NCBI GenBank assembly: GCA_000242935.3
Contig: CP007053.1
Span: forward strand, 3,209,001-3,273,000
DNA: 64,000 nt
Source: Opitutaceae bacterium TAV5
GTDB taxonomy: Bacteria > Verrucomicrobiota > Verrucomicrobiia > Opitutales > Opitutaceae
Reading direction: 5' to 3'
The translations under genes and the position numbers were made by a program. The notes beneath the pieces are model-generated. The model saw only the letters and a list, made by a program, of their open reading frames with translations, did not search any database and was not told the DNA's origin. This document shows positions 1 to 64,000 of the stretch, piece by piece; within the stretch, counting starts at the first letter, position 1, and each line of letters opens with the position of its first letter.

Positions 1-1449
1 GCCATCACGTTTCCCCTGGCATCCGGGCAAACGGACGAAATTCCCGAACCATGGCGTTCGCTGCCGGACCGGCTGCGGGCGGCGGCGGAGACGTTTCCTC
101 TGGCGCGCGTGTCGGCTGGCGAAGCATGGCCTGTTTTCGAAACCGTGATGCTGGGAAATAACGCGATTCGTTACGAGGATAGCGGGCGGTGCTTCGATGC
201 GTTTCGTTTTCGGACGCCGCCCGCGCCGGAGAGTTCCGGCGACATGGTATGGGCGTTTACCGCGCCGCGCGCATGGCTCCACTGGTATATCCTGCCGCGA
301 GAGGGAGAGATGGAAGAATTCCGCAGCTGGCACCATGCCGTTGCGCTCCATGAGGAGTTTCCCGCCGCCACACGGGAGAATCCCGTGATTCTGCAGCGGC
401 TGGAGGGCGACCGCCTGAAGCCGGATACGGAATATATCCTGTGGTTCTCCGCCCGGGACAGGGATGCGCCCGGAGGGGAATTGCGTTTTGCGATCCATTT
501 TGAGAAATCCGATGACCAGGATGATGGAAAGGTGAAGGAACCGGACGATCCCGATGCCATCATAAAAGCTCTGCGGCTGCAAAAGGCGGGCGCCAGGCGG
601 CAGGCGCAGTATCTCGGATCGCGCGGTGCGCGGTTGCTGCTCGACACGAAACTGTTCGAGGCCGGTTATGGTGAACGACGTATCGACGATTTGCTGACAT
701 CGCTGGAACGCACGCGGCGATTTCGTGGCGGGTTTTTCATGACGATGGAGTTTCATATCCCGCCATGCCGCAGCGAGCCGTTGCTGGCCGACATCGTGAA
801 GGCTTATGGTGAACCGGATCTCATGCTGCGTCCCGAGGATTTTCCCAAACGGGAGGACAGTGACGACGGTGATGAAAAGGAGCCTCCGCGTGACGTGTAT
901 TATTTCGACTACTTCGGCCTGGAGGTGAACCGGGCGGCGGGGCGCGTTGTGCGCGTGCGCTCGCAGGCGGTGGATCTTGCGCGGTGGCGGCAAAGCATCC
1001 CCGCTGCCGGGCTGGCGTGGAGCGAGTGTCCGGTGGTGCAGGCGGATTGCACGTTGTTTTATCGCGATGGCCGCGAACTCGCGCGCGTCGTCTCATGGGG
1101 GAAGCCGGACGCGCGCCGCATCGATGACGGCGGCCCATTGCCGAAGGGCGCCTATGCGAGCCCCGACGCGCCTCCGGGGTCGGGACTGGTGCATGAGGGC
1201 GAAGGCCGGTTTCGTTTCGAATACAACTATGCCGACGGCACGCCGCGCGTGCGGGCGAAGCTGGTGAAGTATCGGTGGCAGGGCGCTTACGAAGAATTTT
1301 TCCCGAACGGAAGTCCGAAGGCCCGGATGCCCTACAAGGACGGTGAGCTCGACGGCGAGGCGCGCATCTTCGACGAGTCGGGCAAGGTTGTGCGCTCTGT
1401 GATCTTCGAGGAGGGCAAGCGCGTTGATATGTCGGAAAACGCGCCATGA
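1..1449 (+). CDS. Hypothetical protein with C-terminal MORN-like repeats (5' partial)
   Basis: The reading frame is open from base 1, so the start lies outside the window; the GTG at 109 is only an internal codon. The visible 482 residues include a charged linker (EKSDDQDDGKVKEPDD), a helical segment rich in Arg and Ala, and a YYFDYFGLEVNR segment. The C-terminus has short strand-turn repeats (EEFFPNGSPKARMPYKDGEL, then GEARIFDESGKVVRS) like the MORN/YwqK-type repeats of immunity-like and surface proteins. The stop codon overlaps the ATG of the next, decayed gene (ATGA at 1446-1449), so it was probably co-transcribed with the ankyrin block downstream. No function can be assigned. The MORN-like call rests on the repeat pattern alone. 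Confidence 0.7.
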   Translation, partial: AITFPLASGQTDEIPEPWRSLPDRLRAAAETFPLARVSAGEAWPVFETVMLGNNAIRYEDSGRCFDAFRFRTPPAPESSGDMVWAFTAPRAWLHWYILPREGEMEEFRSWHHAVALHEEFPAATRENPVILQRLEGDRLKPDTEYILWFSARDRDAPGGELRFAIHFEKSDDQDDGKVKEPDDPDAIIKALRLQKAGARRQAQYLGSRGARLLLDTKLFEAGYGERRIDDLLTSLERTRRFRGGFFMTMEFHIPPCRSEPLLADIVKAYGEPDLMLRPEDFPKREDSDDGDEKEPPRDVYYFDYFGLEVNRAAGRVVRVRSQAVDLARWRQSIPAAGLAWSECPVVQADCTLFYRDGRELARVVSWGKPDARRIDDGGPLPKGAYASPDAPPGSGLVHEGEGRFRFEYNYADGTPRVRAKLVKYRWQGAYEEFFPNGSPKARMPYKDGELDGEARIFDESGKVVRSVIFEEGKRVDMSENAP

Positions 1450-1706
1450 AAATACGAATACACTCGTGCATACCATAACTCCCACGCTTTTTATCTGGTT
1501 TCTCGTCCTGTCCTCGCCGGTCTTGCTGCCGCGGTGGTTGAACCCGGTGTTTGCCAGTCTTCCCGGCGGGTGGCAGGAGGTGCCGGAAGTAAAACTCGTC
1601 GATGCCGTCCGACGCGGACGGCGAAGGAGAGGCACGCCGCCTCATCGTCGCCGGAGTCAACGTCAACTTTCTGGATGCCCCTTGCCGAAGTCGCCAAATT
1701 CCTTGA
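1446..1706 (+). pseudogene. Decayed N-terminal fragment of a secreted ankyrin-repeat paralog
   Basis: An ATG at 1446 opens a frame that stops at once (TAA at 1476). A second frame across 1480-1620 reads a hydrophobic signal-like segment (TLFIWFLVLSSPVLLP), then EVKLVDAVRRG. At 1617 the reading returns to the first frame with DGEGEARRLIVAGVNVNFLD, which is an ankyrin repeat. Joined across the shift this gives VDAVRRG+DGEGEARRLIVAGVNVN, the same first repeat found in the intact neighbours (ARTGDVAEVRRLLAAGMDVN). The fragment ends with TGA at 1704-1706, and no later part of the family follows. It is therefore a frameshifted and truncated gene copy. Confidence 0.65.
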
Positions 1707-1745
1707 GGCACCTGAACCCAAAACCTGATCCCCTCTGACCCAATC

Positions 1746-4700
1746 ATGCCAGACAGTAACATTTTCCTGTTTCACACTGTTCATCGTGCCGGCGTTGCTC
1801 ACCCGGGAAATTTCAACCAGTGGAGTTCCCGCGGCATTTTGATGGTCGCGTTTTCCCTGTGCGCGTTCACATCATCCCTGATATCGGCGTCGGAGAAACA
1901 GACGGGAAACGCTGGCGCGGCCGGACGGGTGACCGCAACATCTGCCGACGATTTTGTCCGCTTCATCGACGCCGCCCGCACGGGCGACGTGGCGGAGGTG
2001 CGGCGGTTGCTGGCGGCAGGAATGGATGTGAACCGGGGCGACGCCTATGGGCAACCGGCTCTGCTTCATGCTATCGATGCCGGGCAGTCCGAAGTGGCGG
2101 TTGCGCTTGTCGAAGCGGGGGCGGACCTGACACAAACCGTGAACAATGAACTGCCGCTTTCATGGGCAGCCATGACCGGTGATGTGGGCCTTGCCAGGGC
2201 CATGTGGAAGCGCGGAGCCGATCCGGCGGCGCAACCCCGCCGTGGACCAAGCTATTCTCCAGGGGCGACGCCGCTCATGCGTGCTGTCGAATTCGGGCAT
2301 CTGGCGATTGCCCGTGGATTCGTGAATGCGGGCACACCGTGGCGCAACGAGACCGACCGGGGGACCGGCGCACTCGAATTCGCGGCGCGGAGCGGAAGCG
2401 TGGAGTGCATCCGGTTCTTCCTCGGGAACGGAGCGGACCCCGACTTCCCCGTCCCGGCCTCAAGTGCGTGGGCGGGTAGCGAGCATGGAGGGCCGTTTCG
2501 TCGTATTGCGACCGGAAATACGCCGCTTGTCGCCGCCGTCGAGTGCGGGCACCTGGAGGCGGCGCGGGTGTTGATCGATGCCGGGGCCGACGTGAACCGG
2601 CCGGCCACGGGGATCGTCAGCACGACGCGCGGCCTTGTCGGGAAGTTGACGCGTACGCCCCTGGTCTCGGCGGTGCTGCACAATCAGGCCCACCTGATCC
2701 CGCTGTTGCTCGAACGTGGCGCCGACCCGCGGGCGCTGGATGGGCTGGCAATCCGTCTGGCTGATCTTATGGGTGACAGGGAAGCGTATGCGCTGTTGCG
2801 ACAGGCAGGGGCACCTGCGCCGGAGCCGTTCGCATTTCGGGAATGGCTGCCGAAAACGGCGCGGGCGACGGATACGGATGGCGAAAAGACCTGGTCCTTC
2901 CGGCGACTGCAATTGCCGGGACAGGTGACGGACAGCCGGTCTGCGCCTGCCTTGCCACCCGGGGGGATTACGCTGGCCATTATCGACGAGAAGGGAACGG
3001 CTCCCGATATTGAGGCGCATCTGGTTGCCCGGCTTTCAGGGTTGGAGAATGTGACGCTGGTCGAACGCGGCGAATGGAAACGCATTGCTGCCGAGCGTGG
3101 ATATCTGGCAAACGGGCGAGTGGTGGAGCCGGCGCGGCTGGGTAATGTATTGGGAGCGGATGCACTGGTCTTTGTGCAAATGGATCGTTTGTTCGGGGAA
3201 CCGGTTTGCAGTGTGCGGGTGGTCAGCGTGAAATCGGGAGTGGTGGCCGGTATGGTCCGGCTGGCGGTGGTCCCGGAGGAGAGCGAGCGTGTGACCGATG
3301 TTCTCGCGCGGTGCTGTCTGGAAGCGGCGGCTCGCGGGTTTGCCGGGACGAGCCTGGTGGCGGTGGCACCGTTCGTGGCCTCGACCAATACTCGCGAGGC
3401 ACGTGAACTGGAGCGACTGTTCGGATTCGGCATCAGCATGGGGCTTGCGGCGTTGCCGGGCGTGGTGCCGGTGGAGCGGGCGGAACTGGCGCAGCTGCGC
3501 ATGGAAACCGGAGGGAGTGATGAATTGCTGCCGAGCCACTGGTTGCTGGAAGGGCAGGTGGAGCCAGCCTTGACGGATGGAGATGCACCGTCGTTGGCAC
3601 TTGTTCTCACGCCGGCCGGTGGTCCGGGGGAAACTCCCGGACATGCGGTGCGGCGGCTGCAAATAAAGGGTACAGGGAAGACGGTTGCTCAGGTGGCGAA
3701 TGAGGCGATCGCCGGATTGACGAGCTTGCTGGACTTGATTCCGGAGTCGCCGGGTGACCGTGAGGCGGAGGCGGGGGGATTTTCGGAGATGGCGCGACGT
3801 TATCTGCAACATCGCATGTGGGGAGCCGCCCGGGCAGCGGCGGAGGCGGCATGGGCTCTCGGCGGCGGTGGCGACGTGGCGTCCGGTTTGCGAATGGATG
3901 CGATTTCCGGAAGATTGATGTATTACGAAAAATATTACAGGGAAACCGCGGAGACCGAGCAGGAATGGTCGGGATTGTCCAGTCTGGTGTCCCGGCTCGA
4001 CCCGTTGTCGGTGGCGCGGAAAGAGGATGCCGGGGGGCGGGCGTTGTCGCCGGAATATCTTCTGGAGGATGCCCGGACATTGCTGGATTTGTTCGAAATG
4101 GTGCTGGAGCGAGTCGAAAGGCAGCATGACGAGGGTGGAGGAAGTGACGCCGGATTTGCCGGACAGCCGTTCACTGCGTGGATCGCTGGCGATATCTGGA
4201 ATGCCGCCACGGTGCCGTTGCGAATGACGGCTCCATTGTCATACGAAGATAATTACGGGGCGGGTTTTAATGAATTGAGAAACAGATTGCTGGATCTGAA
4301 CAACCGTGCGTTCGCACTGGCGTTATCGCGAGGAGATACGGTAGCCGCGGCTTCGTTGAGGGTGTGGCGTTGCCGGAACATGCCTTGGTGGGAGCCGGAC
4401 GGGAGTCGCGGGCGCGCGGAGGTTGTACGATGCTTGCGGGAATCGCGCGACTGGGCCGGGCCGCTTTCGGGGCACGCCGTGTGGGGCGGAGTATGGTGGT
4501 CGGCATGGGAGCGCGCAGTCACGCCGCCTGCGGTGGAGGATGCGGCATTCCGTTTTTGGGGAAAAATGGCGAGGGAGCTGGTGATATCGTCCGATGCGGG
4601 CGAACGATTTCTGGGTCTGGCGCTTCTCAATCGCATGAGCATGAGCCAGCGTGTGGCGGAAGATGCGTGGCGAGAGGCGTCTGTGCTTTGCCGGATATTG

Positions 4701-6371
4701 TTCGAAAGCGAAAGTGCATGGCCGGGTGCGATTCGCAGGGAATGTACGGGAGAGATGCTGCGAGGGAAGAGCCCTTGGCGGATGGTGACATCATGGTATG
4801 CAGACGCCATGTCGGTCATGGTACAGCCGAGGTTGCTCCGGACGCCGGGAGGCCGGACCTGGTTGCCCGGACCACGGATAAATTCGCAACCGGAGCGCCT
4901 TCTGGAAGACTGGAAACGGTTTTGCCTCGAATGGACGCTGACGGGACTGGAGCGCATGTCTGGATCGGGAACGGTTTCCGGTTACCGGACCATGCCGATG
5001 GTGGTTGGAGACGAGACGGGTGGCTTGCCGGCGGTCGGGATGCAGAGGCTGGCCGACGCAATGCACGGAGCATCCCGCGTATTGCATGGGGAGGGAGGCA
5101 AGGGAACGCCATTGCGAGAGATGGCGGAGAGTCTGGAATGGCGGGCAAAACGCTACTCGGTGCAGGCCACCGCAATGCAGGCCGAACATCGGGATCCGCC
5201 CGGAATGGGAAAGGACGAAAAAAAACGGGATCACCAGCGGGTGTTGCCGACGGGTCCGGCGCGTGGCCTGGTCACGACAACTCCGGATATCAGGACCGCC
5301 ACGATCGATGAGCGCATTCTCGCCCGCATTGGTCCGGCCAGTGCAGGCGATTACCTCGGGGTGAGGACGACGGCCGGGGACTGGTTGATCAACGGTCAGG
5401 ATGCATCGGCCTGGCAGTTTGACGACGAGGGGCGAATTGTCGGTCGCATCTCGTTTTATGATACGAACGAATCGCGATCGAAAGACGGGGCTGATACCGG
5501 AAATGGCGGACGTCCGGTGTGGATGCCGGGCCGCCTGGAGGGGGACATGCAGGCCGCAGGGGCGGACGTGACGGATAAATGGTTTGCGTGTCCGGGGGGG
5601 CGAGCGGAAACAAATCGCCGGCGCCCGGACTGGCCCGACCGGATTTTTTTGCAGAATCGTGTTGTGGGAGGCTGGCACGAACTGAAGTCACCACAGCCGT
5701 TTCATGCGATTTATGATGTGAAGATTATCGGAGATGCTGTGTATTCAATTTTCGTATATAATCCGGACGCGGCGGCCGGACCGCGCAATCGGGGAGATTT
5801 TCTGCTGCAGGGCGACCCTTTGGTCGGGATCATGGAATACGATATCGAAAAAACAGAATGGCGGTTACTGGTGAGTAGTCGCCGGATGCCTGCGGCGTCT
5901 CCGCTGGATGGCAAAATGCAAAAGCCTCCGGAGCGGCTGCTAAAAGTGTCGGACGGGAACAAGGGAAGCATTCTGATGGTGGATGGATTTCCCGGGCATG
6001 TCTATGATGCTCGCACGCGGGCATGGCGTGCGTCGGCGTCGGAGGAAATCGGGCAGGCGAAGAAGCTGGAAGAGGACGCGCGGTTCTGGCGCCTGGCGGG
6101 GCGTCAATGGTTTGCCTGGGCAAGCGAGGGGCGGGCGGGTTTTCTCGAACGCGGGCGCGGGAAGACACCGGTGCGGCTTGCTCTGGAGTTCGACACATCG
6201 GGGGAAAACGGGTTGCTGGCGCGATTGCCCGAGGATGTGCGGCGCCAAGTGTCGCTTGCGGGGTTGGGCGGAGGTTGGGCGACCAGGATGTCGGGCGGCC
6301 TGTTGCTGTGGCGCGGGCCGGTTTATTACTGGATACCAAAGGCGCGGCTCGAAGAGGCGCTGATGCAATAA
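1746..6371 (+). CDS. Giant secreted ankyrin / CsgG-like / beta-propeller-like protein (paralog A)
   Basis: 1541 aa. The ATG at 1746 has no clear ribosome binding site. An ATG at 1842 would place the export signal (MVAFSLCAFTSSLISA) at the very N-terminus and is a good alternative start. Domains in order: ankyrin repeats at about 68-365; a CsgG-like domain at about 405-515 (VTLVERGEWKRIAAE, then LGNVLGADALVFV); a related second domain at about 535-660 (SLVAVAPFVASTN); a long helical region to about 1140; and a strand-rich, propeller-like C-terminus from about 1170 that ends in GGLLLWRGPVYYWIP. CsgG itself is the curli secretion lipoprotein, but this protein lacks a lipobox. The role is unknown; a periplasmic or surface protein-interaction function is inferred. 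It is a paralog of the genes at 6852 and 12979. Confidence 0.8.
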   Translation: MPDSNIFLFHTVHRAGVAHPGNFNQWSSRGILMVAFSLCAFTSSLISASEKQTGNAGAAGRVTATSADDFVRFIDAARTGDVAEVRRLLAAGMDVNRGDAYGQPALLHAIDAGQSEVAVALVEAGADLTQTVNNELPLSWAAMTGDVGLARAMWKRGADPAAQPRRGPSYSPGATPLMRAVEFGHLAIARGFVNAGTPWRNETDRGTGALEFAARSGSVECIRFFLGNGADPDFPVPASSAWAGSEHGGPFRRIATGNTPLVAAVECGHLEAARVLIDAGADVNRPATGIVSTTRGLVGKLTRTPLVSAVLHNQAHLIPLLLERGADPRALDGLAIRLADLMGDREAYALLRQAGAPAPEPFAFREWLPKTARATDTDGEKTWSFRRLQLPGQVTDSRSAPALPPGGITLAIIDEKGTAPDIEAHLVARLSGLENVTLVERGEWKRIAAERGYLANGRVVEPARLGNVLGADALVFVQMDRLFGEPVCSVRVVSVKSGVVAGMVRLAVVPEESERVTDVLARCCLEAAARGFAGTSLVAVAPFVASTNTREARELERLFGFGISMGLAALPGVVPVERAELAQLRMETGGSDELLPSHWLLEGQVEPALTDGDAPSLALVLTPAGGPGETPGHAVRRLQIKGTGKTVAQVANEAIAGLTSLLDLIPESPGDREAEAGGFSEMARRYLQHRMWGAARAAAEAAWALGGGGDVASGLRMDAISGRLMYYEKYYRETAETEQEWSGLSSLVSRLDPLSVARKEDAGGRALSPEYLLEDARTLLDLFEMVLERVERQHDEGGGSDAGFAGQPFTAWIAGDIWNAATVPLRMTAPLSYEDNYGAGFNELRNRLLDLNNRAFALALSRGDTVAAASLRVWRCRNMPWWEPDGSRGRAEVVRCLRESRDWAGPLSGHAVWGGVWWSAWERAVTPPAVEDAAFRFWGKMARELVISSDAGERFLGLALLNRMSMSQRVAEDAWREASVLCRILFESESAWPGAIRRECTGEMLRGKSPWRMVTSWYADAMSVMVQPRLLRTPGGRTWLPGPRINSQPERLLEDWKRFCLEWTLTGLERMSGSGTVSGYRTMPMVVGDETGGLPAVGMQRLADAMHGASRVLHGEGGKGTPLREMAESLEWRAKRYSVQATAMQAEHRDPPGMGKDEKKRDHQRVLPTGPARGLVTTTPDIRTATIDERILARIGPASAGDYLGVRTTAGDWLINGQDASAWQFDDEGRIVGRISFYDTNESRSKDGADTGNGGRPVWMPGRLEGDMQAAGADVTDKWFACPGGRAETNRRRPDWPDRIFLQNRVVGGWHELKSPQPFHAIYDVKIIGDAVYSIFVYNPDAAAGPRNRGDFLLQGDPLVGIMEYDIEKTEWRLLVSSRRMPAASPLDGKMQKPPERLLKVSDGNKGSILMVDGFPGHVYDARTRAWRASASEEIGQAKKLEEDARFWRLAGRQWFAWASEGRAGFLERGRGKTPVRLALEFDTSGENGLLARLPEDVRRQVSLAGLGGGWATRMSGGLLLWRGPVYYWIPKARLEEALMQ

Positions 6372-6393
6372 AACATTATCCGTTTTTCAGATC

Positions 6394-6780
6394 ATGATAA
6401 CCGCACGCTTCCCTTTTTTTCCGGCTGGTTGTCTGGCGTTCGCCGCAATATTGCTCACGGGTGATGCAATCGCGCCGGATGGATCGGATGTGGTTCCGCA
6501 AAAAAGCGGTGAATCGTTCACCGGCTTCATCCGCTTCATCAATGCCGCCCGCACGGGCGACGTGGCGGAGGTGCGGCGGTTGCTGGCGGCAGCCATCGCA
6601 TTCGGAAAAACCTCGGGAGCGGACGCGAAAACATGCTCGAACGGAATATCGTCGAGGCCGTGCCTGCGGAGGGAGGCGTGCTGTTGTGGCAGAGTCCAGT
6701 ATATTACCGGATCCCCGACGCCCGTTTCCGCGAACTCCGCGATGCCATCCTTTTCCGTGGAGAGAAACGTGAACAAATCC
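6394..6780 (+). pseudogene. Internally deleted ankyrin/CsgG paralog: N- and C-termini joined
   Basis: The first part reads a signal peptide (MITARFPFFPAGCLAFAAIL) and one ankyrin start (FINAARTGDVAEVRRLLAA). Bases 6544-6592 are identical over 49 bp to 1971-2019 in the upstream paralog. Immediately after, in another frame, the sequence reads EGGVLLWQSPVYYRIPDARF. This matches the extreme C-terminus of paralog A (GGLLLWRGPVYYWIPKARL). About 1400 codons of ankyrin, CsgG-like, helical and propeller sequence are therefore missing. The C-terminal remnant has no stop and runs in frame into the next gene, so automated callers may start that gene wrongly at 6633. Confidence 0.75.
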
Positions 6781-6851
6781 TTTCGCCTCAAAATCTGCCG
6801 ATCCTGAAACGATTCCATTTTCCAGCTTCTTTTCATCCACCCTTGTTCACT

Positions 6852-9800
6852 ATGAAACCGGCATCCATTCCCGCTCTCGTCATTTGCGCCATCATTGCCT
6901 TGTCCCTTGCGCCTGCGCTCGCATTTTCCGGCAGCGAATCGCAGCCGAAACCGCCGCTGGTGGCGGTGATGCCGGAGGTGCTGGTGCAGAAATTGCCGGG
7001 AAAGGAACAGCAGTTCAAACGCGGCGGCACACTGGCCGTGCTGGTGCAGGCGTCGCTCGGGGCCGATCCGCGCTGGGCGTTTGTCGAACGCGAACAGATT
7101 CAGGTGATCGAATCCGAACAGGAACTGGCCGCGGCAGGCGCGTCGCGCGAAGCGGCTGCGCTTGGAACCGTGTCGGCATTGCGCCGCGCCCGGCTGGCCG
7201 GAGCAAGCCGGGTGCTCTCCATCCGGTTGTTCGGAGACCGGGAAAATCCCCGCGTGCTGGTCGAGGTTGCCGATGCGTTGAGGGCGGAGCGGCTGGCACG
7301 GGTCGAGGAAACGCTGTCACCCGATTTGTTACCCAACGAAAGCTGGCTTTCCATGCCGCCCGATGCCGCTGTCGCCAGTGTCGCCGGATGCGTGACGCGC
7401 GCGCTCGAAACCGCTGATGCCGGCGCGGCCCGGCTGGAAGACATGACCGTTGTCGCCCCGCTTGCCTTCGTGAACCGGAGCGCTACCGATCGGCTCGAAC
7501 CGTTGGGACGCGCGCTCGACGAGGCGCTGCGCCACCGGTGGTCGCGAGAGGATAGCCGCATCCACGTCCTCTCCATCGGCAGGGAAATGGCGGATGGCGC
7601 AACAGGTCATTCCATCGGGGCCGAAGGCACGTTCGATGAATCGCTGCTGGTGCTCGCCGGCATGAGCGCGGAGAGCCAGGAGGCGTGGGCGCGGGTCGCC
7701 GACGTACTCGTATGGGGCGAGTTTTCCGAGGCCGGGGACGACGGCCCGCATGGATGGCGTCCTCTGGAAACGCCGGTAACGCTGACCGTCAGGTGGTCCG
7801 CGGGCGGTGACAAAACCGGCTCACTCCGCATGGACGGGACGTTGGGAAACCTCCCGCAACTGGCGGAAAAGATGGCGGCGCAGGTGACGGACAAGGTTCG
7901 CGGACTGAAGGGCCGGCTTTCGGCGGAAGATCGCCTGAAGGCGGCGGCTTTCATGTCCGAGGCAGCCAGCGCCCAGGGAAGTGAAAGCCGTGCCCGTGCC
8001 ACGGAGCGCAGCCGGGAACGGTTTGCGGAGGCGGCGCACCGGATGAGTGTGGCCGCGTTTCTCGCTCCGGAAAACCGCGAGTGGCGCGAACTGCGCGTGC
8101 AGATGGGCATGTCGGTTTGCGAAGACCGCAGGGAACGTCCCGGTTACGATCTGGCATCGTGGCGGAATTACTGGGCGACGGAGTTCTGGCGGGTGTACGA
8201 CCAGTTTGGCGTGGATGCGCAGGGGCGTGTGGACCTCGGGCTGATGGCGCGGGGCGCCCGGTATCCGATTTTTACGACAGGAGCGTCGGAACGGTTCATG
8301 AAGGCCGGCCGTCTGCTGGCCGGTGCCAGGATAAAGAGATCGACATGGCCTTTTGGCGATTTCTGCGAAAAATTTCTCTCCCAGTTGCAGTCATATGACG
8401 TGGAGCTGGCGAGGCGGCGCGAGATTTTCGAGGCGATGTGGCCTGTCGTGAGGCAGGGGATACAGAATGAAAAGGAGAAGGCGTTTTCGGTGGTTCACTT
8501 CATCTATGAAGGAGATTCCGTCCGGGCGACGAAAGCGCTGGACGGCGATTCCGGTTCGAAACCGGCGGCCGGGATGGCGGAGGCGACGCAGTCGCGCGAG
8601 GGGGCGCCGGTGTGGTTTGTCTCCGATGATCCGATGCGCATCTTCCGGGCTTCTCCCGGAGGCCGGGGCGCGGGAGTGGCGGGGCGCGGAGCCGCCCGTC
8701 CGGAGGAGTTTTTCATTCGTGTGCGTCCGTCGCTGAAGGACCGGATGGCGGCGCAACCACTGAAGCCCAGGAGCGCATGGGAACGGGTGCGCTCGCTGTT
8801 CTCTTCGGACGAGCCGGAGACGATAGCCGCGGCTGTGGCGATTCCCCCTCCATTGCCCGTTCTCGATCCGGAGGAGTTGCCTGCCGCGCGGTGGATGTCG
8901 CTGGGATGGGCTTGGGCCAAGGGCGCCCGCCGGGGAGACAACCTGGCGGACTGGATGGATGACGTTTCGGCGGTGTGCGCGGAGCCGCGCGGCGTGTGGG
9001 GCGTGATCCCGGAAAAATGGGGTCGCAAGCGATACGGAGCGGCGGACCAGAACGGGTTGTTTCTGGACTTCGCCGGGTTTGGCCTCGGATCCGCCGGAAG
9101 TGTGGCAGGGGTGAGCCCGGCCGAACGTATCACGGATGTGGCTCTGGTCGGTGGCGAAGTCTGGCTGGCTGCTTATGGCGGAGGTATCCGGATCGTGGAG
9201 CCGGGCCTGCTGACCGACGCGCCCGGCGCCGGAAAGACCCGGCGACTGACGGGGGCGGAAGGTTTGCTGCGCGACGATGTGGCGGAGCTGGCCGCGGGCA
9301 AGGGCTTCGTTCTTGCCGGAGACAAGGTCGCCCGCCGCCAGTGGGACGCTGACGGGAACACGGAAATGATCAGCAGCGTGGCGACCGATTTGTCGCGTAT
9401 CACGAAGGCTGCGTTACCGGATTCGGCCGCGCTTCGGGGAATCCCGCCGGTGGAGCGTGCCGCGATCCAGTCATTCGGAAATGATGCCGCGCGTCTGGTG
9501 AAGTTGCCCGAACAGGTCGGTCGTATTTTGTGGAAACCCCTGCCTGATCGCGAACGGGAGATCCGGCAAAACCGCAGGGAAGGAGAGATGTCGGGGCCGT
9601 CGTTTTGTCCGACCGGCGCGGGCGATGGTTACTGGGTGAGCGACGGTCGCTCGGTCGCCTGGGCGGCGGGCGAGCGGATGCAGCCGCTCGCGACCTGGGA
9701 GAGCGCCGAAGTGGGCGCGCTGGCGGATGATGGCCGGCATCTGTTTGTCGCTGCGAGCATCGACGGCTTTCCCGTTCTGCACTACTTTACACCCCGTCCG

Positions 9801-12800
9801 ACCTGGGACGGGCTCCGGGTTTACGTTTACGACTACAGGGAGGGAGCGTGGCGGGGGTGGTTCCGCGTGCCCGGTCCGGTGACGGCGATGGCGGCCACTC
9901 CGGGCGTACTGGTGTTCGCCACCATGGGCACGGGTGTTTACGACCACGGAGTGATGTTTGTCAGCACCGGAATGATCGCACCGCCCTCGGGCGGAGCCGG
10001 CGGCGGCGTGCTGTCGGCGGTTGTTGGCGGGGACCTGCTGGCCTTGCGGGCCGCGATCGCGGCCGGAGCTGATGTCAACGAAGCCTCGCCGTGGGGCTGG
10101 ACGCCATTGATGGCGGCCTTGTGGAGAGCGCCGGATGCATTTCCGGATAATGAAAAAGTAACTACGAGTGGAGCGGCCGCCGGCCCGGAGGGGCCGGGAA
10201 ATGCGGATGATCTCGCAATGGTCAGGATGCTGCTGGATGCCGGAGCGCGGTGTGATGTGAGCAACGCGTGGGGCTGGCATCCGCTCTTTGTCGCCGCCGC
10301 GTGGTCGCGTCCCGGAGCGGTGCGCCTGTTGCTCGACGCCGGAGCGAAGGCGGACTACCGCATGGAGCCGGTGCTGGTGAACGGGCGTCCTGTCGCGGCG
10401 GCGCGTGTGCGCCCGACAGCCTTGCATGGCGCAATATGCTCCGACCGGGCGGACGTGCTGGCGATGTTGCTGGAAGCGGGCGCCGATCCTGTGCTGGCCG
10501 ACGGACTGGGCCGGTCGCCGTTTGCGCTGGCCGCAACTCATGCGGGGGAAACGGTGGCGGGCAAGCTGCTGGCCACTGGAGCCGTCAGACGGGCGGAGGC
10601 GCTGCGGCTGGCCACGGCGGCGGGTCGCGCAGGGTTGGAGTCGGCGGCGGATCCCTCGGCCGCTGGCGTCGCGTCTTCGGGCGGAGAAAAACAAAGTAAC
10701 GGGGATTCAACTACGAAAGAGGGCGTCGGGAAGCGGGATCAGGAGATGCTGGATATGGAACTGCGCGCGGTGGTGGCGCGGGAGCGCGGGGAGCGTTTGC
10801 TGTCTGCGATCAAGCCTTTGTTGGAGGCCGGAGCCAATCCTGTGCGTGAGATCCGGGAGGAGGAGCAGGGCGGGGTCCGCACGGGAGCGACCGCGATCGA
10901 AATGGCGATGAGGCAGCGTCAAACGGAAGCGATTGAGATGATGATCCGCCATATGGCAATCGATTCTCTCAACACCGCCCGCAAGACGGACTGGCAGCGC
11001 CCGGGGACGTCGGTTGGCGCGATGTTGCTGCGGTTGCTGCTGGATCGCGGATACCCGGAGCAGGCCGCGTTGCTGCTGGAGCGCGGGTTTGCGCCGGATG
11101 TGAAGGCGGACGAAGAACTGGGAAAAATGGATGACAGTGTGTATCCATTGTTGCGAGTGGCCGTATTGCATGGGAATTCACGCGGCGACGCTGCGGAGGT
11201 GGTGCGGGCGTTGCGGCGTTCGGGTTTCCGGAGACTTGCGCGGCGCGTGGCCCGCATGGGAGACGAGAGCGTCATGGCGGGGATCGTCCGGATGCGTGAT
11301 GCGGTTTCGCTGGAGGCATTGTTCGAGCCGATTCCGGATTCACTGGTGGAGCTGCGAGCGTGGGATGAGGTGGAAGATCTGAGAAAAGCCACCGGGAGCA
11401 CCAATCCGTTTTTTCCCGTTGTCGAGGCTGGCTGGCGCGAGGGCATCGAGGCGCTGGTGCGCGCAGGTGTGGAGCGCAATGCGATGAGCAACAGCACGGA
11501 GAAAACGCTGGCGGACATCATACGCGACCGGCCGGAACTGGCCGTGATTTTCAACGGGCGTCCCGGTTCGCCGGACAACACGCTCGAAGGCGCGCGTGCC
11601 CTCCTCGCCGTGGCGAACAAGGAAAGTGCTCCGCCGGATTCCCTGTTCACCCCGGCCGTGTTGCGATATCGTGACCAGGACGGCGCAGGTGTATTGTTGA
11701 TATCGGTACGAAATGGCGGTGGGAAAACCGTCCGGCGGATTCTGGACGCGGCGAGAGGGCTGGGTATCGATCCGGGGTTGTCCGGCCAGACCTGGCGAGG
11801 CGAGACGGTCGTGAATGCCGCGGCGACGGCCTGCGACGCTTCGACGGTCAAGGCGCTCCTCGATGCAGGCGCCGATCCGGATGGCCCCCGTGACGCCTGG
11901 ACGCCGCTCGTCGCAGCGGCAAGGGAAGGTTGCAGCGACGTCGTCAAGGTGCTGGTCGAAGCCGGCGCAGATGTCCGCCGCATGGATCGTCTCGGTTTCC
12001 AGCCCGTAATCGCAGCCTGCATGGCGACTGGCGAGATGGAGTCGCTGAAAATCCTGCTGGGGACAGGCAAGGCGGGGCTCGACGCGCTGACCGACGAGGG
12101 GCACGGCGTGCTGGAGGCGGCCGTCATTTCCAATTCGCCCGAAAAAATCCAGTGGCTTCTCGATCAGGGGGCAAAGTGGGCGCTGCCCTGGAAGGAGGAT
12201 TATCATCCTCTCAATACGGCAGCGCGGCGCGGGCTTGCCGGCAGTGTGCGCAAACTCCTCGAACTCGGACTCTACAGCCCGAAGGCGCTTTCCCTTGCCA
12301 GGGACGACGCCACGCGGGCCGTCCTCCAGGCCTACGGGGGCGAAGTCATGCATCAGTCGGGGGAGGACGAGGCGTTGTGGCCGGAAATTCTGGCCGACGC
12401 CAGGAACTGGCGAAAACGCGCCGAGGAACGGTTGGCGGCGGGCGGCAATGTCAATCACCAGTCGATGTACTGGACGCCGTTGTCGCTGGCCCTGAAAACG
12501 GACGATCCGGCCCGTGTGCGTTTTCTGGTGGAGCGCGGAGCGAAACCGGATGCCGGTCGTATCAATTATCAAATGACAGGCCCGGTGACCGTCTATTACG
12601 CATGGCTCAACAGTCGCGCCGCCGGGCATCATGACGAACCGAAAACGGATGCGATGGCGCTGGCCTGCCTGGATATTTTCTGGCCTTACGATCGCGATTC
12701 TTACGTGCGGAGTAGCCTGCTGGCGGCAGCAGTTCGCGGCAATATGCCGAAGACGGCGATCCGGATGATCGAACTGGGTGTGCCAAGGGAGGAAGCCGTC

Positions 12801-12911
12801 CGGGAATTTCGCAAAAATACACTCCTCACTGCCGAACAGCGCGCTCAATGGTCCAGAATCCTCGGTGTGACGGAACCGGTGCCGGATAACGCTCCGGGAG
12901 CAAAACCGTGA
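6852..12911 (+). CDS. Giant secreted CsgG-like / propeller-like / ankyrin protein (paralog B, rotated domain order)
   Basis: 2019 aa from the ATG at 6852, chosen because it begins a clean signal peptide (ALVICAIIALSLAPALAFS); the open frame upstream belongs to the deleted paralog. Domains: CsgG-like at about 33-180 (WAFVEREQIQVIESEQEL) and a second related domain at about 195-350 (MTVVAPLAFVNRS); a helical region to about 700; a propeller-like region at about 700-1045 (WLAAYGGGIRIVEPG, VRVPGP-type strands); then a long ankyrin block at about 1045-2000 (GADVNEASPWGWTPLMAAL, LLDAGAKADYRM, LLDAGADPDGPRDAWTPLV). Neighbours A and C have the ankyrin block first, so the order here is rotated. No enzyme motif is seen; the function is unknown. 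A 67-bp gap to the next gene suggests one operon. Confidence 0.82.
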   Translation: MKPASIPALVICAIIALSLAPALAFSGSESQPKPPLVAVMPEVLVQKLPGKEQQFKRGGTLAVLVQASLGADPRWAFVEREQIQVIESEQELAAAGASREAAALGTVSALRRARLAGASRVLSIRLFGDRENPRVLVEVADALRAERLARVEETLSPDLLPNESWLSMPPDAAVASVAGCVTRALETADAGAARLEDMTVVAPLAFVNRSATDRLEPLGRALDEALRHRWSREDSRIHVLSIGREMADGATGHSIGAEGTFDESLLVLAGMSAESQEAWARVADVLVWGEFSEAGDDGPHGWRPLETPVTLTVRWSAGGDKTGSLRMDGTLGNLPQLAEKMAAQVTDKVRGLKGRLSAEDRLKAAAFMSEAASAQGSESRARATERSRERFAEAAHRMSVAAFLAPENREWRELRVQMGMSVCEDRRERPGYDLASWRNYWATEFWRVYDQFGVDAQGRVDLGLMARGARYPIFTTGASERFMKAGRLLAGARIKRSTWPFGDFCEKFLSQLQSYDVELARRREIFEAMWPVVRQGIQNEKEKAFSVVHFIYEGDSVRATKALDGDSGSKPAAGMAEATQSREGAPVWFVSDDPMRIFRASPGGRGAGVAGRGAARPEEFFIRVRPSLKDRMAAQPLKPRSAWERVRSLFSSDEPETIAAAVAIPPPLPVLDPEELPAARWMSLGWAWAKGARRGDNLADWMDDVSAVCAEPRGVWGVIPEKWGRKRYGAADQNGLFLDFAGFGLGSAGSVAGVSPAERITDVALVGGEVWLAAYGGGIRIVEPGLLTDAPGAGKTRRLTGAEGLLRDDVAELAAGKGFVLAGDKVARRQWDADGNTEMISSVATDLSRITKAALPDSAALRGIPPVERAAIQSFGNDAARLVKLPEQVGRILWKPLPDREREIRQNRREGEMSGPSFCPTGAGDGYWVSDGRSVAWAAGERMQPLATWESAEVGALADDGRHLFVAASIDGFPVLHYFTPRPTWDGLRVYVYDYREGAWRGWFRVPGPVTAMAATPGVLVFATMGTGVYDHGVMFVSTGMIAPPSGGAGGGVLSAVVGGDLLALRAAIAAGADVNEASPWGWTPLMAALWRAPDAFPDNEKVTTSGAAAGPEGPGNADDLAMVRMLLDAGARCDVSNAWGWHPLFVAAAWSRPGAVRLLLDAGAKADYRMEPVLVNGRPVAAARVRPTALHGAICSDRADVLAMLLEAGADPVLADGLGRSPFALAATHAGETVAGKLLATGAVRRAEALRLATAAGRAGLESAADPSAAGVASSGGEKQSNGDSTTKEGVGKRDQEMLDMELRAVVARERGERLLSAIKPLLEAGANPVREIREEEQGGVRTGATAIEMAMRQRQTEAIEMMIRHMAIDSLNTARKTDWQRPGTSVGAMLLRLLLDRGYPEQAALLLERGFAPDVKADEELGKMDDSVYPLLRVAVLHGNSRGDAAEVVRALRRSGFRRLARRVARMGDESVMAGIVRMRDAVSLEALFEPIPDSLVELRAWDEVEDLRKATGSTNPFFPVVEAGWREGIEALVRAGVERNAMSNSTEKTLADIIRDRPELAVIFNGRPGSPDNTLEGARALLAVANKESAPPDSLFTPAVLRYRDQDGAGVLLISVRNGGGKTVRRILDAARGLGIDPGLSGQTWRGETVVNAAATACDASTVKALLDAGADPDGPRDAWTPLVAAAREGCSDVVKVLVEAGADVRRMDRLGFQPVIAACMATGEMESLKILLGTGKAGLDALTDEGHGVLEAAVISNSPEKIQWLLDQGAKWALPWKEDYHPLNTAARRGLAGSVRKLLELGLYSPKALSLARDDATRAVLQAYGGEVMHQSGEDEALWPEILADARNWRKRAEERLAAGGNVNHQSMYWTPLSLALKTDDPARVRFLVERGAKPDAGRINYQMTGPVTVYYAWLNSRAAGHHDEPKTDAMALACLDIFWPYDRDSYVRSSLLAAAVRGNMPKTAIRMIELGVPREEAVREFRKNTLLTAEQRAQWSRILGVTEPVPDNAPGAKP

Positions 12912-12978
12912 AAACCTGAAACACCTGTTTCATTCGCCTGCCATTCTTGTCTCTCTCCGACCTGAAAAACTGCCACTC

Positions 12979-15900
12979 ATGATCCGTCCCTCCAGCCTCC
13001 CGCGCAAGGGGAGCCCGCTTCTGTCGCGGGCCGCCCTGTCCCGTTTGTTCATCGTTTCGATCCTGTTGCTGCCCTTGTCGCATCCTCTTTCGGGCGCGCA
13101 GGTCGATGCCCATACCGGTCTCGTTCGTGCGATCCGCATGGGCGACGAGGCGGAAGTGCGGCGGCTCGTCGAGGCGGGCACACCGCTCGATTTCCCGAAG
13201 GAAACAGGGGAGTATCCTCCGCTCTATCACGCGCTCGATGCGCGGCAGTTCGGCGTGGCCCGGTTCCTCGTGGAAGCCGGTGCGGAAATCACGGCGCGCA
13301 ATGCCACCGGGCAACTCCCGATCCGTTGGGCGGCGCGGGCCGGGGACGTCGGCTTCGTCCGTTTTTTGATGAGCCGCGGCGCAAATCCCGGCGAGCGCAT
13401 CCGCCGGCAGGACGGCGTGGAGTATTCGGCGGTCATGGACGCGATCGTCTGGGACCGGCTCGAGGTGCTTCAGGCTTTTGTCGAGGCAGGCGCGAGCCTG
13501 GACAACTTTGACCCCGGGCGCACCGCGTTGGGTCTGGCGGTGGAGTGGGAAAGCCTGCGTTGCGCGCGTTATTTCCTCGAGCGCGGAGCCAACCCCAACC
13601 GGCCGGAGAACGGCAACACGCTGCTTTCGCGGGCCGTTTTCATGCGGAGTTTCGACATGACGCGCCTGCTGCTCGAATTCGGGGCGGACGCCAACCGCGT
13701 GAGCCGCGGCGAGTTTCCCGTGACGGGATACGGAGTGGTCAGGCATACGCCGCTGTATCTGGCGGTGCTTCGCAGCGAACCGGAACTGGTGAAAATCCTC
13801 TTGCAAGCGGGGGCCGATCCGCAGGCGCTCGACAACGCGGCGATCCGCCTGGCCGACATGCTGGGCGATGCCGCTTCCCACCGGTTGCTGCGCGACGCGG
13901 GCGCTCCCGATCCGGGACCGCATCCCTGGACTGCGTGGGCGCGCGATGCCGGTTTCGGCGAAGAAGAAAAGGGAAGCCGAGCGACGGCGGAGCCCGGAGG
14001 AGCGGTGGACACCCTTCGCTCCCTTTTGCGGTTGCATCCGGGAGGAGCAGCGGTCGCCGAAAACCACGCCGGAAACCGCTCCGAACGCGATGCCGACCGC
14101 GCCGAGGCGCTGAGATTTGCCGCGCTCGCGCCGCCGCGCGCCGGTGCGGACGACGGTCCCGGCCGGCTGCCACGTGAGGTGAAATTTGCCATCGTCAACA
14201 CTTCCTCCGCTGCCGCTTCCGGACAGGCGGCCAACGCGGAAAGCCTGCTGGCGGCCATGCTCTCGCAGACGGAGAACGCCGTCGTCCTCGACCGCCCGGA
14301 ACTGCGGCGAGTGCTGCGCGAACGCGCGGTGCAGGCGGATCTGGCACGTTCGCCGGGGGACGTCGTGCGCGCGGGCAGGCTCCTGGGCGCCGATGTGCTG
14401 ATCCTGCTGGCCACGCACCGGATCGGCGAAAAGAACGAGGTGATCGAGGCGCGAATCGCGGGGACCGGCACCGGACTCGTGCTCGGCAATTCACTGGCGG
14501 CGCTGGAGCCGGCCGCGCTCGAGGCGTGGGCGCGCGATGTGCGGGCCATGTGCATCGGCAGCGCGGACAAGCTGCTCGCGGCGCCGGAGGCGGTGCGCGT
14601 CGTCTCGGTGGCCCCTGTCGTCGCTTCGGTCAACACGCCGGATGCACGCGAACTGGAGCGGCAGACATCGCTGCTGCTGGCCCATCTGCTCGGACGTTCG
14701 CCGGGCGTGATTCTGGCGGAACGCGCGGCGCTGGAGAGACTTGCGATCGAAGGCGAGGCCGCCGGCCAGGACGGTTCGCAGACTTTCCGGGCGGGCGGTC
14801 GGGTGCTGGAAAGCGGACTGGAGGTCGCCCTCGATCCGGCGGAAAAACGGCTGTCGCTCGAACTGGTGCTGCGCTCCGTGACGACCGCGGGACAAGGCGC
14901 GGAACCGGTCCGCATCGTGGTGGAGGGCACGCGCGACGATCTTCGCGGGCTTGCGGAGGAGGCCGTCGCGCGGGTGGTGGCGGTGCTCGCTCCCGTATCC
15001 GGAGGGGAAGGACGCGAAGACCGGACCGACCGGCGGGCGGAAGCCGCGCAACTGGCGCGTCAGGCGGAAGACTATGGCAAGCGGGGGATGTGGACGCAGG
15101 CATCGGCCGCCGCAGAGGCGGCCTGGGCGCTGGGCGCGCGCGACGACGCCCTGCTGCGGCTCCGGCTGGAGGCTTCAACGGGGCGCGTGCTTTTTTCCTC
15201 GCGGCTGCTGCTGGCGGACAAACGGGCGCGCACACAGATGGCGGGCATCGTCAACCTGATGTCGTTCCGCGTGCCGCTGGCTTTCCCCGCCGAGGACGAC
15301 CGCGAGCTTTCGATGGAGGGCTACCTCGACGAGGCGCAGCGCATCCTGGATTTTTATGAGGCCGGACTGGCGATTCTGGAGCCGGGGAGGGGAGGGAAGC
15401 AACTGGCCGGGAAGGACCTCCGGCGATGGATGATCGATGCGCACTGGGAGGCGGCCGCGGCGCCTCTCCGGTTCGGGGAACCGTTGTCATGGAGAAATGA
15501 CTACGCAGGGGAGCTGGATGCCCTGCGCTCGCGGCTGTCGGCCGTGCATGCGCGTTCGCTGGCGCTGGCTGAGGCGGCCGGCGACGCGGGGCTCGTGCAA
15601 TCGCTGGTGGTCCTGCGTTGCAAGAATCTCCCCTGGTGGCTGCCCGACGTGGCGGACTTCGAGGACGAGGTGATGCGCGTGCTGGCAGAGTGGCGCGATG
15701 CGGAGCCCCCGCGCTCGACCCATGCCGTGTGGGGAGGCATCCACGAGATCGCCCGCCAGCACACAAACTCCGTCAGCGGCCGCGCCCGGCAGTCCTGGGT
15801 GAAACTGGGACGCCGGCTGGCCGCGTCGGACGACATGAGGGAGCGGTTTCTGGGCATGGCGATCATCGCGGGCGATTCACTTTCGTATGCGAAAAAGGAG

Positions 15901-17463
15901 ACCGCGCTGGCCTATATGCGGGAGGTGTTTCCGCAACTGGTGGAGGAGGACGCCGCCGTGCCGGGTGAAATCGCCCGGCCCTCCTTTGCCGACGGGCCGG
16001 TCAGTCCTTTCGACTGGCCGCGGTTTGCCGCATGGTATGCCGAAGTGCTGGAGCGCGGGGTCTTCGACGGCCGCTGGAGCGGGGAAGGGCAGGAACGCAG
16101 GTTTTTGGAAAACCGGTTTTCCACGAATCTGCTGTTTTCCGACGGACGGGCTTTCTGGCTGGCCGGCCTCAGCCGGCGGTTCGAATTGCTTGGCGACACC
16201 GGACGCGGCGGGTTTTTCGGGCTGCGCGGATTGCGGGAACGGGTTCCGCTCGGGGAGGCTCCGGGGGAGGGCGGGGCGGAGAAAATGCGCCGGCTGGTGT
16301 TGCAGGCAGCGGAGCGTTGCCAGGCGTTGATCGGGGCCGGGACGATGGAGTCGGGTCCCTGCACCGCCCTGCTCCACCTGGCGAGGGAACTTCGGGAGGC
16401 GGGCGGCAGGGAGGCGGAGAGCGGGCGGGATGGCGCGCTCGTCCTGCGCCATCCGCGCATGTATTTCGGGGAAGACTATCTGGCGTCGTCCACGCCGGTC
16501 CGCTGGCTGCACAAGGTGACTGCCGGGGGGCTTCGCGTGAGCGGGGAAACGGAACCGTGGATCGTCGCCTACAACGGTCTTACCGGCCGCCAGACTCTGT
16601 TGCGCCTGGACCGCGAAGGAAACGTGGCCGGAACGATCCGCCTGCCGGAGGAAAAATATGAAATGGTCCCCCACCTGATCGACGTCAGCGACCGATGGGT
16701 GGCCGGCGCCACGGGCAACAACGCCCTGGCGGTGCTGGACCGGAGAACGGGCGGGTGGCGTTTGCTGGAGGAAATCGAACCGCAGGCGTCCGTGCGCGGG
16801 CTGATCCTGCGGGGCGACAAGGTGTGCGTATCGTTTGAATACAGCCCGCAGGTGGCCGGGGACGCGTGGCAGCACCGCAACACGGTCGAGGAGGCGCTGC
16901 GCGGCGTGGTGGCGATCGATCTGGCGACCGGCGGCAAGGATTTGCTGGTAAGCAGCCGGCGCCGCCCGGCGCGCTCCCCGCTCGATGAATTCATCCGGCC
17001 CTACGAGGGGTTTTTCAAGACGGGGACGGACGAGTTTTTTATGAGCGCGGGGCCGCCGGTGGTGTGGAACTGTGCGACGGGCGCCTGGCGCGAGGGAACG
17101 GCGGACGAGCGTCGCGAGGCGGCGCGCGCGGCGGAAAGGTCCCGCCTGGTTCGCGCTGGCGGGGCGCTGTGGAGCGTGCAGGGGTGGGGCGCGAAAAACA
17201 CCCTGCGCGTCACGAATGCCGCCAATTCCCGGCAGGTCCTGGAAATCGCCTATGATCTGGATTACGGGGATCTGGAAGGGCTCCGCCGCCGACGCCCGGA
17301 ACTGGTGGCGGCGCATGAACGGACGTTGCGAGGCGGCAACCCGGGACGAGCCACGGTCCTGGACGGCGGCGTCCTGATCGAGAACGGGATTTTCTATTTC
17401 TGGCTGTCTGAGCAGGAACTCGGCGAGATCATCGTCCGTCACGAAAAGGCTGGCGATTCATGA
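12979..17463 (+). CDS. Giant secreted ankyrin / CsgG-like / beta-propeller-like protein (paralog C)
   Basis: 1494 aa. The ATG at 12979 gives a basic n-region and a hydrophobic core (LFIVSILLLPLSHPLSGAQ), a typical export signal. Ankyrin repeats fill about 42-312 (RAIRMGDEAEVRRLVEAG, FLVEAGAEITARNATGQLP, LLQAGADPQALDNAAIRLAD). Two CsgG-like domains follow at about 398-520 (NAVVLDRPELRRVLRERAV, RLLGADVLILLATH) and 539-680 (VRVVSVAPVVASVNT). A helical region reaches about 1160 and a strand-rich propeller-like part ends the protein. Layout and many motifs match paralog A, including the pair SWRNDYAGELDALR here and SYEDNYGAGFNELR in A. Function unknown; periplasmic or outer-surface location inferred from the signal peptide. 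Confidence 0.82.
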   Translation: MIRPSSLPRKGSPLLSRAALSRLFIVSILLLPLSHPLSGAQVDAHTGLVRAIRMGDEAEVRRLVEAGTPLDFPKETGEYPPLYHALDARQFGVARFLVEAGAEITARNATGQLPIRWAARAGDVGFVRFLMSRGANPGERIRRQDGVEYSAVMDAIVWDRLEVLQAFVEAGASLDNFDPGRTALGLAVEWESLRCARYFLERGANPNRPENGNTLLSRAVFMRSFDMTRLLLEFGADANRVSRGEFPVTGYGVVRHTPLYLAVLRSEPELVKILLQAGADPQALDNAAIRLADMLGDAASHRLLRDAGAPDPGPHPWTAWARDAGFGEEEKGSRATAEPGGAVDTLRSLLRLHPGGAAVAENHAGNRSERDADRAEALRFAALAPPRAGADDGPGRLPREVKFAIVNTSSAAASGQAANAESLLAAMLSQTENAVVLDRPELRRVLRERAVQADLARSPGDVVRAGRLLGADVLILLATHRIGEKNEVIEARIAGTGTGLVLGNSLAALEPAALEAWARDVRAMCIGSADKLLAAPEAVRVVSVAPVVASVNTPDARELERQTSLLLAHLLGRSPGVILAERAALERLAIEGEAAGQDGSQTFRAGGRVLESGLEVALDPAEKRLSLELVLRSVTTAGQGAEPVRIVVEGTRDDLRGLAEEAVARVVAVLAPVSGGEGREDRTDRRAEAAQLARQAEDYGKRGMWTQASAAAEAAWALGARDDALLRLRLEASTGRVLFSSRLLLADKRARTQMAGIVNLMSFRVPLAFPAEDDRELSMEGYLDEAQRILDFYEAGLAILEPGRGGKQLAGKDLRRWMIDAHWEAAAAPLRFGEPLSWRNDYAGELDALRSRLSAVHARSLALAEAAGDAGLVQSLVVLRCKNLPWWLPDVADFEDEVMRVLAEWRDAEPPRSTHAVWGGIHEIARQHTNSVSGRARQSWVKLGRRLAASDDMRERFLGMAIIAGDSLSYAKKETALAYMREVFPQLVEEDAAVPGEIARPSFADGPVSPFDWPRFAAWYAEVLERGVFDGRWSGEGQERRFLENRFSTNLLFSDGRAFWLAGLSRRFELLGDTGRGGFFGLRGLRERVPLGEAPGEGGAEKMRRLVLQAAERCQALIGAGTMESGPCTALLHLARELREAGGREAESGRDGALVLRHPRMYFGEDYLASSTPVRWLHKVTAGGLRVSGETEPWIVAYNGLTGRQTLLRLDREGNVAGTIRLPEEKYEMVPHLIDVSDRWVAGATGNNALAVLDRRTGGWRLLEEIEPQASVRGLILRGDKVCVSFEYSPQVAGDAWQHRNTVEEALRGVVAIDLATGGKDLLVSSRRRPARSPLDEFIRPYEGFFKTGTDEFFMSAGPPVVWNCATGAWREGTADERREAARAAERSRLVRAGGALWSVQGWGAKNTLRVTNAANSRQVLEIAYDLDYGDLEGLRRRRPELVAAHERTLRGGNPGRATVLDGGVLIENGIFYFWLSEQELGEIIVRHEKAGDS

Positions 17464-17621
17464 GCGGGCTGCCGGGTTGTGGAAGAGCGGTTGTCGAGAC
17501 GCTGGCCGGCGCCCACGGCAGACGGGCAAATCAGGGGCTTGCGGGTTGCTCGTAATTGCATGTATGTCACCGCAGACATATTGATCCTGCCACTTCCTTC
17601 GTTGTCCGCCTTCTCGTTGCC

Positions 17622-20294
17622 ATGAAAAAGATATCCTCTGTGGCCTTGCGCCTTGTCCGGTTGTGTTGCGTGTGCGGCGGATCCTTTCTCTTCGGGTCCG
17701 GTTGTGGCAAGGAGGCTCCTCGTCCGGAATCCGTCGTCGCGGGTACTTCCGTTGAGATTCCGGAGGCCGATTCCGTACATGTGCCGGTCAGGCGGGCCGA
17801 CTGGCGGTGGCAAAACGAAAGCCATTTTGTCGTCGATTCGGTTGTCGGTGAAATTGCCTCCACGCTCGCGGCACTCCGCGATCCGGAACGTGTGAGTGCA
17901 GTGCCGGTGACGGTCGATGTGCGGGAACGCCTTCCGGCCGAAGGGGAACCGCTGACTTACGATGTCACGATCACCCCCGGCTGGCCCGACGGGCCGGGAC
18001 CGTGGTCAGGGACGCTGGCGGTCACCGGAGCCATCTGGGATCCTGCCATGTACGCGCAAATGGCGCGGGCGTTTGCCGCGCACACGGGAGTCGCGCTGCC
18101 GTCGGCAGACGCGCCCGCGCCCGAGATCGATGCGCGCGCCGACACGGCTTTTGCAAAAGCGTTGGCCGAAGCGGACGGCCCGGCGCTCGAGCGGATCAAC
18201 CGGCTGATCTCCGCGCAAATGAAGGAGAACTTGCGGGCGGCTTCGATACATGACCGTGCGGTATTATTGCTCGCTGTCTTCGCGCTGCGTGACGCGGCAG
18301 GGGATTTTACATCAATTGCCCCGACGCTTGACCGCATGGCAGCACAGCTCACACTGGCCGAAGTTCTGGGCGGTGATGTGACCGAGGCGAGCGAAGCGCA
18401 TCGCTTCGCGAATGCAGCGCTCGCGACGCTTGTTAACGACCAGCGACGCGCGTTGGCCTTGCTCGATGAACTCGAGCCGGCGGAAGGTCTGGCTTGGGCA
18501 GCATGGAAACGAGCGCTGCGCACGCGTATCACGGGAGACTACCGCATCGCGCCGCCCGCAGGACAAGAGTTGCTGTTGCTGGAGCGGCGCGAGCGTTATC
18601 GGGCTTATGCGCAACGCGTGGACGGCGAGCGCGCTTGGGCGATATGGGAACAGTTTCCCGAACGCTGGAAATCGATGCCGGACTGGTTTCGCATCGTGCG
18701 GGGCCAGGGCACGGGTGTCGCGATCGGGCATGTGCTTCTGGATACCGGACTGGCCCTGGAGGAAAATGAAATCAGGACAGTCTACAGTCTTTCCACTCGC
18801 GGAGCGGAGCCGGCTGCAGATGGTTCCCGGCGCGAACAGCGAACAGGTGATGATGCCTGGGTGGCGGCGCTCAACACGCCGCCCGGCCCCTTGATAAGGG
18901 CGGCCGTGAAAGAACCGGGCGGGTTCGCACTTCGTATTATCGACTGGGGCCTGTGGGCGGATCAGCTTCAGCGGCATCTGTGCCATACGATCAAGGGCGA
19001 TCACCATTTTCTGATGCGCCAGTGGTCCGTGCCGGACTATGCGGAAAAATATCGCAGCCGGGCGGATGCGCTTTTCGGCAGATTGCGATTGTATGCCTTC
19101 GCACAGCGCGAAAACGCAGTGGATCAGGCCGGGTTCGACCAGGCGCAGAAAGACGTTATCGTAAAAATGCAGGCTACGCCCGAGCTCGTACCGCCTGCTT
19201 TCTGGAGCCTGGTGCGTTATCAGGTGCGTCGGATGCCCCTGCATGACTTTATGCCGGCAGATGACATCGCTGCATGGCGTCGGCATTCACCGTTGCCCGG
19301 CACGGCGTACGATCCGCAACCGGCATACGCCCGGTTTGCGCTCGACCATCGGTCGGACCAGCCTGCCGTTTTCGATGATCTTCTGGCGCGCGCTCCGTAT
19401 GATGCCGGGATCGTGAAGCGTGTATTGTATTTCCGTTACAAGGAAAATATACCCGAGAGCGCCGCGGAGAAGCTGTATGGTCCTGTGCTCGATTATGATG
19501 CCGGAGCCGTCGCATGTCTCGTGAAGATTACGGAGAAAGATCCCGGGAAAAATATAGTCTGGCTGGAAAAGGCGGCGAAACTCGACCCATTCTATTTCTA
19601 CAAACTGGCAGAGTATTGGGTTGCACAGGGCGATGCCGCCAAAGCCGAAGATTTTTACGAAAAGGCTTTCGCACAAAATGCCGACTCCGTGCAGGCAGCG
19701 AATAAATCGTTCTGGCTTGTCAATCGTTACGAAGATACAGGCCGGTCCGCACAAGCGACGAGGCTGGCCGATCAGGCGGGGCAAACCTGGTCGCATCGGG
19801 GCCTGGAAACCCGGGCGTGGCTGCATGAACGGCGAGAGGAATACGGGCAGGCGATGAAGTTCTACGAGGCGATCCACGAGCGTTACGATTCACCGGAGCC
19901 GCTGGTGGCGGCCGCGCTGAGGATCCGGGCGAAGACCGGCGATGCGTCCTGGGCAGAGCGCTACGCAAGGATCATCCGCGAAATGTCTCCGCAAGATCCG
20001 GAACCGGTGACGGTTGCAAGTCTGGGCAGCGATCCGCCGGTGGTCGGAATGAGGTTTACCGGTGACAGTGAATTGCTGCGCAGTTCAGGGCTGCTGCCGA
20101 CGGATATCGTGGTGGCGGTGAGAGGCTACCGGGTGTGGGGACACATATCGTATTCGTTATTGCGGGATACAGAGTTCGGAAAACCCATTGCGCTGATCGT
20201 CTGGCGCGATGGCGCCTATCGGGAAGTCGTGGCGCCGGCTGTTCCGAACAATCTCTTCGGTGTCGGGATCGCGGACTACAAGGCAGCACGGTGA
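17622..20294 (+). CDS. Exported helical-repeat protein with C-terminal PDZ-like domain
   Basis: 890 aa from the ATG at 17622, chosen because it begins MKKISSVALRLVRLCCVCGG and a hydrophobic run ending FGSGCGK. That could be a lipoprotein signal, but the lipobox is imperfect. The frame stays open up to 17556, which would only add an unlikely basic extension. The middle is alpha-helical with TPR-like pairs (KAEDFYEKAFAQNADSVQAA, REEYGQAMKFYEAIHERYDS). Residues about 804-880 look like a PDZ domain (SGLLPTDIVVAVRGYRVWG, then GKPIALIVWRDG). It follows the ankyrin block on the same strand after 158 bp without recognisable features. A periplasmic scaffold role is possible but not shown. Confidence 0.72.
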   Translation: MKKISSVALRLVRLCCVCGGSFLFGSGCGKEAPRPESVVAGTSVEIPEADSVHVPVRRADWRWQNESHFVVDSVVGEIASTLAALRDPERVSAVPVTVDVRERLPAEGEPLTYDVTITPGWPDGPGPWSGTLAVTGAIWDPAMYAQMARAFAAHTGVALPSADAPAPEIDARADTAFAKALAEADGPALERINRLISAQMKENLRAASIHDRAVLLLAVFALRDAAGDFTSIAPTLDRMAAQLTLAEVLGGDVTEASEAHRFANAALATLVNDQRRALALLDELEPAEGLAWAAWKRALRTRITGDYRIAPPAGQELLLLERRERYRAYAQRVDGERAWAIWEQFPERWKSMPDWFRIVRGQGTGVAIGHVLLDTGLALEENEIRTVYSLSTRGAEPAADGSRREQRTGDDAWVAALNTPPGPLIRAAVKEPGGFALRIIDWGLWADQLQRHLCHTIKGDHHFLMRQWSVPDYAEKYRSRADALFGRLRLYAFAQRENAVDQAGFDQAQKDVIVKMQATPELVPPAFWSLVRYQVRRMPLHDFMPADDIAAWRRHSPLPGTAYDPQPAYARFALDHRSDQPAVFDDLLARAPYDAGIVKRVLYFRYKENIPESAAEKLYGPVLDYDAGAVACLVKITEKDPGKNIVWLEKAAKLDPFYFYKLAEYWVAQGDAAKAEDFYEKAFAQNADSVQAANKSFWLVNRYEDTGRSAQATRLADQAGQTWSHRGLETRAWLHERREEYGQAMKFYEAIHERYDSPEPLVAAALRIRAKTGDASWAERYARIIREMSPQDPEPVTVASLGSDPPVVGMRFTGDSELLRSSGLLPTDIVVAVRGYRVWGHISYSLLRDTEFGKPIALIVWRDGAYREVVAPAVPNNLFGVGIADYKAAR

Positions 20295-20324
20295 CAACAG
20301 AAATGGTGAAGACCATCGGCCGTG

Positions 20325-21116
20325 TCAGCCGCGCTCCAGCACCAGCATCGAGTCCGCTCCCCGGAAGAATGCGTGCGGCACCGGTTCCTCGCGCGAGGCG
20401 ATGCCGTCGCGGGCGAGTTCCTCGCGGAGCGCGGCCAGGGCCGGGTAAGGCAGGCCGTTGTTGCCGCAGACCGGGTGAATGCGGACTTCCCCGCGGCTCA
20501 CGCGGACGAGTTCGCGGCAGGCGGCGAGGTGGAAGGCGGCGTCGAACTGCGCGGCGTGCAGGAACAGGAAGTGCGCGCACAGCACGAGGTCGAACTCGCC
20601 GTCGGCAAACGGCAGGTGCGGGAGCCGGGCGCTGACGTAGCGGCCGCTCAGGAAACCGGTTTCGTAGTCGTCGAGAAAGCGCGCGGCGGCGGCGCGGCGG
20701 TCGGCTTCGGCGGCGTCGATCGAACAAAAGTCCGCCCCGTTCGCATCGCAACGGACAAGGCCGGGTTTGGTCCGGAGTTGCCGGAACATCGTGGCGTAAT
20801 CGATTTTTACATACGCGTCGAGCGTGCCGGACGTGCAGCCATAGAGCGGATCGGCGGCGGTCACATCGAGGCCGAACGCGCCGGCCTCGGCGGCAAACGA
20901 GGACGGGCCGGCGGCCGTGTCGAGGACGCGGCGGCCGCGCAACGTCGCGGCGTCGAGCGAGAAGAAACGCAGGTATTCGGCCAGCGAACGGCCGAAGAAA
21001 CGCACGACGGGCGTTTCGAAGACCGCGGGTGCGGGCGGGATTGTCTGTCGGACAGGACTGTCGTCGGTCTCGTCGGCGGCGATGGCGGATTCGGGGAAGG
21101 AGGCGGTGGCGATCAT
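20325..21116 (-). CDS. Class I SAM-dependent methyltransferase
   Basis: 263 aa. Residues about 60-85 carry the SAM-binding glycine-rich motif I (GRRVLDTAAGPSSFAAEAGA), then an acidic position (DVTAADPLY), and later a motif IV-like stretch (LPFADGEFDLVLCAHFLFL). These are typical of small-molecule class I methyltransferases. The substrate cannot be told from sequence. It lies convergent to the PDZ-protein gene with only 30 bp between the stops. No signal peptide, so cytoplasmic. Start at the ATG at 21116; the longer frame to 21192 is a different, antisense reading. Confidence 0.85.
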   Translation of the reverse strand: MIATASFPESAIAADETDDSPVRQTIPPAPAVFETPVVRFFGRSLAEYLRFFSLDAATLRGRRVLDTAAGPSSFAAEAGAFGLDVTAADPLYGCTSGTLDAYVKIDYATMFRQLRTKPGLVRCDANGADFCSIDAAEADRRAAAARFLDDYETGFLSGRYVSARLPHLPFADGEFDLVLCAHFLFLHAAQFDAAFHLAACRELVRVSRGEVRIHPVCGNNGLPYPALAALREELARDGIASREEPVPHAFFRGADSMLVLERG

Positions 21117-21190
21117 GATGTTTTGATTTGGAAAAAAGGTTGGCGGAAATACGGGAGGGAATGCGTGGCGGGTGGATTTTGGCCGGAAAC

Positions 21191-21221
21191 AAAAAGCCCG
21201 ACTCTGGAACGAGAGTCGGGC
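21191..21221 (-). terminator. Strong rho-independent terminator (minus strand)
   Basis: A perfect 10-bp stem, GCCCGACTCT (21196-21205) paired with AGAGTCGGGC (21212-21221), with a 6-nt loop. It is followed on the minus strand by a T-run (21191-21195). The orientation fits a transcript coming from the right, where the only candidate is the 36-aa ORF at 21275-21385. It is about 75 bp upstream of the methyltransferase start and would insulate that gene. Confidence 0.75.
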
Positions 21222-21274
21222 CCGGTGGGATGGGTTACGCCGCCTTCAGGCGGTCTGCGTGTCTTTTGCACGCG

Positions 21275-21385
21275 TCACCATCGCCGGGCCAATTGCCACC
21301 AGCCATAGCCGTAACCAAAAAAATACAGCGCCGACGCGGGAAGCGTGGCGGTGCCGGTTAACAGGCGTTTGCAGGCGGAATTCAT
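21275..21385 (-). CDS. Candidate small protein, 36 aa, Tyr/Trp-rich C-terminus
   Basis: A short ATG-to-TGA frame whose product ends ALYFFGYGYGWWQLARRW. It has a Lys/Arg start (CKRLL), a small hydrophobic stretch, then an aromatic Gly-Tyr cluster. A strong terminator for this strand lies 54 bp past its stop, suggesting a real short transcript here. No family was recognised; a small membrane-associated peptide is possible. It could also be a non-coding RNA with a chance ORF. No clear ribosome binding site was identified. Confidence 0.35.
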   Translation of the reverse strand: MNSACKRLLTGTATLPASALYFFGYGYGWWQLARRW

Positions 21386-21442
21386 AAACGTGAACCACAC
21401 CGATGCCGGATCTTGCCGAAAAGGCAAGCCCGGGAATTTTCG

Positions 21443-21565
21443 GGAGCGGCGGCATTCCTGCCGCTGCCGACGACGCGAAGCGTCGCCGGTCGGGGAAGGT
21501 CGAGGTCATGCTCCGTGCAAGGGGCGCGTCGCGCCTCGTCGCAGCGGCAGGAATGCCGCCGCTCC
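21443..21565. repeat. Palindromic intergenic repeat, 123 bp, 25-bp terminal inverted repeats
   Basis: Bases 21443-21467 (starting GGAGCGGCGGCATTCCTG) and 21541-21565 are perfect reverse complements. The complementarity continues inward with interruptions (GACGACGCG against CGCCTCGTC). A related element with the same ends occurs at 53000-53145. No ORF inside is convincing. The remaining gap between this element and the glgA start at 21643 shows nothing else recognisable. Confidence 0.8.
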
Positions 21566-21642
21566 ACCGCTGGCGCTTCTTCGCCACCTTCATCGCGTTT
21601 TATGGATTGGCCGGGGCGTAAAGATCGTGTTCTCTCCCCGGC

Positions 21643-23118
21643 GTGTCCTCCCTCAGAATACTCTTTGTTTCCCCTGAAGTAGAGCCGTTCGTGAAGGTTG
21701 GCGGTCTCGCCGATATGGCGGGTTCGCTCCCCAAGGCGCTGGCGGCGCTGGGGCACGATGTGCGTATCGTCTGCCCGGCCTACGGCTGCGTGAAGATTGG
21801 CACCAACTGGCGGGCGCGCCAGGACCCGCTCGGCGTGGACGTGGGGGCGGCGGCCGAGTGGGCGCGCACCTGGGAAACGACGCTGCCGGGCGCCACCGTG
21901 CCGGTGCCGGTTTATTTTCTCGAACACCAGCGTTTTTTCGGGCGGCCGGAAGTTTACACCGGCCCGTGGGGCGCGCACGAGGACAATGACCTGCGCTTCA
22001 CCTTCTTCTCGCGGGCGGCGCTCACGCTCTGCCTGCAACTCGGCTGGATTCCCGACGTGATCCATTGCCACGACTGGACCACCGGGTTCGTGCCGGTTTA
22101 CCTGAATACGCTCTACCGCGACACGCCGCTCGGGCGGACGGCGTCGATGTTCACGATCCACAATCTGGAACACCAGGGGTTGTTCGGGCGGAGGGCGTTC
22201 GACTACTCGCGGTTGCCTGCCGCCGAATTTCGCGCCGACAGCGTGGAGGCGTTTGGCGGGGTCAACATGATGAAGGCGGGCCTCTACCACGCCACGAAGC
22301 TTACGACGGTGAGTCCGACCTACGCGCACGAGATCCGCACGCCGGAGGGCGGTTGCGGGCTGCATGACGTGCTGGCGTTTCGCGGTGCGGACCTGATGGG
22401 CATCCTCAACGGCATCGACACGTCCTCCTGGAGTCCGGAGATCGACATGAGCCTGCCGGCGACGTACAGCGCGGCCAATTTCACCGGCAAGGCCGTGTGC
22501 AAGGCGGCGCTCCAGCGCGAACTCGGCCTGAAGGTCGACCCGCATGTGGCGGTGTTCGGCATCGTGTCGCGGTTCGCCAGCCAGAAGGGACTCGATCTCG
22601 TGGCCGAGGCGTTGCCGCACATCGTGCGTCGCATGCATGTGCAGTTCGTCATCCTCGGGGCGGGCGATCCCGGGCTCGAATACATGTTCCGCGGCATGGG
22701 CGACGAGTTTCGCGGCCAGGTCGGCACGTATATCGGCTACAGCCCCGGTCTGGCGCGCCTCGTGCAGGCGGGCAGCGATTTTTTTGTGATGCCGAGCCGG
22801 GCCGAGCCGTGCGGGCTCACGCAACTCTACGCAATGCGCTACGGCACGCCGCCGGTCGTGCGCGCCACCGGCGGCCTGATCGACACGGTGGAGCAATACG
22901 ACGAGGCGACCGGCGAGGGCACCGGTTTCCTGTTCAACGACACCAGTGCCGCCGCGCTCTACAACACGGTTGGCTGGGCGTGTTCGACCTACTACGACCG
23001 TCCGCACCACGTGCGCCAGCTCCGGCGCGCCGGCATGGCGAAGGATTTTTCGTGGCGCCGCAGCGCCGAGCTTTACGTGGACGCCTATCACTGGGCGATC
23101 GCGGCCCGGCGCGAGTGA
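21643..23118 (+). CDS. glgA: Glycogen synthase (ADP-glucose type, GT5)
   Basis: 491 aa, usual length for bacterial GlgA. It adds glucose from ADP-glucose to glycogen in the cytoplasm. The start is a GTG at 21643 (SSLRILFVSPEVEPF), supported by the normal GlgA N-terminus. The nucleotide-sugar loop KVGGLADMAGSLPKAL is at about 20-35, and the C-terminal domain shows VMPSRAEPCGLTQLYAMRYG and a TGGLIDTV motif typical of GT5. A LacI-type regulator starts 38 bp downstream on the same strand and may be co-transcribed. No other glycogen genes are nearby. Confidence 0.93.
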   Translation: MSSLRILFVSPEVEPFVKVGGLADMAGSLPKALAALGHDVRIVCPAYGCVKIGTNWRARQDPLGVDVGAAAEWARTWETTLPGATVPVPVYFLEHQRFFGRPEVYTGPWGAHEDNDLRFTFFSRAALTLCLQLGWIPDVIHCHDWTTGFVPVYLNTLYRDTPLGRTASMFTIHNLEHQGLFGRRAFDYSRLPAAEFRADSVEAFGGVNMMKAGLYHATKLTTVSPTYAHEIRTPEGGCGLHDVLAFRGADLMGILNGIDTSSWSPEIDMSLPATYSAANFTGKAVCKAALQRELGLKVDPHVAVFGIVSRFASQKGLDLVAEALPHIVRRMHVQFVILGAGDPGLEYMFRGMGDEFRGQVGTYIGYSPGLARLVQAGSDFFVMPSRAEPCGLTQLYAMRYGTPPVVRATGGLIDTVEQYDEATGEGTGFLFNDTSAAALYNTVGWACSTYYDRPHHVRQLRRAGMAKDFSWRRSAELYVDAYHWAIAARRE

Positions 23119-23155
23119 ACCGTGCGAGGCGCCCGGATACCGGTTTCTCCCAGGC

Positions 23156-24217
23156 ATGGCCTCCCCCCCGTCCAACAAGCTTCAGACGATTGCCGACCTC
23201 GCGGGCGTATCGCGCATGACGGTGTCGCGGGCGTTGCGCAACCAGCCCAATGTCCGTCAGGAAGTGCGCGAGCGTATCTATAAAATAGCGACAGAGATCG
23301 GCTATCGGCCCAATCCGCTGATCTCGACCCTGATGGCCGACCTCAAGCGCCGCCGGGTGAAACGCGTCGCCGAGGTCATTGCTTTTCTCACCGCCGATCC
23401 CGAAGGACGCGAGCAATGGCGGCGTTCCGAGACCGTCGCGCTGTTCCACGCCGGTGCCGTCGAGCGCGCGGCGCAGCTCGGTTACCGGCTGGAACATTTC
23501 TGGGCCAAGGAACCGGGCATGACGCCGGGCCGGCTCTCGCGCGTGCTCTGGTCGCGCGGGATCAGCGGCGTGTTGCTGGCTCCGTCATGGATGTCCTACC
23601 AGCACGACTACCCGGAGTTCGACTGGTCGCACTTCGCGGCGGCCTGCCTCGGCTACACGATGTCGCAGCCCGACCTGCACCGCGCCTGCAACAACCAGTA
23701 TCTGACGATGCGCAGCGCCCTGCGTCACCTGCGCGAATCCGGTTATCGGCGGATCGGGCTGGCGCTGAGCCGGTCGGACGACAACCGCGTGCTCAATCAC
23801 TGGCAGGCCGCGTATCTTGCCGATCAGGCCATGCACGATGCGCCGGAGGCCCGCGTCCCGGTTTTCCTGAGCGACGAGGTTCTGGAGCTGCCCTCCAACC
23901 GGCGTCCGTTTCAGGACTGGGTGCGGCGGCATGCTCCGGACGGGGTGGTATCGGTGCATCACGGCTTCCTGCGCGACTGGATGGAGGAAGCGGGCCTGCG
24001 TGTGCCGGAGGACATCGGCTACGCCGACCTCGATTTGTCAGGCGACATGTTCGGCCGCGTCGCCGGCATGGACCAGAACAGCCGTTTCGTGGGCGCGGCG
24101 GCGATCGACCTGATCGTGGGCCAGCACCACCGCAACGAGCGCGGCATCCCGGCGATGCCGACGATCACCTCGGTCAACGGAAGCTGGTGCGACGGGGAGA
24201 CCGTGCGGGGGCGATGA
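23156..24217 (+). CDS. LacI-family transcriptional regulator
   Basis: 353 aa. Start at the ATG at 23156, where the HTH begins (TIADLAGVSRMTVSRALRNQ at about 10-29); the open frame further upstream overlaps glgA in another frame and is ignored. The hinge region (EIGYRPNPLISTLMADL) is followed by a periplasmic-binding-like sugar sensor domain with GYRRIGLALS and PEDIGYADLD, as in LacI/GalR proteins. The ligand is unknown. Its last 90 bp are duplicated at 25206-25295, beyond the toxin-antitoxin cassette. It resembles the regulator at 33247, sharing the GMTPxRL and RGIxGVLxAP motifs. Confidence 0.92.
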   Translation: MASPPSNKLQTIADLAGVSRMTVSRALRNQPNVRQEVRERIYKIATEIGYRPNPLISTLMADLKRRRVKRVAEVIAFLTADPEGREQWRRSETVALFHAGAVERAAQLGYRLEHFWAKEPGMTPGRLSRVLWSRGISGVLLAPSWMSYQHDYPEFDWSHFAAACLGYTMSQPDLHRACNNQYLTMRSALRHLRESGYRRIGLALSRSDDNRVLNHWQAAYLADQAMHDAPEARVPVFLSDEVLELPSNRRPFQDWVRRHAPDGVVSVHHGFLRDWMEEAGLRVPEDIGYADLDLSGDMFGRVAGMDQNSRFVGAAAIDLIVGQHHRNERGIPAMPTITSVNGSWCDGETVRGR

Positions 24218-24218
24218 C
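24129..24218. repeat. 90-bp direct repeat, copy 1 (3' end of lacI)
   Basis: This is the functional 3' end of the LacI gene plus its stop codon. It matches 25206-25295 with only about five differences. The two copies bracket the toxin-antitoxin cassette and the broken antitoxin gene, about 1 kb apart. Confidence 0.85.
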
Positions 24219-24241
24219 AGGCGGACGTAATGCGCCGGACA

Positions 24242-24493
24242 TTACCTGACGTTGCCGCGCAGGCGGTCCTGCTCGCCGGGCGTGACATCCGGAATCTTGG
24301 CAAGGATACGGCGGATATTGACCTTTGAGCCGCGTCTGGCGCGTTCGGCGAGGTAGCGTTCGGTGTCGAGCGCCGCGAGTTTTTCGGCGACGGCGCTGGA
24401 AATAAACTGATTGATGGAAACCCCTTCCTCCCGGGCGAGTTTGCGAGTGTGCTGATGGATGGAATTGGGCAGACGGATACTGAGTGTGCTCAT
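24242..24493 (-). CDS. Ribbon-helix-helix antitoxin (partner of PIN toxin)
   Basis: 83 aa from the ATG at 24493. The N-terminus STLSIRLPNSIHQHTRKLA, then EEGVSINQFISSAVAEKLA, is the strand-helix-helix pattern of Arc/MetJ/HicB-type DNA-binding antitoxins. The acidic/basic tail would bind the toxin. Its start overlaps the toxin stop by 4 bp (ATGA at 24490-24493), so the two are translationally coupled. Its place after the toxin is the reverse of the commonest order. The longer frame upstream lies within the toxin gene and is rejected. Confidence 0.85.
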   Translation of the reverse strand: MSTLSIRLPNSIHQHTRKLAREEGVSINQFISSAVAEKLAALDTERYLAERARRGSKVNIRRILAKIPDVTPGEQDRLRGNVR

Positions 24494-24909
24494 AAGCGGT
24501 GAAGGATTTTTTGCAGGCAGGTTTGTGGTGTGATGGCCGTAATTCCGAGGCTGCGACTGCCACGGAAATGGCGAAGATTGAAGGTTACGATCGTGCATGA
24601 GCCGGCGGCCAGCGCAGCCTCCAGCATCATGTCGTCTTTCGGATCGGGCAAATGAGGACGCCAGAGAAGATGGATGGCATGAACTTGCGCCATCGAAACC
24701 CACCAGTCGATGAATCCACGGATGTCACTGGCTGTGAGATGAGGGAGCAGACCCGGCCGTGACAGGACATCCTCGTATTCCAGAACGAGAGGCACGGTGA
24801 CCACTGGCACGAGACGTCCGCGGGATGCGTGTTCAATGAGCTGAAACGAAGCTCCCTGTCTCGAACGGAGACCGGAAAGCAGCACATTGGTGTCAATCAC
24901 GCAGACCAT
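24490..24909 (-). CDS. PIN-domain toxin (putative ribonuclease, COG1569-like)
   Basis: 139 aa. The N-terminus VCVIDTNVLLSGLRS is the first acidic motif of PIN nucleases. Further acidic positions appear in VLEYEDVLSRP, PDPKDDMMLEAAL and TFNLRHF. These residues coordinate divalent metal for RNA cleavage in the family. It is the first gene of a toxin-antitoxin pair with the ribbon-helix-helix gene at 24242. A perfect palindrome at 24915-24932 just upstream of the ATG is the likely autoregulatory operator. No ribosome binding site is visible, so it may be leaderless. Confidence 0.87.
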   Translation of the reverse strand: MVCVIDTNVLLSGLRSRQGASFQLIEHASRGRLVPVVTVPLVLEYEDVLSRPGLLPHLTASDIRGFIDWWVSMAQVHAIHLLWRPHLPDPKDDMMLEAALAAGSCTIVTFNLRHFRGSRSLGITAITPQTCLQKILHRL

Positions 24910-24914
24910 AAAAT

Positions 24915-24932
24915 GGTATCAAGTGTGATACC
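24915..24932 (-). promoter_or_regulatory. Probable toxin-antitoxin operator palindrome
   Basis: GGTATCA-AGTG-TGATACC is a perfect 7-bp inverted repeat with a 4-bp spacer. It ends 6 bp before the start codon of the PIN toxin. Ribbon-helix-helix antitoxins usually bind such sites with their toxins to repress their own operon; binding here is inferred. Confidence 0.65.
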
Positions 24933-24982
24933 GTCTGTCTGTCAATCCGGGAAGCGTGCAGACCTGCCTTTCCCGGCAACCT

Positions 24983-25171
24983 TCATTGATCAAGTTTCAG
25001 CGACCGACGAACTTGCTGCGAGGAAAAGACTCACCCCGCGGCGCTGTCCCGCAAGCCGGCATCCACCTTTTTACGGACGTAGATGCCATACATGAGATCT
25101 TCCCAATCCGACTTTTCGGGGAGGGTTTTGAGGATCTGACTGGTTTCTCTTTTCAGCTCGGCGCGAGTCAT
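24983..25171 (-). pseudogene. Antitoxin-like gene broken by one in-frame TGA
   Basis: From the ATG at 25171 it reads MTRAELKRETSQILKTLPEK, then SDWEDLMYGIYVRKKVDAGL. This is the pattern of a common small antitoxin family found with RelE-type toxins (D-x-WED-x-MY-x-IYVR). At codon 47 (25031-25033) there is a TGA, after which the same frame continues VFSSQQVRRSLKLDQ to a stop at 24983. A family gene would have Arg (CGA) there, so one C-to-T change explains the break. No RelE partner is present. Confidence 0.7.
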
Positions 25172-25205
25172 GACAGGTAACAGGGAGGATGCCGGAATCA
25201 GGTCG

Positions 25206-25295
25206 ACCGCAACGGACGCGGCATCCCGGTGATGCCGACGATCACCTCGGTCAACGGAAGCGGGTGCGACGGAGAGACCGTGCGGGGGCGATGAC
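25206..25295. repeat. 90-bp direct repeat, copy 2 (orphan lacI 3' end)
   Basis: Matches 24129-24218, the last 30 codons and stop of the LacI gene, with about five differences, but here there is no gene in front of it. It marks the right border of the toxin-antitoxin insertion, or is the relic of a second lacI copy that was otherwise replaced. Confidence 0.8.
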
Positions 25296-25347
25296 GGACG
25301 GGCGGGTGTTGTGGGTGCTCACCCAGGCCAGCCGGGTTGGCACGTGA

Positions 25348-28116
25348 TCAGGGTATCGGGTGAAACTTCACGGCATCGACGATAACGCGTCCGGACGTAC
25401 CCGTATTGTCCACCTCAACATAAACGGCATCGGTCGAGTTTTCCCAGGCGGTGGCTCCATAAGGTCGCCCCGGTTGCCAGGCATTGAAAAAGTACGTGCC
25501 GAGATTGATCCAGCCGTCTGGATTGGTCCGTTGATCGACCGTCACGGTTGTGATGCCATCGGCATGCTTGATCCTTACCGGAACCACGGCGGCATTGGCG
25601 GCGTCCGGAGGAAAATGGATGGAAACCACATGGTTTCCTGTGGTCAGGATTGCCGGGTAAAACCTTACGTAATGGCCTTTGTTGGCATTATTGTCATGGC
25701 GGTAACCTCCGAAAAAGGAGCCGGGTAAGGCGAAATCTTCCAGCCATGCAGCGGGGGAGGAGTACCTGGTTACCGGCGCCAGATACGAATCGTCCACGAT
25801 GGTGTCTCCGTGCAGCGAAGGCACCGATCCGAACCCGGCAACCGCTTCGCGATAGACATCGAAAGCCGTCTTTCTGGCGCCGAAGCTCCATTGTCCGGCC
25901 CCGTCACGCCTGATGGTGCAAAGGCCGTAGCCGGCTTCGTCGCTGAAAGCCGTGCGATTCGGTTCGTCCAGCAATTCATACAGGAAGACCGCCTGCACGC
26001 CGGGGAAATTTTCCGTTGCCGGGAAATTCCACATTTCATGCAAAAACTCCGCCACACGTTCCGCCTGAGTGTCCTCGTCGTGCCGATACACGTTGATTCC
26101 GATATTGTCCAGGAGTGGTCGCTCGGTGGCTCCATAGCCGCGCACTGTAATGGCCATTTTGTCAAAGATGTCATGGCTTGTATCCGTGACGATGATCGTC
26201 GCGAACGCCCCGCCGCCGGCGCCGTCATCAACACGAAGGTTGTTCCTCGTGTCGATGCCATCCCGACGGAAGCGTATCCGTTTCAGGGCAGGATCGCCGT
26301 TGCCGAATCCCTGTTGATTATAGCCGGGGCCGTGGGCCAGCAGTGTGGCAATGCCGGCATCGAGCCTGTAGATCGAGATGATCGTATCGTCATTGGCCGG
26401 ATTATTTCCATTTCCCTGTCGCACGCGGACGCGGTAGCCATTGTCGGAGGCATCCAGCATGTCGCAGTCGATCGTCAGGTTGTGAGATCCATAGCCCGGA
26501 CCTCCACCATAGCGCCAGTCGTAATCGAAGACCGCCTCCCACGAGTCGCTGACAGCCGGGGAGATTGCCCGGCTCAGGGATTGCGGGCCGCTCGCGTCCT
26601 CATTGGAGACGCCTTTCACGCTCCCATATTGCCGCACTTTCCAATTCCCCGACGCGGTCCAGCCGGGGGGAGCTTGTCCGATGACATCGTCATGGAAATC
26701 GTCAGACAACACCGACTCCCGCACCAGCGAACCATACCGGCGGTTGGTTTCGGTTATCCAGACCGGCTTGCCATAATCCGAGAGTTTTTTTATCACCCGG
26801 CTCGGCGAGCCCGAATCCGTATACCAGTGCCAGCCGAGGATCTCGAATTCGATCCCGAAGGCGACGGCCAGATCGACAAAACCGTAGTGATACCAGCCGC
26901 CGGGGCTGGCGAACACCCGCCTGACGGCTGGATCGCCCGCCCGCACGCCGTCGGAAAGCCCCTTGAGGACATTCAGGCAACGCAAGGACTTGTCTGCATC
27001 GTAGTCGCCAGGCAATTCTCCGCTGCGGCCTGCCAGGATGCAGCGGTTGTCCAGTTCATTCTCCAGCTCGATGTGGGTAAACACGCCCTGATATTTTTGG
27101 GCAAAAGCCCGCCCCCGGTTGTAGGCGGCCGTGTAGATCTCCTGCGGAGTATACTGGATATCCAGCATGTTGACGGGGGAAAACAGGATCGGCAGCACCC
27201 GGATCCCTCTCAAATCTGCCGCCACGAGGAGTTGGTCGAGTCTGGCCTCAGCATCGGTCGTCGCGCTGACGCCGACACGGTAGTAGTCGGCTCCGAGTTC
27301 ATTGATCAAGCCGAGTTGGTCGTCCAGAGAGACCGCGGAGGAGTAGGAGGGAGCGCTGCTGCGGATATGTCCGTTTATTCCCCATACAAACTCTCCCGGA
27401 CGCACCACACGGATGCTGTCGAGTTGCAGGCGCTCGGCGGCACCAAACGTTGTCTGGAAGACGATTTGATTGAGTGTCCGGATTCCGGCATCGATTCCCG
27501 ATGCCACCACAACCATGCCGGTTCCCGGATCATATGAGGCGGTCAGTCGGCCGTTCCTCGCATCCCTCGTGAGCCGGATCTGCTTGAGCCGGGGCGCGCC
27601 CGCCGGATTCCAGCCTCCCGTGTTGTAGCCCCGGCCTTCTGCGATCAGAGTCGCGATGCCGTTGTCGATTTTGAAGATCCTGATCACCTTCTCTGTATTG
27701 GCCGGGTTGTTACCGTTGCCCTGATGCACGCGGATCCGGTAGCCCTGATCCGAAGCCTGGTCGAGCAGGTCGCAATCCACGATCAGTTGGTAACCGCCGT
27801 GGCTCGGCCCTCCCCCGTAACGCCAGTCGTAGGAAAAATCCACGCTCCAGGAGTCGCTGACCGGAGAAAACGTGCGACTCAATCCGGAGCGGTTCGTGCC
27901 GCTGCTGGTCGCATCCTCATTCACAACGGCCTTGTTGTTGCCATAGGCGCGCACATTCCACTGGCCCGTGGTGGTCCAGCCTGCGGGGGGCGCGCCCTCA
28001 CCATGCGATTCGAACGTTTCCGAAAGCACCGTGACCGGCGCAGACACGACGCCGGACGGGAACAGAGCCCAGAGAAAGCAGGCGATGCGACAGATGTGTT
28101 TTTTGAGGAGATTCAT
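25348..28116 (-). CDS. Secreted multidomain glycoside hydrolase with a duplicated beta-sandwich inserted in its TIM barrel
   Basis: 922 aa with a signal peptide (ACFLWALFPSGVVSA). Residues about 30-240 form a beta-sandwich of concanavalin/LamG type. A clan GH-A-like TIM barrel starts at about 245, with the likely acid/base Glu in HIELENELDN (about 351) and the likely nucleophile Glu in VWITETNRRYG (about 455). A second copy of the beta-sandwich (SYDWRYGGGP/DYDWRYGGGP, VHQGNGNNPAN/VRQGNGNNPAN pairs) is inserted at about 465-670. The barrel then resumes (AERVAEFLHEMWNF, VFLYELLDEP). The last 120 residues (GGYRHDNNANKG, then VDAVKFHP) resemble a golvesin-C/CBD-like domain. Substrate unknown. Last gene of the minus-strand locus. 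Confidence 0.85.
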   Translation of the reverse strand: MNLLKKHICRIACFLWALFPSGVVSAPVTVLSETFESHGEGAPPAGWTTTGQWNVRAYGNNKAVVNEDATSSGTNRSGLSRTFSPVSDSWSVDFSYDWRYGGGPSHGGYQLIVDCDLLDQASDQGYRIRVHQGNGNNPANTEKVIRIFKIDNGIATLIAEGRGYNTGGWNPAGAPRLKQIRLTRDARNGRLTASYDPGTGMVVVASGIDAGIRTLNQIVFQTTFGAAERLQLDSIRVVRPGEFVWGINGHIRSSAPSYSSAVSLDDQLGLINELGADYYRVGVSATTDAEARLDQLLVAADLRGIRVLPILFSPVNMLDIQYTPQEIYTAAYNRGRAFAQKYQGVFTHIELENELDNRCILAGRSGELPGDYDADKSLRCLNVLKGLSDGVRAGDPAVRRVFASPGGWYHYGFVDLAVAFGIEFEILGWHWYTDSGSPSRVIKKLSDYGKPVWITETNRRYGSLVRESVLSDDFHDDVIGQAPPGWTASGNWKVRQYGSVKGVSNEDASGPQSLSRAISPAVSDSWEAVFDYDWRYGGGPGYGSHNLTIDCDMLDASDNGYRVRVRQGNGNNPANDDTIISIYRLDAGIATLLAHGPGYNQQGFGNGDPALKRIRFRRDGIDTRNNLRVDDGAGGGAFATIIVTDTSHDIFDKMAITVRGYGATERPLLDNIGINVYRHDEDTQAERVAEFLHEMWNFPATENFPGVQAVFLYELLDEPNRTAFSDEAGYGLCTIRRDGAGQWSFGARKTAFDVYREAVAGFGSVPSLHGDTIVDDSYLAPVTRYSSPAAWLEDFALPGSFFGGYRHDNNANKGHYVRFYPAILTTGNHVVSIHFPPDAANAAVVPVRIKHADGITTVTVDQRTNPDGWINLGTYFFNAWQPGRPYGATAWENSTDAVYVEVDNTGTSGRVIVDAVKFHPIP

Positions 28117-28164
28117 GGGGAAGCCGGAGAGAGTCGGGGGGGGAGGGGGGAAAGAGCGGAGATG

Positions 28165-28179
28165 CGGGAGATGTTGTAG
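28165..28179 (-). promoter_or_regulatory. Shared leader motif, copy 1
   Basis: On the minus strand this reads ACTACAACATCTCCC, about 50 bp upstream of the glycoside hydrolase start at 28116. The same 15-mer, with one C/T difference, lies at a similar distance before the esterase start at 29180. It may be a regulatory site or a repeated leader; no known factor is recognised. The rest of the 28117-28286 gap shows nothing else clear. Confidence 0.35.
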
Positions 28180-28286
28180 TTGTTATCTGGATTCACCTGA
28201 TTTTTTCCGGAACGGAAATGGCAAATCCAGGGGTAATATCCTGAAATACTCTAACGGGGACGCGTCGCCGGCGCTTCGGAGATCTC

Positions 28287-29180
28287 TTACGGGGTCCACT
28301 TGTGGATGAAATCCATCACCGCCACGCCACCCGGGTCGTCGGGAGTGAGCAAGCGATCTTTGATAGAGCCATGACCGCGGTCGGGCACCACCAAGACCGA
28401 GATGTTGGGGTTCTTCGCAATGTCATTCGCGGCTGCCACAAAAAGACGCGTCTCTTCCACACGTGCCGGCATGTCTTTATCGCCCACGAGAAACAGGATT
28501 GGCGCCATATCCCGGTGTAAATGGTATAGCGGGGCGGCCTCATTGCTGAGGATGGCGAGTCGCGTCAGGCCAAGCTCTTTTCGCACTTGAGAATGGGTGA
28601 TCAACTGGCCGCTGATGGGGATGTATCCGGCCACGCTTCCGTCAGGCACTCCGGCTTTTCGCAGATAGCGTGCGTCTGCAGCCAGCAGCGCGGCCAGATA
28701 ACCGCCGGCGGAATGCCCCCCCACAAAGAGCGCCCTTGGGCGCATACCTTTGCTTTCGCCATGCTGCGCGGCCCAGGCGACGGCCTGGGCCGCGTCCTCC
28801 ACATAGACGGGAAAATCCACCCCGGGATGGCGACGATAAGTGGCGTTGGCCACCGCGATCCCGGCCGACGCAACACGTTGGGCCAGCGCGGCCGTCGACT
28901 TACGGGAACCGGTATGAAGGCCCCCCCCATGGAACAAAACAATCAGGGGAAAACCTCCGGCGGGAGAGACCGCGGGAAGGTAGAGATCGAGCCGGCAAAA
29001 CTCATCGATACCTGCATCGACCACCCCGGCCGGAGCATAATAAATAATGTCACGCTGGATCGTGACCTCGGCCGCACCGAGCACAGCAAACGCCAACAGG
29101 GCGAAACTGGCAGCGCCCCATTGCGACAGGCGACGCAGGAAGCAGGATCGGGCGGAAGGGGACTTGAGCGAATGGTGCAT
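28287..29180 (-). CDS. Secreted alpha/beta-hydrolase (esterase/BD-FAE-like)
   Basis: 297 aa with an export signal (FALLAFAVLGAAEV). An HGGG oxyanion motif lies at about 84-87 (VLFHGGGLHTGS), the catalytic serine in GHSAGGYLAALLA at about 156-161, the probable Asp in LVGDKDMPARVEE and the His in DRGHGS near 268. This is the layout of HSL-like or feruloyl/acetyl esterases that remove acyl groups from hemicellulose. Its place between glycoside hydrolases supports a polysaccharide-deacylating role, which is an inference. Same strand as the hydrolase genes on both sides. Confidence 0.88.
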   Translation of the reverse strand: MHHSLKSPSARSCFLRRLSQWGAASFALLAFAVLGAAEVTIQRDIIYYAPAGVVDAGIDEFCRLDLYLPAVSPAGGFPLIVLFHGGGLHTGSRKSTAALAQRVASAGIAVANATYRRHPGVDFPVYVEDAAQAVAWAAQHGESKGMRPRALFVGGHSAGGYLAALLAADARYLRKAGVPDGSVAGYIPISGQLITHSQVRKELGLTRLAILSNEAAPLYHLHRDMAPILFLVGDKDMPARVEETRLFVAAANDIAKNPNISVLVVPDRGHGSIKDRLLTPDDPGGVAVMDFIHKWTP

Positions 29181-29213
29181 AAAGAAGATGAGTAGAGAGT
29201 CAGGAGGGGATGT

Positions 29214-29228
29214 GGGAAATGTTGTAGT
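29214..29228 (-). promoter_or_regulatory. Shared leader motif, copy 2
   Basis: Minus-strand ACTACAACATTTCCC, about 33 bp upstream of the esterase start at 29180. It is the twin of the motif at 28165-28179. The rest of the gap to the pilin-like gene at 29367 shows nothing recognisable. Confidence 0.35.
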
Positions 29229-29366
29229 GGATTTGATTACACGGCGTCACGTCGCAGGGTGTTGGACGAAATCTCCGTGTGTCCGCGCCACCGGCATGCG
29301 GTGCGGAGAGGAGGAGCAGGGGAATGTTACGTGCACGGCTGTCGCCGCGCATGAACAGCGGCGGGA

Positions 29367-30026
29367 TTACGGAGCCTCCGCTCCGCTTTGGCCTTCACTG
29401 CGTCGTCCCCAGCGCCTGTCGCTGGCTTCGAAGTCTTCCTTGCGAAAACTCGCAACATGGCCATCGAGAAAGACGAAATTACGCCGCCCGTCCGGATGGA
29501 AAACCTGCGTCGGCGTATCCATCGCCTTCTGGTCAATGCCTCCGCCATCCATCTTGTTATAGTCCTGGTTCGCCCAATGCCACTCGGTCAGCATCATGAT
29601 GCGACTGGGATTTTCGAATTTTTGCAGAACAACGGATTTCGATGTGTCTTCCTTCGGAATCGTCGGAATCATCGCGGGAGTGACATAGGCGTAACTGCGC
29701 GGACGCGGTTTGCCTTCCGCGTTTTTGTCGGCCGGGCACGTCAGCGTCTTGCCTGCCTTGTCAACATAACCACCATCCACGAGTTTTCGTGCCCAGCCTC
29801 CGCCGGCATTGCGCGCGGGGAAACGTCCCTGATGCTCCTCGGCGAACAGGATCATTGCCAGGCCGACTTGCCGGATGTTTGATTTGCACTGCGTCATCCT
29901 GGCGGAGGAACGGACCTTGCCGGTGACGGGGATGATGATCGCGGCGAGAATGCCGATGATGGCAATGACTGTAAGCAGTTCGATCAGTGTGAAACCGGTC
30001 TTTTGGTCGGGGTGTGGCGTTTTCAT
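29367..30026 (-). CDS. Prepilin-like protein with C-terminal H-Xn-DG motif
   Basis: 219 aa. The N-terminal prepilin signal TGFTLIELLTVIAIIGILAA is cut after Gly by prepilin peptidase in this family, leaving methyl-Phe and a helix used for packing into pseudopilus fibres. The C-terminal part reads FHPDGRRNFVFLDGHVASF, the motif that gives this Verrucomicrobia/Planctomycetes family its H-X9-DG name (the spacing here is 10). One of four such proteins in the window, each beside a glycoside hydrolase. It lies between a hydrolase and the esterase on the minus strand. Its export machinery is not in the window. Confidence 0.9.
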   Translation of the reverse strand: MKTPHPDQKTGFTLIELLTVIAIIGILAAIIIPVTGKVRSSARMTQCKSNIRQVGLAMILFAEEHQGRFPARNAGGGWARKLVDGGYVDKAGKTLTCPADKNAEGKPRPRSYAYVTPAMIPTIPKEDTSKSVVLQKFENPSRIMMLTEWHWANQDYNKMDGGGIDQKAMDTPTQVFHPDGRRNFVFLDGHVASFRKEDFEASDRRWGRRSEGQSGAEAP

Positions 30027-30089
30027 GGGATAGTCTCGGGTTCAGGGAGAAAACAGTGATGGAAGATAAAAGCTGGTGATCGCGAGCCT

Positions 30090-32135
30090 TCAGGAAGCAG
30101 GAGCAATGTTGGCGAAGGTGACTTGTCCGCCACGAGGCGCTCCCTTTCCTGTAGCAGATATACAGATACGGATTTGTTTGAGGGGAAAACGCGGTTTTCC
30201 ATCGCCGGCGCCTCCCCACGACTGGCCCTTGATGTCGGCCAGATCGATACGGAAGGGTTGCCATTCACCGGTCTGATTGTAAGGCCGCTTGATCTGGAAC
30301 GTCTGTCCGGTCGAGTCGATCAGGCGAATGGCCAGCAGAAGCGGATTCCCCGATTTGGCGAAAAATCGGATCTCGCCGGCAGACTGTGTAATCCCGAAGG
30401 AAGAATCGGCCGAAACGTAACGTCCGCCTCCCGTGAAATCGTAGTCCACAGTCACTACCGGAGTGTCATCCTCGTCGGTGCGGGTGAGCTTTCCGGTAGC
30501 GCCGGGAAACTCCTTTCCAGGATTGAACTTCCATGAGCGATCACGGGCGAAGAGAGATACGGCATCATTGGCTGCCGTGGCGTCAGGGGAAGGGGATGTT
30601 GTGAGAACAGGGGATCCTGCTGCTGTAGTGGAAAAGTCATCGGTGGCGGGGGTGATGAGCACAGGCGTGTCGGGGACGACGAACTGCTCGAGGATCCAGG
30701 TGTTGGCATTCTTTTGCCGGGGAGTCATGGTGCGCGTCTTGCCGGTCCACAGGTCATGGACCTTGAGCGTGCGGAGTGTGAACGCACTGCCGGAAGCGGT
30801 GGCGAGTTCGATGTCGGCGTGGCGGGGATGCTGGTCGCTGCCTGCACGCTCGGCGGACCAGAGGGCGATAACAGGCGTTCCCGACTGATCGACAAAATGA
30901 TGCACAGGAATAGTGCCGGGGGCAGCGATCTTGGTGCCGTCCCAGACGATGGGCCACGCGTCGATACGCTCGGCGTGGGGGAAAACGGTAACCGTGATTT
31001 TTGCGTTCCCGGGCGCAGGTTCGCAGGTGGCGAGAGCGGTAGCGACGCGGTTAACGGCGCCGAGGGCGGGTTTGGGCGAGAGATCCCAGTTGATCATGCC
31101 GAAATGATGCTGAGCTCTGTTCGGGTCGCGTCCGTCGTTTTTGAAATCATACTGGAAGAGCATGTCCACGCCGAGGCCGAGCGCCTCGACGATGCGACGT
31201 TGCAGATACCTGGCCTGCGCTTCTTCGGTAAAGCCGGCGTGAAGCTGCCGGTCCACACCGGAGTAGGTCGTAAAGCCGGTTTCCGTAATCCAGAACTGTT
31301 TGGGACCGTTGAAACGTGCGGAACGTTCACGATACATGCGCACCTGGGAGGCGTAGGTTCCGCGCTGGTCTGCCGTGGCGATACCGTCGCGTTTCAGGAT
31401 GCCATCGGTCGCCGCAAAGAGGACAAGTTCGGGAATGACACGCCGGCTGTAAGGGTGGTCGGCGATGCCGTCCACTTCGGAGGCAATACCGATTTCAAGC
31501 ATGCGGAAATTGACGGGAGCTTCGGCCCCGAGACCGACAACCGTCATACGCGGATTGGCGGCCTTGATGGCACGGGCGGCGGCGTTGAGGAGTTTGACGT
31601 AGTGGTGAACCCAGGGCGAGGTGCTGTTGTCGGGTTCTCGGCCGTTCCACGTGCCGCCGAAGACGGTGCCCATGCCCTTGAAGTTGAAGGGTTCGTTCAT
31701 GATCTCCATTGCCTGGACCTTGCCGTCGAGTTCCTTCGCGAGCCAGGCAGCGGCGCGGGCATAGGCGTCGGGGTCGTAGATGTTGTCGTAGAGTTTGTTT
31801 CCGCGGGTGTTGAACAGAAGCAGGATTTTGAGTCCGGCCTTGTGCGCGGCTTCGATCCAGCGGATGTCGTGTTCGGGGATGACGTAAACGCCTTTTTCCC
31901 TTTCGAGCGAAGCCCAGCTGATTTCGTCGCGAATCCAGCTTACCCCCGACTGCGCAATCAACGGCATGACGGTGTCCACGTCCCAACCCTTGCCCGTCTG
32001 GTGAAAATGCACACAGGTACCCAGGCGCGGGTGCTTGACAATGGGTTCCGAATCGGTCGCGGCCTGCGCCAGGCAGGCGAATGGCAAGGCGAGAAGTGCC
32101 GCGAGCAAAGGAAGGGGTCGGGAGCGTTTGTGCAT
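30090..32135 (-). CDS. Secreted clan GH-A glycoside hydrolase fused to a C-terminal carbohydrate-binding-like domain
   Basis: 681 aa from the ATG at 32135 (HKRSRPLPLLAALLALPFA, a signal peptide); a TTG four codons earlier also opens the frame. The barrel begins GVSWIRDEISWASLEREKG. The likely acid/base is in MEIMNEPFNF (about 146) and the nucleophile in FWITETGFTTY (about 283), as in GH39/GH5-like enzymes. The last 170 residues form a separate sandwich (VDYDFTGGGRYVSADSSF, WQPFRIDLADIKGQ). The paralog at 49543 lacks this part, which instead exists as its own gene at 51138. Substrate not predictable. Confidence 0.85.
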   Translation of the reverse strand: MHKRSRPLPLLAALLALPFACLAQAATDSEPIVKHPRLGTCVHFHQTGKGWDVDTVMPLIAQSGVSWIRDEISWASLEREKGVYVIPEHDIRWIEAAHKAGLKILLLFNTRGNKLYDNIYDPDAYARAAAWLAKELDGKVQAMEIMNEPFNFKGMGTVFGGTWNGREPDNSTSPWVHHYVKLLNAAARAIKAANPRMTVVGLGAEAPVNFRMLEIGIASEVDGIADHPYSRRVIPELVLFAATDGILKRDGIATADQRGTYASQVRMYRERSARFNGPKQFWITETGFTTYSGVDRQLHAGFTEEAQARYLQRRIVEALGLGVDMLFQYDFKNDGRDPNRAQHHFGMINWDLSPKPALGAVNRVATALATCEPAPGNAKITVTVFPHAERIDAWPIVWDGTKIAAPGTIPVHHFVDQSGTPVIALWSAERAGSDQHPRHADIELATASGSAFTLRTLKVHDLWTGKTRTMTPRQKNANTWILEQFVVPDTPVLITPATDDFSTTAAGSPVLTTSPSPDATAANDAVSLFARDRSWKFNPGKEFPGATGKLTRTDEDDTPVVTVDYDFTGGGRYVSADSSFGITQSAGEIRFFAKSGNPLLLAIRLIDSTGQTFQIKRPYNQTGEWQPFRIDLADIKGQSWGGAGDGKPRFPLKQIRICISATGKGAPRGGQVTFANIAPAS

Positions 32136-32162
32136 GGGTAGAAACAAGGGGGAGCGCGCGGT

Positions 32163-33029
32163 TCAGGAAGACGGGTTACGTTTTCTGATGATACGAACAC
32201 CCGCGACCACGACCAGCGAGACGAATGCCGTCCAGATCGCAACCGTGCCTGGTTCGGGAATGGGCGTGCCAAAAATGCGCACTTCAAAAATACGTCCGCC
32301 ATTCTGGCCGTTACTGCTAAAATCATAGGATGTGGACATAAAAAGCGAAAGATTCACATAGCGTCCGACAATGGATTCTGCAGATGAAAAAGTCAGAAGT
32401 GATCCAGCAGGAGCGTTGAGGGTGGCTTTCTCGTTACTCCCAAGTTGTGTGAGGGATGAAGAGGAGGTTGGAAAGGTCTCGGATATCCAAACGCTTTGTT
32501 TGGTATCGGCTGTATTCCAGCGGCGATTTATGGCATCGGAATAAACGATTTCAACGCTACTGATAGAATAAAGGCCTCCCAAATCAAAAAGCAGATCAAA
32601 GCCTTTTTCGAAATTCACCGCTCCATTGTAGCCGGAAACAGAACTGGTGGAGTCAATTACCCCGTCTGTGAGCTCGCCATGGGTGAAGGAAATGGGACCG
32701 GCATTGTTGGTCACGCCAAAATTCTGGTTCCATGTGACTGTTGCACCGGCATCCTTGTCCGTAGTGCTCGAATAACTATTGCTTCCTGGAAAGAACGGTA
32801 CTGTCCAGCGAGCTATGCCATCGTTGGGGTTTTCGGAGGTCACATTCGGGGTGCCCCGTGCGTAGTAGGTGTAGGAGCCGCTGCTGCGGACAGTACTGTT
32901 GTCAATCAGCAGATTAACCGGCGTAACCTGGGCGGTGACGAGGACGGGCACGAGCATTGCGCAGGCCGGCAGCGCTGCGTGCACACTGGAGGCAAGACGG
33001 GAGAATAATGCGGTACGTATTGATTTCAT
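32163..33029 (-). CDS. PEP-CTERM surface protein with discoidin-like domain
   Basis: 288 aa from the ATG at 33029; the frame continues upstream but overlaps the divergent regulator. An N-terminal signal (LPACAMLVPVLVTAQ), then a sandwich-like domain (ELTDGVID, FDLLFDLGGLYSISSVEIVY, GRIFEVRIFG) resembling F5/8 type C discoidin carbohydrate binding. The C-terminus IPEPGTVAIWTAFVSLVVV plus a basic tail is a PEP-CTERM sorting signal, processed by exosortase in bacteria that make exopolysaccharide. First gene of a five-gene minus-strand run, divergent from a LacI regulator. Confidence 0.88.
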   Translation of the reverse strand: MKSIRTALFSRLASSVHAALPACAMLVPVLVTAQVTPVNLLIDNSTVRSSGSYTYYARGTPNVTSENPNDGIARWTVPFFPGSNSYSSTTDKDAGATVTWNQNFGVTNNAGPISFTHGELTDGVIDSTSSVSGYNGAVNFEKGFDLLFDLGGLYSISSVEIVYSDAINRRWNTADTKQSVWISETFPTSSSSLTQLGSNEKATLNAPAGSLLTFSSAESIVGRYVNLSLFMSTSYDFSSNGQNGGRIFEVRIFGTPIPEPGTVAIWTAFVSLVVVAGVRIIRKRNPSS

Positions 33030-33150
33030 GATACGAGGCAGGGCTAAGGATTCGGATTTGCGGAAACGGCAGACAGGGCATGGGGCCACCGGAAGGAGGT
33101 GGCGTGCCGGAACAGTCTCCCTCGTCAGGCCGGGCGGCAATCCGGGCGGA

Positions 33151-33166
33151 TTGTTACCCGTAACAA
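33151..33166. promoter_or_regulatory. LacI-type operator palindrome
   Basis: TTGTTAC-CC-GTAACAA, a perfect inverted repeat between the divergent PEP-CTERM and LacI genes. The same half-sites recur at 34579-34595 before the lyase-like gene. A binding site for the adjacent LacI protein is inferred. Confidence 0.65.
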
Positions 33167-33246
33167 CGTGGGCGGTGGACAGGGCTCTGCCATCCGTGTG
33201 CACTTGCTTGCCGTTGCCGGAGGGCCGGGCCAGCTTCGCCTCCGTC

Positions 33247-34332
33247 ATGAGCAACCGTTCCCCTGCATCCGTTTCCGCACGCGTCACCCTTGCCGATGTC
33301 GCCGCTGCCGCAGGGTGCTCGCTCATGACGGTGTCGCGGGCGTTGCGGGGGGAAGGAGTGGTGGCGGAGGCGACGCAGCGGCGGGTGATGGAAACGGCAG
33401 TGCGGCTCGGATACCGTCCCGATCCCGAGGTGGCACGGTTGATGGGCAGGCTGCGCGCGAGTCGCGTCGCGGGAGCGGAAGTCATCGCGTGGATCACAGC
33501 CGAACCGACGCGCGAAGGCTGGCGGCGCTCGCCGGCGAGCTCCGCGATTTTTGCCGGAGCCGGGGTGCGGGCGCAGCGGCTGGGATTCCGGCTGGAACCG
33601 TTCTGGCTGTGCGAGCGTGGCATGACGCCCGCGCGGCTGGGAGGCGTTTTGCGCAGTCGCGGGATTCGTGGCGTGCTCGTCGCCCCGATGCCGAAGTCGG
33701 GGACGCGCATCGATGCCGGTTTCGGGTGGGAGCATTTTTCGGCGGCGGCCTGCGGTTTTTCACTCGTGGAGCCGCGCTTGCATCGGGCGTGCAGCCAGCA
33801 ATACCAGACGCTCGGGATCGCCTGGCACGAACTTTCGCGACGCGGTTACCAGCGGATCGGGTTTGCCCTCTCCGCCGAGTCCAACGAACGCACCGACGGC
33901 ATGTGGCTCGCCAGTTTTCTTGCCCGGCAACACAATCCGGGAACCCTTGCCTCCGCCTGCCAGGCTGTCCCGCCGCTCGTGATGAACGGATGGGAGCCTG
34001 AAAAATTTCTCGGCTGGTTTCGTGAGTTTCGCCCCGATGCGCTCATCGGTGGAGGAGACACCGCCGGCTTCCTGCGCAGGAATGGCGTTCGTATCCCGGA
34101 TGACTGCGCCTTCGCCCACATCAATATCATCGGACAGCCGGAGTCGGCCGCCGGTGTGGATCATCACATGGAGGAACTGGGAGCGGCGGCATTCGATCTT
34201 GTTGTCGAACAACTGCACGCCAACCAGCGCGGTCTGCCCGCCGTGCCGAAGATGGTGATGGTCGAATGTGCGTGGCGCGACGGGCCGGAGGCGCCGGTAA
34301 GAGGTTCGTTTTTTACCACTGATACACACTAA
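33247..34332 (+). CDS. LacI-family transcriptional regulator
   Basis: 361 aa. Start at the ATG at 33247, eleven codons before the HTH (TLADVAAAAGCSLMTVSRAL). The hinge (RLGYRPDPEVARLMGRL) and a sugar-sensor domain follow (GYQRIGFALSAESNERTDG, VRIPDDCAFAHINI). It sits between the minus-strand hydrolase operon and the + strand lyase-like gene. Similar TTGTTA/TAACAA palindromes lie before both, so it probably controls both sides. The final residues (TTDTH, then the stop) are encoded by an intergenic repeat that starts at 34315. Ligand unknown. Confidence 0.92.
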   Translation: MSNRSPASVSARVTLADVAAAAGCSLMTVSRALRGEGVVAEATQRRVMETAVRLGYRPDPEVARLMGRLRASRVAGAEVIAWITAEPTREGWRRSPASSAIFAGAGVRAQRLGFRLEPFWLCERGMTPARLGGVLRSRGIRGVLVAPMPKSGTRIDAGFGWEHFSAAACGFSLVEPRLHRACSQQYQTLGIAWHELSRRGYQRIGFALSAESNERTDGMWLASFLARQHNPGTLASACQAVPPLVMNGWEPEKFLGWFREFRPDALIGGGDTAGFLRRNGVRIPDDCAFAHINIIGQPESAAGVDHHMEELGAAAFDLVVEQLHANQRGLPAVPKMVMVECAWRDGPEAPVRGSFFTTDTH

Positions 34333-34567
34333 TGGACACTGATGACTCAACCTGTTCAGGGAGGAACTGAAATTACGTTTTTAACCGCGAATGAACGCGA
34401 ATAGAAATACGACAAGTTCGTGTTTAAATAATTATATAATTAATTTGTATTTATGAGCTTACGTTCATTTGCGGTTGATCTTCCGGATTGGGAAATGGGT
34501 TCTTAACCTGTTTATCAAAAATGGATTCTGTAGTTTTATCAGTGTGCATTAGTGTCCATTAGTGGTT
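34315..34567. repeat. Nested inverted decamer-phrase repeats
   Basis: The outer arms 34315-34345 and 34539-34567 are inverted copies built from 10-nt phrases (CACTGATACA, CACTAATGGA, CACTGATGAC). The inner arms 34382-34405 and 34461-34478 use another phrase set (CGCGAATGAA, CGCGAATAGA). An AT-rich core lies between them. The outer left arm contains the stop codon of the LacI gene. No gene was found in the gap. Confidence 0.8.
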
Positions 34568-34578
34568 TCCCCTCCGGA

Positions 34579-34595
34579 ATTGTTACGCTAACAAT
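34579..34595 (+). promoter_or_regulatory. LacI-type operator palindrome before the lyase-like gene
   Basis: ATTGTTA-CGC-TAACAAT, a perfect 7-bp inverted repeat 46 bp upstream of the ATG at 34642. The half-sites match the palindrome at 33151-33166, which ties this gene to the adjacent LacI regulator. Confidence 0.65.
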
Positions 34596-34641
34596 CCACC
34601 GCCATTGCCCGCCTCCGGCCTCTGTTTTTCCTGTTTCGACC

Positions 34642-36960
34642 ATGTCCCGAAATCCGTCTTTCGTTTCCCTGCAACTTCTCGCCAACTGGGCGCGCGCCGC
34701 CGAGGCCGACTGGAGCGATGTCCCTTCGCCAGCCGGCCAGCCTGCTTTCGGTACGTACGGCACCGGTTACGACGGCTGGGGGGTGCAGACCCAGCAAAAA
34801 TACGCGGCCGCCCTCGCCGCGCTGGGCTGTCTCGGCGAGCGCATCGGGTTTTCCGATACGGAATGGGCGATCGACCGGGGGCTGGCGGCGCTGCGCTTCA
34901 ACCTCGCCGGCCACAAGAGCGGGGCCTTTCACTGCACCGACGGCGCAAAGTGGGGACACACGTGGATCAGCGCGCTCGGCGTGGAGCGCATGATGTACGG
35001 CGTGCAATTGCTGCAACCCCATTTCACCGAAGCCGACCACGCTGCGCTGCGCGCCATGCTCTGCAGCGAGGCGGACTGGCTGCTGACCGATTATCACCGC
35101 GGACCCGAAAAACGCATCACCGCCACCCGCTGGGCGCACGAAGGCGGCAACGACCCCGAATCCAACATCTGGAACGGCGCCCTGCTCTGGCGTACATCGG
35201 TGATGTATCCGGATCATCCGCACGCATCCGACTGGCAGGAACGCGCGCATGTTTTCCTGATCAATGGCGTGAGCATCGAGGCCGACGCCACCGACGACCG
35301 CATCGTGGCCGGAAAGCCTGTCCGGGAGCGCTACATCGGGCCCTGCTTTTTTCCCAACTACGCGCTCGATCATCACACGTACCTGAATGTCGGCTACATG
35401 ACGATTTGCGTGAGCAACGCCGCCATGCTGCACCTCGACCTGAAGGCGGCCGGCCTGCCGCGGCCCGAATCACTCGACCACCATCAGGCCGATCTCTGGG
35501 CTGTGCTCCGGCAAATGATCTTCGACGACGGACGCCTCGCCCGCATCGGCGGCGATACCCGCGTGCGCTACGCCTATTGCCAGGAATACCTGATGCCGGC
35601 GCTCCTCTACGCAGCCGATCACCTCGGTGATCCGTCCGCGATCAGGAAACTCGCGCCGCAACTCGCCCGCATCGAACGCGAGGCGGCTGCCGATCCGGCG
35701 GGCAACGGTTATTTCTACGGCGTCCGTCTCGCCGAACTGCGCCGCCAGAGTCCGCTCTACTACACCCGTCTCGAATCCGACCGCGCCTGCGCTCTCGGCA
35801 TGGTGGCGGCGTATGCGGCTACGCCTAATGAAGAAGGCAGAATGAAGAATGTAGAATGCTCTCAGCCGGCACCTGCGAATAACCTTCGTCATTCTCCATT
35901 AGCGCGAAGCACTTGGGCGGAGCCCGAACACGGCGCGGCGCTGCATCGCAGCCCCACGCGTTTCGCCTCGTTTTCGTGGCGCGCCTTCAACCTCGCACAA
36001 GGCCTTTGCCTGCCGCCCGACGATGGCCATCTCGCCGAGTGGGAGCACAACCTCGGCGGCCTCGTCGAATTCTGTCACCATGCACACCCGACGCACGGAC
36101 AGTGGAAACTTCACCGGCGCGTGAACCGCTATCACGTGGACGCTTTTGATGGCGGTTTCGTGACCTGCGGCTCCGTTTACGAAGGCACCGATCTGATTCT
36201 CGCCGAAAGCTGGAGCGGCACCGACTCCGCCCTTCATCAGATTGCCTTCGCCGCGTTGCCCGACAATCACACCGTAGTTGCGTTGCAATACTGCCGGATG
36301 GGCAACCGCCGCGGTTACGTGGCCGCGATCAAGGGGCTGCACCTCAATGTACCCAACGATCTTTTCAACGATTATCACCGTCGCTTCTTCAGCCAGAGCG
36401 GCGAACTCGAACTCGCATCGCCAGCTGCGGCCGAGGAGGTATTGTCGCTTGGCAGCCGCTGGGCGAACATCGAAAACCGCATCGGCGTCGTGGGCCTTCA
36501 CTCCCCTGACAGGTCTTCGGAGGCGAACACGCTTTCCGTGCATCGCGCGCCCCATCGCCGGGCGGGAGCGTTGCGTTCTCTCCATGTCGAGCACCTCTGC
36601 TGGCCGTGCGTGATCGGTCCGAAAAAGTTCGAGGCGGGCGAGACGATTCTGGATGTCGGCTGGGCGGTTCTCTCCTCGGTGGACGCAAAACAGACGGCGG
36701 CCTTCGCCGCCGCGCACCCGCCGAAGCAGACGCGGGTGGACACCGGTTTCGAAAACGAAGGTGTTCGCGCGATACGCGTGACCGGCCTGGACGGCGTCCG
36801 CTACGTGCTGGTGGCGAATTTCGGAGGAAACTCCCTGACGCTGCCGACAGCCGGGTTTGCCGGAGAGGGCGGGTCGTTGACGGATCTGTCGACCGGAACA
36901 GCGGCGGGGAAGGCGTTCGCATTGTCTGCGGGCGAAGCGCGTGTCCTGAAAACCGGATGA
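34642..36960 (+). CDS. Putative polysaccharide lyase / heparinase-like protein
   Basis: 772 aa from the ATG at 34642. An earlier start at 34552 would translate through the operator and is rejected. The N-terminal 400 residues are helical and suggest an (alpha/alpha) toroid (WAHEGGNDPESNIWNGALLW, FFPNYALDHHTYLNVGYM, RYAYCQEYLMPALLYAADHL). The C-terminal 370 are strand-rich with RVNRYHVDAFDGGFVTCGSV, as in alginate/heparin-type lyases. No signal peptide is seen, so a cytoplasmic location is likely. Residues about 395-421 come from an inserted repeat (35825-35902, 78 bp) that keeps the frame. Exact family and substrate uncertain. Confidence 0.68.
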   Translation: MSRNPSFVSLQLLANWARAAEADWSDVPSPAGQPAFGTYGTGYDGWGVQTQQKYAAALAALGCLGERIGFSDTEWAIDRGLAALRFNLAGHKSGAFHCTDGAKWGHTWISALGVERMMYGVQLLQPHFTEADHAALRAMLCSEADWLLTDYHRGPEKRITATRWAHEGGNDPESNIWNGALLWRTSVMYPDHPHASDWQERAHVFLINGVSIEADATDDRIVAGKPVRERYIGPCFFPNYALDHHTYLNVGYMTICVSNAAMLHLDLKAAGLPRPESLDHHQADLWAVLRQMIFDDGRLARIGGDTRVRYAYCQEYLMPALLYAADHLGDPSAIRKLAPQLARIEREAAADPAGNGYFYGVRLAELRRQSPLYYTRLESDRACALGMVAAYAATPNEEGRMKNVECSQPAPANNLRHSPLARSTWAEPEHGAALHRSPTRFASFSWRAFNLAQGLCLPPDDGHLAEWEHNLGGLVEFCHHAHPTHGQWKLHRRVNRYHVDAFDGGFVTCGSVYEGTDLILAESWSGTDSALHQIAFAALPDNHTVVALQYCRMGNRRGYVAAIKGLHLNVPNDLFNDYHRRFFSQSGELELASPAAAEEVLSLGSRWANIENRIGVVGLHSPDRSSEANTLSVHRAPHRRAGALRSLHVEHLCWPCVIGPKKFEAGETILDVGWAVLSSVDAKQTAAFAAAHPPKQTRVDTGFENEGVRAIRVTGLDGVRYVLVANFGGNSLTLPTAGFAGEGGSLTDLSTGTAAGKAFALSAGEARVLKTG
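35825..35902. repeat. Heptad-phrase repeat inserted in frame inside a gene
   Basis: Starts CTAATG and ends CATTAG. The left arm is 7-nt phrases AATGAAG, AAGGCAG, AATGAAG, AATGTAG; the right arm is the inverted form (CATTCTCCATTAG). Its length, 78 bp, is a multiple of three and it has no stop in the gene's frame, so it adds 26 residues to the lyase-like protein. The added stretch is low-complexity compared with the flanking toroid sequence. Confidence 0.7.
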
Positions 36961-36979
36961 CACGAGGCGCTTTGTGTCA
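36958..36979. terminator. Bidirectional hairpin containing both convergent stop codons
   Basis: TGACAC (36958-36963) pairs with GTGTCA (36974-36979). The first arm begins with the TGA of the lyase-like gene and the second ends with the TGA (minus strand) of the solute-binding gene. The stem is short and no long T-run follows, so termination is possible but not certain. Confidence 0.4.
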
Positions 36980-38584
36980 CTCTGCTGTCCCGGCCTGCAT
37001 GAGCGACAGATAACGGAGGTAATCCGCGTGCAGGTCGTGCTGAAACTCGGCCACTCGCGTCCATGATGACGCCATGGCTGAAGCAGCCGGTTGTCCGGTT
37101 GACGACGGCTGTGTTCGCAACAGTCCGAGATGCGCGTCGGCACGCCGGATTTCCTGCTGTTGTCGTGTCACATAAAACGCGAGATCGCGCCGCAGCGCGG
37201 CGGGCATTTCGTCGTCGAGCTTTTTCAGGAAGGCTTCGCGGTCGCCGCGCCGGTCGATGAGCGTGTGCAGGTTGCGGTGAAACGCGTTGTGCGCGTGGCT
37301 TCCTCCGAATGTAAAAAAATCCACCGTACTGCCCGGTGCTTCGCCATCGAGGCGCGGGGCGAGTTCGGCCGCCCCGGCGGGCGGAGGCACGTCGACGATT
37401 GCCGACATGCGCAGGCTCCGCTCCGCAAAGAGCGCCGCCATGCGGTAGCTGCTCAGGAAGCGCAGAAAATCCAGCGCGAGTCCCGGGTGCCGGCTCGTGC
37501 GCACGATGCCGAACATCGATTCCGGGTAGCCACCGGCATCCGAAATCGGTCCGAGCGTGAAACGCCCGTAGTCCGGATCGTCCGGCGCCGGCAGGGGAAT
37601 CGGCGTGATGGCAATGCCGAAGCCGCCTTCCTGCCGGAAGGCGGCATAATCGCCGCTTCCCGCGCAGATCGCCACGGCATTGCCCTGCAAAAAGGCGAAC
37701 AGGGCATCGTCGCGCTGGAGTTGCTGAAAGCCCGGCGGCATCAGCGCCGTGACGTCGCGGAGGAGATCGAGGCTCGCTTGGTATTCGGATGAACGATACG
37801 AGAGGCGGCCTTGCAACATCAGTGCGGCGACTTCCGCCGGACGCAGGTTGAGGGTCTGCATGAGGCTGAGGGCAACGGCGGCCTTTTGCGTCTGGGAGGG
37901 GAGCAGCGCATTGAACAGGTACTGCGCATACGGTCCGCAACCGGCCACGGGCACGAGTTTTTTCCCGGTGCTCTCGTTCCAGGCAGTGACCTGGTTTTCG
38001 AGGGCGCGAAACGTCGCATAGTCTGTCGGCGGTACGTCCGATCCCGTGACGGACCGGAGCAACGTCTTGTTATAGAAGACGCGCAGGGTGCTGAGCTGGA
38101 GATGCACACCGTTCACCTCGCCGGTCGAGGGGGTCAGGGCCTGCATGGAGGCGAGCCCATCGACAAACGTGTCGCGCCAGCGCAGGCCTTGGAGCGGCGT
38201 GCCGGCGTTGTGGGGATTGGGGGCGTCGATGAAGCGAGTGAGCGGGAGAAAGTAGCGGTTGATCGTCTCCTCGTTGGCCTGGAGGAGGCCGGTGATGTCG
38301 GGCGCGGTGTCGCCGACGAGCTGGGTGCGCATCCACGCCGGCCATACGCGGATGGGGACGGCGACCTGTTCGATCACCACGTCCGGATGCAGTCGCTGGT
38401 ACTCGGCGGCGGCTTCGGCAAATGCCTCGCGCATGCCCGTGTGCAGCAGCCAGTGGCCGATACGCAGGGTGGTTTTGGCCGGATCGGCGGCGACCCGCCG
38501 GTGCGAGACGACATGCCAGAACGAACCGCCGACAGCGGTGGCGATGACGAGTGCGGGCAGCAGAAAACGCAGGCGGGATTTCAT
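36977..38584 (-). CDS. Extracellular solute-binding protein (family 1, sugar ABC transporter type)
   Basis: 535 aa from the ATG at 38584. A membrane/export segment (FLLPALVIATAVGGSFWHV) without a clear lipobox is followed by TTLRIGHWLLHTGMREAF and FAEAAAEYQRLHPDVVIEQV, the usual start of family 1 binding proteins. Later segments FNALLPSQTQKAAVALSLM and GGYPESMFGIVRTSRHPGL also fit. It would bind an oligosaccharide for an ABC importer, yet no permease or ATPase gene is nearby. The C-terminal 100 residues are an extra helical region. Its start overlaps the stop of the TPR-like gene upstream by 4 bp (ATGA). Confidence 0.83.
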   Translation of the reverse strand: MKSRLRFLLPALVIATAVGGSFWHVVSHRRVAADPAKTTLRIGHWLLHTGMREAFAEAAAEYQRLHPDVVIEQVAVPIRVWPAWMRTQLVGDTAPDITGLLQANEETINRYFLPLTRFIDAPNPHNAGTPLQGLRWRDTFVDGLASMQALTPSTGEVNGVHLQLSTLRVFYNKTLLRSVTGSDVPPTDYATFRALENQVTAWNESTGKKLVPVAGCGPYAQYLFNALLPSQTQKAAVALSLMQTLNLRPAEVAALMLQGRLSYRSSEYQASLDLLRDVTALMPPGFQQLQRDDALFAFLQGNAVAICAGSGDYAAFRQEGGFGIAITPIPLPAPDDPDYGRFTLGPISDAGGYPESMFGIVRTSRHPGLALDFLRFLSSYRMAALFAERSLRMSAIVDVPPPAGAAELAPRLDGEAPGSTVDFFTFGGSHAHNAFHRNLHTLIDRRGDREAFLKKLDDEMPAALRRDLAFYVTRQQQEIRRADAHLGLLRTQPSSTGQPAASAMASSWTRVAEFQHDLHADYLRYLSLMQAGTAE

Positions 38585-39492
38585 GGACGGGCGGGAGTTT
38601 TGTGTCCGGAGGCGGCTTGTGCGGATGCCGCCTTCAGTCCGGCGACAAGGCGGCGGACGGTGCCGGTGCGCGGGTCGCGGCGATTGGCTTCGGCGAACGC
38701 TTCGTAATGCGCAACGGCGAGCTCCGCGTCGCCTTCCCGTTGGGCGAGGCTGCCGATCATCAGATCGAGTTCGGCGTCGCGGAAGGGTTTTTCGCAAGGG
38801 ATCCGGCGTGCGGCGAGCAGGTGCGCGATTGCGGGGGCGACGGCCTGCCTGGCCTGCCAGTGAAACCGGGCGAGCACGATGTGCAGCTCGCGCCGGGCCT
38901 CCGCGTGCCGCGCGCCGGCGAGAAGTTCTTCGATCCGGGCGACGACGTCGTCCGGCGAGGCGGCCGCGGCGCCGGATGGTTTGTCCGGTTGCGGCGGGCC
39001 GAAGGCGAAGATCAGAGCCAGTTGCACCGCCGCCTGGTCGGCGAGTTCATGGCCGGGGTAGTCGCGCACCAGGTTTTCGTAGGCCGTCACCGCGTCGTCC
39101 GGACGCGCGGGCGAGCGATGGTCCTGATCGATGCGGGCTGCGAGGTAGCGGCACAGGATGCGTTCTTCGGTTTCCGTCGATGCCGCTTCGGCGGTGTGCA
39201 TGAGAAGCGCGCGCGCTTTCCCGATGTTGCCTTCGGTGCGCGGCTGCCGGACAAGCAGCGTGCAGGCGTACCCGATGGTGGCGCGGGCGTCGTCGGGAGC
39301 GGCGGCATGCATCTGCGCAAACCGCGCGTCGGCGGTGGCGTAATCGAGCCGCAAGGCGATGCTCCAGGGATTTTCGCCGTCGCCGCCGTTTTTCTCTCCC
39401 GCGGCGGATGGTGCGGAAAGAGCCGGGGCAGCCAGGGTGATGGCGGAGAGCGCTGCGCATGGCAAAAGGAGACGGGGAGCGGGGATGTTCAC
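38581..39492 (-). CDS. Exported TPR-like protein
   Basis: 303 aa with a GTG start (39490-39492) and a signal peptide (LLLPCAALSAITLAAPALSA). The rest is helical with TPR-like units (TAYENLVRDYPGHELADQAA, ELAVAHYEAFAEANRRDP). It is translationally coupled to the solute-binding protein downstream through an ATGA overlap, suggesting the two proteins work together, perhaps as a periplasmic accessory. It is divergent from the GntR-LacI regulator at 39579 with an 86-bp shared promoter region that holds a palindromic operator. Confidence 0.75.
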   Translation of the reverse strand: MNIPAPRLLLPCAALSAITLAAPALSAPSAAGEKNGGDGENPWSIALRLDYATADARFAQMHAAAPDDARATIGYACTLLVRQPRTEGNIGKARALLMHTAEAASTETEERILCRYLAARIDQDHRSPARPDDAVTAYENLVRDYPGHELADQAAVQLALIFAFGPPQPDKPSGAAAASPDDVVARIEELLAGARHAEARRELHIVLARFHWQARQAVAPAIAHLLAARRIPCEKPFRDAELDLMIGSLAQREGDAELAVAHYEAFAEANRRDPRTGTVRRLVAGLKAASAQAASGHKTPARP

Positions 39493-39546
39493 GGAAAAAG
39501 AAAAAGGGGAGGGCAGCCGGTCCGGTTCGGGAAAACAACATTGACC

Positions 39547-39571
39547 ATCTGGTCTGAAGAGAAGACCAGAT
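39547..39571. promoter_or_regulatory. Operator for the GntR-LacI regulator, site 1
   Basis: ATCTGGTCT (39547-39555), a 7-bp spacer, AGACCAGAT (39563-39571): a perfect 9-bp inverted repeat. It ends 7 bp before the regulator's ATG, between two divergent genes. A second site with the same core and spacing occurs at 40752-40770. Confidence 0.7.
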
Positions 39572-39578
39572 CAGAATC

Positions 39579-40748
39579 ATGCCCCGCCGACGCCGCGCGA
39601 CATCCACCCGCACCCGTTCTTCCCCGGTCTCCGGTCCGTCCGGACCGTTTCCGGCGCTTGCCGTGGAGCGCGCCCGCCTGCCGGCCGAGGTGGCGCGCCG
39701 CATCGCCGAGGAGCTGCGGCAGGGGCGCTGGACAAATCACCTCCCCGGCGAACGGAAGCTGGCCGAGATGCTGCAGGTCAGCCGCACCACCTTGCGTCCC
39801 GCCCTGGCCGAGCTCGAAAAGCAGGGCTGGCTGCGCACCGCGCACGGGCGACGACGGGAGGTAGTCGTCCGTCGGCACGCTACCGGAGCGCCGGCCGCGG
39901 GTCAGGTCGTGGTGATGCTCTCGCCGCGTCCTCTCGAAAACATCGATCCTTTTATCGTGTTTCAACTGGAGAGCCTGCGCGAGTTGCTGGCCCGGCGCGG
40001 CATGTCGCTTTCCATCGCGGTGCGTCCCTCGTGCTACACCAACGACGCGGCCACCGCGCTCGGCCATCTCGTCGCCGAGGAAAAAGCCTGCGTGTGGCTG
40101 CTCTGGCTTTCGACGCAGTCGATGCAGGAATGGTTCCTGGCCAAGGGGCTTCCGCACATCGTGCTTGGCTCTGCCTTTCACGCCGAGGCCAGCATTTCCG
40201 TCGATCTCGACCACTTCGCCACCAGCCGCCATGCGGCGCTCACGTTCAGGCGGCTCGGCCACCGGCGCATCGCGCTCATCATTTCCCGGCTCGGCCTCGC
40301 CGGAAACAGCATGGCCGAGGCGGGTTTCCGCGCGGGCGCGGCGGAAGAGAGCGGAGGCGAGCCACTGGTCGTCGACGTCATCAAGCACGACGACTCGCCC
40401 GAAGGCATCCGGCGCAGCGTGGATCATTTGCTCGTACTCAAACCGCGTCCCACCGGCGTTCTGTCCGTGCGCGGGCTCCAGACCGTGTCGGTGATTACGG
40501 CGCTTCTCGGCAAGGGCTTGCGCATCCCGGGGGATATTTCGATCATCAGCCGCGATGACGATCCCGCGCTCGATTTCGTGAACCCCGTCCCTGCCCGCTA
40601 CTACCGGTCGCCCTCGAAGTTTGCCCGTCTCGTTTTCAAGCTCATCACCGGTTGCCTCGCCATGCGGAATGTCGCCCAGAAAGCCGTGCGTGTCTTCCCC
40701 GAGTTCCAGTCGCGGGAAAGCCTCGGGCCCGCACCGGGCAAATCGTGA
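39579..40748 (+). CDS. GntR-HTH / LacI-sensor hybrid transcriptional regulator
   Basis: 389 aa. The N-terminal winged helix of GntR type lies at about 32-95 (ARRIAEELRQGRW, LPGERKLAEMLQVSRTTL, LAELEKQGWLRTAHGRR). A LacI-type periplasmic-binding sensor domain makes up the rest (GHRRIALIISRLGLAG, IPGDISIISRDDDPALDF). This AraR-like layout is typical of repressors released by a sugar. It lies between a divergent TPR/solute-binding operon and the PEP-CTERM/pilin/hydrolase operon, with matching palindromes before itself and before that operon. It is paralogous to the gene at 45598. Confidence 0.9.
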   Translation: MPRRRRATSTRTRSSPVSGPSGPFPALAVERARLPAEVARRIAEELRQGRWTNHLPGERKLAEMLQVSRTTLRPALAELEKQGWLRTAHGRRREVVVRRHATGAPAAGQVVVMLSPRPLENIDPFIVFQLESLRELLARRGMSLSIAVRPSCYTNDAATALGHLVAEEKACVWLLWLSTQSMQEWFLAKGLPHIVLGSAFHAEASISVDLDHFATSRHAALTFRRLGHRRIALIISRLGLAGNSMAEAGFRAGAAEESGGEPLVVDVIKHDDSPEGIRRSVDHLLVLKPRPTGVLSVRGLQTVSVITALLGKGLRIPGDISIISRDDDPALDFVNPVPARYYRSPSKFARLVFKLITGCLAMRNVAQKAVRVFPEFQSRESLGPAPGKS

Positions 40749-40751
40749 AAA

Positions 40752-40770
40752 TGGTATCCTGAAAAGACCA
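40752..40770 (+). promoter_or_regulatory. Operator for the GntR-LacI regulator, site 2
   Basis: TGGTAT-N7-AGACCA, the same core and 7-bp spacing as TGGTCT-N7-AGACCA at 39550-39568. It lies just past the regulator stop and about 135 bp before the PEP-CTERM gene at 40905, placing that operon under the same control. Confidence 0.6.
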
Positions 40771-40904
40771 GTTGGCCGGAGTTGAGGCCATCGTGCCGGC
40801 GGGCGAGGCTGCAATCCGTATCCCCCGGACCACTTGCCCGATTACGCCTCGATTGCCGATCAACCGGTCCGGGAATTTCACAACCCGACACTCCTGCCCG
40901 CACC

Positions 40905-42275
40905 ATGACCACCCGAACCGTCCCCGTCCTCTCCCGCGCTCCGCTTGCAGGCGCCCTGCTCTCCCTGTTTCTCGCCACGGCCACCGTCTCCATCCATGCC
41001 CAGGACACGCTTTACTGGAATCGCGGCTCCGGCACCTGGGAACTGTCCGCCACGACCTGGGCCACCACGCCGGGAGGGGAAGGCACCACGGCGTGGAGCA
41101 ACGGCAACTCCGCGGTCATCGAAAATACCAACCCGAGCCTCGCGCTTGCCGTCGATATTTCCGCGCAGGACTTTACGGCCGCTGGCGGCGCTTCGCTCGT
41201 CAATGTATCCGCAGCGACCGCCACGACCTGGCGGACCCTGACCGTTACGGGGAACGGCAGCGGCAATCTGGACATCAGGGCGAGCATCGGCCGCCTGACT
41301 GTCAACCTGGGCGGGACGTCCGCCTGGGACGGTTTGCTGGTCACCCGCGGAGGCGGCTCCAACCGGGTTGCCATCACCAGCGCTACCGGCGCCGGCATCG
41401 CCACGCGCGTCCGGCTTGAAGGCGGGTTGCTCGGTCTCGATACCGCGCTCGCCGGACAGGTGGTGACGATCGGGGAACTCTCGGGCTCGGCGACCGGAGC
41501 GGAGGTGACGGCGGCCTACGGCGCCAACAACGTGGCCACCAAAACCCTTCGCGTCGAACAGTCCACCACCACCACCTATGCCGGCAAGCTGGCGGCGACC
41601 AACGGCGGACGCGAACTCGCCTTTGCCAAGGCCGGCAGCGGCACGCTGACGCTTTCCGGCGCGCTCCTGCACAGCGGCGGCGTCACGGCCGAGGCGGGCA
41701 CGCTCGTCATCACCGGCACCACCAGCGACCAAGGCAACTACACGGTCGACAGCGGCGCCACGCTCCGCGCCGCCACCACGATCAACTTCGGCACCGCCGC
41801 CTCCCGCGCGCTCACGGTGAAATCCGGCGGCATCCTTGCTCCAGGCGCCACGGATGCCGTTGGCACGCTGACTCTCGTCGGCGGCGACGGCACCGGTGCG
41901 GGCCTCGTTTTCGAAGGCGCGGCCACCGTCCTCTTCCGTCTCGGCTCGGCGCAGGACAAGATCGAGCTCACCGGCGCCGGCATGACCGGTTCCGCCGCCG
42001 GAGGTGCCGGCAGCATCGTTTTCCGGTTCACCGACAACGGCGGACTCGTCGACGGCCAGGCCTACGACCTGATCTCGTTTGCCGGCACCTCGCCGGGCAT
42101 TGCACTGGAAAGCTTCACGTCGAACTGGGGCGATACGTTTCAGTACAACGGAAACACGCTCCAGTTCGTCTATAACGCGGCCAACATTCCCGAACCCGCG
42201 AGCGTCGCCCTGCTGCTTGCCGGCGCGCTCACCACGGGCATGCTCGTGATCCGCCGTCGCGGCACCCGGGCCTGA
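40905..42275 (+). CDS. PEP-CTERM protein with autotransporter-associated beta-strand repeats
   Basis: 456 aa from the ATG at 40905; the longer frame upstream has no signal peptide at its start. The signal peptide is LAGALLSLFLATATVSIHAQ. The body is a Gly/Ala/Thr-rich beta-helix-like sequence with the autotransporter-associated repeat (LAFAKAGSGTLTLSGALLHS, AEAGTLVITGTTSD). The C-terminus IPEPASVALLLAGALTTGML and its basic tail form a PEP-CTERM sorting signal. Likely exported and anchored or released by exosortase at the surface. First gene of a + strand run with two pilin-like genes and a hydrolase. Confidence 0.88.
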   Translation: MTTRTVPVLSRAPLAGALLSLFLATATVSIHAQDTLYWNRGSGTWELSATTWATTPGGEGTTAWSNGNSAVIENTNPSLALAVDISAQDFTAAGGASLVNVSAATATTWRTLTVTGNGSGNLDIRASIGRLTVNLGGTSAWDGLLVTRGGGSNRVAITSATGAGIATRVRLEGGLLGLDTALAGQVVTIGELSGSATGAEVTAAYGANNVATKTLRVEQSTTTTYAGKLAATNGGRELAFAKAGSGTLTLSGALLHSGGVTAEAGTLVITGTTSDQGNYTVDSGATLRAATTINFGTAASRALTVKSGGILAPGATDAVGTLTLVGGDGTGAGLVFEGAATVLFRLGSAQDKIELTGAGMTGSAAGGAGSIVFRFTDNGGLVDGQAYDLISFAGTSPGIALESFTSNWGDTFQYNGNTLQFVYNAANIPEPASVALLLAGALTTGMLVIRRRGTRA

Positions 42276-42314
42276 ACGGTCCTCACGTATCCCGAAATCA
42301 ACTCCATCCCCGCC

Positions 42315-43094
42315 ATGCCAAAACCCGCTCAACACCTCCCGGATGCCAACCCGCCGTTCCGGCATCCGGGCGGTTTCACGCTCATCGAGCTTCTCACGGT
42401 GATCGCCATCATCGGCATCCTCGCAGCCATTATCATCCCCACCGTCGCACGAGTCAGAAACTCGGCGCGGACGGCCGCCTGCCTCTCCAATCTTCGCCAG
42501 ATTGCGCTCGCCGGGCAGATGTATGCCAATGACAACAAAATGAATCTCGTGCCCATCTGCCGGGGAACCGGAGCCACCGATGCGGGAACCTGGCGCATCC
42601 CGCTCGCACCCTACCTCGGCCTCGACGAAAACAAACTGGGTGCCGGTGGCGTGCTCACGTGTCCCGGAGATCTCGCCACCTTTGGCCCCTACACATCCGC
42701 AAACGAACAAGGATTCCGTCCAGCTTCGTATGGCATTAACAAGACCATCGGCATTCACGAATACCTCGGATCAGTCAAAGGCCAGAAATTCACCGATGTG
42801 AAGCGTCCCTCACAGACTATCTTTATTTGCGATATCGCCAACGCTGGCAACACGACCGCCGCTCCCTCCGCCTGGACCGACAGGCGCGCCAATGCTGAAG
42901 TCAAAAGCTACGGCTATGCGTATTTCCCCGGCGATTCGCATTTCGACGGTAGTGATGCGTGGGACGTGTTTCCACGTCACTCCGGCAAGGCCAACGTCGC
43001 ATTTTACGACGGCCGGGCCAAAACCCTCGATGTACAAAAGGACCTCGTCGAAAAACAGGCCGGCGATCCGGGCTGCCTTTTTATGAACAACTGA
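42315..43094 (+). CDS. Prepilin-like protein with H-X9-DG motif
   Basis: 259 aa. The prepilin signal GGFTLIELLTVIAIIGILAA begins about 20 residues in, after a hydrophilic leader. The C-terminal RHSGKANVAFYDGRAKTL has exactly nine residues between His and Asp-Gly, the family signature. It follows the PEP-CTERM gene by 39 bp and precedes another pilin-like gene by 55 bp. The two share strong DNA identity across the prepilin helix, suggesting duplication. Probably a pseudopilus-type surface or secretion subunit. Confidence 0.9.
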   Translation: MPKPAQHLPDANPPFRHPGGFTLIELLTVIAIIGILAAIIIPTVARVRNSARTAACLSNLRQIALAGQMYANDNKMNLVPICRGTGATDAGTWRIPLAPYLGLDENKLGAGGVLTCPGDLATFGPYTSANEQGFRPASYGINKTIGIHEYLGSVKGQKFTDVKRPSQTIFICDIANAGNTTAAPSAWTDRRANAEVKSYGYAYFPGDSHFDGSDAWDVFPRHSGKANVAFYDGRAKTLDVQKDLVEKQAGDPGCLFMNN

Positions 43095-43149
43095 CCGGCG
43101 CGCCCTTCCGGCGCTCCCCTTTTCTCCCCCGTTAACCCCTGTTCCTGCC

Positions 43150-43854
43150 ATGCAAACATTTGCCAAAAATATCCCCCGCCGTTCTCCACGCTTCCGGATG
43201 CCGGGCGGCTTCACGCTTATCGAACTTCTTACGGTGATCGCCATCATCGGCATTCTGGCTGCCATCATCATTCCGACAGTCGGCAAGGTCCGCCAAACCG
43301 CCCGACGCGTGAATGACGCGGCCAATCTTCGCAGCATCTGGACGGCCGCCACGCTTTTCTCCGAGGAGCATCGCGATTTCCTTCTCCCCTGCAACCTGCC
43401 CCGTGCCCAGGACGCCGAACGACTCGGCTACCCGACGGGCACCTTCTGGTACAAGATTCTCCGCCCGTACCTCGGCTACGCGGACACGACGCCTTACGCC
43501 AACATGAAGATCATCCAGTCGCCGGCCCGGAGCGAACCCCTGCGCAGCTACAGCCCCAACGTTTACACGCAGGAATTCACGTATCAGCAGGCTGGACGGG
43601 GGTTGCGTATCCGATCCGATGTGACGGCTCCGAGCCGGTTCATGTACTTCGGCGACCACGAGGCGGAGGTCGCCGGCGGGCGCAACACCAACTATCTCAA
43701 TCCGGTAAACACGGATTCGATGGCGGCCATCCCCCGCGACTGGTTCGATGGCAAGGCGCAGTTCGTCTTTCTCGACGGCCATGTCGAACTGATCCCGGTT
43801 GACGACGTGCAGGTCGGCGGTGCCCGCCACAGCATGTTCACCGACGGCCTGTAA
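43150..43854 (+). CDS. Prepilin-like protein
   Basis: 234 aa with the prepilin segment GGFTLIELLTVIAIIGILAA after a 20-residue leader, then a globular domain. The end of the domain reads DGKAQFVFLDGHVELIPVDD, matching the tail of the other pilin-like proteins, although the His is replaced. It is followed by a secreted TIM-barrel protein 54 bp downstream, in the same operon. A role in building a surface fibre or secretion pseudopilus is inferred from the family only. Confidence 0.88.
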   Translation: MQTFAKNIPRRSPRFRMPGGFTLIELLTVIAIIGILAAIIIPTVGKVRQTARRVNDAANLRSIWTAATLFSEEHRDFLLPCNLPRAQDAERLGYPTGTFWYKILRPYLGYADTTPYANMKIIQSPARSEPLRSYSPNVYTQEFTYQQAGRGLRIRSDVTAPSRFMYFGDHEAEVAGGRNTNYLNPVNTDSMAAIPRDWFDGKAQFVFLDGHVELIPVDDVQVGGARHSMFTDGL

Positions 43855-43908
43855 ACCGGCCTTCCCGTCCATACCGTTTCTCCTCCTTCCTTTCCCGCGC
43901 CCTCCGGA

Positions 43909-45543
43909 ATGCGCTCCCGATTTCTCATGCAACTTCTCCTTCGCCGTCTCTTCCCGACGTTCCTGATTTCGCTTTTGCCGTTCGGCGCAGGCGCGGCCAC
44001 GCCGGCTGCTACCGATACTGCCCTTGCCACGTACCGCGCGGAGCGCGCCCGACTCGCCGCACGCCCGCGTCCGGTCATCTGCAACAACGACGGCAACGAT
44101 TTCCAGAAAGTCACTGAAGTCAGCAAGGCGGTTTTTCTCGCCGCCCGCACCACCGGTCTTGAAAACACGCGTGTCGCAGCCATCTCCTATTGCACCAATC
44201 ACTCGTGGGGCCTCTTCAGCCATCCGACGAAAATCGGTTCTGTCATCCGTGATCCGATACCGCACTCCACCGGTTTTTCGACCGACATCCTTGCGCGCTA
44301 TCTCGACGCCGGTCTCGATCCGCTTGCCATGATGGTCGAGTTCGGGAAGGCGCACGGCATCGAGATTTTCTGGTCGCTGCGGATGAACGACACCCACGAC
44401 AGCAACCCGGGCCTCTACGGTCCCGGTTTCCTCGCTGCCAACACACTCAAGACCGCCCATCCCGAATTCCTCCTCGGCACGCCCGAAAACAAACCGCGCC
44501 ATGCCGGCTGGACGGCCGTGAACTATGCCCTCCCCGAAGTGCGCGACTACACGTTCCGTTTCCTCGAGGAAGTTTGCCAAAACTACGACGTCGACGGCGT
44601 GGAGCTGGATTTTTTCCGGCACCGGGCTTTCTTCAAGACCACGGCCAACGGCGAAAAGGCCACCTCCGGCGAACGCGCGGCGATGACCGGGCTCATCCGT
44701 CGCATCCGGGCCATGACGGAACGCGAGGGGTTGCGTCGCGGCCGCCCTCTTCTCGTTTCCATGCGCGTGCCCGACTCCGTCGCGTATTGCCGCGATATCG
44801 GGCTCGATATCGAGACCTGGCTGGCGGACGGGCTTCTCGATCTGCTCGTTGTCGGCGGCTACATGCAACTCAACCCGTGGGCGACCAGCGTCGCTCTCGG
44901 CCACCAACACGGCGTGCCGGTTTATCCCTCGCTCGACGAATCCCGCGTCAAGGACAACGACGCGCGCAAACTCCGCAGCAGCCTTCTCGCCGAGCGCGGC
45001 CGCGCTCTCCTTGCCCGCGAAGCCGGCGCGGACGGCATTTACAAGTTCAACTATTTCAATCCCCGTTCGCCTGCCTGGAGCGAGCTTGGCGATCCCGCCG
45101 CGCTCGCCACGCAAAACAAGGATTACTTCGCCAGCATCCGCGGGCTCGGCGCATGGACGCAGGCGCTCCCGCATCTGCCCTATACGACGATTCCGACGCT
45201 TTGCCCCGATGCTCCCCTTGCGCTCGAACCCGGCGCGAAGCGTTCGGTGACCTTCCTGCTGGGCGATGAACCGGCTCTGGCCGGACAGACCATCCGGCTG
45301 CGCCTCAATTTCACGAGCGTGGTACCGAGCAGCACGCGGGACCTCGTGGTGTCGGTCAACGGCACCCGCCTGGCGCGGGCCGAGAGCGGCGGCCGGTGGC
45401 TGACCTTCAACCTGACCGGGGAGCGCGGCGCCATGCTCCGGAAGGGAGAAAACCGCGTGACGCTCACGCTCGCGAGCTCGGCCCCCGAAGCGCTGACATG
45501 GACAGATCTCCATGTGCAGGTGCGGTACGCCGGTTCAAAATAA
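43909..45543 (+). CDS. Secreted TIM-barrel glycoside hydrolase-like protein (GHL10-like)
   Basis: 544 aa with a signal peptide (RRLFPTFLISLLPFGAGA). It contains barrel-like segments: VICNNDGNDFQKVTEVSK, GKAHGIEIFWSLRMNDTHD, NYALPEVRDYTFRFLEEVC and YDVDGVELDFFRH. The acidic residues in the last are candidate catalytic groups, as in GHL-type hydrolases. The last 130 residues form a beta-rich domain (RLRLNFTSVVPSSTRDLVVS). Substrate unknown. It is the last structural gene of the locus before the second GntR-LacI regulator. Confidence 0.78.
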   Translation: MRSRFLMQLLLRRLFPTFLISLLPFGAGAATPAATDTALATYRAERARLAARPRPVICNNDGNDFQKVTEVSKAVFLAARTTGLENTRVAAISYCTNHSWGLFSHPTKIGSVIRDPIPHSTGFSTDILARYLDAGLDPLAMMVEFGKAHGIEIFWSLRMNDTHDSNPGLYGPGFLAANTLKTAHPEFLLGTPENKPRHAGWTAVNYALPEVRDYTFRFLEEVCQNYDVDGVELDFFRHRAFFKTTANGEKATSGERAAMTGLIRRIRAMTEREGLRRGRPLLVSMRVPDSVAYCRDIGLDIETWLADGLLDLLVVGGYMQLNPWATSVALGHQHGVPVYPSLDESRVKDNDARKLRSSLLAERGRALLAREAGADGIYKFNYFNPRSPAWSELGDPAALATQNKDYFASIRGLGAWTQALPHLPYTTIPTLCPDAPLALEPGAKRSVTFLLGDEPALAGQTIRLRLNFTSVVPSSTRDLVVSVNGTRLARAESGGRWLTFNLTGERGAMLRKGENRVTLTLASSAPEALTWTDLHVQVRYAGSK

Positions 45544-45597
45544 CGACGCGCCAAAACACTGTTGACGCTTCGGCGGCAAACGGGGAGCAGATCGTAC

Positions 45598-46800
45598 ATG
45601 CCCCGGCGCGCTAAAACCGAGTCTGTCGCTTCCGTTCCCGTCGCGGAGGCTTCTGCCGCTTCCACGCTGGCGGTCGACCGGTCGCCACTCGCCGCCGTGG
45701 TGGCCGACAGGATCGCCGCGGAGCTTCGGCAAGGGCGCTGGACGGGGCATCTGCCCGGCGAACGCCAACTCGCCGGGCTGTTCCAGGTCAGCCGCCCCAC
45801 GTTGCGCGCCGCGCTGGCCGCGCTGGAAAGCCAGGGACTGTTGCGCACGGCGCACGGATGTCGTCGTGAAATCGTTGCCCGGACCGGATCGCCTGCGGCC
45901 GCCGCTTTGCCCGCGGGCGGGGCGCGGACAGTTGTCATGATTTCGCCATACCTGCCGGAAAACATCGACCCGCAAATCGTCCTCCAGCTCGAAAGCCTGC
46001 GCGAACTGCTGGCGCGGCGCGGCATGACGCTCTCCATCGAGGTCCGCCCTTCCTGTTACACCGGCGACGCGGCGCATGCGCTGGAGCGGCTGGTCGCCGA
46101 AACCGGGGCCGACGTGTGGCTGCTCTGGCATTCAACAAAAACCATGCAGGAGTGGTTTCTGGCGAAAAACCTTCCGCACATCGTCTTCGGCACGGCCTTC
46201 CACGACGGCGCCAGCCTGTCGGTCGATCTCGACAATTTCGCCACCGCCCGCCACGCCGCGCACACGATGCGGCGTCTCGGCCACCGCCGCATCGCCCTGC
46301 TCATGCCTCGCCTCGGCCTAGCGGGCGACAACATGACTGAAGCCGGTTTTCGCGACGGCGTCGCGACGGCGCCCGCCGGAGAAGGGGAGGGGAGCGCCGG
46401 CGCTGGCCAGCCGATCGCGGCCGATATCATCCGCCACGACGGCACGCCGGAAGGTATTCGCCGGGCGCTTGATCACCTGCTCGCGCTTGATCCGCGACCG
46501 ACCGGAATCTTTTCCTGTCGCGGTCTGCACACGGTTGCCGTGATGACGTATCTGCACAGCCGGAGGCTGCGCATTCCGGAGGAGATCTCCGTCATTAGCC
46601 GCGACGACGATCCGGCGCTCGATTTCGTGAATCCGGTGCCCGCGCGCTACCACCGTTCGCCGGCGAAATTTGCCCGGGCCGTGTTCCGGCTGATCCCCGG
46701 TTGTCTCGCCCGCCGCAATTTCCGGCGGAAGACGGTGCGCATTTTTCCCGAGTTCAGGCCGCACGGGAGCCTCGGGTCGCCGCCGGTGCTGCGGAGTTGA
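45598..46800 (+). CDS. GntR-HTH / LacI-sensor hybrid transcriptional regulator (paralog)
   Basis: 400 aa from the ATG at 45598. That start gives the same PRRR/PRRA opening as its paralog at 39579 and has a GGGGAG ribosome binding site nearby; the longer frame from 45562 is not needed. GntR winged helix (ELRQGRWTGHLPGERQLAGL, FQVSRPTLRAALAALE) and LacI-type sensor (GHRRIALLMPRLGLAGDN, IPEEISVISRDDDPALDF). It closes the locus that its paralog opens. The TGGTNT-N7-AGACCA site was not found in its own upstream region, so it may see a different operator. Confidence 0.88.
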   Translation: MPRRAKTESVASVPVAEASAASTLAVDRSPLAAVVADRIAAELRQGRWTGHLPGERQLAGLFQVSRPTLRAALAALESQGLLRTAHGCRREIVARTGSPAAAALPAGGARTVVMISPYLPENIDPQIVLQLESLRELLARRGMTLSIEVRPSCYTGDAAHALERLVAETGADVWLLWHSTKTMQEWFLAKNLPHIVFGTAFHDGASLSVDLDNFATARHAAHTMRRLGHRRIALLMPRLGLAGDNMTEAGFRDGVATAPAGEGEGSAGAGQPIAADIIRHDGTPEGIRRALDHLLALDPRPTGIFSCRGLHTVAVMTYLHSRRLRIPEEISVISRDDDPALDFVNPVPARYHRSPAKFARAVFRLIPGCLARRNFRRKTVRIFPEFRPHGSLGSPPVLRS

Positions 46801-46811
46801 TCGTCAGGGCT

Positions 46812-47110
46812 GGATTTTTTTAGCCGCGAAGGAGCGCAAAAATCTCCACGAGGATGAAACGTTGCGTGGCGCTTATAAGCGCCATGGAGAGCTCCCCTGC
46901 AAAAAAAGCTTTTGCGCCCCTTCGCGGCCAAAACTCCTCCCCCGGATTTTTTTCAGCCACAAAAAACACAAAATTGCCCTCTGCCCGGCGAGAATCTCCC
47001 GCGCGCTTATAAGCGCGATGGAGGCTTTCATGCGCGGCGTGTTTTTTTGTGTTTCTTGTGGCTATTCTTCCCTTCGGTTGCGGCGGAGCCGCCCTCCGGG
47101 CTTTGTGTAA
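46812..47110. repeat. Two-module palindromic element, copy 1 (about 300 bp)
   Basis: The first module is bounded by inverted phrases (CCGCGAAGGAGCGCAAAA and its mirror TTTTGCGCCCCTTCGCGG) around the palindrome GGCGCTTATAAGCGCC. The second module (46957-47061) is bounded by CCACAAAAAACACAAAA and TTTTGTGTTTCTTGTGG around GCGCGCTTATAAGCGCG. An inverted copy lies at 57379-57680. No gene inside is convincing. This fills the gap between the regulator and the fucosidase gene. Confidence 0.85.
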
Positions 47111-47182
47111 ATCAACGACATTCGGGACACTGGCATAAGCCCGGAGACACGGGGTCTTTCACGAAAATACTTTGCGCCGGCA

Positions 47183-48592
47183 TCAGGAGCCGTCCGCCAT
47201 CACGCCGTCGCCGCGTTCGCGGGCCCAGGCGAGCAGGCGTGTGGGATCACCGCCCCAAAGGCCGGGATGGTAGGTGGGCAGGGTCTGCGGTTCGCCGTCC
47301 AGCTCCAGGCGGATGACCGGGAACAGCGGATGCGGCGGGGCGTCGGGCAATCCTTCCAGCACGATGCCGCGTCCGCCGTCGTCGCGGTGGCAGGCGATTT
47401 CCTGTCCGGTCGTCAGCAATACGGCCCGCTTCACCGGCGTGGCGAGTCCCTGGAAACGCAGCGTCGCACCCGGCCAGAAGCGCACGATCAGGTACAGCGT
47501 GTTGCCACGGCGTGTCTGGCGTCCGAAAAGCGTGCTTTCGCCAGCGTTGACCGGATCGGTGTTGTAGACGGCCTCGCCGTGGAGCCGCAGCCAGTCGCCG
47601 ATGGCATCGCTGCGCTCGACAAACTCGGGCGGGATTTTTCCGTCGGCGTCGGGACCGACGTTGAGCAGGAGATTGCCGCCCTGGCTCGATGCCTCGGTGA
47701 GCATGTCGAGCAGCGTTTCCGCGGAGCGCCAGCGTTCGCCGCGGCTGTGGCACCAGAGCCGCCACGTGCTCACCTGGCACGATTCCCAGAGTTTGCCGCG
47801 CACCGGGGTGATGTGGTGCTCCGGCGTGCCGAAGTCGCCGCCGGCGCCCTCGTTGGCGCCGAATTCATCGTCATGGTCCTTGCCCGCGCCGAGGAAGCCG
47901 AGCCGGTTGTTGACGAGGATGCCGGGCTGGAAACGGCGGATTTCCTGCAAAAGTTCGGCGCTGCGCCAGTCGGCCGCCGATCCCGGCCACACACCGTCGA
48001 ACCAGAGCACGTCGATCTTGCCGTAGCGGGTCAGCAGTTCGCGCACCTGGGCATGGACATAATCGCGAAACCGCGCCCAGCCGTCGGGATCGCCCTGCGG
48101 GCCGGCAAACATGGCGGGGATGCGAAAGTCGTTCCACGAAAAATACAGCCCCACGCGCAGCCCGGCGGCGCGAAACGCCTCGACGTACTCGCGCACAAAA
48201 TCGCGGCCGGCGGCCTGGCGGGCGCTGGAGTAATCCGTCGTAGCGGTATCCCACATACAGAATCCGTCGTGATGGCGGGTGGTGAAGACGGCGTAGCGAA
48301 ACCCGCCGTGCACGGCGATGCGGGCCCATTCGCGGGCGTCGAAGGCGGAGGGATTCCATGCGCGGGCCTGCCGCGCGTAGTCGCGCTGGTCGAGCAGTTC
48401 GCGCATGAGCACCTGTTCGCCGCGTCCGTGGAGCACGTAGGGGCCCCAGTGGATAAAGAGTCCGTAAGTGGCTTCGCGGAACCACGCGTGCGCACCGGCG
48501 CGGGCCGGCGTGTCGGCGGGTCCGGCGTCGGAGAGCGCAGAAGACGGGGAGGATTGGCGGAGGGTGGCGGAGGGTGCAGGCGTGGCGGGCAT
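47183..48592 (-). CDS. Alpha-L-fucosidase (GH29)
   Basis: 469 aa. GH29 landmarks in order: YGLFIHWGPYVLHG (about 43), VFTTRHHDGFCMWDT, YGKIDVLWFDGVWPG containing the nucleophile Asp, WESCQVSTWRLW, and SQGGNLLLNVGPDADGKIP. The enzyme releases terminal alpha-L-fucose from glycans. No signal peptide is present, which suggests intracellular cleavage of imported fucosylated oligosaccharides. It is transcribed away from the pilin/hydrolase operon starting at 48786; the 193-bp region between them should hold both promoters. Confidence 0.92.
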   Translation of the reverse strand: MPATPAPSATLRQSSPSSALSDAGPADTPARAGAHAWFREATYGLFIHWGPYVLHGRGEQVLMRELLDQRDYARQARAWNPSAFDAREWARIAVHGGFRYAVFTTRHHDGFCMWDTATTDYSSARQAAGRDFVREYVEAFRAAGLRVGLYFSWNDFRIPAMFAGPQGDPDGWARFRDYVHAQVRELLTRYGKIDVLWFDGVWPGSAADWRSAELLQEIRRFQPGILVNNRLGFLGAGKDHDDEFGANEGAGGDFGTPEHHITPVRGKLWESCQVSTWRLWCHSRGERWRSAETLLDMLTEASSQGGNLLLNVGPDADGKIPPEFVERSDAIGDWLRLHGEAVYNTDPVNAGESTLFGRQTRRGNTLYLIVRFWPGATLRFQGLATPVKRAVLLTTGQEIACHRDDGGRGIVLEGLPDAPPHPLFPVIRLELDGEPQTLPTYHPGLWGGDPTRLLAWARERGDGVMADGS

Positions 48593-48785
48593 GACGGGAG
48601 GTCACCATCGCCGCGAATCGCCGGGAACAAGTCAACATGACAGGCAGGGAGCAACGGAAACGCGTGTCTTCCGATATACCGCCGGACGCCCGGCACATCA
48701 TTTGCCCGCCGGGCATACCCTTTCCGTTTGAGCGGACGGAGCAGCGGCGCACGTTGGAGAAAAACATCAGCCATACCCCGAGTCC

Positions 48786-49499
48786 ATGCCATCCATGAAA
48801 ACCGCTTCCCGTTACCGTCCCCGCCAACCGGCCTTCGCGTTCACGCTCATCGAGCTGCTCACGGTCATTGCCATCGTCGGAATCCTGGCGGCCATCCTCG
48901 TCCCGACCGTCAGCCGGGTACGCGAATCGGCACGCACGGCGCAATGTTCGTCCAACATGCGCCAGCTTGCCCAGGCCATGCTCCTCTATGCGCAGGACAA
49001 TCGGGACCTTTTGCCCCGGACCTGGGGGTCGCCTGCCGGCGACACGAGCGCATGGTGGCAGCACCTCTATCCCGACTATTGCGCCAGCAAGGATGTCTTC
49101 AGGTGTACCGCTGACAAAACGACCTTTACCGGGAACCCTGCCTTCACCGGTACGTTTACCCGCAACGGGAAAACCCTCGCCGACGGCAAGGTTTCTTACG
49201 GTATTCCCGGCACCGGAGGGTCGCTCGATTATAAAGCGGCGAACAAACCGCTTTCGTCGTTCCCGACGCCGTCGCGAATGTGTCTGCTGACCGAATTCGA
49301 GCACTCCGACCGTCGTCTCTCACAGCCCTGGTTTGGCAATCACCCGCAGTACACGAGCCAGATCCCTTTCCCGCACAACGGAGGGCAGAAGGGCAACTTT
49401 GCCTTTCTCGACGCCCATATTGTGCTCATGACCAAGGCCCAAATGGACGCGGCCAGTGCCGAAAAGAAATACAATTTCGGACGGACCGAACCCTGGTAG
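48786..49499 (+). CDS. Prepilin-like protein with Ala at the cleavage position
   Basis: 237 aa; the ATG at 48795 is an alternative start. Prepilin helix FAFTLIELLTVIAIVGILAA, with Ala instead of the usual Gly before the Phe, so processing may be slower or altered. The C-terminal FPHNGGQKGNFAFLDAHIVL is a degenerate form of the H-Xn-DG tail, with DA for DG. It is the first gene of a + strand run with a glycoside hydrolase, a binding-module protein and an XylR-like regulator. Confidence 0.88.
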   Translation: MPSMKTASRYRPRQPAFAFTLIELLTVIAIVGILAAILVPTVSRVRESARTAQCSSNMRQLAQAMLLYAQDNRDLLPRTWGSPAGDTSAWWQHLYPDYCASKDVFRCTADKTTFTGNPAFTGTFTRNGKTLADGKVSYGIPGTGGSLDYKAANKPLSSFPTPSRMCLLTEFEHSDRRLSQPWFGNHPQYTSQIPFPHNGGQKGNFAFLDAHIVLMTKAQMDAASAEKKYNFGRTEPW

Positions 49500-49542
49500 C
49501 ACGATCTCCTCCTCATTCGTTCCCCGGCATTCCGCCTTTCAC

Positions 49543-51138
49543 ATGATTCACAATCATTACCTGAAAATCGGCCGCTCTGCGGCCGCCACCCTCCTGGCAT
49601 TTGTCATGTTCCTGTCCTCCCGCGGGATCGCCGGTGAAAATGTCGTGCCTGCCGCGATCCCGCCTTCCGGCGATGCACGTCCGCCGCTCAACTACAACAT
49701 GGGAGTAGCCACGCATTTCGCCCACAAGACGCCGTGGATGAAAACCTGGGACGCCGAACGGCACATTCCCATGATCGCCGACCTCGGGGTCGGCTGGATT
49801 CGTGACGAAATCACGTGGCGCGATGTCGAGCCACGGCGCGGCCAGTATCGTATTTCGGAAAACACCCGCAAGTGGATCGACATCGCCAACGCCCACGGCC
49901 TGAAAATCATCGCCTGTTTCAACAACGACAACCGGGAGAACTACGAGGACCGCTGGGACCCCGTCGCCTACGGCCGCGCGGCTGCCTGGCTGGCGAAGGA
50001 GCTCGACGGCAAAATCCACGCCATCGAAATCCTCAACGAACCTTTCGGCGGTTATGCCAAGACCTTCACCGGCGGGAAACCTCACAACTGGGCCGGACGC
50101 GAGCCTGACGGTTCCGTCTCTCCCTGGATCGCGCACTACGCCAAACTCCTCAACACGGCGGCCGACGCCATCAAGGCGGCCAATCCGCGCATGACCGTCA
50201 TCGGCCTGGGCAACGTCATGCCGCAAAACTACCATCACCTGGAGATGGGCGTATCGCGCAATGTGGATGCGATCACGGACCATCCCTACAGCTTCCGTTC
50301 GCCGCCGGAGATCGTGCCGCATCCCGACAACGAGACTTACCGCAAGCGTGTCGGCTTCGCGGTGGCCGATGCGTCGGGCACGTTTGCCTCCTATGTCCGC
50401 ATGTGTCTGGAAAAATCCCGCCAGCACAATGGCCCCTCGCGTTACTGGATCACCGAATCCGGATGGACGACCTACCGCGAGGGCGATCCGAAAAAGAAAC
50501 CCCTCTACGCCGGTTTCAGCGAAGCCGCCCAGGCCCGGTATGCGCAGCGGCGCCTGGTCGAGGGGCTCGCCGTCGGGGTCGAGGTCAACATCCTCTACGA
50601 TTTCCTCGATGACTACGGGCGCGCCGGCGGCGGCAAGGGTAATCCCGACGTGCCCGGTGACCCGTTCGACCCGGAGCAGAACTTCGGCCTCGTCCGCCAG
50701 GGGGACATTCCCAAGCCCGCTTACGCCGCCGTGCAGAAGGTCGCGCGCGCCACCGCCGGTTTCAGGATCGGCAGCCCGGTTCGCATCAAGGCGTTTCCCT
50801 TTTCCGACCGTTCGGAAAACAAGCCCCGCCAGTGGGACGGCATGGAGGTGCTGCCGGCGCTCAGCCGCATCATGGCGTATCCGTTTACCGATACGGAGGG
50901 TCGCGCCGTCTTTGCCATGTGGTCGGCCGAGCGTGTCAACGATCTGAATACACGCGCGGCCGACGTCGAGTTCGCCGTCGCTCCCGGCGGATTCACGGTC
51001 GAGCTGACCGATCTGATGACCGGTGAGGTCAGCACACCTCCCGTGGAAGATGTCGGGGGCCGGCTCGCGCTCAAACGTCTTGCCGTGCCGGATTATCCGA
51101 TCCTGCTCCGCCTCATCCCTGCCGCCGCTTCCCGATAA
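49543..51138 (+). CDS. Secreted clan GH-A glycoside hydrolase (stand-alone catalytic module)
   Basis: 531 aa from the ATG at 49543 with a signal peptide (SAAATLLAFVMFLSSRGIAG). Barrel landmarks: GVGWIRDEITWRDVEPRRGQ, acid/base candidate in AIEILNEPFGGY (about 164), nucleophile candidate in YWITESGWTTYREGD (about 303). It is a clear paralog of the catalytic part of the protein at 30090, sharing the AWLAKELDGK segment and the DHPYS motif. It ends with TAA overlapping the ATG of the next gene (TAATG). There is no binding domain here; that module is the next gene. Confidence 0.85.
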   Translation: MIHNHYLKIGRSAAATLLAFVMFLSSRGIAGENVVPAAIPPSGDARPPLNYNMGVATHFAHKTPWMKTWDAERHIPMIADLGVGWIRDEITWRDVEPRRGQYRISENTRKWIDIANAHGLKIIACFNNDNRENYEDRWDPVAYGRAAAWLAKELDGKIHAIEILNEPFGGYAKTFTGGKPHNWAGREPDGSVSPWIAHYAKLLNTAADAIKAANPRMTVIGLGNVMPQNYHHLEMGVSRNVDAITDHPYSFRSPPEIVPHPDNETYRKRVGFAVADASGTFASYVRMCLEKSRQHNGPSRYWITESGWTTYREGDPKKKPLYAGFSEAAQARYAQRRLVEGLAVGVEVNILYDFLDDYGRAGGGKGNPDVPGDPFDPEQNFGLVRQGDIPKPAYAAVQKVARATAGFRIGSPVRIKAFPFSDRSENKPRQWDGMEVLPALSRIMAYPFTDTEGRAVFAMWSAERVNDLNTRAADVEFAVAPGGFTVELTDLMTGEVSTPPVEDVGGRLALKRLAVPDYPILLRLIPAAASR

Positions 51139-51719
51139 TGCCTGCCGTCATCATGTCCATCACCCGGAATCTTCTTTTCTCTGTGCTGCCGTGCCTGGCG
51201 GTTGTGGTCACGTTCGCCGGCGAGCCGTCGGCCGCATCCGGCCGGGAGTCGCCGAAATGGCTGGCCTCTCCGCACTGGAGACCGGCTCCGGCAAAAGGCG
51301 TCACCCTCGAAACCGAACGCGTGACCATCGACGGCAAGCCCGCCCTGCGCCTCCGCTGCGATTTTGCCGGAGGCGGGCGTTACGCCGCCGCTTACCTCCG
51401 CACACCGGTGGAGCCTGCCTTTGCCGAACTGCGCCTCACAGTCAAAACGACCCTCGCTCCCGCCCAGGTGCTGGTGCGGTTTCAGGATGCCGACGGTGAA
51501 ACCCTGCAATATGCGGTGCAGGTGAGCACTGCCGACGAATGGCAGGATCTCCGCATCGACGTTTCCCGGCCTACGGGAACCTTTGCCGAACGACAGGGCG
51601 CTGTCCTCAACCGGAAAGCCGATTTTCCGCTGCGCGGCATCCTGCTCGGCCTGCAACCGCCGAAAGGGGCCACCGCTGCCGGCGACGTGATTTTTTCTGA
51701 CGTGGAGCTGATCCGGTGA
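51138..51719 (+). CDS. Secreted carbohydrate-binding-like beta-sandwich protein
   Basis: 193 aa with a signal peptide (LLFSVLPCLAVVVTFAGEP). The sandwich domain (LRLRCDFAGGGRYAAAYLRT, DEWQDLRIDVSRPTGTFAE, GDVIFSDVELI) matches the C-terminal domain of the 681-aa hydrolase at 30090 (VDYDFTGGGRYVSADSS, WQPFRIDLADIKG). It overlaps the hydrolase stop by one base (TAATG), so the two are translationally coupled. It probably works with that enzyme on the same polysaccharide. In the other locus the two parts form one chain. Confidence 0.78.
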   Translation: MPAVIMSITRNLLFSVLPCLAVVVTFAGEPSAASGRESPKWLASPHWRPAPAKGVTLETERVTIDGKPALRLRCDFAGGGRYAAAYLRTPVEPAFAELRLTVKTTLAPAQVLVRFQDADGETLQYAVQVSTADEWQDLRIDVSRPTGTFAERQGAVLNRKADFPLRGILLGLQPPKGATAAGDVIFSDVELIR

Positions 51720-51784
51720 ACGCGACAGGGACCGACGCCACGACGTTTTGACAAACCTGCCGGCCCTGCGCAAAACCACGCGTC

Positions 51785-52987
51785 ATGCCCCCGGCGCGCC
51801 ATACCCGATCTGTCGTTTCGTTTCGCCAACCCGTCCCGAAAATGAATCCGCGCCACGTCCTCGCCTGCCTGCACTGGTCGACGCACAAGCTCGACTACGG
51901 CATCCGCGCCTACGCCCGCGAGGCCGACTGGACGCTCTCGTTCATGCGCAACGCGGCCGACTATCCGCACGGCTCGCGCAAGGTGGACGGCCTGCTCGTT
52001 TTCCCCGGCCATACCCCGGTCGATTTCCGCAAGCTGTACCCCAACGCGAAGATCGTGAATCTGCGCGGCCTTGGCGATATTCCGTCGGCCGATGCTTCCA
52101 CGCGCATCGACCACGAACAGGTGTCCCGCCTGGCGGCCGATTACCTGAGCGGCTCGGGTGGTTACCGGCACTTTCTCGGTTTCGGCTGCAAACGGGTCGA
52201 ACCGATCGTCACTCGCATCGATACCTTTTGCCGTTACCTTGCCAGGCGCGGTTATTCCGCCAGCCAGATGTACCTCAACTACTGGCCCGAACAGATCGTC
52301 ATTGATCCTGGTGATCTCCGGGCGCGGATTCATCGCATCGTGAAGAAGAACGGATTGCCCCTCGCCGTCTTTGCGCCCGACGACGCTTATGCCGAGGCGT
52401 TTATCCAGACCGCGCTCGATCTCGGGTATCGCATTCCCCAGGACATCGCCGTGCTCGGCGTGAACAACAGTCGCGAGATTTGCGAGGCCTGCCGGGTTCC
52501 CGTTTCGAGCATCGATGTCAATTTCTCGCGTCTCGGTTATGAGGGCGCGCGCCTGCTCGACGGGCTGATGAAGGGGGAAATCACCGCGGCGAGTCCGGCG
52601 GGCGAGCGTCATCTCGTCATCCCGCCGCTCACGATCGAAAAACGCCAGTCGACCGACAGCGCCGCCGAGAGCGACAAGGCGGTGGTCGCCATCCAGCAAT
52701 ACATCCGCGAGCATTTTGCCGAACGCATTTCCCTGGAAACGGTGCTGCAGGATCTGCGTTTGTCCCGTTCGACGGTTTTTGCGCGTTTCACGCATGCGGT
52801 CGGCCATCCGATCGGGAAAGAAATCACGCGAGTGCGGATGGACCACGCCCGCTATCTGCTGGCCGAGACCGACTACAAGATCGACGCCGTGGCGCGCATG
52901 AGCGGCTACGAAAACACCTCGGCCTTTTGCCGCCTGTTCAAGCGCCTCCACCAGCAGTCTCCCGCGGCCTGGCGCAGGCAGCAGTGA
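51785..52987 (+). CDS. XylR-like regulator: LacI-type sensor plus AraC HTH
   Basis: 400 aa; the ATG at 51842 (NPRHVLACLHWSTHKLDYG) is an alternative start. The N-terminal 270 residues form a periplasmic-binding-like sugar sensor (GYRIPQDIAVLGVNNSREIC, SSIDVNFSRLGYEGARLLDG). The C-terminal 110 are an AraC-type double HTH (ISLETVLQDLRLSRSTVFAR, KIDAVARMSGYENTSAFCRL). This layout is that of the xylose activator XylR, so it probably activates the fucosidase/hydrolase locus in response to a sugar; the ligand is unknown. Confidence 0.9.
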   Translation: MPPARHTRSVVSFRQPVPKMNPRHVLACLHWSTHKLDYGIRAYAREADWTLSFMRNAADYPHGSRKVDGLLVFPGHTPVDFRKLYPNAKIVNLRGLGDIPSADASTRIDHEQVSRLAADYLSGSGGYRHFLGFGCKRVEPIVTRIDTFCRYLARRGYSASQMYLNYWPEQIVIDPGDLRARIHRIVKKNGLPLAVFAPDDAYAEAFIQTALDLGYRIPQDIAVLGVNNSREICEACRVPVSSIDVNFSRLGYEGARLLDGLMKGEITAASPAGERHLVIPPLTIEKRQSTDSAAESDKAVVAIQQYIREHFAERISLETVLQDLRLSRSTVFARFTHAVGHPIGKEITRVRMDHARYLLAETDYKIDAVARMSGYENTSAFCRLFKRLHQQSPAAWRRQQ

Positions 52988-52999
52988 CTACGGTGTTTG

Positions 53000-53145
53000 A
53001 CGGAGCGGCGGCATGGCAGGCTGTCGGCCTGCGGCCTCGGTACTTGCCGCTGCCGACGACGCAACGCGTCGCCGGTCCGGACGGCGAGGCACCGGGCGAG
53101 GCGCTGACGCGCCTCGTCGCAGAGGCAAGAATGCCGCCGCTCCGT
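53000..53145. repeat. Palindromic intergenic repeat, second copy
   Basis: 15-bp ends ACGGAGCGGCGGCAT and ATGCCGCCGCTCCGT are perfect inverted repeats. The interior shares CCGCTGCCGACGACGC and GCGCCTCGTCGCAG with the element at 21443-21565. It lies between the convergent XylR-like and PEP-CTERM genes and fills most of that gap. Confidence 0.75.
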
Positions 53146-53174
53146 TGACACATCCGGCAAACCCGGATCGTGCT

Positions 53175-54005
53175 TCAGAGCCGGTGCCGGATCCGGGCGG
53201 CAATGGCCACGCCCGCCGCCAGCAGTCCTGCCAGCACGGCCCAAGTGCCCGGTTCGGGGATAACCTGCGATGTCGTCGCCGATTCCCAGTCGGTGCCGAT
53301 GCGGAGGTTGTCGAACGCGGTGACGGTGCCGGCGCCGTTCCGGTTGCCATCCTGCCGGCGGAGGAACAGGCGTCCGATATTGTCCACACTCGCGGTGAGC
53401 GTGCGGGTGGTGAGCGGAGGGGCGTTTTCGTCGTCGGCATTCAGCCAGAGGGTAAGCGTGGCCGAGCCGTCGCCGCCGAAGGTAAACTTGCCGGTAATCG
53501 TGTTCACGCCGCCGCTGACGTCGAACCCGCCCGCATTGAAGTCCCCGCCATTGACCCGGTACCGCCCGGTGGCTCCTCCCGTGCCGTAGGCGATGCCGAC
53601 ACTGAACACGTCGCTCCAGGAGCTGCCGTTCCACGTCTGGAAAACAAGCTGGTCATTGAACGAGCCGGCAGCCGAAGTGAACGCCGCCACGCTGACATCA
53701 AACGAGAAGTAAAAGGTGTCGGAGAGGGAGTCGAAAGCGCGGCTGGCCGTCGTGTCTCGGGTGCCGGTGATCGTGGCGACGCCGTCGTTTACGGTCCACA
53801 GGCCGGTGCCGTCAATGCTGGCGCCGCCACTCCAGGCGGTGGTGAAGCCGGTGCCGCCATTCCCGCCGGCGAGGTTGCCGTCGGCATAACCGAACAGTTC
53901 CTCGACCAGCGTGACACCGGCCGAGGCGAGGGGAGAGCTAGCGAGAACGGCCAGCGCCGCGAGCGGGCCGAGGACGGTGCGAGTGTGTCGTTTCAGGGAA
54001 ATCAT
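53175..54005 (-). CDS. PEP-CTERM surface protein
   Basis: 276 aa from the ATG at 54005. Signal peptide (VLGPLAALAVLASSPLASAG). The body is a beta-sandwich-like domain (FGYADGNLAGGNGGTGFTTA, DTFYFSFDVSVAAFT, GKFTFGGDGSATLTLWLNAD), like the LamG-type domains of this bacterial group. The C-terminus IPEPGTWAVLAGLLAAGVAI and its Arg-rich end are a PEP-CTERM signal. Probably the surface protein of the third sugar locus, although it is on the opposite strand. Confidence 0.87.
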   Translation of the reverse strand: MISLKRHTRTVLGPLAALAVLASSPLASAGVTLVEELFGYADGNLAGGNGGTGFTTAWSGGASIDGTGLWTVNDGVATITGTRDTTASRAFDSLSDTFYFSFDVSVAAFTSAAGSFNDQLVFQTWNGSSWSDVFSVGIAYGTGGATGRYRVNGGDFNAGGFDVSGGVNTITGKFTFGGDGSATLTLWLNADDENAPPLTTRTLTASVDNIGRLFLRRQDGNRNGAGTVTAFDNLRIGTDWESATTSQVIPEPGTWAVLAGLLAAGVAIAARIRHRL

Positions 54006-54143
54006 GAAATCGAGGCTGCGTCGACCGGGCCATGCCAACAAAACCAAAGTGTTTGCCCGCGATCCGGACTATGTGCCGGGCGTCGTTTTGTCCGGATTTT
54101 CGCTCTTTCCACCGGGGCGTGTCCGGCGTGTGCTGGTGGCGAC

Positions 54144-54779
54144 ATGAAGTTGCACGTTCTTCCCGCGGGGCCGATCCGCACCAACGCTTACCTGCTCACC
54201 GACGCCGCCTCCGGTGAGGCCATTCTCATCGACGCTCCCGAAGGCGTCTGGGCCGACGTGGAGCCCGTCCTCAAGGCCGAGGGCTGCACGCTCCGCGAAC
54301 TCTGGCTCACCCACGGCCACTGGGACCACATGCAGGGCAGCGCCGAGGTCGTCGAAAAATCCGGCGCCACCGTCCGCGCCCATGAGGCCGACCGCGTGCT
54401 CATCGAGACGCCCGAGGTTATGGAGCTCCTCGGCCCGGGCGTGCCGGTGCGGCCGGTGAAAATCGACGCCACGGTCAGCCAGGGCGACCGGCTGGCCGCG
54501 TTCGGCATGGAGGCGGAGGTGCGCCACGTGCCGGGGCATTGTCCGGGCAACGTGCTGTTTTATTTCGCGCCGGTGAAGGCGGCGTTTGTCGGCGACGCGC
54601 TGTTTGCCGGCAGCGTCGGCCGCACCGACCTGCCGGGCGGCAGCAGCGAGGAGCTGGCCCGCTCCGTCCGCGAACAGATCTACACGCTGCCGGGAGACAC
54701 GCAGGTGTTCCCCGGTCATGGCGGCCCCACTACGGTTGACCGCGAGCGGGCGACGAATCCCTTCGTCCGGAACGTCTGA
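54144..54779 (+). CDS. MBL-fold metallohydrolase (glyoxalase II-like)
   Basis: 211 aa. The metallo-beta-lactamase motif THGHWDH is at about 56-62. Further metal ligands are the His in VPGHCPGN (about 131), the Asp in FVGDALFAGSVGRTDLPGG (about 151) and the His in FPGHGGPTT (about 192). This set binds two metal ions in glyoxalase II-like hydrolases, which often cleave thioesters or detoxify aldehydes. No signal peptide, so cytoplasmic. No operon partner; the flanks are a PEP-CTERM promoter region and a repeat. Confidence 0.9.
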   Translation: MKLHVLPAGPIRTNAYLLTDAASGEAILIDAPEGVWADVEPVLKAEGCTLRELWLTHGHWDHMQGSAEVVEKSGATVRAHEADRVLIETPEVMELLGPGVPVRPVKIDATVSQGDRLAAFGMEAEVRHVPGHCPGNVLFYFAPVKAAFVGDALFAGSVGRTDLPGGSSEELARSVREQIYTLPGDTQVFPGHGGPTTVDRERATNPFVRNV

Positions 54780-54806
54780 AAATCCTTTTTCCCAATCCGG
54801 CAAGCC

Positions 54807-54990
54807 AACCGCGAATGGACGCTAATGAACGCGAATAAAAAGGCAGGAATCATTGGTTTTATTCCCTTGGGTCTAATACCCCGAAGCGTGCTTCGGCTTG
54901 TCGGAACGGCGGCGAGGACGCCGCCGCTCCAATACCTCGGGGCTTGCCCCGAAGTTCTTTATTCGCGTCTGTTCGCGTCCATTCGCGGTT
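54807..54990. repeat. Nested inverted repeat with decamer phrases, 184 bp
   Basis: 33-bp arms at 54807-54839 and 54958-54990 are built of 10-nt phrases (CGCGAATGGA, CGCTAATGAA, CGCGAATAAA) and are near-perfect inverted copies. Inside are further hairpins: GGCGGCG/CGCCGCC and CCCCGAAG/CTTCGGGG-like stems, plus a short piece of the GC-rich palindrome family (CCGCCGCTCC). It separates the MBL gene from the cyclase gene; nothing else is seen in this gap. Confidence 0.85.
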
Positions 54991-55027
54991 AAAAACTGAA
55001 TTTCCGGATCCTCCCTTGATTCCCGCC

Positions 55028-57340
55028 ATGTCTTCCCTCCCCGCCACTCCCGCTCCGTCCGCTTCCGATGCCGGCAGGATCACGCCGCAACAGAAGCGGC
55101 GGCGGTGGCGCGGGCAGTGGCTGGCGGTGGCGCTCCTGCCGCTGGCGCTGCTGTGGGCCTTGTTCGATACACTGGGCGCGTTGCGGACAATCGAGGAGGA
55201 GACGGTGGACTGGCGTTTCCGGTGGCGCGGCACTCTCGAGGCGCCGGTGAACGTCGTGTACGTGGATATCGATTCGCAGGCGGTCAGCGAGCTGGGCAAT
55301 TTTCCCTGGAACCGGGACCGGTTCGCCACCGTGTGCAAGGCGCTCCTCGCCGAGGCGCGGGTGAAGGCAATCGGAGTCGATGTGCTCATGTCGGAGGCCG
55401 GGATGCCGCAGGTGGTCAATCGCGCGGCATGGAATCGCGGCAACGCGGAGCTGGGCGATTTTCTGTTCTCCGAACCGCCGCCGCCGGTCGTGCTGGCCGC
55501 GGCCTACATGGGCGCGATCCGGAGGGACGAGGAAGGCAATGCCCTGCCGGTCGAGATCCCGCTTGCGGGCAGCATGCCGGCGGACTTTCCCGAACAGCCG
55601 CGCTGGCAGGGGCCGGACGGGTTGTGGAAACCGGCGCCGCATCACGGCCTGATTGATACGCTCGACAACGACACCCGCATCGTGCCGCTGTTCGCCCCGC
55701 TGCCGGACGGCGGCAACGTGCTGCACCTGTCGCTGGAACTGGCGCGAATCTGGTGGGGCGTACCGAAAGAAGGAGTACGGATACGCGATGATCGCATCGA
55801 CATGGTGGACGAAGACGGCCGGCCGGTGCGCCGGATCCCGCTTCCCGGCGGACAGTTTCTGGCGATCAACTGGTTCTCGGCATGGAAGGCGGAAGGGCAG
55901 AATCCGCGGATCAGCTTTGCGGATGTGCATACCTACGCGGGCATGCTCGGCTCGGCAGACGAGGCGGAGCGGGCGGCGGCGAAGGAGTTTTTCGGGCAGG
56001 AGGGATTCCGGGATGCGGTGGTGCTGATCGGGGCGACGGACCCGCTGATGCACGACATGGCAACAACCTCGTTTGACCGGCATCCGGTGCCGAAGGTGGG
56101 GATCTACGGCAACGTCCTCAAGATGCTCGTGGCCGGCCGCTTTCTGCATCACCCGCCGGGCTGGGCCGTGTGGGTGATCACGGGGGTGCTGGGTTATCTG
56201 ATCACGAAAGGCTTCGCGGGGGCGGCTCGCGAGCGGGAGCGGGTGACGGCGCTTGTTCTGGTGCTGGTCTACGTGGCGCTGGTGTTTGTGGTGTTTTCGC
56301 GGCTGGACTGGGTGCTGCCGCTGGCGGCGCCGGTGGGCGGGGCGCTTTCGGCCGGGTTTGCCGGGCTGGGCGTGCAGGTGGTCATCGAGCGGAGGCAGCG
56401 CAACCGGCTGCAGGGCATGTTCGGCTCATACGTCTCGCCCGAGGTGGTGAGGCAGCTCGTGGAGAGCGGCGAGGAGCCGAAGCTGGGCGGGGTGGAGGAG
56501 GAGATCACGGCGTATTTCAGCGACGTGCAGATGTTCGCCTCCGTATCCGAAAAACTGACACCGACGCAACTGGTCGAGCTGATGAACGAATACCTGGGGG
56601 CATGCGCCGATGTGGTGCAGGCGCAGGGCGGTACGCTCGACAAGTTCGTGGGCGACGCCGTGGTGGCGATGTTCGGCGCGCCGGTGCCGCTGCCGGATCA
56701 CGCGCACCGCGCCTGCATCGCGGCGCTGCGGGTGCAGCAACGGCTGGAGGCGATGCGCCGGCAATGGGCGTCGGAGACGCACCGGGATTGGCCGGCGGAG
56801 GTGGTCGGCCTGCGCACGCGCATCGGGCTCAACAGCGGACGGGCGGTCGTGGGCAACATGGGCAGCAGCGCGCGTTTCAATTACACCATGATGGGCGACA
56901 CGGTGAACCTGGCCGCGCGTCTGGAGTCGGCGGCGCGGCAGTGGGGGGTGTTCACGTTGTGCACAGCGGAAACGAAGGCGGGTTGCGAGGCGGTGGAGCC
57001 GGGGCGTGTGGTGTTTCGCCGGCTCAACAACACGGTCGTGAAGGGACGTTCGCAGCCGGTGGAGATTTATGAAGTGGTGGGCCTGCGCGAGCAGGTGTCG
57101 GAGGAGACGCACGAGTGCCTGCGGATTTTCGGCGTGGGCCTGCGTTGCTACAATGAACGCGACTGGGAGGGGGCGCGGGCGGCGTTTCGGGCGAGCGCGC
57201 GGCTGGAACCCCACAAGCCGGGAGAGGCCCCCGGCGTGACCCTGAACCCGTCTTTAGCGTTGCTGGGGATGGTGGGCGAGTTGCAGACCAACCCGCCGTG
57301 GGGCGACTGGGACGGCAGCTACCGGATGCGGGAGAAGTAG
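55028..57340 (+). CDS. CHASE2-domain adenylate/guanylate cyclase
   Basis: 770 aa from the ATG at 55028. A membrane segment lies at about 32-50 (LAVALLPLALLWALFDTLG), then an extracytoplasmic CHASE2 sensor at about 60-350 (PVNVVYVDIDSQAVSELGNF, VDVLMSEAG), then three membrane helices at about 370-460. The class III cyclase domain covers about 480-680, with metal-binding Asp in TAYFSDVQMFASVSE and FVGDAVVAMFGAP and the MMGDTVNLAARLESAA motif. It makes cyclic AMP (or GMP) in response to an unknown external signal. A repeat element sits on each side of the gene. Confidence 0.93.
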   Translation: MSSLPATPAPSASDAGRITPQQKRRRWRGQWLAVALLPLALLWALFDTLGALRTIEEETVDWRFRWRGTLEAPVNVVYVDIDSQAVSELGNFPWNRDRFATVCKALLAEARVKAIGVDVLMSEAGMPQVVNRAAWNRGNAELGDFLFSEPPPPVVLAAAYMGAIRRDEEGNALPVEIPLAGSMPADFPEQPRWQGPDGLWKPAPHHGLIDTLDNDTRIVPLFAPLPDGGNVLHLSLELARIWWGVPKEGVRIRDDRIDMVDEDGRPVRRIPLPGGQFLAINWFSAWKAEGQNPRISFADVHTYAGMLGSADEAERAAAKEFFGQEGFRDAVVLIGATDPLMHDMATTSFDRHPVPKVGIYGNVLKMLVAGRFLHHPPGWAVWVITGVLGYLITKGFAGAARERERVTALVLVLVYVALVFVVFSRLDWVLPLAAPVGGALSAGFAGLGVQVVIERRQRNRLQGMFGSYVSPEVVRQLVESGEEPKLGGVEEEITAYFSDVQMFASVSEKLTPTQLVELMNEYLGACADVVQAQGGTLDKFVGDAVVAMFGAPVPLPDHAHRACIAALRVQQRLEAMRRQWASETHRDWPAEVVGLRTRIGLNSGRAVVGNMGSSARFNYTMMGDTVNLAARLESAARQWGVFTLCTAETKAGCEAVEPGRVVFRRLNNTVVKGRSQPVEIYEVVGLREQVSEETHECLRIFGVGLRCYNERDWEGARAAFRASARLEPHKPGEAPGVTLNPSLALLGMVGELQTNPPWGDWDGSYRMREK

Positions 57341-57378
57341 GCCGGAAGCCGGGAAGACGGGTTTATGTCCGTTTTGTT

Positions 57379-57680
57379 TTACACAAAGAGCATCGGGCGG
57401 CGCAGCCGCAATCGAAGGGAAGAATGGCCACAAGAAACACAAAATTACCCTCTGCCCGGCGAGAATCTCCCGCGCGCTTATAAGCGCGATGGAGGCTTTC
57501 ATGCGCGGCGTGTTCTTTTTGTGTTTCTTGTGGCTGAAAAAAATCCGGAGGGTGGAGTTTTGGCCGCGAAGGGGCGCAAAGGGGTTTTTTGCAGGGGAGC
57601 TCTCCATGGCGCTTATAAGCGCCACGCAACATTTCATCCTCGTGGAGATTTTTGCGCTCCTTCGCGGCTAAAAAAATCCG
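57379..57680. repeat. Two-module palindromic element, copy 2 (inverted relative to copy 1)
   Basis: The outer parts are the reverse complement of 46812-47110. The inner module 57426-57534 (CCACAAGAAACACAAAAT, then GCGCGCTTATAAGCGCG, then TTTGTGTTTCTTGTGG) runs in the same direction as in copy 1, so it is flipped relative to its flanks. The gap between the cyclase and acyltransferase genes (57341-57854) holds this element and a short 9-nt-phrase array at 57799-57825, and no gene. Confidence 0.85.
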
Positions 57681-57798
57681 AGGCGGGGAGGGGCCACAGG
57701 TAAGGAAACAGGCTCCGGGAAGCGCGTAATTGTCCGTCTGCCAAAATCCTTGCGAATATGAGCGAATACCCAGGACAGCAGTGCAAAGGATCGACCCC

Positions 57799-57825
57799 CT
57801 CTTCGCGTTCTTCGCGATCTTCGTG
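57799..57825. repeat. Nonamer-phrase array
   Basis: Three 9-nt phrases in a row: CTCTTCGCG, TTCTTCGCG, ATCTTCGTG. It belongs to the same style of iterated intergenic phrase as the arrays at 34315, 46812, 54807 and 57379. It lies about 30 bp after the acyltransferase stop, reading on the minus strand. Confidence 0.7.
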
Positions 57826-57854
57826 TGAAAATCCGAAGGGTCCGGGGCAGGGAG

Positions 57855-58676
57855 TCACACGACCTGGTCGAGGCGGTGCGGGTCGTGCTCCACGTCGGGA
57901 TTGAGCTCCTGCAGCGTGGCGGCGAGCGCGGTGACGGCGGCGGCGGTGTCGGCCATTTCCTCGAGGGGCATGAGGCGGCCGTACAGATGGACACGCGAGA
58001 ACGGGCGCGGGATGCGAAAACCGTCCCAGCTTCGCAGGACCCAGGCCGACTCGAAGGCGGCACCGAAAGCGACGATCGGCGAGTGGCCGTTTTTGGCGAC
58101 GATGACGGTGCCGGGCTTCACCGTGTAGCGCGGCCCGCGGGGGCCGTCCGGGGTAAGGCCGATGTCGGAGCCCCGGCGGAGCGCGGCGATCAGGGCGGTG
58201 GCGGCCTTGTGTCCGTAGTTGCTGCTGGAGCCGCGAATGACGCGGATGCCGAGCATTTCCAGAAAGGCTCCCATGAGCGCGCCGTCCTTGCTGGCGCTGG
58301 TGAGCGCATGGAGGGGACGGGTCGGGCGGAAACGGGTGGCCTGGTCGGCGATGATGAAGGTGCGGTTGTGCCAGAGAGCGAAGGTGAAAGGCCGGTCGGT
58401 CCGGGTGAACAGGCTTGCGGATGCCGGGCCGGTGGTGACGTGGAGGGTGGCATTCCAGAGGTGCAGGAAAACGGTGAGAGGCCAGAGCGCGGCGCGTTTC
58501 AGTCCGCTCACCTGATGGATGCGTGCGGGTTTTTTGCGCGCGCGGGTCGCTGCGGCCGTGGCCGGCGCAGCGGCGTCAGCGTGCGCGGTGTCGCCGATGG
58601 CGGTTTCCGGTGGCGGCTGGGCATCACGTGGCTGGGTCATGCGGATGTGCGAAACAGGAGAGGCTGGTTTCTTCAT
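57855..58676 (-). CDS. Lysophospholipid acyltransferase-like protein (DUF374)
   Basis: 273 aa from the ATG at 58676; 58640 is another possible start, and the longer frame to 58817 overlaps the divergent Smr gene. DUF374 motifs: FALWHNRTFI (the H-x4 acyltransferase-like site, about 100), TSASKDGALMGAFLEMLGI, VIRGSSSNYGHKAATAL, and GLTPDGPRGPRYTVKPG. The family transfers acyl chains in lipid A or phospholipid synthesis at the inner membrane. Divergent from the Smr gene with 43 bp between the starts, so the promoters overlap. Confidence 0.88.
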   Translation of the reverse strand: MKKPASPVSHIRMTQPRDAQPPPETAIGDTAHADAAAPATAAATRARKKPARIHQVSGLKRAALWPLTVFLHLWNATLHVTTGPASASLFTRTDRPFTFALWHNRTFIIADQATRFRPTRPLHALTSASKDGALMGAFLEMLGIRVIRGSSSNYGHKAATALIAALRRGSDIGLTPDGPRGPRYTVKPGTVIVAKNGHSPIVAFGAAFESAWVLRSWDGFRIPRPFSRVHLYGRLMPLEEMADTAAAVTALAATLQELNPDVEHDPHRLDQVV

Positions 58677-58719
58677 GCGACGCTTGCGAGGATGAAGAAA
58701 GGGCGGTTGGGTCGGCCGG

Positions 58720-59037
58720 ATGTCTTCTTCCCCGGAAAACCTTCGCGGAGAGCCGGAATCCGGTTTCGGGCCGGAGCCGGTGGTCGTTCCGATCACGGGC
58801 GAGCTCGATCTGCACACGTTTGCCCCGCGCGAGACGGCGCAGGTGCTCGATGCCTATATCGAGGCCTGCCTCGAGCGCGGCATCCGTTCGCTGCGGGTGA
58901 TCCACGGCAAGGGCACCGGCACGCTGCGCGAGACGGTGCATGCCTTTCTGCGCCGCGACCCGCGGGTGTTGTCGTTCCGCATCGGCGACGAGACGTCCGG
59001 CGGCTGGGGGGCGACGCGGGTGCAGCTGAAGGGATAG
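58720..59037 (+). CDS. Smr-domain protein (MutS2 C-terminal type)
   Basis: 105 aa. An Smr domain fills about 25-105: the GELDLHTFAPRETAQVLDAY opening (LDLH), the VIHGKGTGTLRETVHAFL loop (HGKGTG), and a closing GGWGATRVQLKG. Smr domains have nicking endonuclease or RNA-cleaving activity in MutS2 and related proteins. Stand-alone copies are common and little known. It is convergent with nuoN, 24 bp apart at the stops. Confidence 0.9.
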   Translation: MSSSPENLRGEPESGFGPEPVVVPITGELDLHTFAPRETAQVLDAYIEACLERGIRSLRVIHGKGTGTLRETVHAFLRRDPRVLSFRIGDETSGGWGATRVQLKG

Positions 59038-59060
59038 GGCGCGTATCCCCGCAGGCTTCG

Positions 59061-60611
59061 TCAGCGCAGGATCAGCCAGGCGCCGAGCGGGCCTTGCCAG
59101 AAGCCGAGGACGACGGAGGCGGCGGCGAGGACGACGAGTGTCACGCCGGCGAGGGCGCCGACCGGCGCGCGCGGGGGACGCGGATCGGTTTCGCCTTCGA
59201 GCAGCGGGGCGCGCCAGACGTTGAAGAAGGCGGCCTTGATCCAGCCGAAGTAGTAGTAGATCGAAATGACCACGCCGATGATCGCCACGGCGAGCAGCAG
59301 GTACAGCTCGGCGCGGAAAGCGGCGAGGAAGACGAAGAGCTTGCCCATGAAGCCGGCCAGCGGCGGGATGCCGGCCATCGAACCGAGGCCGATGGCGAGG
59401 ACGCCCGCGAGGAAGGGGTGCGTCTTGCCGAGGTCGTTGTAGTCCTCGAGTTCCTGGGTGGCGTCGTTTGCGCCGGCGACGTGTGTCATCACGCCAAAAA
59501 CGGCGAAGCTGGCGAGGAGGTAGGCGAGGAGGTAGAAGTTGATCGCGCCGACGGCCTGTGCGGCGATGTCGGCGTTGAGCGAGGCGATGACGCCGATCAG
59601 GAGGTAGCCGGCATGCGAGACGCCGGAGAGGCCGAGGAGGCGCTTGACGTTGTGCTGCGTGAGCGCGGCGAGGTTGCCGAAGAGGATCGTGGCCACGGCC
59701 ATGATCACGAGAACCTTGTAGAGGAGTTCCGAATACGTCCCGAAAACGCGGGTGAGGATGAGCAGGAGCGTGAAGCCGGCCGCCTTGGAGCCGACGGCGA
59801 GGAAGGCGGTGACGGGCGTCGGCGCGCCTTGATAAACGTCGGGAATCCAGATCTGGAAGGGGACGGCGCCGATCTTGAAGGCCACGCCGCAGAGCACGAG
59901 GACGATGCCGGCACTGGCGAGGAAATTGCCGGGGTTGGCGGCAAGGAAGAGGCGCAGTGCGGTGAAATCCATCGGTTCGCCGCCGGGCAGGGTGCCGGGA
60001 AGATCAGGCGAGCCGGCCACGCCGTAGAGGAGCACGATGCCGAAAAGGAGGAGTCCCGAACTGAGCGAGCCGGTGATGAGGTATTTGAGGCCGGCTTCGA
60101 GGGTGAGCGGGTTGTGCCGGAAATAACTGACGAGAATGTAGAATCCGACGGTGACGGTTTCGAGCGCGACGAAGAGCAGGATGAAGTTGTGCGCCTGCGC
60201 GAGGAGCATCAGCGCGCCCGAGATGACGAGCGTGATGGCGAAGAACTCGATGCGGGGGAGTCTGGCCGGCCCTTGTCGGGCGAGCGAGACGGTGCCGAGG
60301 ATCGAGACGAGGAGCGAGGTCAGCAGGAAAAACAGCCGCATGAACTGGCCTTGCGCCGACTGCTCGATGAGGCCGTTGAAGGTGAGGCCGGCGGTGGCGA
60401 TGGCAGGGTTCGTGTAGTTGACGACAAAGGCCACGAGGATCGCCAGCTGGCCGAGGATCGCCAGCGCGGGGATGGCGCCGTGGTTCTTCTTCGGGAGGAC
60501 GATCTCGAAGACGAGAAGCAGGAGCGCGAGGAGGCCGAGCGCGACTTCGGGTGCGATGGACAACCAGTTGTTGCTCGCGGCGCGCTGGAGAAGATCGGTT
60601 GGGTCAGGCAT
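59061..60611 (-). CDS. nuoN: NADH-quinone oxidoreductase subunit N
   Basis: 516 aa, about 14 membrane helices. It has the antiporter-like subunit signature (FILLFVALETVTVGFYILVS with the conserved Glu; SGSLSS-type loop; QIWIPDVYQGAPTPVTAFL with the expected Pro and Lys context; LFGNLAALTQHNVKRLLGLS). It pumps protons in complex I in the cytoplasmic membrane. It is downstream of nuoM by 60 bp, which include a 7-nt-phrase array at 60615-60649. Last gene of the visible nuo run. Confidence 0.95.
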   Translation of the reverse strand: MPDPTDLLQRAASNNWLSIAPEVALGLLALLLLVFEIVLPKKNHGAIPALAILGQLAILVAFVVNYTNPAIATAGLTFNGLIEQSAQGQFMRLFFLLTSLLVSILGTVSLARQGPARLPRIEFFAITLVISGALMLLAQAHNFILLFVALETVTVGFYILVSYFRHNPLTLEAGLKYLITGSLSSGLLLFGIVLLYGVAGSPDLPGTLPGGEPMDFTALRLFLAANPGNFLASAGIVLVLCGVAFKIGAVPFQIWIPDVYQGAPTPVTAFLAVGSKAAGFTLLLILTRVFGTYSELLYKVLVIMAVATILFGNLAALTQHNVKRLLGLSGVSHAGYLLIGVIASLNADIAAQAVGAINFYLLAYLLASFAVFGVMTHVAGANDATQELEDYNDLGKTHPFLAGVLAIGLGSMAGIPPLAGFMGKLFVFLAAFRAELYLLLAVAIIGVVISIYYYFGWIKAAFFNVWRAPLLEGETDPRPPRAPVGALAGVTLVVLAAASVVLGFWQGPLGAWLILR

Positions 60612-60614
60612 GTT

Positions 60615-60649
60615 GAAATGCGGATTGCGGATTGCGAAATGCGGAATGG
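60615..60649. repeat. Heptad-phrase array between nuoN and nuoM
   Basis: Five 7-nt phrases without gaps: GAAATGC, GGATTGC, GGATTGC, GAAATGC, GGAATGG. It starts 3 bp before the nuoN start codon on the minus strand, so it occupies the ribosome-binding region of nuoN in the transcript. Confidence 0.8.
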
Positions 60650-60671
60650 GCGGACGCTGGCTGTGGCCGGA

Positions 60672-62213
60672 TTATTTGTGCTGACCGGCGGGAGCGTCGG
60701 CGTAGAGCGTCGTGACGGTGGCGTTGAGTTCGGTGCTGACGAGTTTGGGCCAGAAACCGAGGGCGAAGAGCGCGACGATGAGGATGAGCGCGGGGATCTT
60801 TTCGCAGCAGCAGAGATCTTTCGGCGGCGTTTCGGCGGCGACCTTGGCAAAGGCTTCCGTTTGCGGGCCGAAGAACACGCGGGCGACGGCGCGCAGGCCG
60901 TAGATCGCCGAGATGATGATGCCGGTGACGGCGAGCGCGGTGTAGAGTTTCGAGAACTGCCACGCAGCGACGAAGATCGTGAGTTCGCCCCAGAAGTTGG
61001 CGAGGCCGGGGAGGCCGATGCTGGCCATTGTGGCGACGACGAAGAAGGCGGCGAGCACCGGGGCGTGTTTCACGAGGCCGCCCATTTCGCCCATGTCGAA
61101 AGTCTGCGTGCGGTGGTAGACGCTCGTCGCGAGCAGGAAGAGGAGCGCGGCGGAGAACCCGTGTGCGACCATCATCATGACGACACCGCCGATGCCCATG
61201 GCCGAATACGCGGCGAGGCCGAGGAAGGCGTAGCCCATGTGCATGACCGAGCTGTAACCGACCATCTGTTTGAGGTCGCTCTGCGCGATGGTGATGAAAC
61301 CGATGACGAGGATGTTGCCGACGACGGCGAGAAGCGCGATCCACTGCACCCAGTGGCCGGCGCCCTGCGGGAGAAGCGGGAGGGCGATCTGGATGAGGCC
61401 GTAGAGGCCGAATTTCTTGAGAACGCCGGCATGGAGCATGGCGGCGGAGCTGGGCGCGGCGCCGTAGCCGAGCGGAGCCCAGGTGTGAAAGGGCCAGAGC
61501 GAGACGAGGATGCCGAAGCCGAAGAGGAGCAGGCCGAAGATGACTTTTTGCGAACCGGCGCCGAGCGGGTTTGCGCCCGAACCGCTGTCGAGGATCACGT
61601 GGCGGAGGGTGATGATATCGAAACTCTGCGCACCGCTCCTGGAATAGAGGGCGATGAGACCGAGGAGGGAGAGCATCGCGCCGAGCGTGAGGTAGATGGT
61701 CATCTTCATGGCCGCGTAGTTGCGGTCACGGCCGCCCCAGATGCCGACCATGATGAAGGTCGGGATCAGCGCGAGTTCGTGGAAGAAGTAGAAAAAGAAA
61801 ACGTCCACGCTGCTGAACACGCCCATGAGCCCGCCGTGCATGACGAGGAGGAGCGAGAGGTAGAGGGGGAGCCGCTCCGCCTTGGTCTGCATGGCGTAGA
61901 GACCGGCGGCGAGGCCGACGATGGCGGCCATCAGGTAGAGGGGGAGGGCGATGCCGTTGAGGCCGAGCTTGAGCGTGATGCCGAGCCCGGAGAGGCCGGT
62001 GTCGATCGTATGGAGGAAGCGGTAACCCTCGAGGGATTCGACGACGGGGAATTTCCACGCGACGAATCCGGCAAGGAGGGCGGGCATGAGGAAGCCGATC
62101 GCGGCGACGAGCCTGGCCGGACGCGCGGGGAGCCGGAGGACGCTGATCAGGATGGCCGCAAGGAGCGGCAGCAGGATCGACAGGAGAAGCGGATCGAACG
62201 GGAAGGGAGACAT
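60672..62213 (-). CDS. nuoM: NADH-quinone oxidoreductase subunit M
   Basis: 513 aa. The conserved Glu of the M/L/N antiporter-like family is in FFFYFFHELALIPTFIM. Other landmarks are LLFGFGILVSLWPFHTWAPL, GAAPSSAAMLHAGVLKKFGL, and DLKQMVGYSSVMHMGYAFLG. Proton-pumping membrane subunit of complex I. It follows nuoL after a 118-bp gap filled with heptad-phrase repeats. The long frame on the opposite strand across this gene is an artefact of high GC. Confidence 0.95.
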   Translation of the reverse strand: MSPFPFDPLLLSILLPLLAAILISVLRLPARPARLVAAIGFLMPALLAGFVAWKFPVVESLEGYRFLHTIDTGLSGLGITLKLGLNGIALPLYLMAAIVGLAAGLYAMQTKAERLPLYLSLLLVMHGGLMGVFSSVDVFFFYFFHELALIPTFIMVGIWGGRDRNYAAMKMTIYLTLGAMLSLLGLIALYSRSGAQSFDIITLRHVILDSGSGANPLGAGSQKVIFGLLLFGFGILVSLWPFHTWAPLGYGAAPSSAAMLHAGVLKKFGLYGLIQIALPLLPQGAGHWVQWIALLAVVGNILVIGFITIAQSDLKQMVGYSSVMHMGYAFLGLAAYSAMGIGGVVMMMVAHGFSAALLFLLATSVYHRTQTFDMGEMGGLVKHAPVLAAFFVVATMASIGLPGLANFWGELTIFVAAWQFSKLYTALAVTGIIISAIYGLRAVARVFFGPQTEAFAKVAAETPPKDLCCCEKIPALILIVALFALGFWPKLVSTELNATVTTLYADAPAGQHK

Positions 62214-62220
62214 CGAAGAA

Positions 62221-62339
62221 AATTAAGAATTAATAATTAAAAATTAAGAATGAAGGAGGCGGGGGATGCGTGGAAATTAAGAACGGGATGGCGGAACGTG
62301 GACCGGGGAATTATTAATTATTAATTGTTAATTAATTAG
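62221..62339. repeat. Inverted heptad-phrase repeat between nuoM and nuoL
   Basis: The left arm is exact 7-nt phrases AATTAAG, AATTAAT, AATTAAA, AATTAAG, AATGAAG (62221-62255). The right arm (62309-62339) is the inverted form with phrases AATTAAC, AATTAAT, AATTAAT when read on the minus strand. The core is GC-rich. The right arm supplies the last codons (Ala-Asn) and the TAA stop of nuoL. Confidence 0.82.
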
Positions 62340-64000
62340 CTGCCAAGGCCCAGAGCAGGCCGGCGCCGATGAGGAACCAGTAAACGTAGGCGTGGAGGCT
62401 GCCGGTGTGGAGGGCGCGGGCGGCGAGGCCGAAAAGACCGGTCACACCGGCAAGGCCCCGGACGGCGAGGCCGGAAAGGAGGAGCATCTCGGCACCGTTG
62501 AGAAGCAGGGCGAAGCGCTGCTGGACCTTTCCAACGTAATAATTGTAAACGCCGTCGAAGGAATTTTTGAGCGCGGCGAGGAGCGTGAAGACAGGGCGGG
62601 CGTTTTTCTCGAGGCTGTCGGTCGGCGCACTCTTGTAGAAGGCGAGCGCGAGGCCGGCGCCGAGAACGAGGATGGCGACACTCATGAGGATGACGCTGGC
62701 GCCGTGCGCGTGGGGAATCTGCGACCAGACGCCGTCGAAGTGGCTGCCGTAAACGAGGGAACCGAGGCTGCCGGTCGTCCAGCCGCCGGCGACGGAGAGG
62801 AGGGCGAGGACAGCGAGCGGGATGATCATCGAGGGGCCGCTTTCGTGCGCGTGTTCGGACGCGTGGCTGCGCGTGGAGCCGAGGAAAACGAGCTTCCACA
62901 TGCGGACCATGTAGAAGGCGGTGAGCACGGCGGTGACGAGGAGGATGAGGAAGACGGGCTGGCTCTTTTCCTGGGCGAGGTGAAGGATGGCGTCCTTGGA
63001 GTAAAAGCCCGAGATGAAGGGGAGGCCGGAGATGGCGAGGACGCCGATCGTGAACGTGATGAACGTCACGGGCATCTTTTTCGCGAGGCCGCCCATTTTG
63101 AAGATGTCCTGCTCGTGATGGCAGCCGTGGATGACGGAGCCGGAGCCGAGGAACATGAGGGCCTTGAAAAAGGCGTGCGTGGTGAGGTGGAACATCGCGG
63201 CGCCGAGGCCGGCGAGGAGCACGGTCTGGCCGGCCGGCGCTTCGGGGTCGATGATGCGGCCGAGGCCGAAGGCGGCGACCATGTAGCCGAGCTGCGAGAG
63301 CGTGGAGTAGGCGAGCACCTTCTTGATGTCGCGCTGGGTGATGGCGCACAGGGCGGCGTAGAGCGCGGTGGCGGTGCCGATCCACATGACGACATCGAGC
63401 GCGTCGGGCGCGGCGGCGAAGAGGGGTTCGATGCGGCAGAGCATGTAGATGCCGGCCGCGACCATGGTCGCCGCGTGGATGAGCGCGGAGACGGGCGTGG
63501 GGCCTTCCATGGCGTCGGGGAGCCAGATGTGGAGCGGCATTTGCGCGGATTTGCCGATGGCGCCACAGAAGAGGAGCATCGGGATAAAGGCGGCCACGGC
63601 GGCGCCGCCGTTGGCGAGGGCGGCGAGTTGCGAAAGGTTGACGGTGCCGAACACCGCGTGGCAGGCGATGATGCCGAGCAGGAAGCCGAAGTCGCCGACG
63701 CGGTTGGTGACGAAGGCTTTTTTCGCGGCGTCGGCGGCGCTCTGCTTGTCGCAGAAATGGTTGATGAGCAGCCAGGAGCTGAAACCGACGAGCTCCCAGA
63801 AGATGAAAATCATGAACAGGTTGTCGGCGAGGACGATGCCGATCATCGAGAACATGAAGATGGAGAGCCCGCCGAAGTAGCGGGCCTTGGCTCCGTCGTC
63901 GCTCATGTAGCCGAGCGAGAAGACGTGAACGCAGACGCCGACGATGCCGACGATGGAGAGCATGAGCGCGGCGAGGTCGTCGAACCGGAAGCCGAGCGAG
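62332..64000 (-). CDS. nuoL: NADH-quinone oxidoreductase subunit L (5' partial)
   Basis: 556 residues are visible. The frame continues to the window edge (GFRFDDLAAL before the first Met at 63963), so the start lies outside. Landmarks: FIFWELVGFSSWLLINHF with the conserved Glu, ANKAFVTNR-like AKKAFVTNRVGDFGFLLG, KSAQMPLHIWLPDAMEGPTP, DIKKVLAYSTLSQLGYMVAA, and HAFFKALMFLGSGSVIHG. Largest proton-pumping subunit of complex I, with the lateral helix at its C-terminus. The stop codon lies in a heptad-phrase repeat. Confidence 0.95.
   Translation of the reverse strand, partial: SLGFRFDDLAALMLSIVGIVGVCVHVFSLGYMSDDGAKARYFGGLSIFMFSMIGIVLADNLFMIFIFWELVGFSSWLLINHFCDKQSAADAAKKAFVTNRVGDFGFLLGIIACHAVFGTVNLSQLAALANGGAAVAAFIPMLLFCGAIGKSAQMPLHIWLPDAMEGPTPVSALIHAATMVAAGIYMLCRIEPLFAAAPDALDVVMWIGTATALYAALCAITQRDIKKVLAYSTLSQLGYMVAAFGLGRIIDPEAPAGQTVLLAGLGAAMFHLTTHAFFKALMFLGSGSVIHGCHHEQDIFKMGGLAKKMPVTFITFTIGVLAISGLPFISGFYSKDAILHLAQEKSQPVFLILLVTAVLTAFYMVRMWKLVFLGSTRSHASEHAHESGPSMIIPLAVLALLSVAGGWTTGSLGSLVYGSHFDGVWSQIPHAHGASVILMSVAILVLGAGLALAFYKSAPTDSLEKNARPVFTLLAALKNSFDGVYNYYVGKVQQRFALLLNGAEMLLLSGLAVRGLAGVTGLFGLAARALHTGSLHAYVYWFLIGAGLLWALAAN

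Follow-up and report, generated by a model that had tools for sequence, protein, structure and literature searches.

Large modular proteins of Opitutaceae bacterium TAV5 are probably encoded at the far end of a self-regulating 38-kb gene array

Main finding

The three very large genes P0001, P0002 and P0003 of Opitutaceae bacterium TAV5 make up the far end of a probably self-regulating 38-kb gene array, whose products are large, modular, probably exported proteins, built on a pair of domains best known from cell-envelope assembly factors. The trio belongs to the distal half of the array, all genes of which lie on one strand, and the array reaches approximately 18 kb upstream of the start of the window (the whole 64,000-nucleotide stretch of DNA that was analysed). 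A preliminary description had placed a tandem cluster within the window; the trio stands as a tandem, but the array continues for these 18 kb beyond the window. The genes run from an ECF sigma factor (genome positions 3190897-3191478, upstream of the window) through an anti-sigma-like protein with one hydrophobic segment, a secreted Ig-like protein and a short CsgG-like protein to the giants, of which there are six. Other promoters within the array would have room in the gaps, roughly 800, 300 and 170 bp long, that precede P0012, P0001 and P0009, respectively; no clear relic was found in the 800-bp gap.

Genes of the array within the window

The features are as follows, in window coordinates.

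1..1449, + strand: P0005, MORN-like with a hydrophobic N-terminus, its ATG some 70 bp before the window start (MORN_2, 2.1e-06, 27.8 bits against a cut-off of 29.6)
1746..6371, + strand: P0001, 1541 aa, with ankyrins, CsgG-like pair, helical part and a C-terminal region with homology to the propeller of P0003 (ORF, Pfam, homology, pair HMM)
1962..2750, + strand: ankyrin repeats of P0001, limits approximate (Pfam, homology)
2970..3911, + strand: LpoB/TolB-N/CsgG-like pair of P0001, residues 377-690 (pair HMM, 138 bits)
5565..6368, + strand: C-terminal region of P0001, sharing 27% identity with the P0003 propeller part (alignment)
6394..6840, + strand: single relic of a P0001-like gene, its N- and C-terminal ends in different frames and its middle gone (alignment)
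6852..12911, + strand: P0002, with CsgG-like pair, propeller-like part (homology and eye) and C-terminal ankyrins; 2019 aa counted from the ATG at 6852 (mechanical ORF start, 6633)
7032..8009, + strand: CsgG-like pair of P0002 (pair HMM, 31 bits)
10008..12548, + strand: ankyrin repeats of P0002, limits approximate (Pfam, pairwise alignment)
12979..17463, + strand: P0003, 1494 aa, with ankyrins, CsgG-like pair, helical part and propeller (ORF, Pfam, model, pair HMM)
13114..13848, + strand: ankyrin repeats of P0003, limits approximate (Pfam, homology)
14179..15177, + strand: CsgG-like pair of P0003 (pair HMM, 165 bits; second-domain model resembling Chlamydia CT253)
16507..17439, + strand: beta-propeller of P0003, with the motif SSRR.P...PLD common to many giants (model)
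17622..20294, + strand: P0004, TPR/PDZ-like, the TPR weak and the PDZ read by eye (Pfam, homolog search)

The three large proteins are thus intact, as had been described, and their ankyrin repeats are strong (Pfam Ank_2, E 1.7e-26, 5e-34 and 4.5e-24 for P0001, P0002 and P0003). Each begins with a hydrophobic stretch (best 12-residue Kyte-Doolittle mean 2.4-3.0), in keeping with the export signals first proposed, and all three are probably exported. Other parts of the preliminary description needed correction. Where two relics had been counted, one was found: segments 6526-6597 (83% over 24 aa to P0001 residues 38-61) and 6672-6734 (67% over 21 aa to P0001 residues 1485-1505) are read as the ends of one internally deleted copy. 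Of the trio first described as paralogs, P0001 and P0003 look like such a pair, but P0002 matches both of them, pairwise, through its ankyrins alone, and its domain order differs, with the CsgG pair first and the ankyrins last. The propeller-like part of P0002 is therefore not terminal, and a propeller-like end, once ascribed to all three, applies to P0003, where a beta-propeller is supported by the structural model, and to P0001, whose C-terminal part is homologous to it by alignment. For P0002 the term propeller-like reflects homology to a similarly putative part of the giant in locus L095, together with visual reading; its nearest relatives are in L129 for the pair tree and in L095 for the propeller part and ankyrins.

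Both flanking genes had been suggested as possible members, and both are linked to such loci elsewhere. Relatives of the MORN-like P0005 lie beside CsgG-type genes in loci L119, L088 and L106 (54, 36 and 28 bits). The gene for P0004 occurs in its own genome and in one of the 56 other relatives searched, a genome of the same genus in which the homolog is 68% identical and shares a contig with a short CsgG gene; in Geminisphaera (L092), a P0004 homolog lies directly upstream of sigma.

The domain pair shared by the giants

The giants almost certainly carry two tandem LpoB/TolB-N/CsgG-like domains. Searches with full-length P0003 and P0002 among 57 relatives gave, outside the own genome, matches limited to the ankyrin part, so that an ankyrin-free alignment was needed. 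An HMM of the pair, built exclusively from other genomes with own-genome sequences left out, matches all six giants of the array at 31-184 bits; the best of 1200 shuffled proteins scored 5.9. In hhalign comparisons the giants' pair matches the family of short CsgG-like proteins at 98.4% (E 8e-15) and 95.3% (E 2e-8). The Pfam CsgG model is less uniform: at E 0.1 it finds all 15 short proteins and 18 of 29 giants, at E 0.01 it finds 29 of 39 giants, and in the window it matches P0003 at 20.3 bits against a cut-off of 20.8 (23 bits, above the cut-off, in the genome scan) and P0002 weakly (E 0.13), with no CsgG match in the Pfam scan of P0001. In the P0003 model (mean pLDDT 62.8) the second domain resembles Chlamydia CT253 (6uxc; Z 11.2, 3.5 A over 120 residues), a match that stands at rank 47 in a fold list filled by propellers; the fold lists give no row for the first domain. 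The pair of CsgG-like domains that had been proposed is thus borne out by profile similarity in all three giants and by profile-profile similarity, and the middle domains remain in the CsgG superfamily, with no indication of an unrelated family.

A conserved, sigma-headed core

A core headed by sigma is very probably conserved: it recurs in many Verrucomicrobiota, and parts of it also occur in Planctomycetota, Lentisphaerota, Kiritimatiellota and a few Pseudomonadota. Partners were counted at 80 loci from named records. Among those with room upstream, same-strand partners include sigma at 42 of 65, anti-sigma at 37 of 68 and the Ig-like gene at 39 of 72; a giant is present at 53 of 72. Nearly all sigma matches (46/47) are on the same strand; 44 lie upstream and none downstream of the short CsgG gene. 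Five HMMs had no match in 158 kb of control DNA. The core neighbours co-occur in the loci of other species, yet all four partners are present in just 16 of the 48 loci that have 4 kb to either side, and outside Verrucomicrobiota the Ig-like gene and anti-sigma often went undetected with HMMs trained on Verrucomicrobiota. The short CsgG gene is patchy (61 of 387 genomes of the phylum and 3 of 57 close relatives, the own genome counted), so the system is not universal envelope machinery. Giants lie mostly downstream in the operon; zero to four were found per locus, many loci being incomplete, and six are found here. None of the titles and abstract openings listed in literature searches pointed to this operon.

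The six giants fall in the tree into about five lineages with nearer relatives in loci of other species, a result that does not support the repeated local duplication proposed earlier; P0001, P0003 and the one relic look like the only local paralogs. P0009, P0011, P0012 and P0002 have relatives in the CsgG loci of further species (L141, L094, L092, L129, L095). The modules that giants carry vary across loci and include propellers, ankyrins, EF-hands and hydrolase-like domains. Of eight fused hydrolase domains, seven have Gly or Thr where the serine of P0010 aligns; those of L077, L092 and L094 have another serine or a serine-like stretch beside or at the aligned site. Split giant copies were seen in L073, and one decayed copy in the array described here.

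Predicted regulation

P0006 has sigma regions 2 and 4 (Pfam, 2.2e-16 and 1.5e-13). Its conserved neighbour is anti-sigma-like, with one hydrophobic segment in each of ten proteins (one with two overlapping windows) and a conserved outer domain, and is regarded as a putative anti-sigma; it had no Pfam match, and a Pfam scan of P0007 matched no family. In the Ig-like family the N-terminal domain is Ig-like, according to a model made from the Geminisphaera homolog and not from P0014, and the second half has no convincing relative in the PDB.

In front of the sigma genes stands a common ECF-type promoter, CCAAGGATT-N13-CGTCT. At least 11 of its 14 bases are present in 42 of the 56 regions upstream of sigma (no more than 5 in 100 rounds of shuffling), and the motif with a spacing of 13 is found in 29 of the 56 (at most 3 in shuffles). 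An AGGA..GTCT dyad occurs in 26 of 56 where 0.6 are expected, and no dyad exceeds 10 in 15 shuffle rounds. The 7.4-Mb genome of the organism has one perfect match, located before sigma, from which a one-operon regulon is predicted; it has 40 sites with two or fewer mismatches, compared with 16 for the reversed control, and a single mismatch is found at three sites elsewhere, which by visual reading fall within ORFs. Further sites in the 64-kb window are not above chance (2 with three or fewer mismatches, 1.29 expected), and L023 has none except that of sigma. With its conserved -35/-10 pair, the sigma operon is very likely autoregulated, and this regulatory part of the reading is well supported; that all distal giants are read from the sigma promoter is somewhat probable.

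Interpretation and alternatives

The best explanation, judged slightly better than an even chance, is an autoregulated envelope-response ECF-sigma cassette in which the giants serve as scaffolds or as receptors and carry exchangeable modules. An envelope change would be sensed by the outer domain of the anti-sigma; sigma, set free, would transcribe its own array; the exported giants, joined by the short CsgG-like protein, might then form a scaffold in the periplasm or outer membrane via their LpoB/TolB-N/CsgG-like pairs, and their exchangeable modules (propeller, ankyrins, EF-hands and hydrolase-like domains, most of these without the aligned serine) may bind partners. A scaffold or receptor role for the giants is by itself put forward tentatively, at a little under even odds, and the periplasmic or surface role suggested at the outset is plausible.

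The giants could instead be receptors for an external ligand, whose signal would reach the anti-sigma through a relay of the Ig-like and short CsgG-like proteins. The variety of modules attached to a constant base, the frequent lack of the aligned serine in the hydrolase-like domains, the conserved outer domain of the anti-sigma and matches to the two-component-regulator propeller (Reg_prop) in 5 of 39 giants (best E 0.0009) would all suit such a role, which is nevertheless rather unlikely: giants are usually downstream and variable in number, which fits outputs better. On sequence alone, this idea and the cassette reading look the same. It is also doubtful, somewhat more so, that the distal genes are chance neighbours behind a smaller operon running from sigma to one giant. 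Geminisphaera L092 has just such an arrangement (sigma, anti-sigma, Ig-like, CsgG and one giant, then an opposite-strand gene), and the array here has internal gaps; against this, P0009, P0011, P0012 and P0002 have the relatives in CsgG loci noted above, and the P0004 homolog flanks sigma in Geminisphaera itself.

The remaining candidates are less probable still. Activation of peptidoglycan synthases or other wall enzymes in the manner of LpoB is improbable: among PDB sequences LpoB ranks first for the first domain, most of which is aligned (E 0.05), and weak LpoB matches occur in short proteins (Pfam 7/15, best 0.0015; NCBIfam 3/15, best 0.0004), but those for the giants are sub-significant, and LpoB has neither their size nor a helical part or propeller. 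A role in conflict or immunity, with effector domains being swapped, is very improbable; the preliminary description had hinted at immunity proteins. Variable modules, the decayed copy here and the split copies in L073 are what that idea would draw on, as is the PADLOC model PDC-M72A, which matches P0001 and P0003; those matches sit mainly in the ankyrin repeats (P0004, P0005, P0009 and P0012, which were also scanned, had no match), and no toxin family is among those listed when giants were scanned with Pfam (25 of the 29 families in one scan, 25 of the 37 in another). Curli-like export through an outer-membrane channel of CsgG-like proteins, suggested by the Pfam CsgG matches, is barely plausible. 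The detectable match spans just positions 26-98 (P0008) and 38-94 (P0003) of the 210 in the profile, confined to its first half; a simple lipobox pattern within the first 60 residues is present in one of 15 short proteins and absent from the other 14 (P0008 included) and from P0001-P0003; and a CsgF search of the own genome gave no matches, with a positive E. coli control.

The cassette reading brings unannotated giant genes together into a defined system made up of a regulator, a predicted promoter and a set of conserved partners. The envelope biology of the phyla concerned is, to our knowledge, little known. It is conceivable, with less than even confidence, that the loci represent an undescribed ECF-sigma class centred on Verrucomicrobiota, with parts in the other phyla named above, in which perhaps one strong promoter drives private giants whose constant pair and exchangeable recognition modules form an envelope sensor-scaffold.

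Comparison with known systems

As in autoregulated ECF sigma/anti-sigma operons, a sigma with regions 2 and 4 stands here beside a protein with one hydrophobic segment, behind a conserved promoter; the partners (Ig-like protein and giants) differ in having no Pfam match beyond partial CsgG and repeats. Curli CsgG has a full domain with transmembrane hairpins and a lipidated cysteine after its signal peptide, and the curli system (CsgG/CsgE/CsgF) is resembled in the Pfam CsgG match, though not in the partial extent of the profile, the near absence of lipobox patterns or the lack of a CsgF match in this genome. LpoB, the TolB N-domain and CsgG are related families of one superfamily, to which both domains of the giants are tied by profile and profile-profile similarity, the second also resembling CT253 in its model; proteins of those families are much smaller than the giants, which at approximately 840-2020 aa combine a tandem pair with helical stretches and with modules such as propellers or ankyrins. 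TolB itself, whose family models were not among the matches of P0001-P0003, has an LpoB/CsgG-like domain followed by a propeller, an order that recurs in giants, which differ in having two such domains, a long helical part between these and the propeller, and a locus headed by sigma.

Layout of the array

The three giant proteins P0001, P0002 and P0003 lie within a larger array that extends into the 20 kb upstream of the window (3209001-3273000 of contig 1 in a 7.4 Mb genome), where three further giants are found. From the start of the sigma gene to the end of P0004 it measures 38.4 kb:

Genome 3190897-3191478: P0006, ECF sigma (Pfam region 2, 2.2e-16; region 4, 1.5e-13)
Upstream array, after P0006: P0007, anti-sigma-like
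After P0007: P0014, secreted, Ig-like
After P0014: P0008, short CsgG-like (Pfam 33.4 bits, cut-off 20.8)
After P0008: P0009, giant
After P0009: P0010, hydrolase, named from weak Pfam matches and motifs
After P0010: P0011, giant without a Pfam ankyrin match
After P0011: P0012, giant
After P0012: P0013, hydrolase, named on the same basis
Window 1-1449 (+): P0005
Window 1746-6371 (+): P0001, giant
Window 6394-6840 (+): relic, a decayed P0001-like copy
Window 6852-12911 (+): P0002, giant
Window 12979-17463 (+): P0003, giant
Window 17622-20294 (+): P0004

Upstream of the sigma gene, an aminopeptidase P-like gene (judged by eye) occupies the opposite strand. Another long ORF (1471 aa) lies at window 57825-62240 (+).

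Regulation

An AGGA..GTCT dyad precedes 26 of 56 sigma genes against 0.6 expected, and the top dyad count in 15 rounds of shuffled upstream regions was at most 10. The fitted motif, CCAAGGATT-N13-CGTCT, matches at least 11 of 14 bases in 42 of the 56 regions (100 shuffling rounds: mean 1.6, at most 5 of 56), and with spacing 13 in 29 (shuffles at most 3). Its sole perfect match in the TAV5 genome, at 3190854-3190880, lies before the sigma gene. Sites with up to two mismatches number 40, versus 16 for a reversed control pattern, and weaker secondary targets may therefore exist elsewhere in the genome. The anti-sigma family has a single hydrophobic segment in 10/10 members and a conserved outer domain.

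Conservation of the sigma-headed core

Searched with an alignment of P0001 and P0003 that left out the ankyrins, 20 of the 335 class genomes gave matches, TAV5 included; the P0009/P0012 search matched 34 of 335, mostly by the hydrolase part alone. Sigma, anti-sigma, Ig-like gene, short CsgG and giant occur together in 13 of 20 fetched stretches, which came from 18 genomes and were picked for matches to giants. A survey of 80 loci in named records, found via the short CsgG family, placed a same-strand sigma gene upstream in 42/65, an anti-sigma in 37/68, the Ig-like gene in 39/72 and a giant in 53/72; all four partners are present at 16 of the 48 loci with full flanks. Among 47 sigma hits, 46 share the strand of the short gene, 44 lie upstream and none downstream. 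Five HMMs gave no hits on 158 kb of control DNA.

Distribution of the short CsgG gene is patchy (61/387 phylum genomes; 3/57 close relatives, counting TAV5). Gilvimarinus and Colwellia carry it with a giant, and a Woeseiaceae MAG adds sigma and anti-sigma; these occurrences (L160, L162, L153) possibly reflect transfer to Pseudomonadota. At L102 (4985-10843) and L106 (2365-10873), four to six tandem short CsgG-like genes come after sigma, anti-sigma and the Ig-like gene, and no giant was detected in these stretches. TAV5 also has a separate CsgG-family gene at 1478228-1478644 of C1 (328 aa open frame, covering profile 10-160).

Domains of the giants

Identity between P0001 and P0003 is 33% across 1025 aa and 27% between the C-termini; pairwise BLAST matches of P0002 to either are confined to ankyrins. 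All six giants share a pair of tandem LpoB/TolB-N/CsgG-like domains: an HMM trained on giants from other genomes scored P0011 at 184 bits, P0003 165, P0001 138, P0009 112, P0012 47 and P0002 31, against a best shuffled control of 5.9 (n=1200). In profile-profile comparison the two domains matched the short CsgG family (98.4%, E 8e-15; 95.3%, E 2e-8) and each other (95.4%, E 1.8e-8). Matches to PDB sequences were all below significance. LpoB came first for domain 1 (E 0.05-0.14), followed by a pyridoxamine-oxidase-like protein (0.62) and CsgG (0.79); for domain 2 the best was an augmin subunit (0.11), with CsgG next (0.92).

A 29-giant alignment matched both TPR proteins and designed kelch propellers (the latter at E 3e-7). 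As modelled by AlphaFold2, P0003 391-1494 (mean pLDDT 62.8, its helical stretch poor in part) resembles propellers (Tako8, BamB, kelch) in its C-terminal part, with best E 5.9e-6 and TM by target about 0.3. Model residues 148-283 resemble Chlamydia CT253 (6uxc; Z 11.2, 3.5 A, 120 residues), at rank 47 in a list filled by propellers.

Other modules vary among the giants. Pfam detected CsgG in 18 of 29 giants at E 0.1 and 29 of 39 at E 0.01, and ankyrins in 5 and 3, respectively; among the families listed for the 39 are also EF-hand (5), Reg_prop (5) and FG-GAP (2), with one-off Sel1, PA14, Fn3_assoc, sulfatase-modifying domain and others. The P0003 ankyrins found ankyrin-bearing long ORFs in L072, L095 (two), L150 and L129, and weakly in L132 and L082; in L129, pair and ankyrins sit in overlapping frames. 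Aligned with the separate P0010, seven of eight fused hydrolase domains have Gly or Thr in place of its nucleophile Ser, though in L092 and L094 the next residue is a Ser; most probably lack the usual kind of activity. At L023, separate hydrolase-like genes that have the nucleophile-motif serine (9652-10569, 19097-19873) lie behind giants whose fused domain lacks it. The Geminisphaera locus L092 has a P0013-like part fused to its giant.

History of the giants

The preliminary description proposed repeated local duplication and two relics. In a tree of 80 pair domains, P0001 groups with P0003 (100/98), P0012 with Geminisphaera L092 (99/95), P0011 with L094 (100/100), P0009 with a Spartobacteria row and G169 (98/94), and P0002 with L129 (100/96). 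The array is therefore a mix of about five lineages, in which only P0001, P0003 and the single relic found look like local copies. Decay of giants also occurs outside TAV5: two tandem hydrolase-type giants at L073 5801-14118 (G256) are each interrupted by a stop.

Geminisphaera L092 has the core with a single giant; G001, a genome of the same genus and probably the same organism, yielded no hit for either P0003 or P0002 at E 1e-10. A P0004 homolog (68%) lies directly upstream of sigma in L092; in G001 it shares a contig with the short CsgG gene.

Interpretation

The sequence evidence supports an autoregulated ECF cassette whose modular giants are probably exported. Among the matches listed for the giants scanned with Pfam, NCBIfam and PADLOC, none reaches past repeats, common modules and a partial CsgG, and literature searches, in which coverage of subscription journals was thin, gave no pointer to the system. 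Curli export by CsgG-like proteins is disfavoured. The giants may be effectors or may be receptors; the sequence fits both versions. LpoB, TolB, CsgG and the BamB-like propeller are envelope proteins; superfamily membership and exchangeable modules suggest that the giants may serve as scaffolds or receptors.
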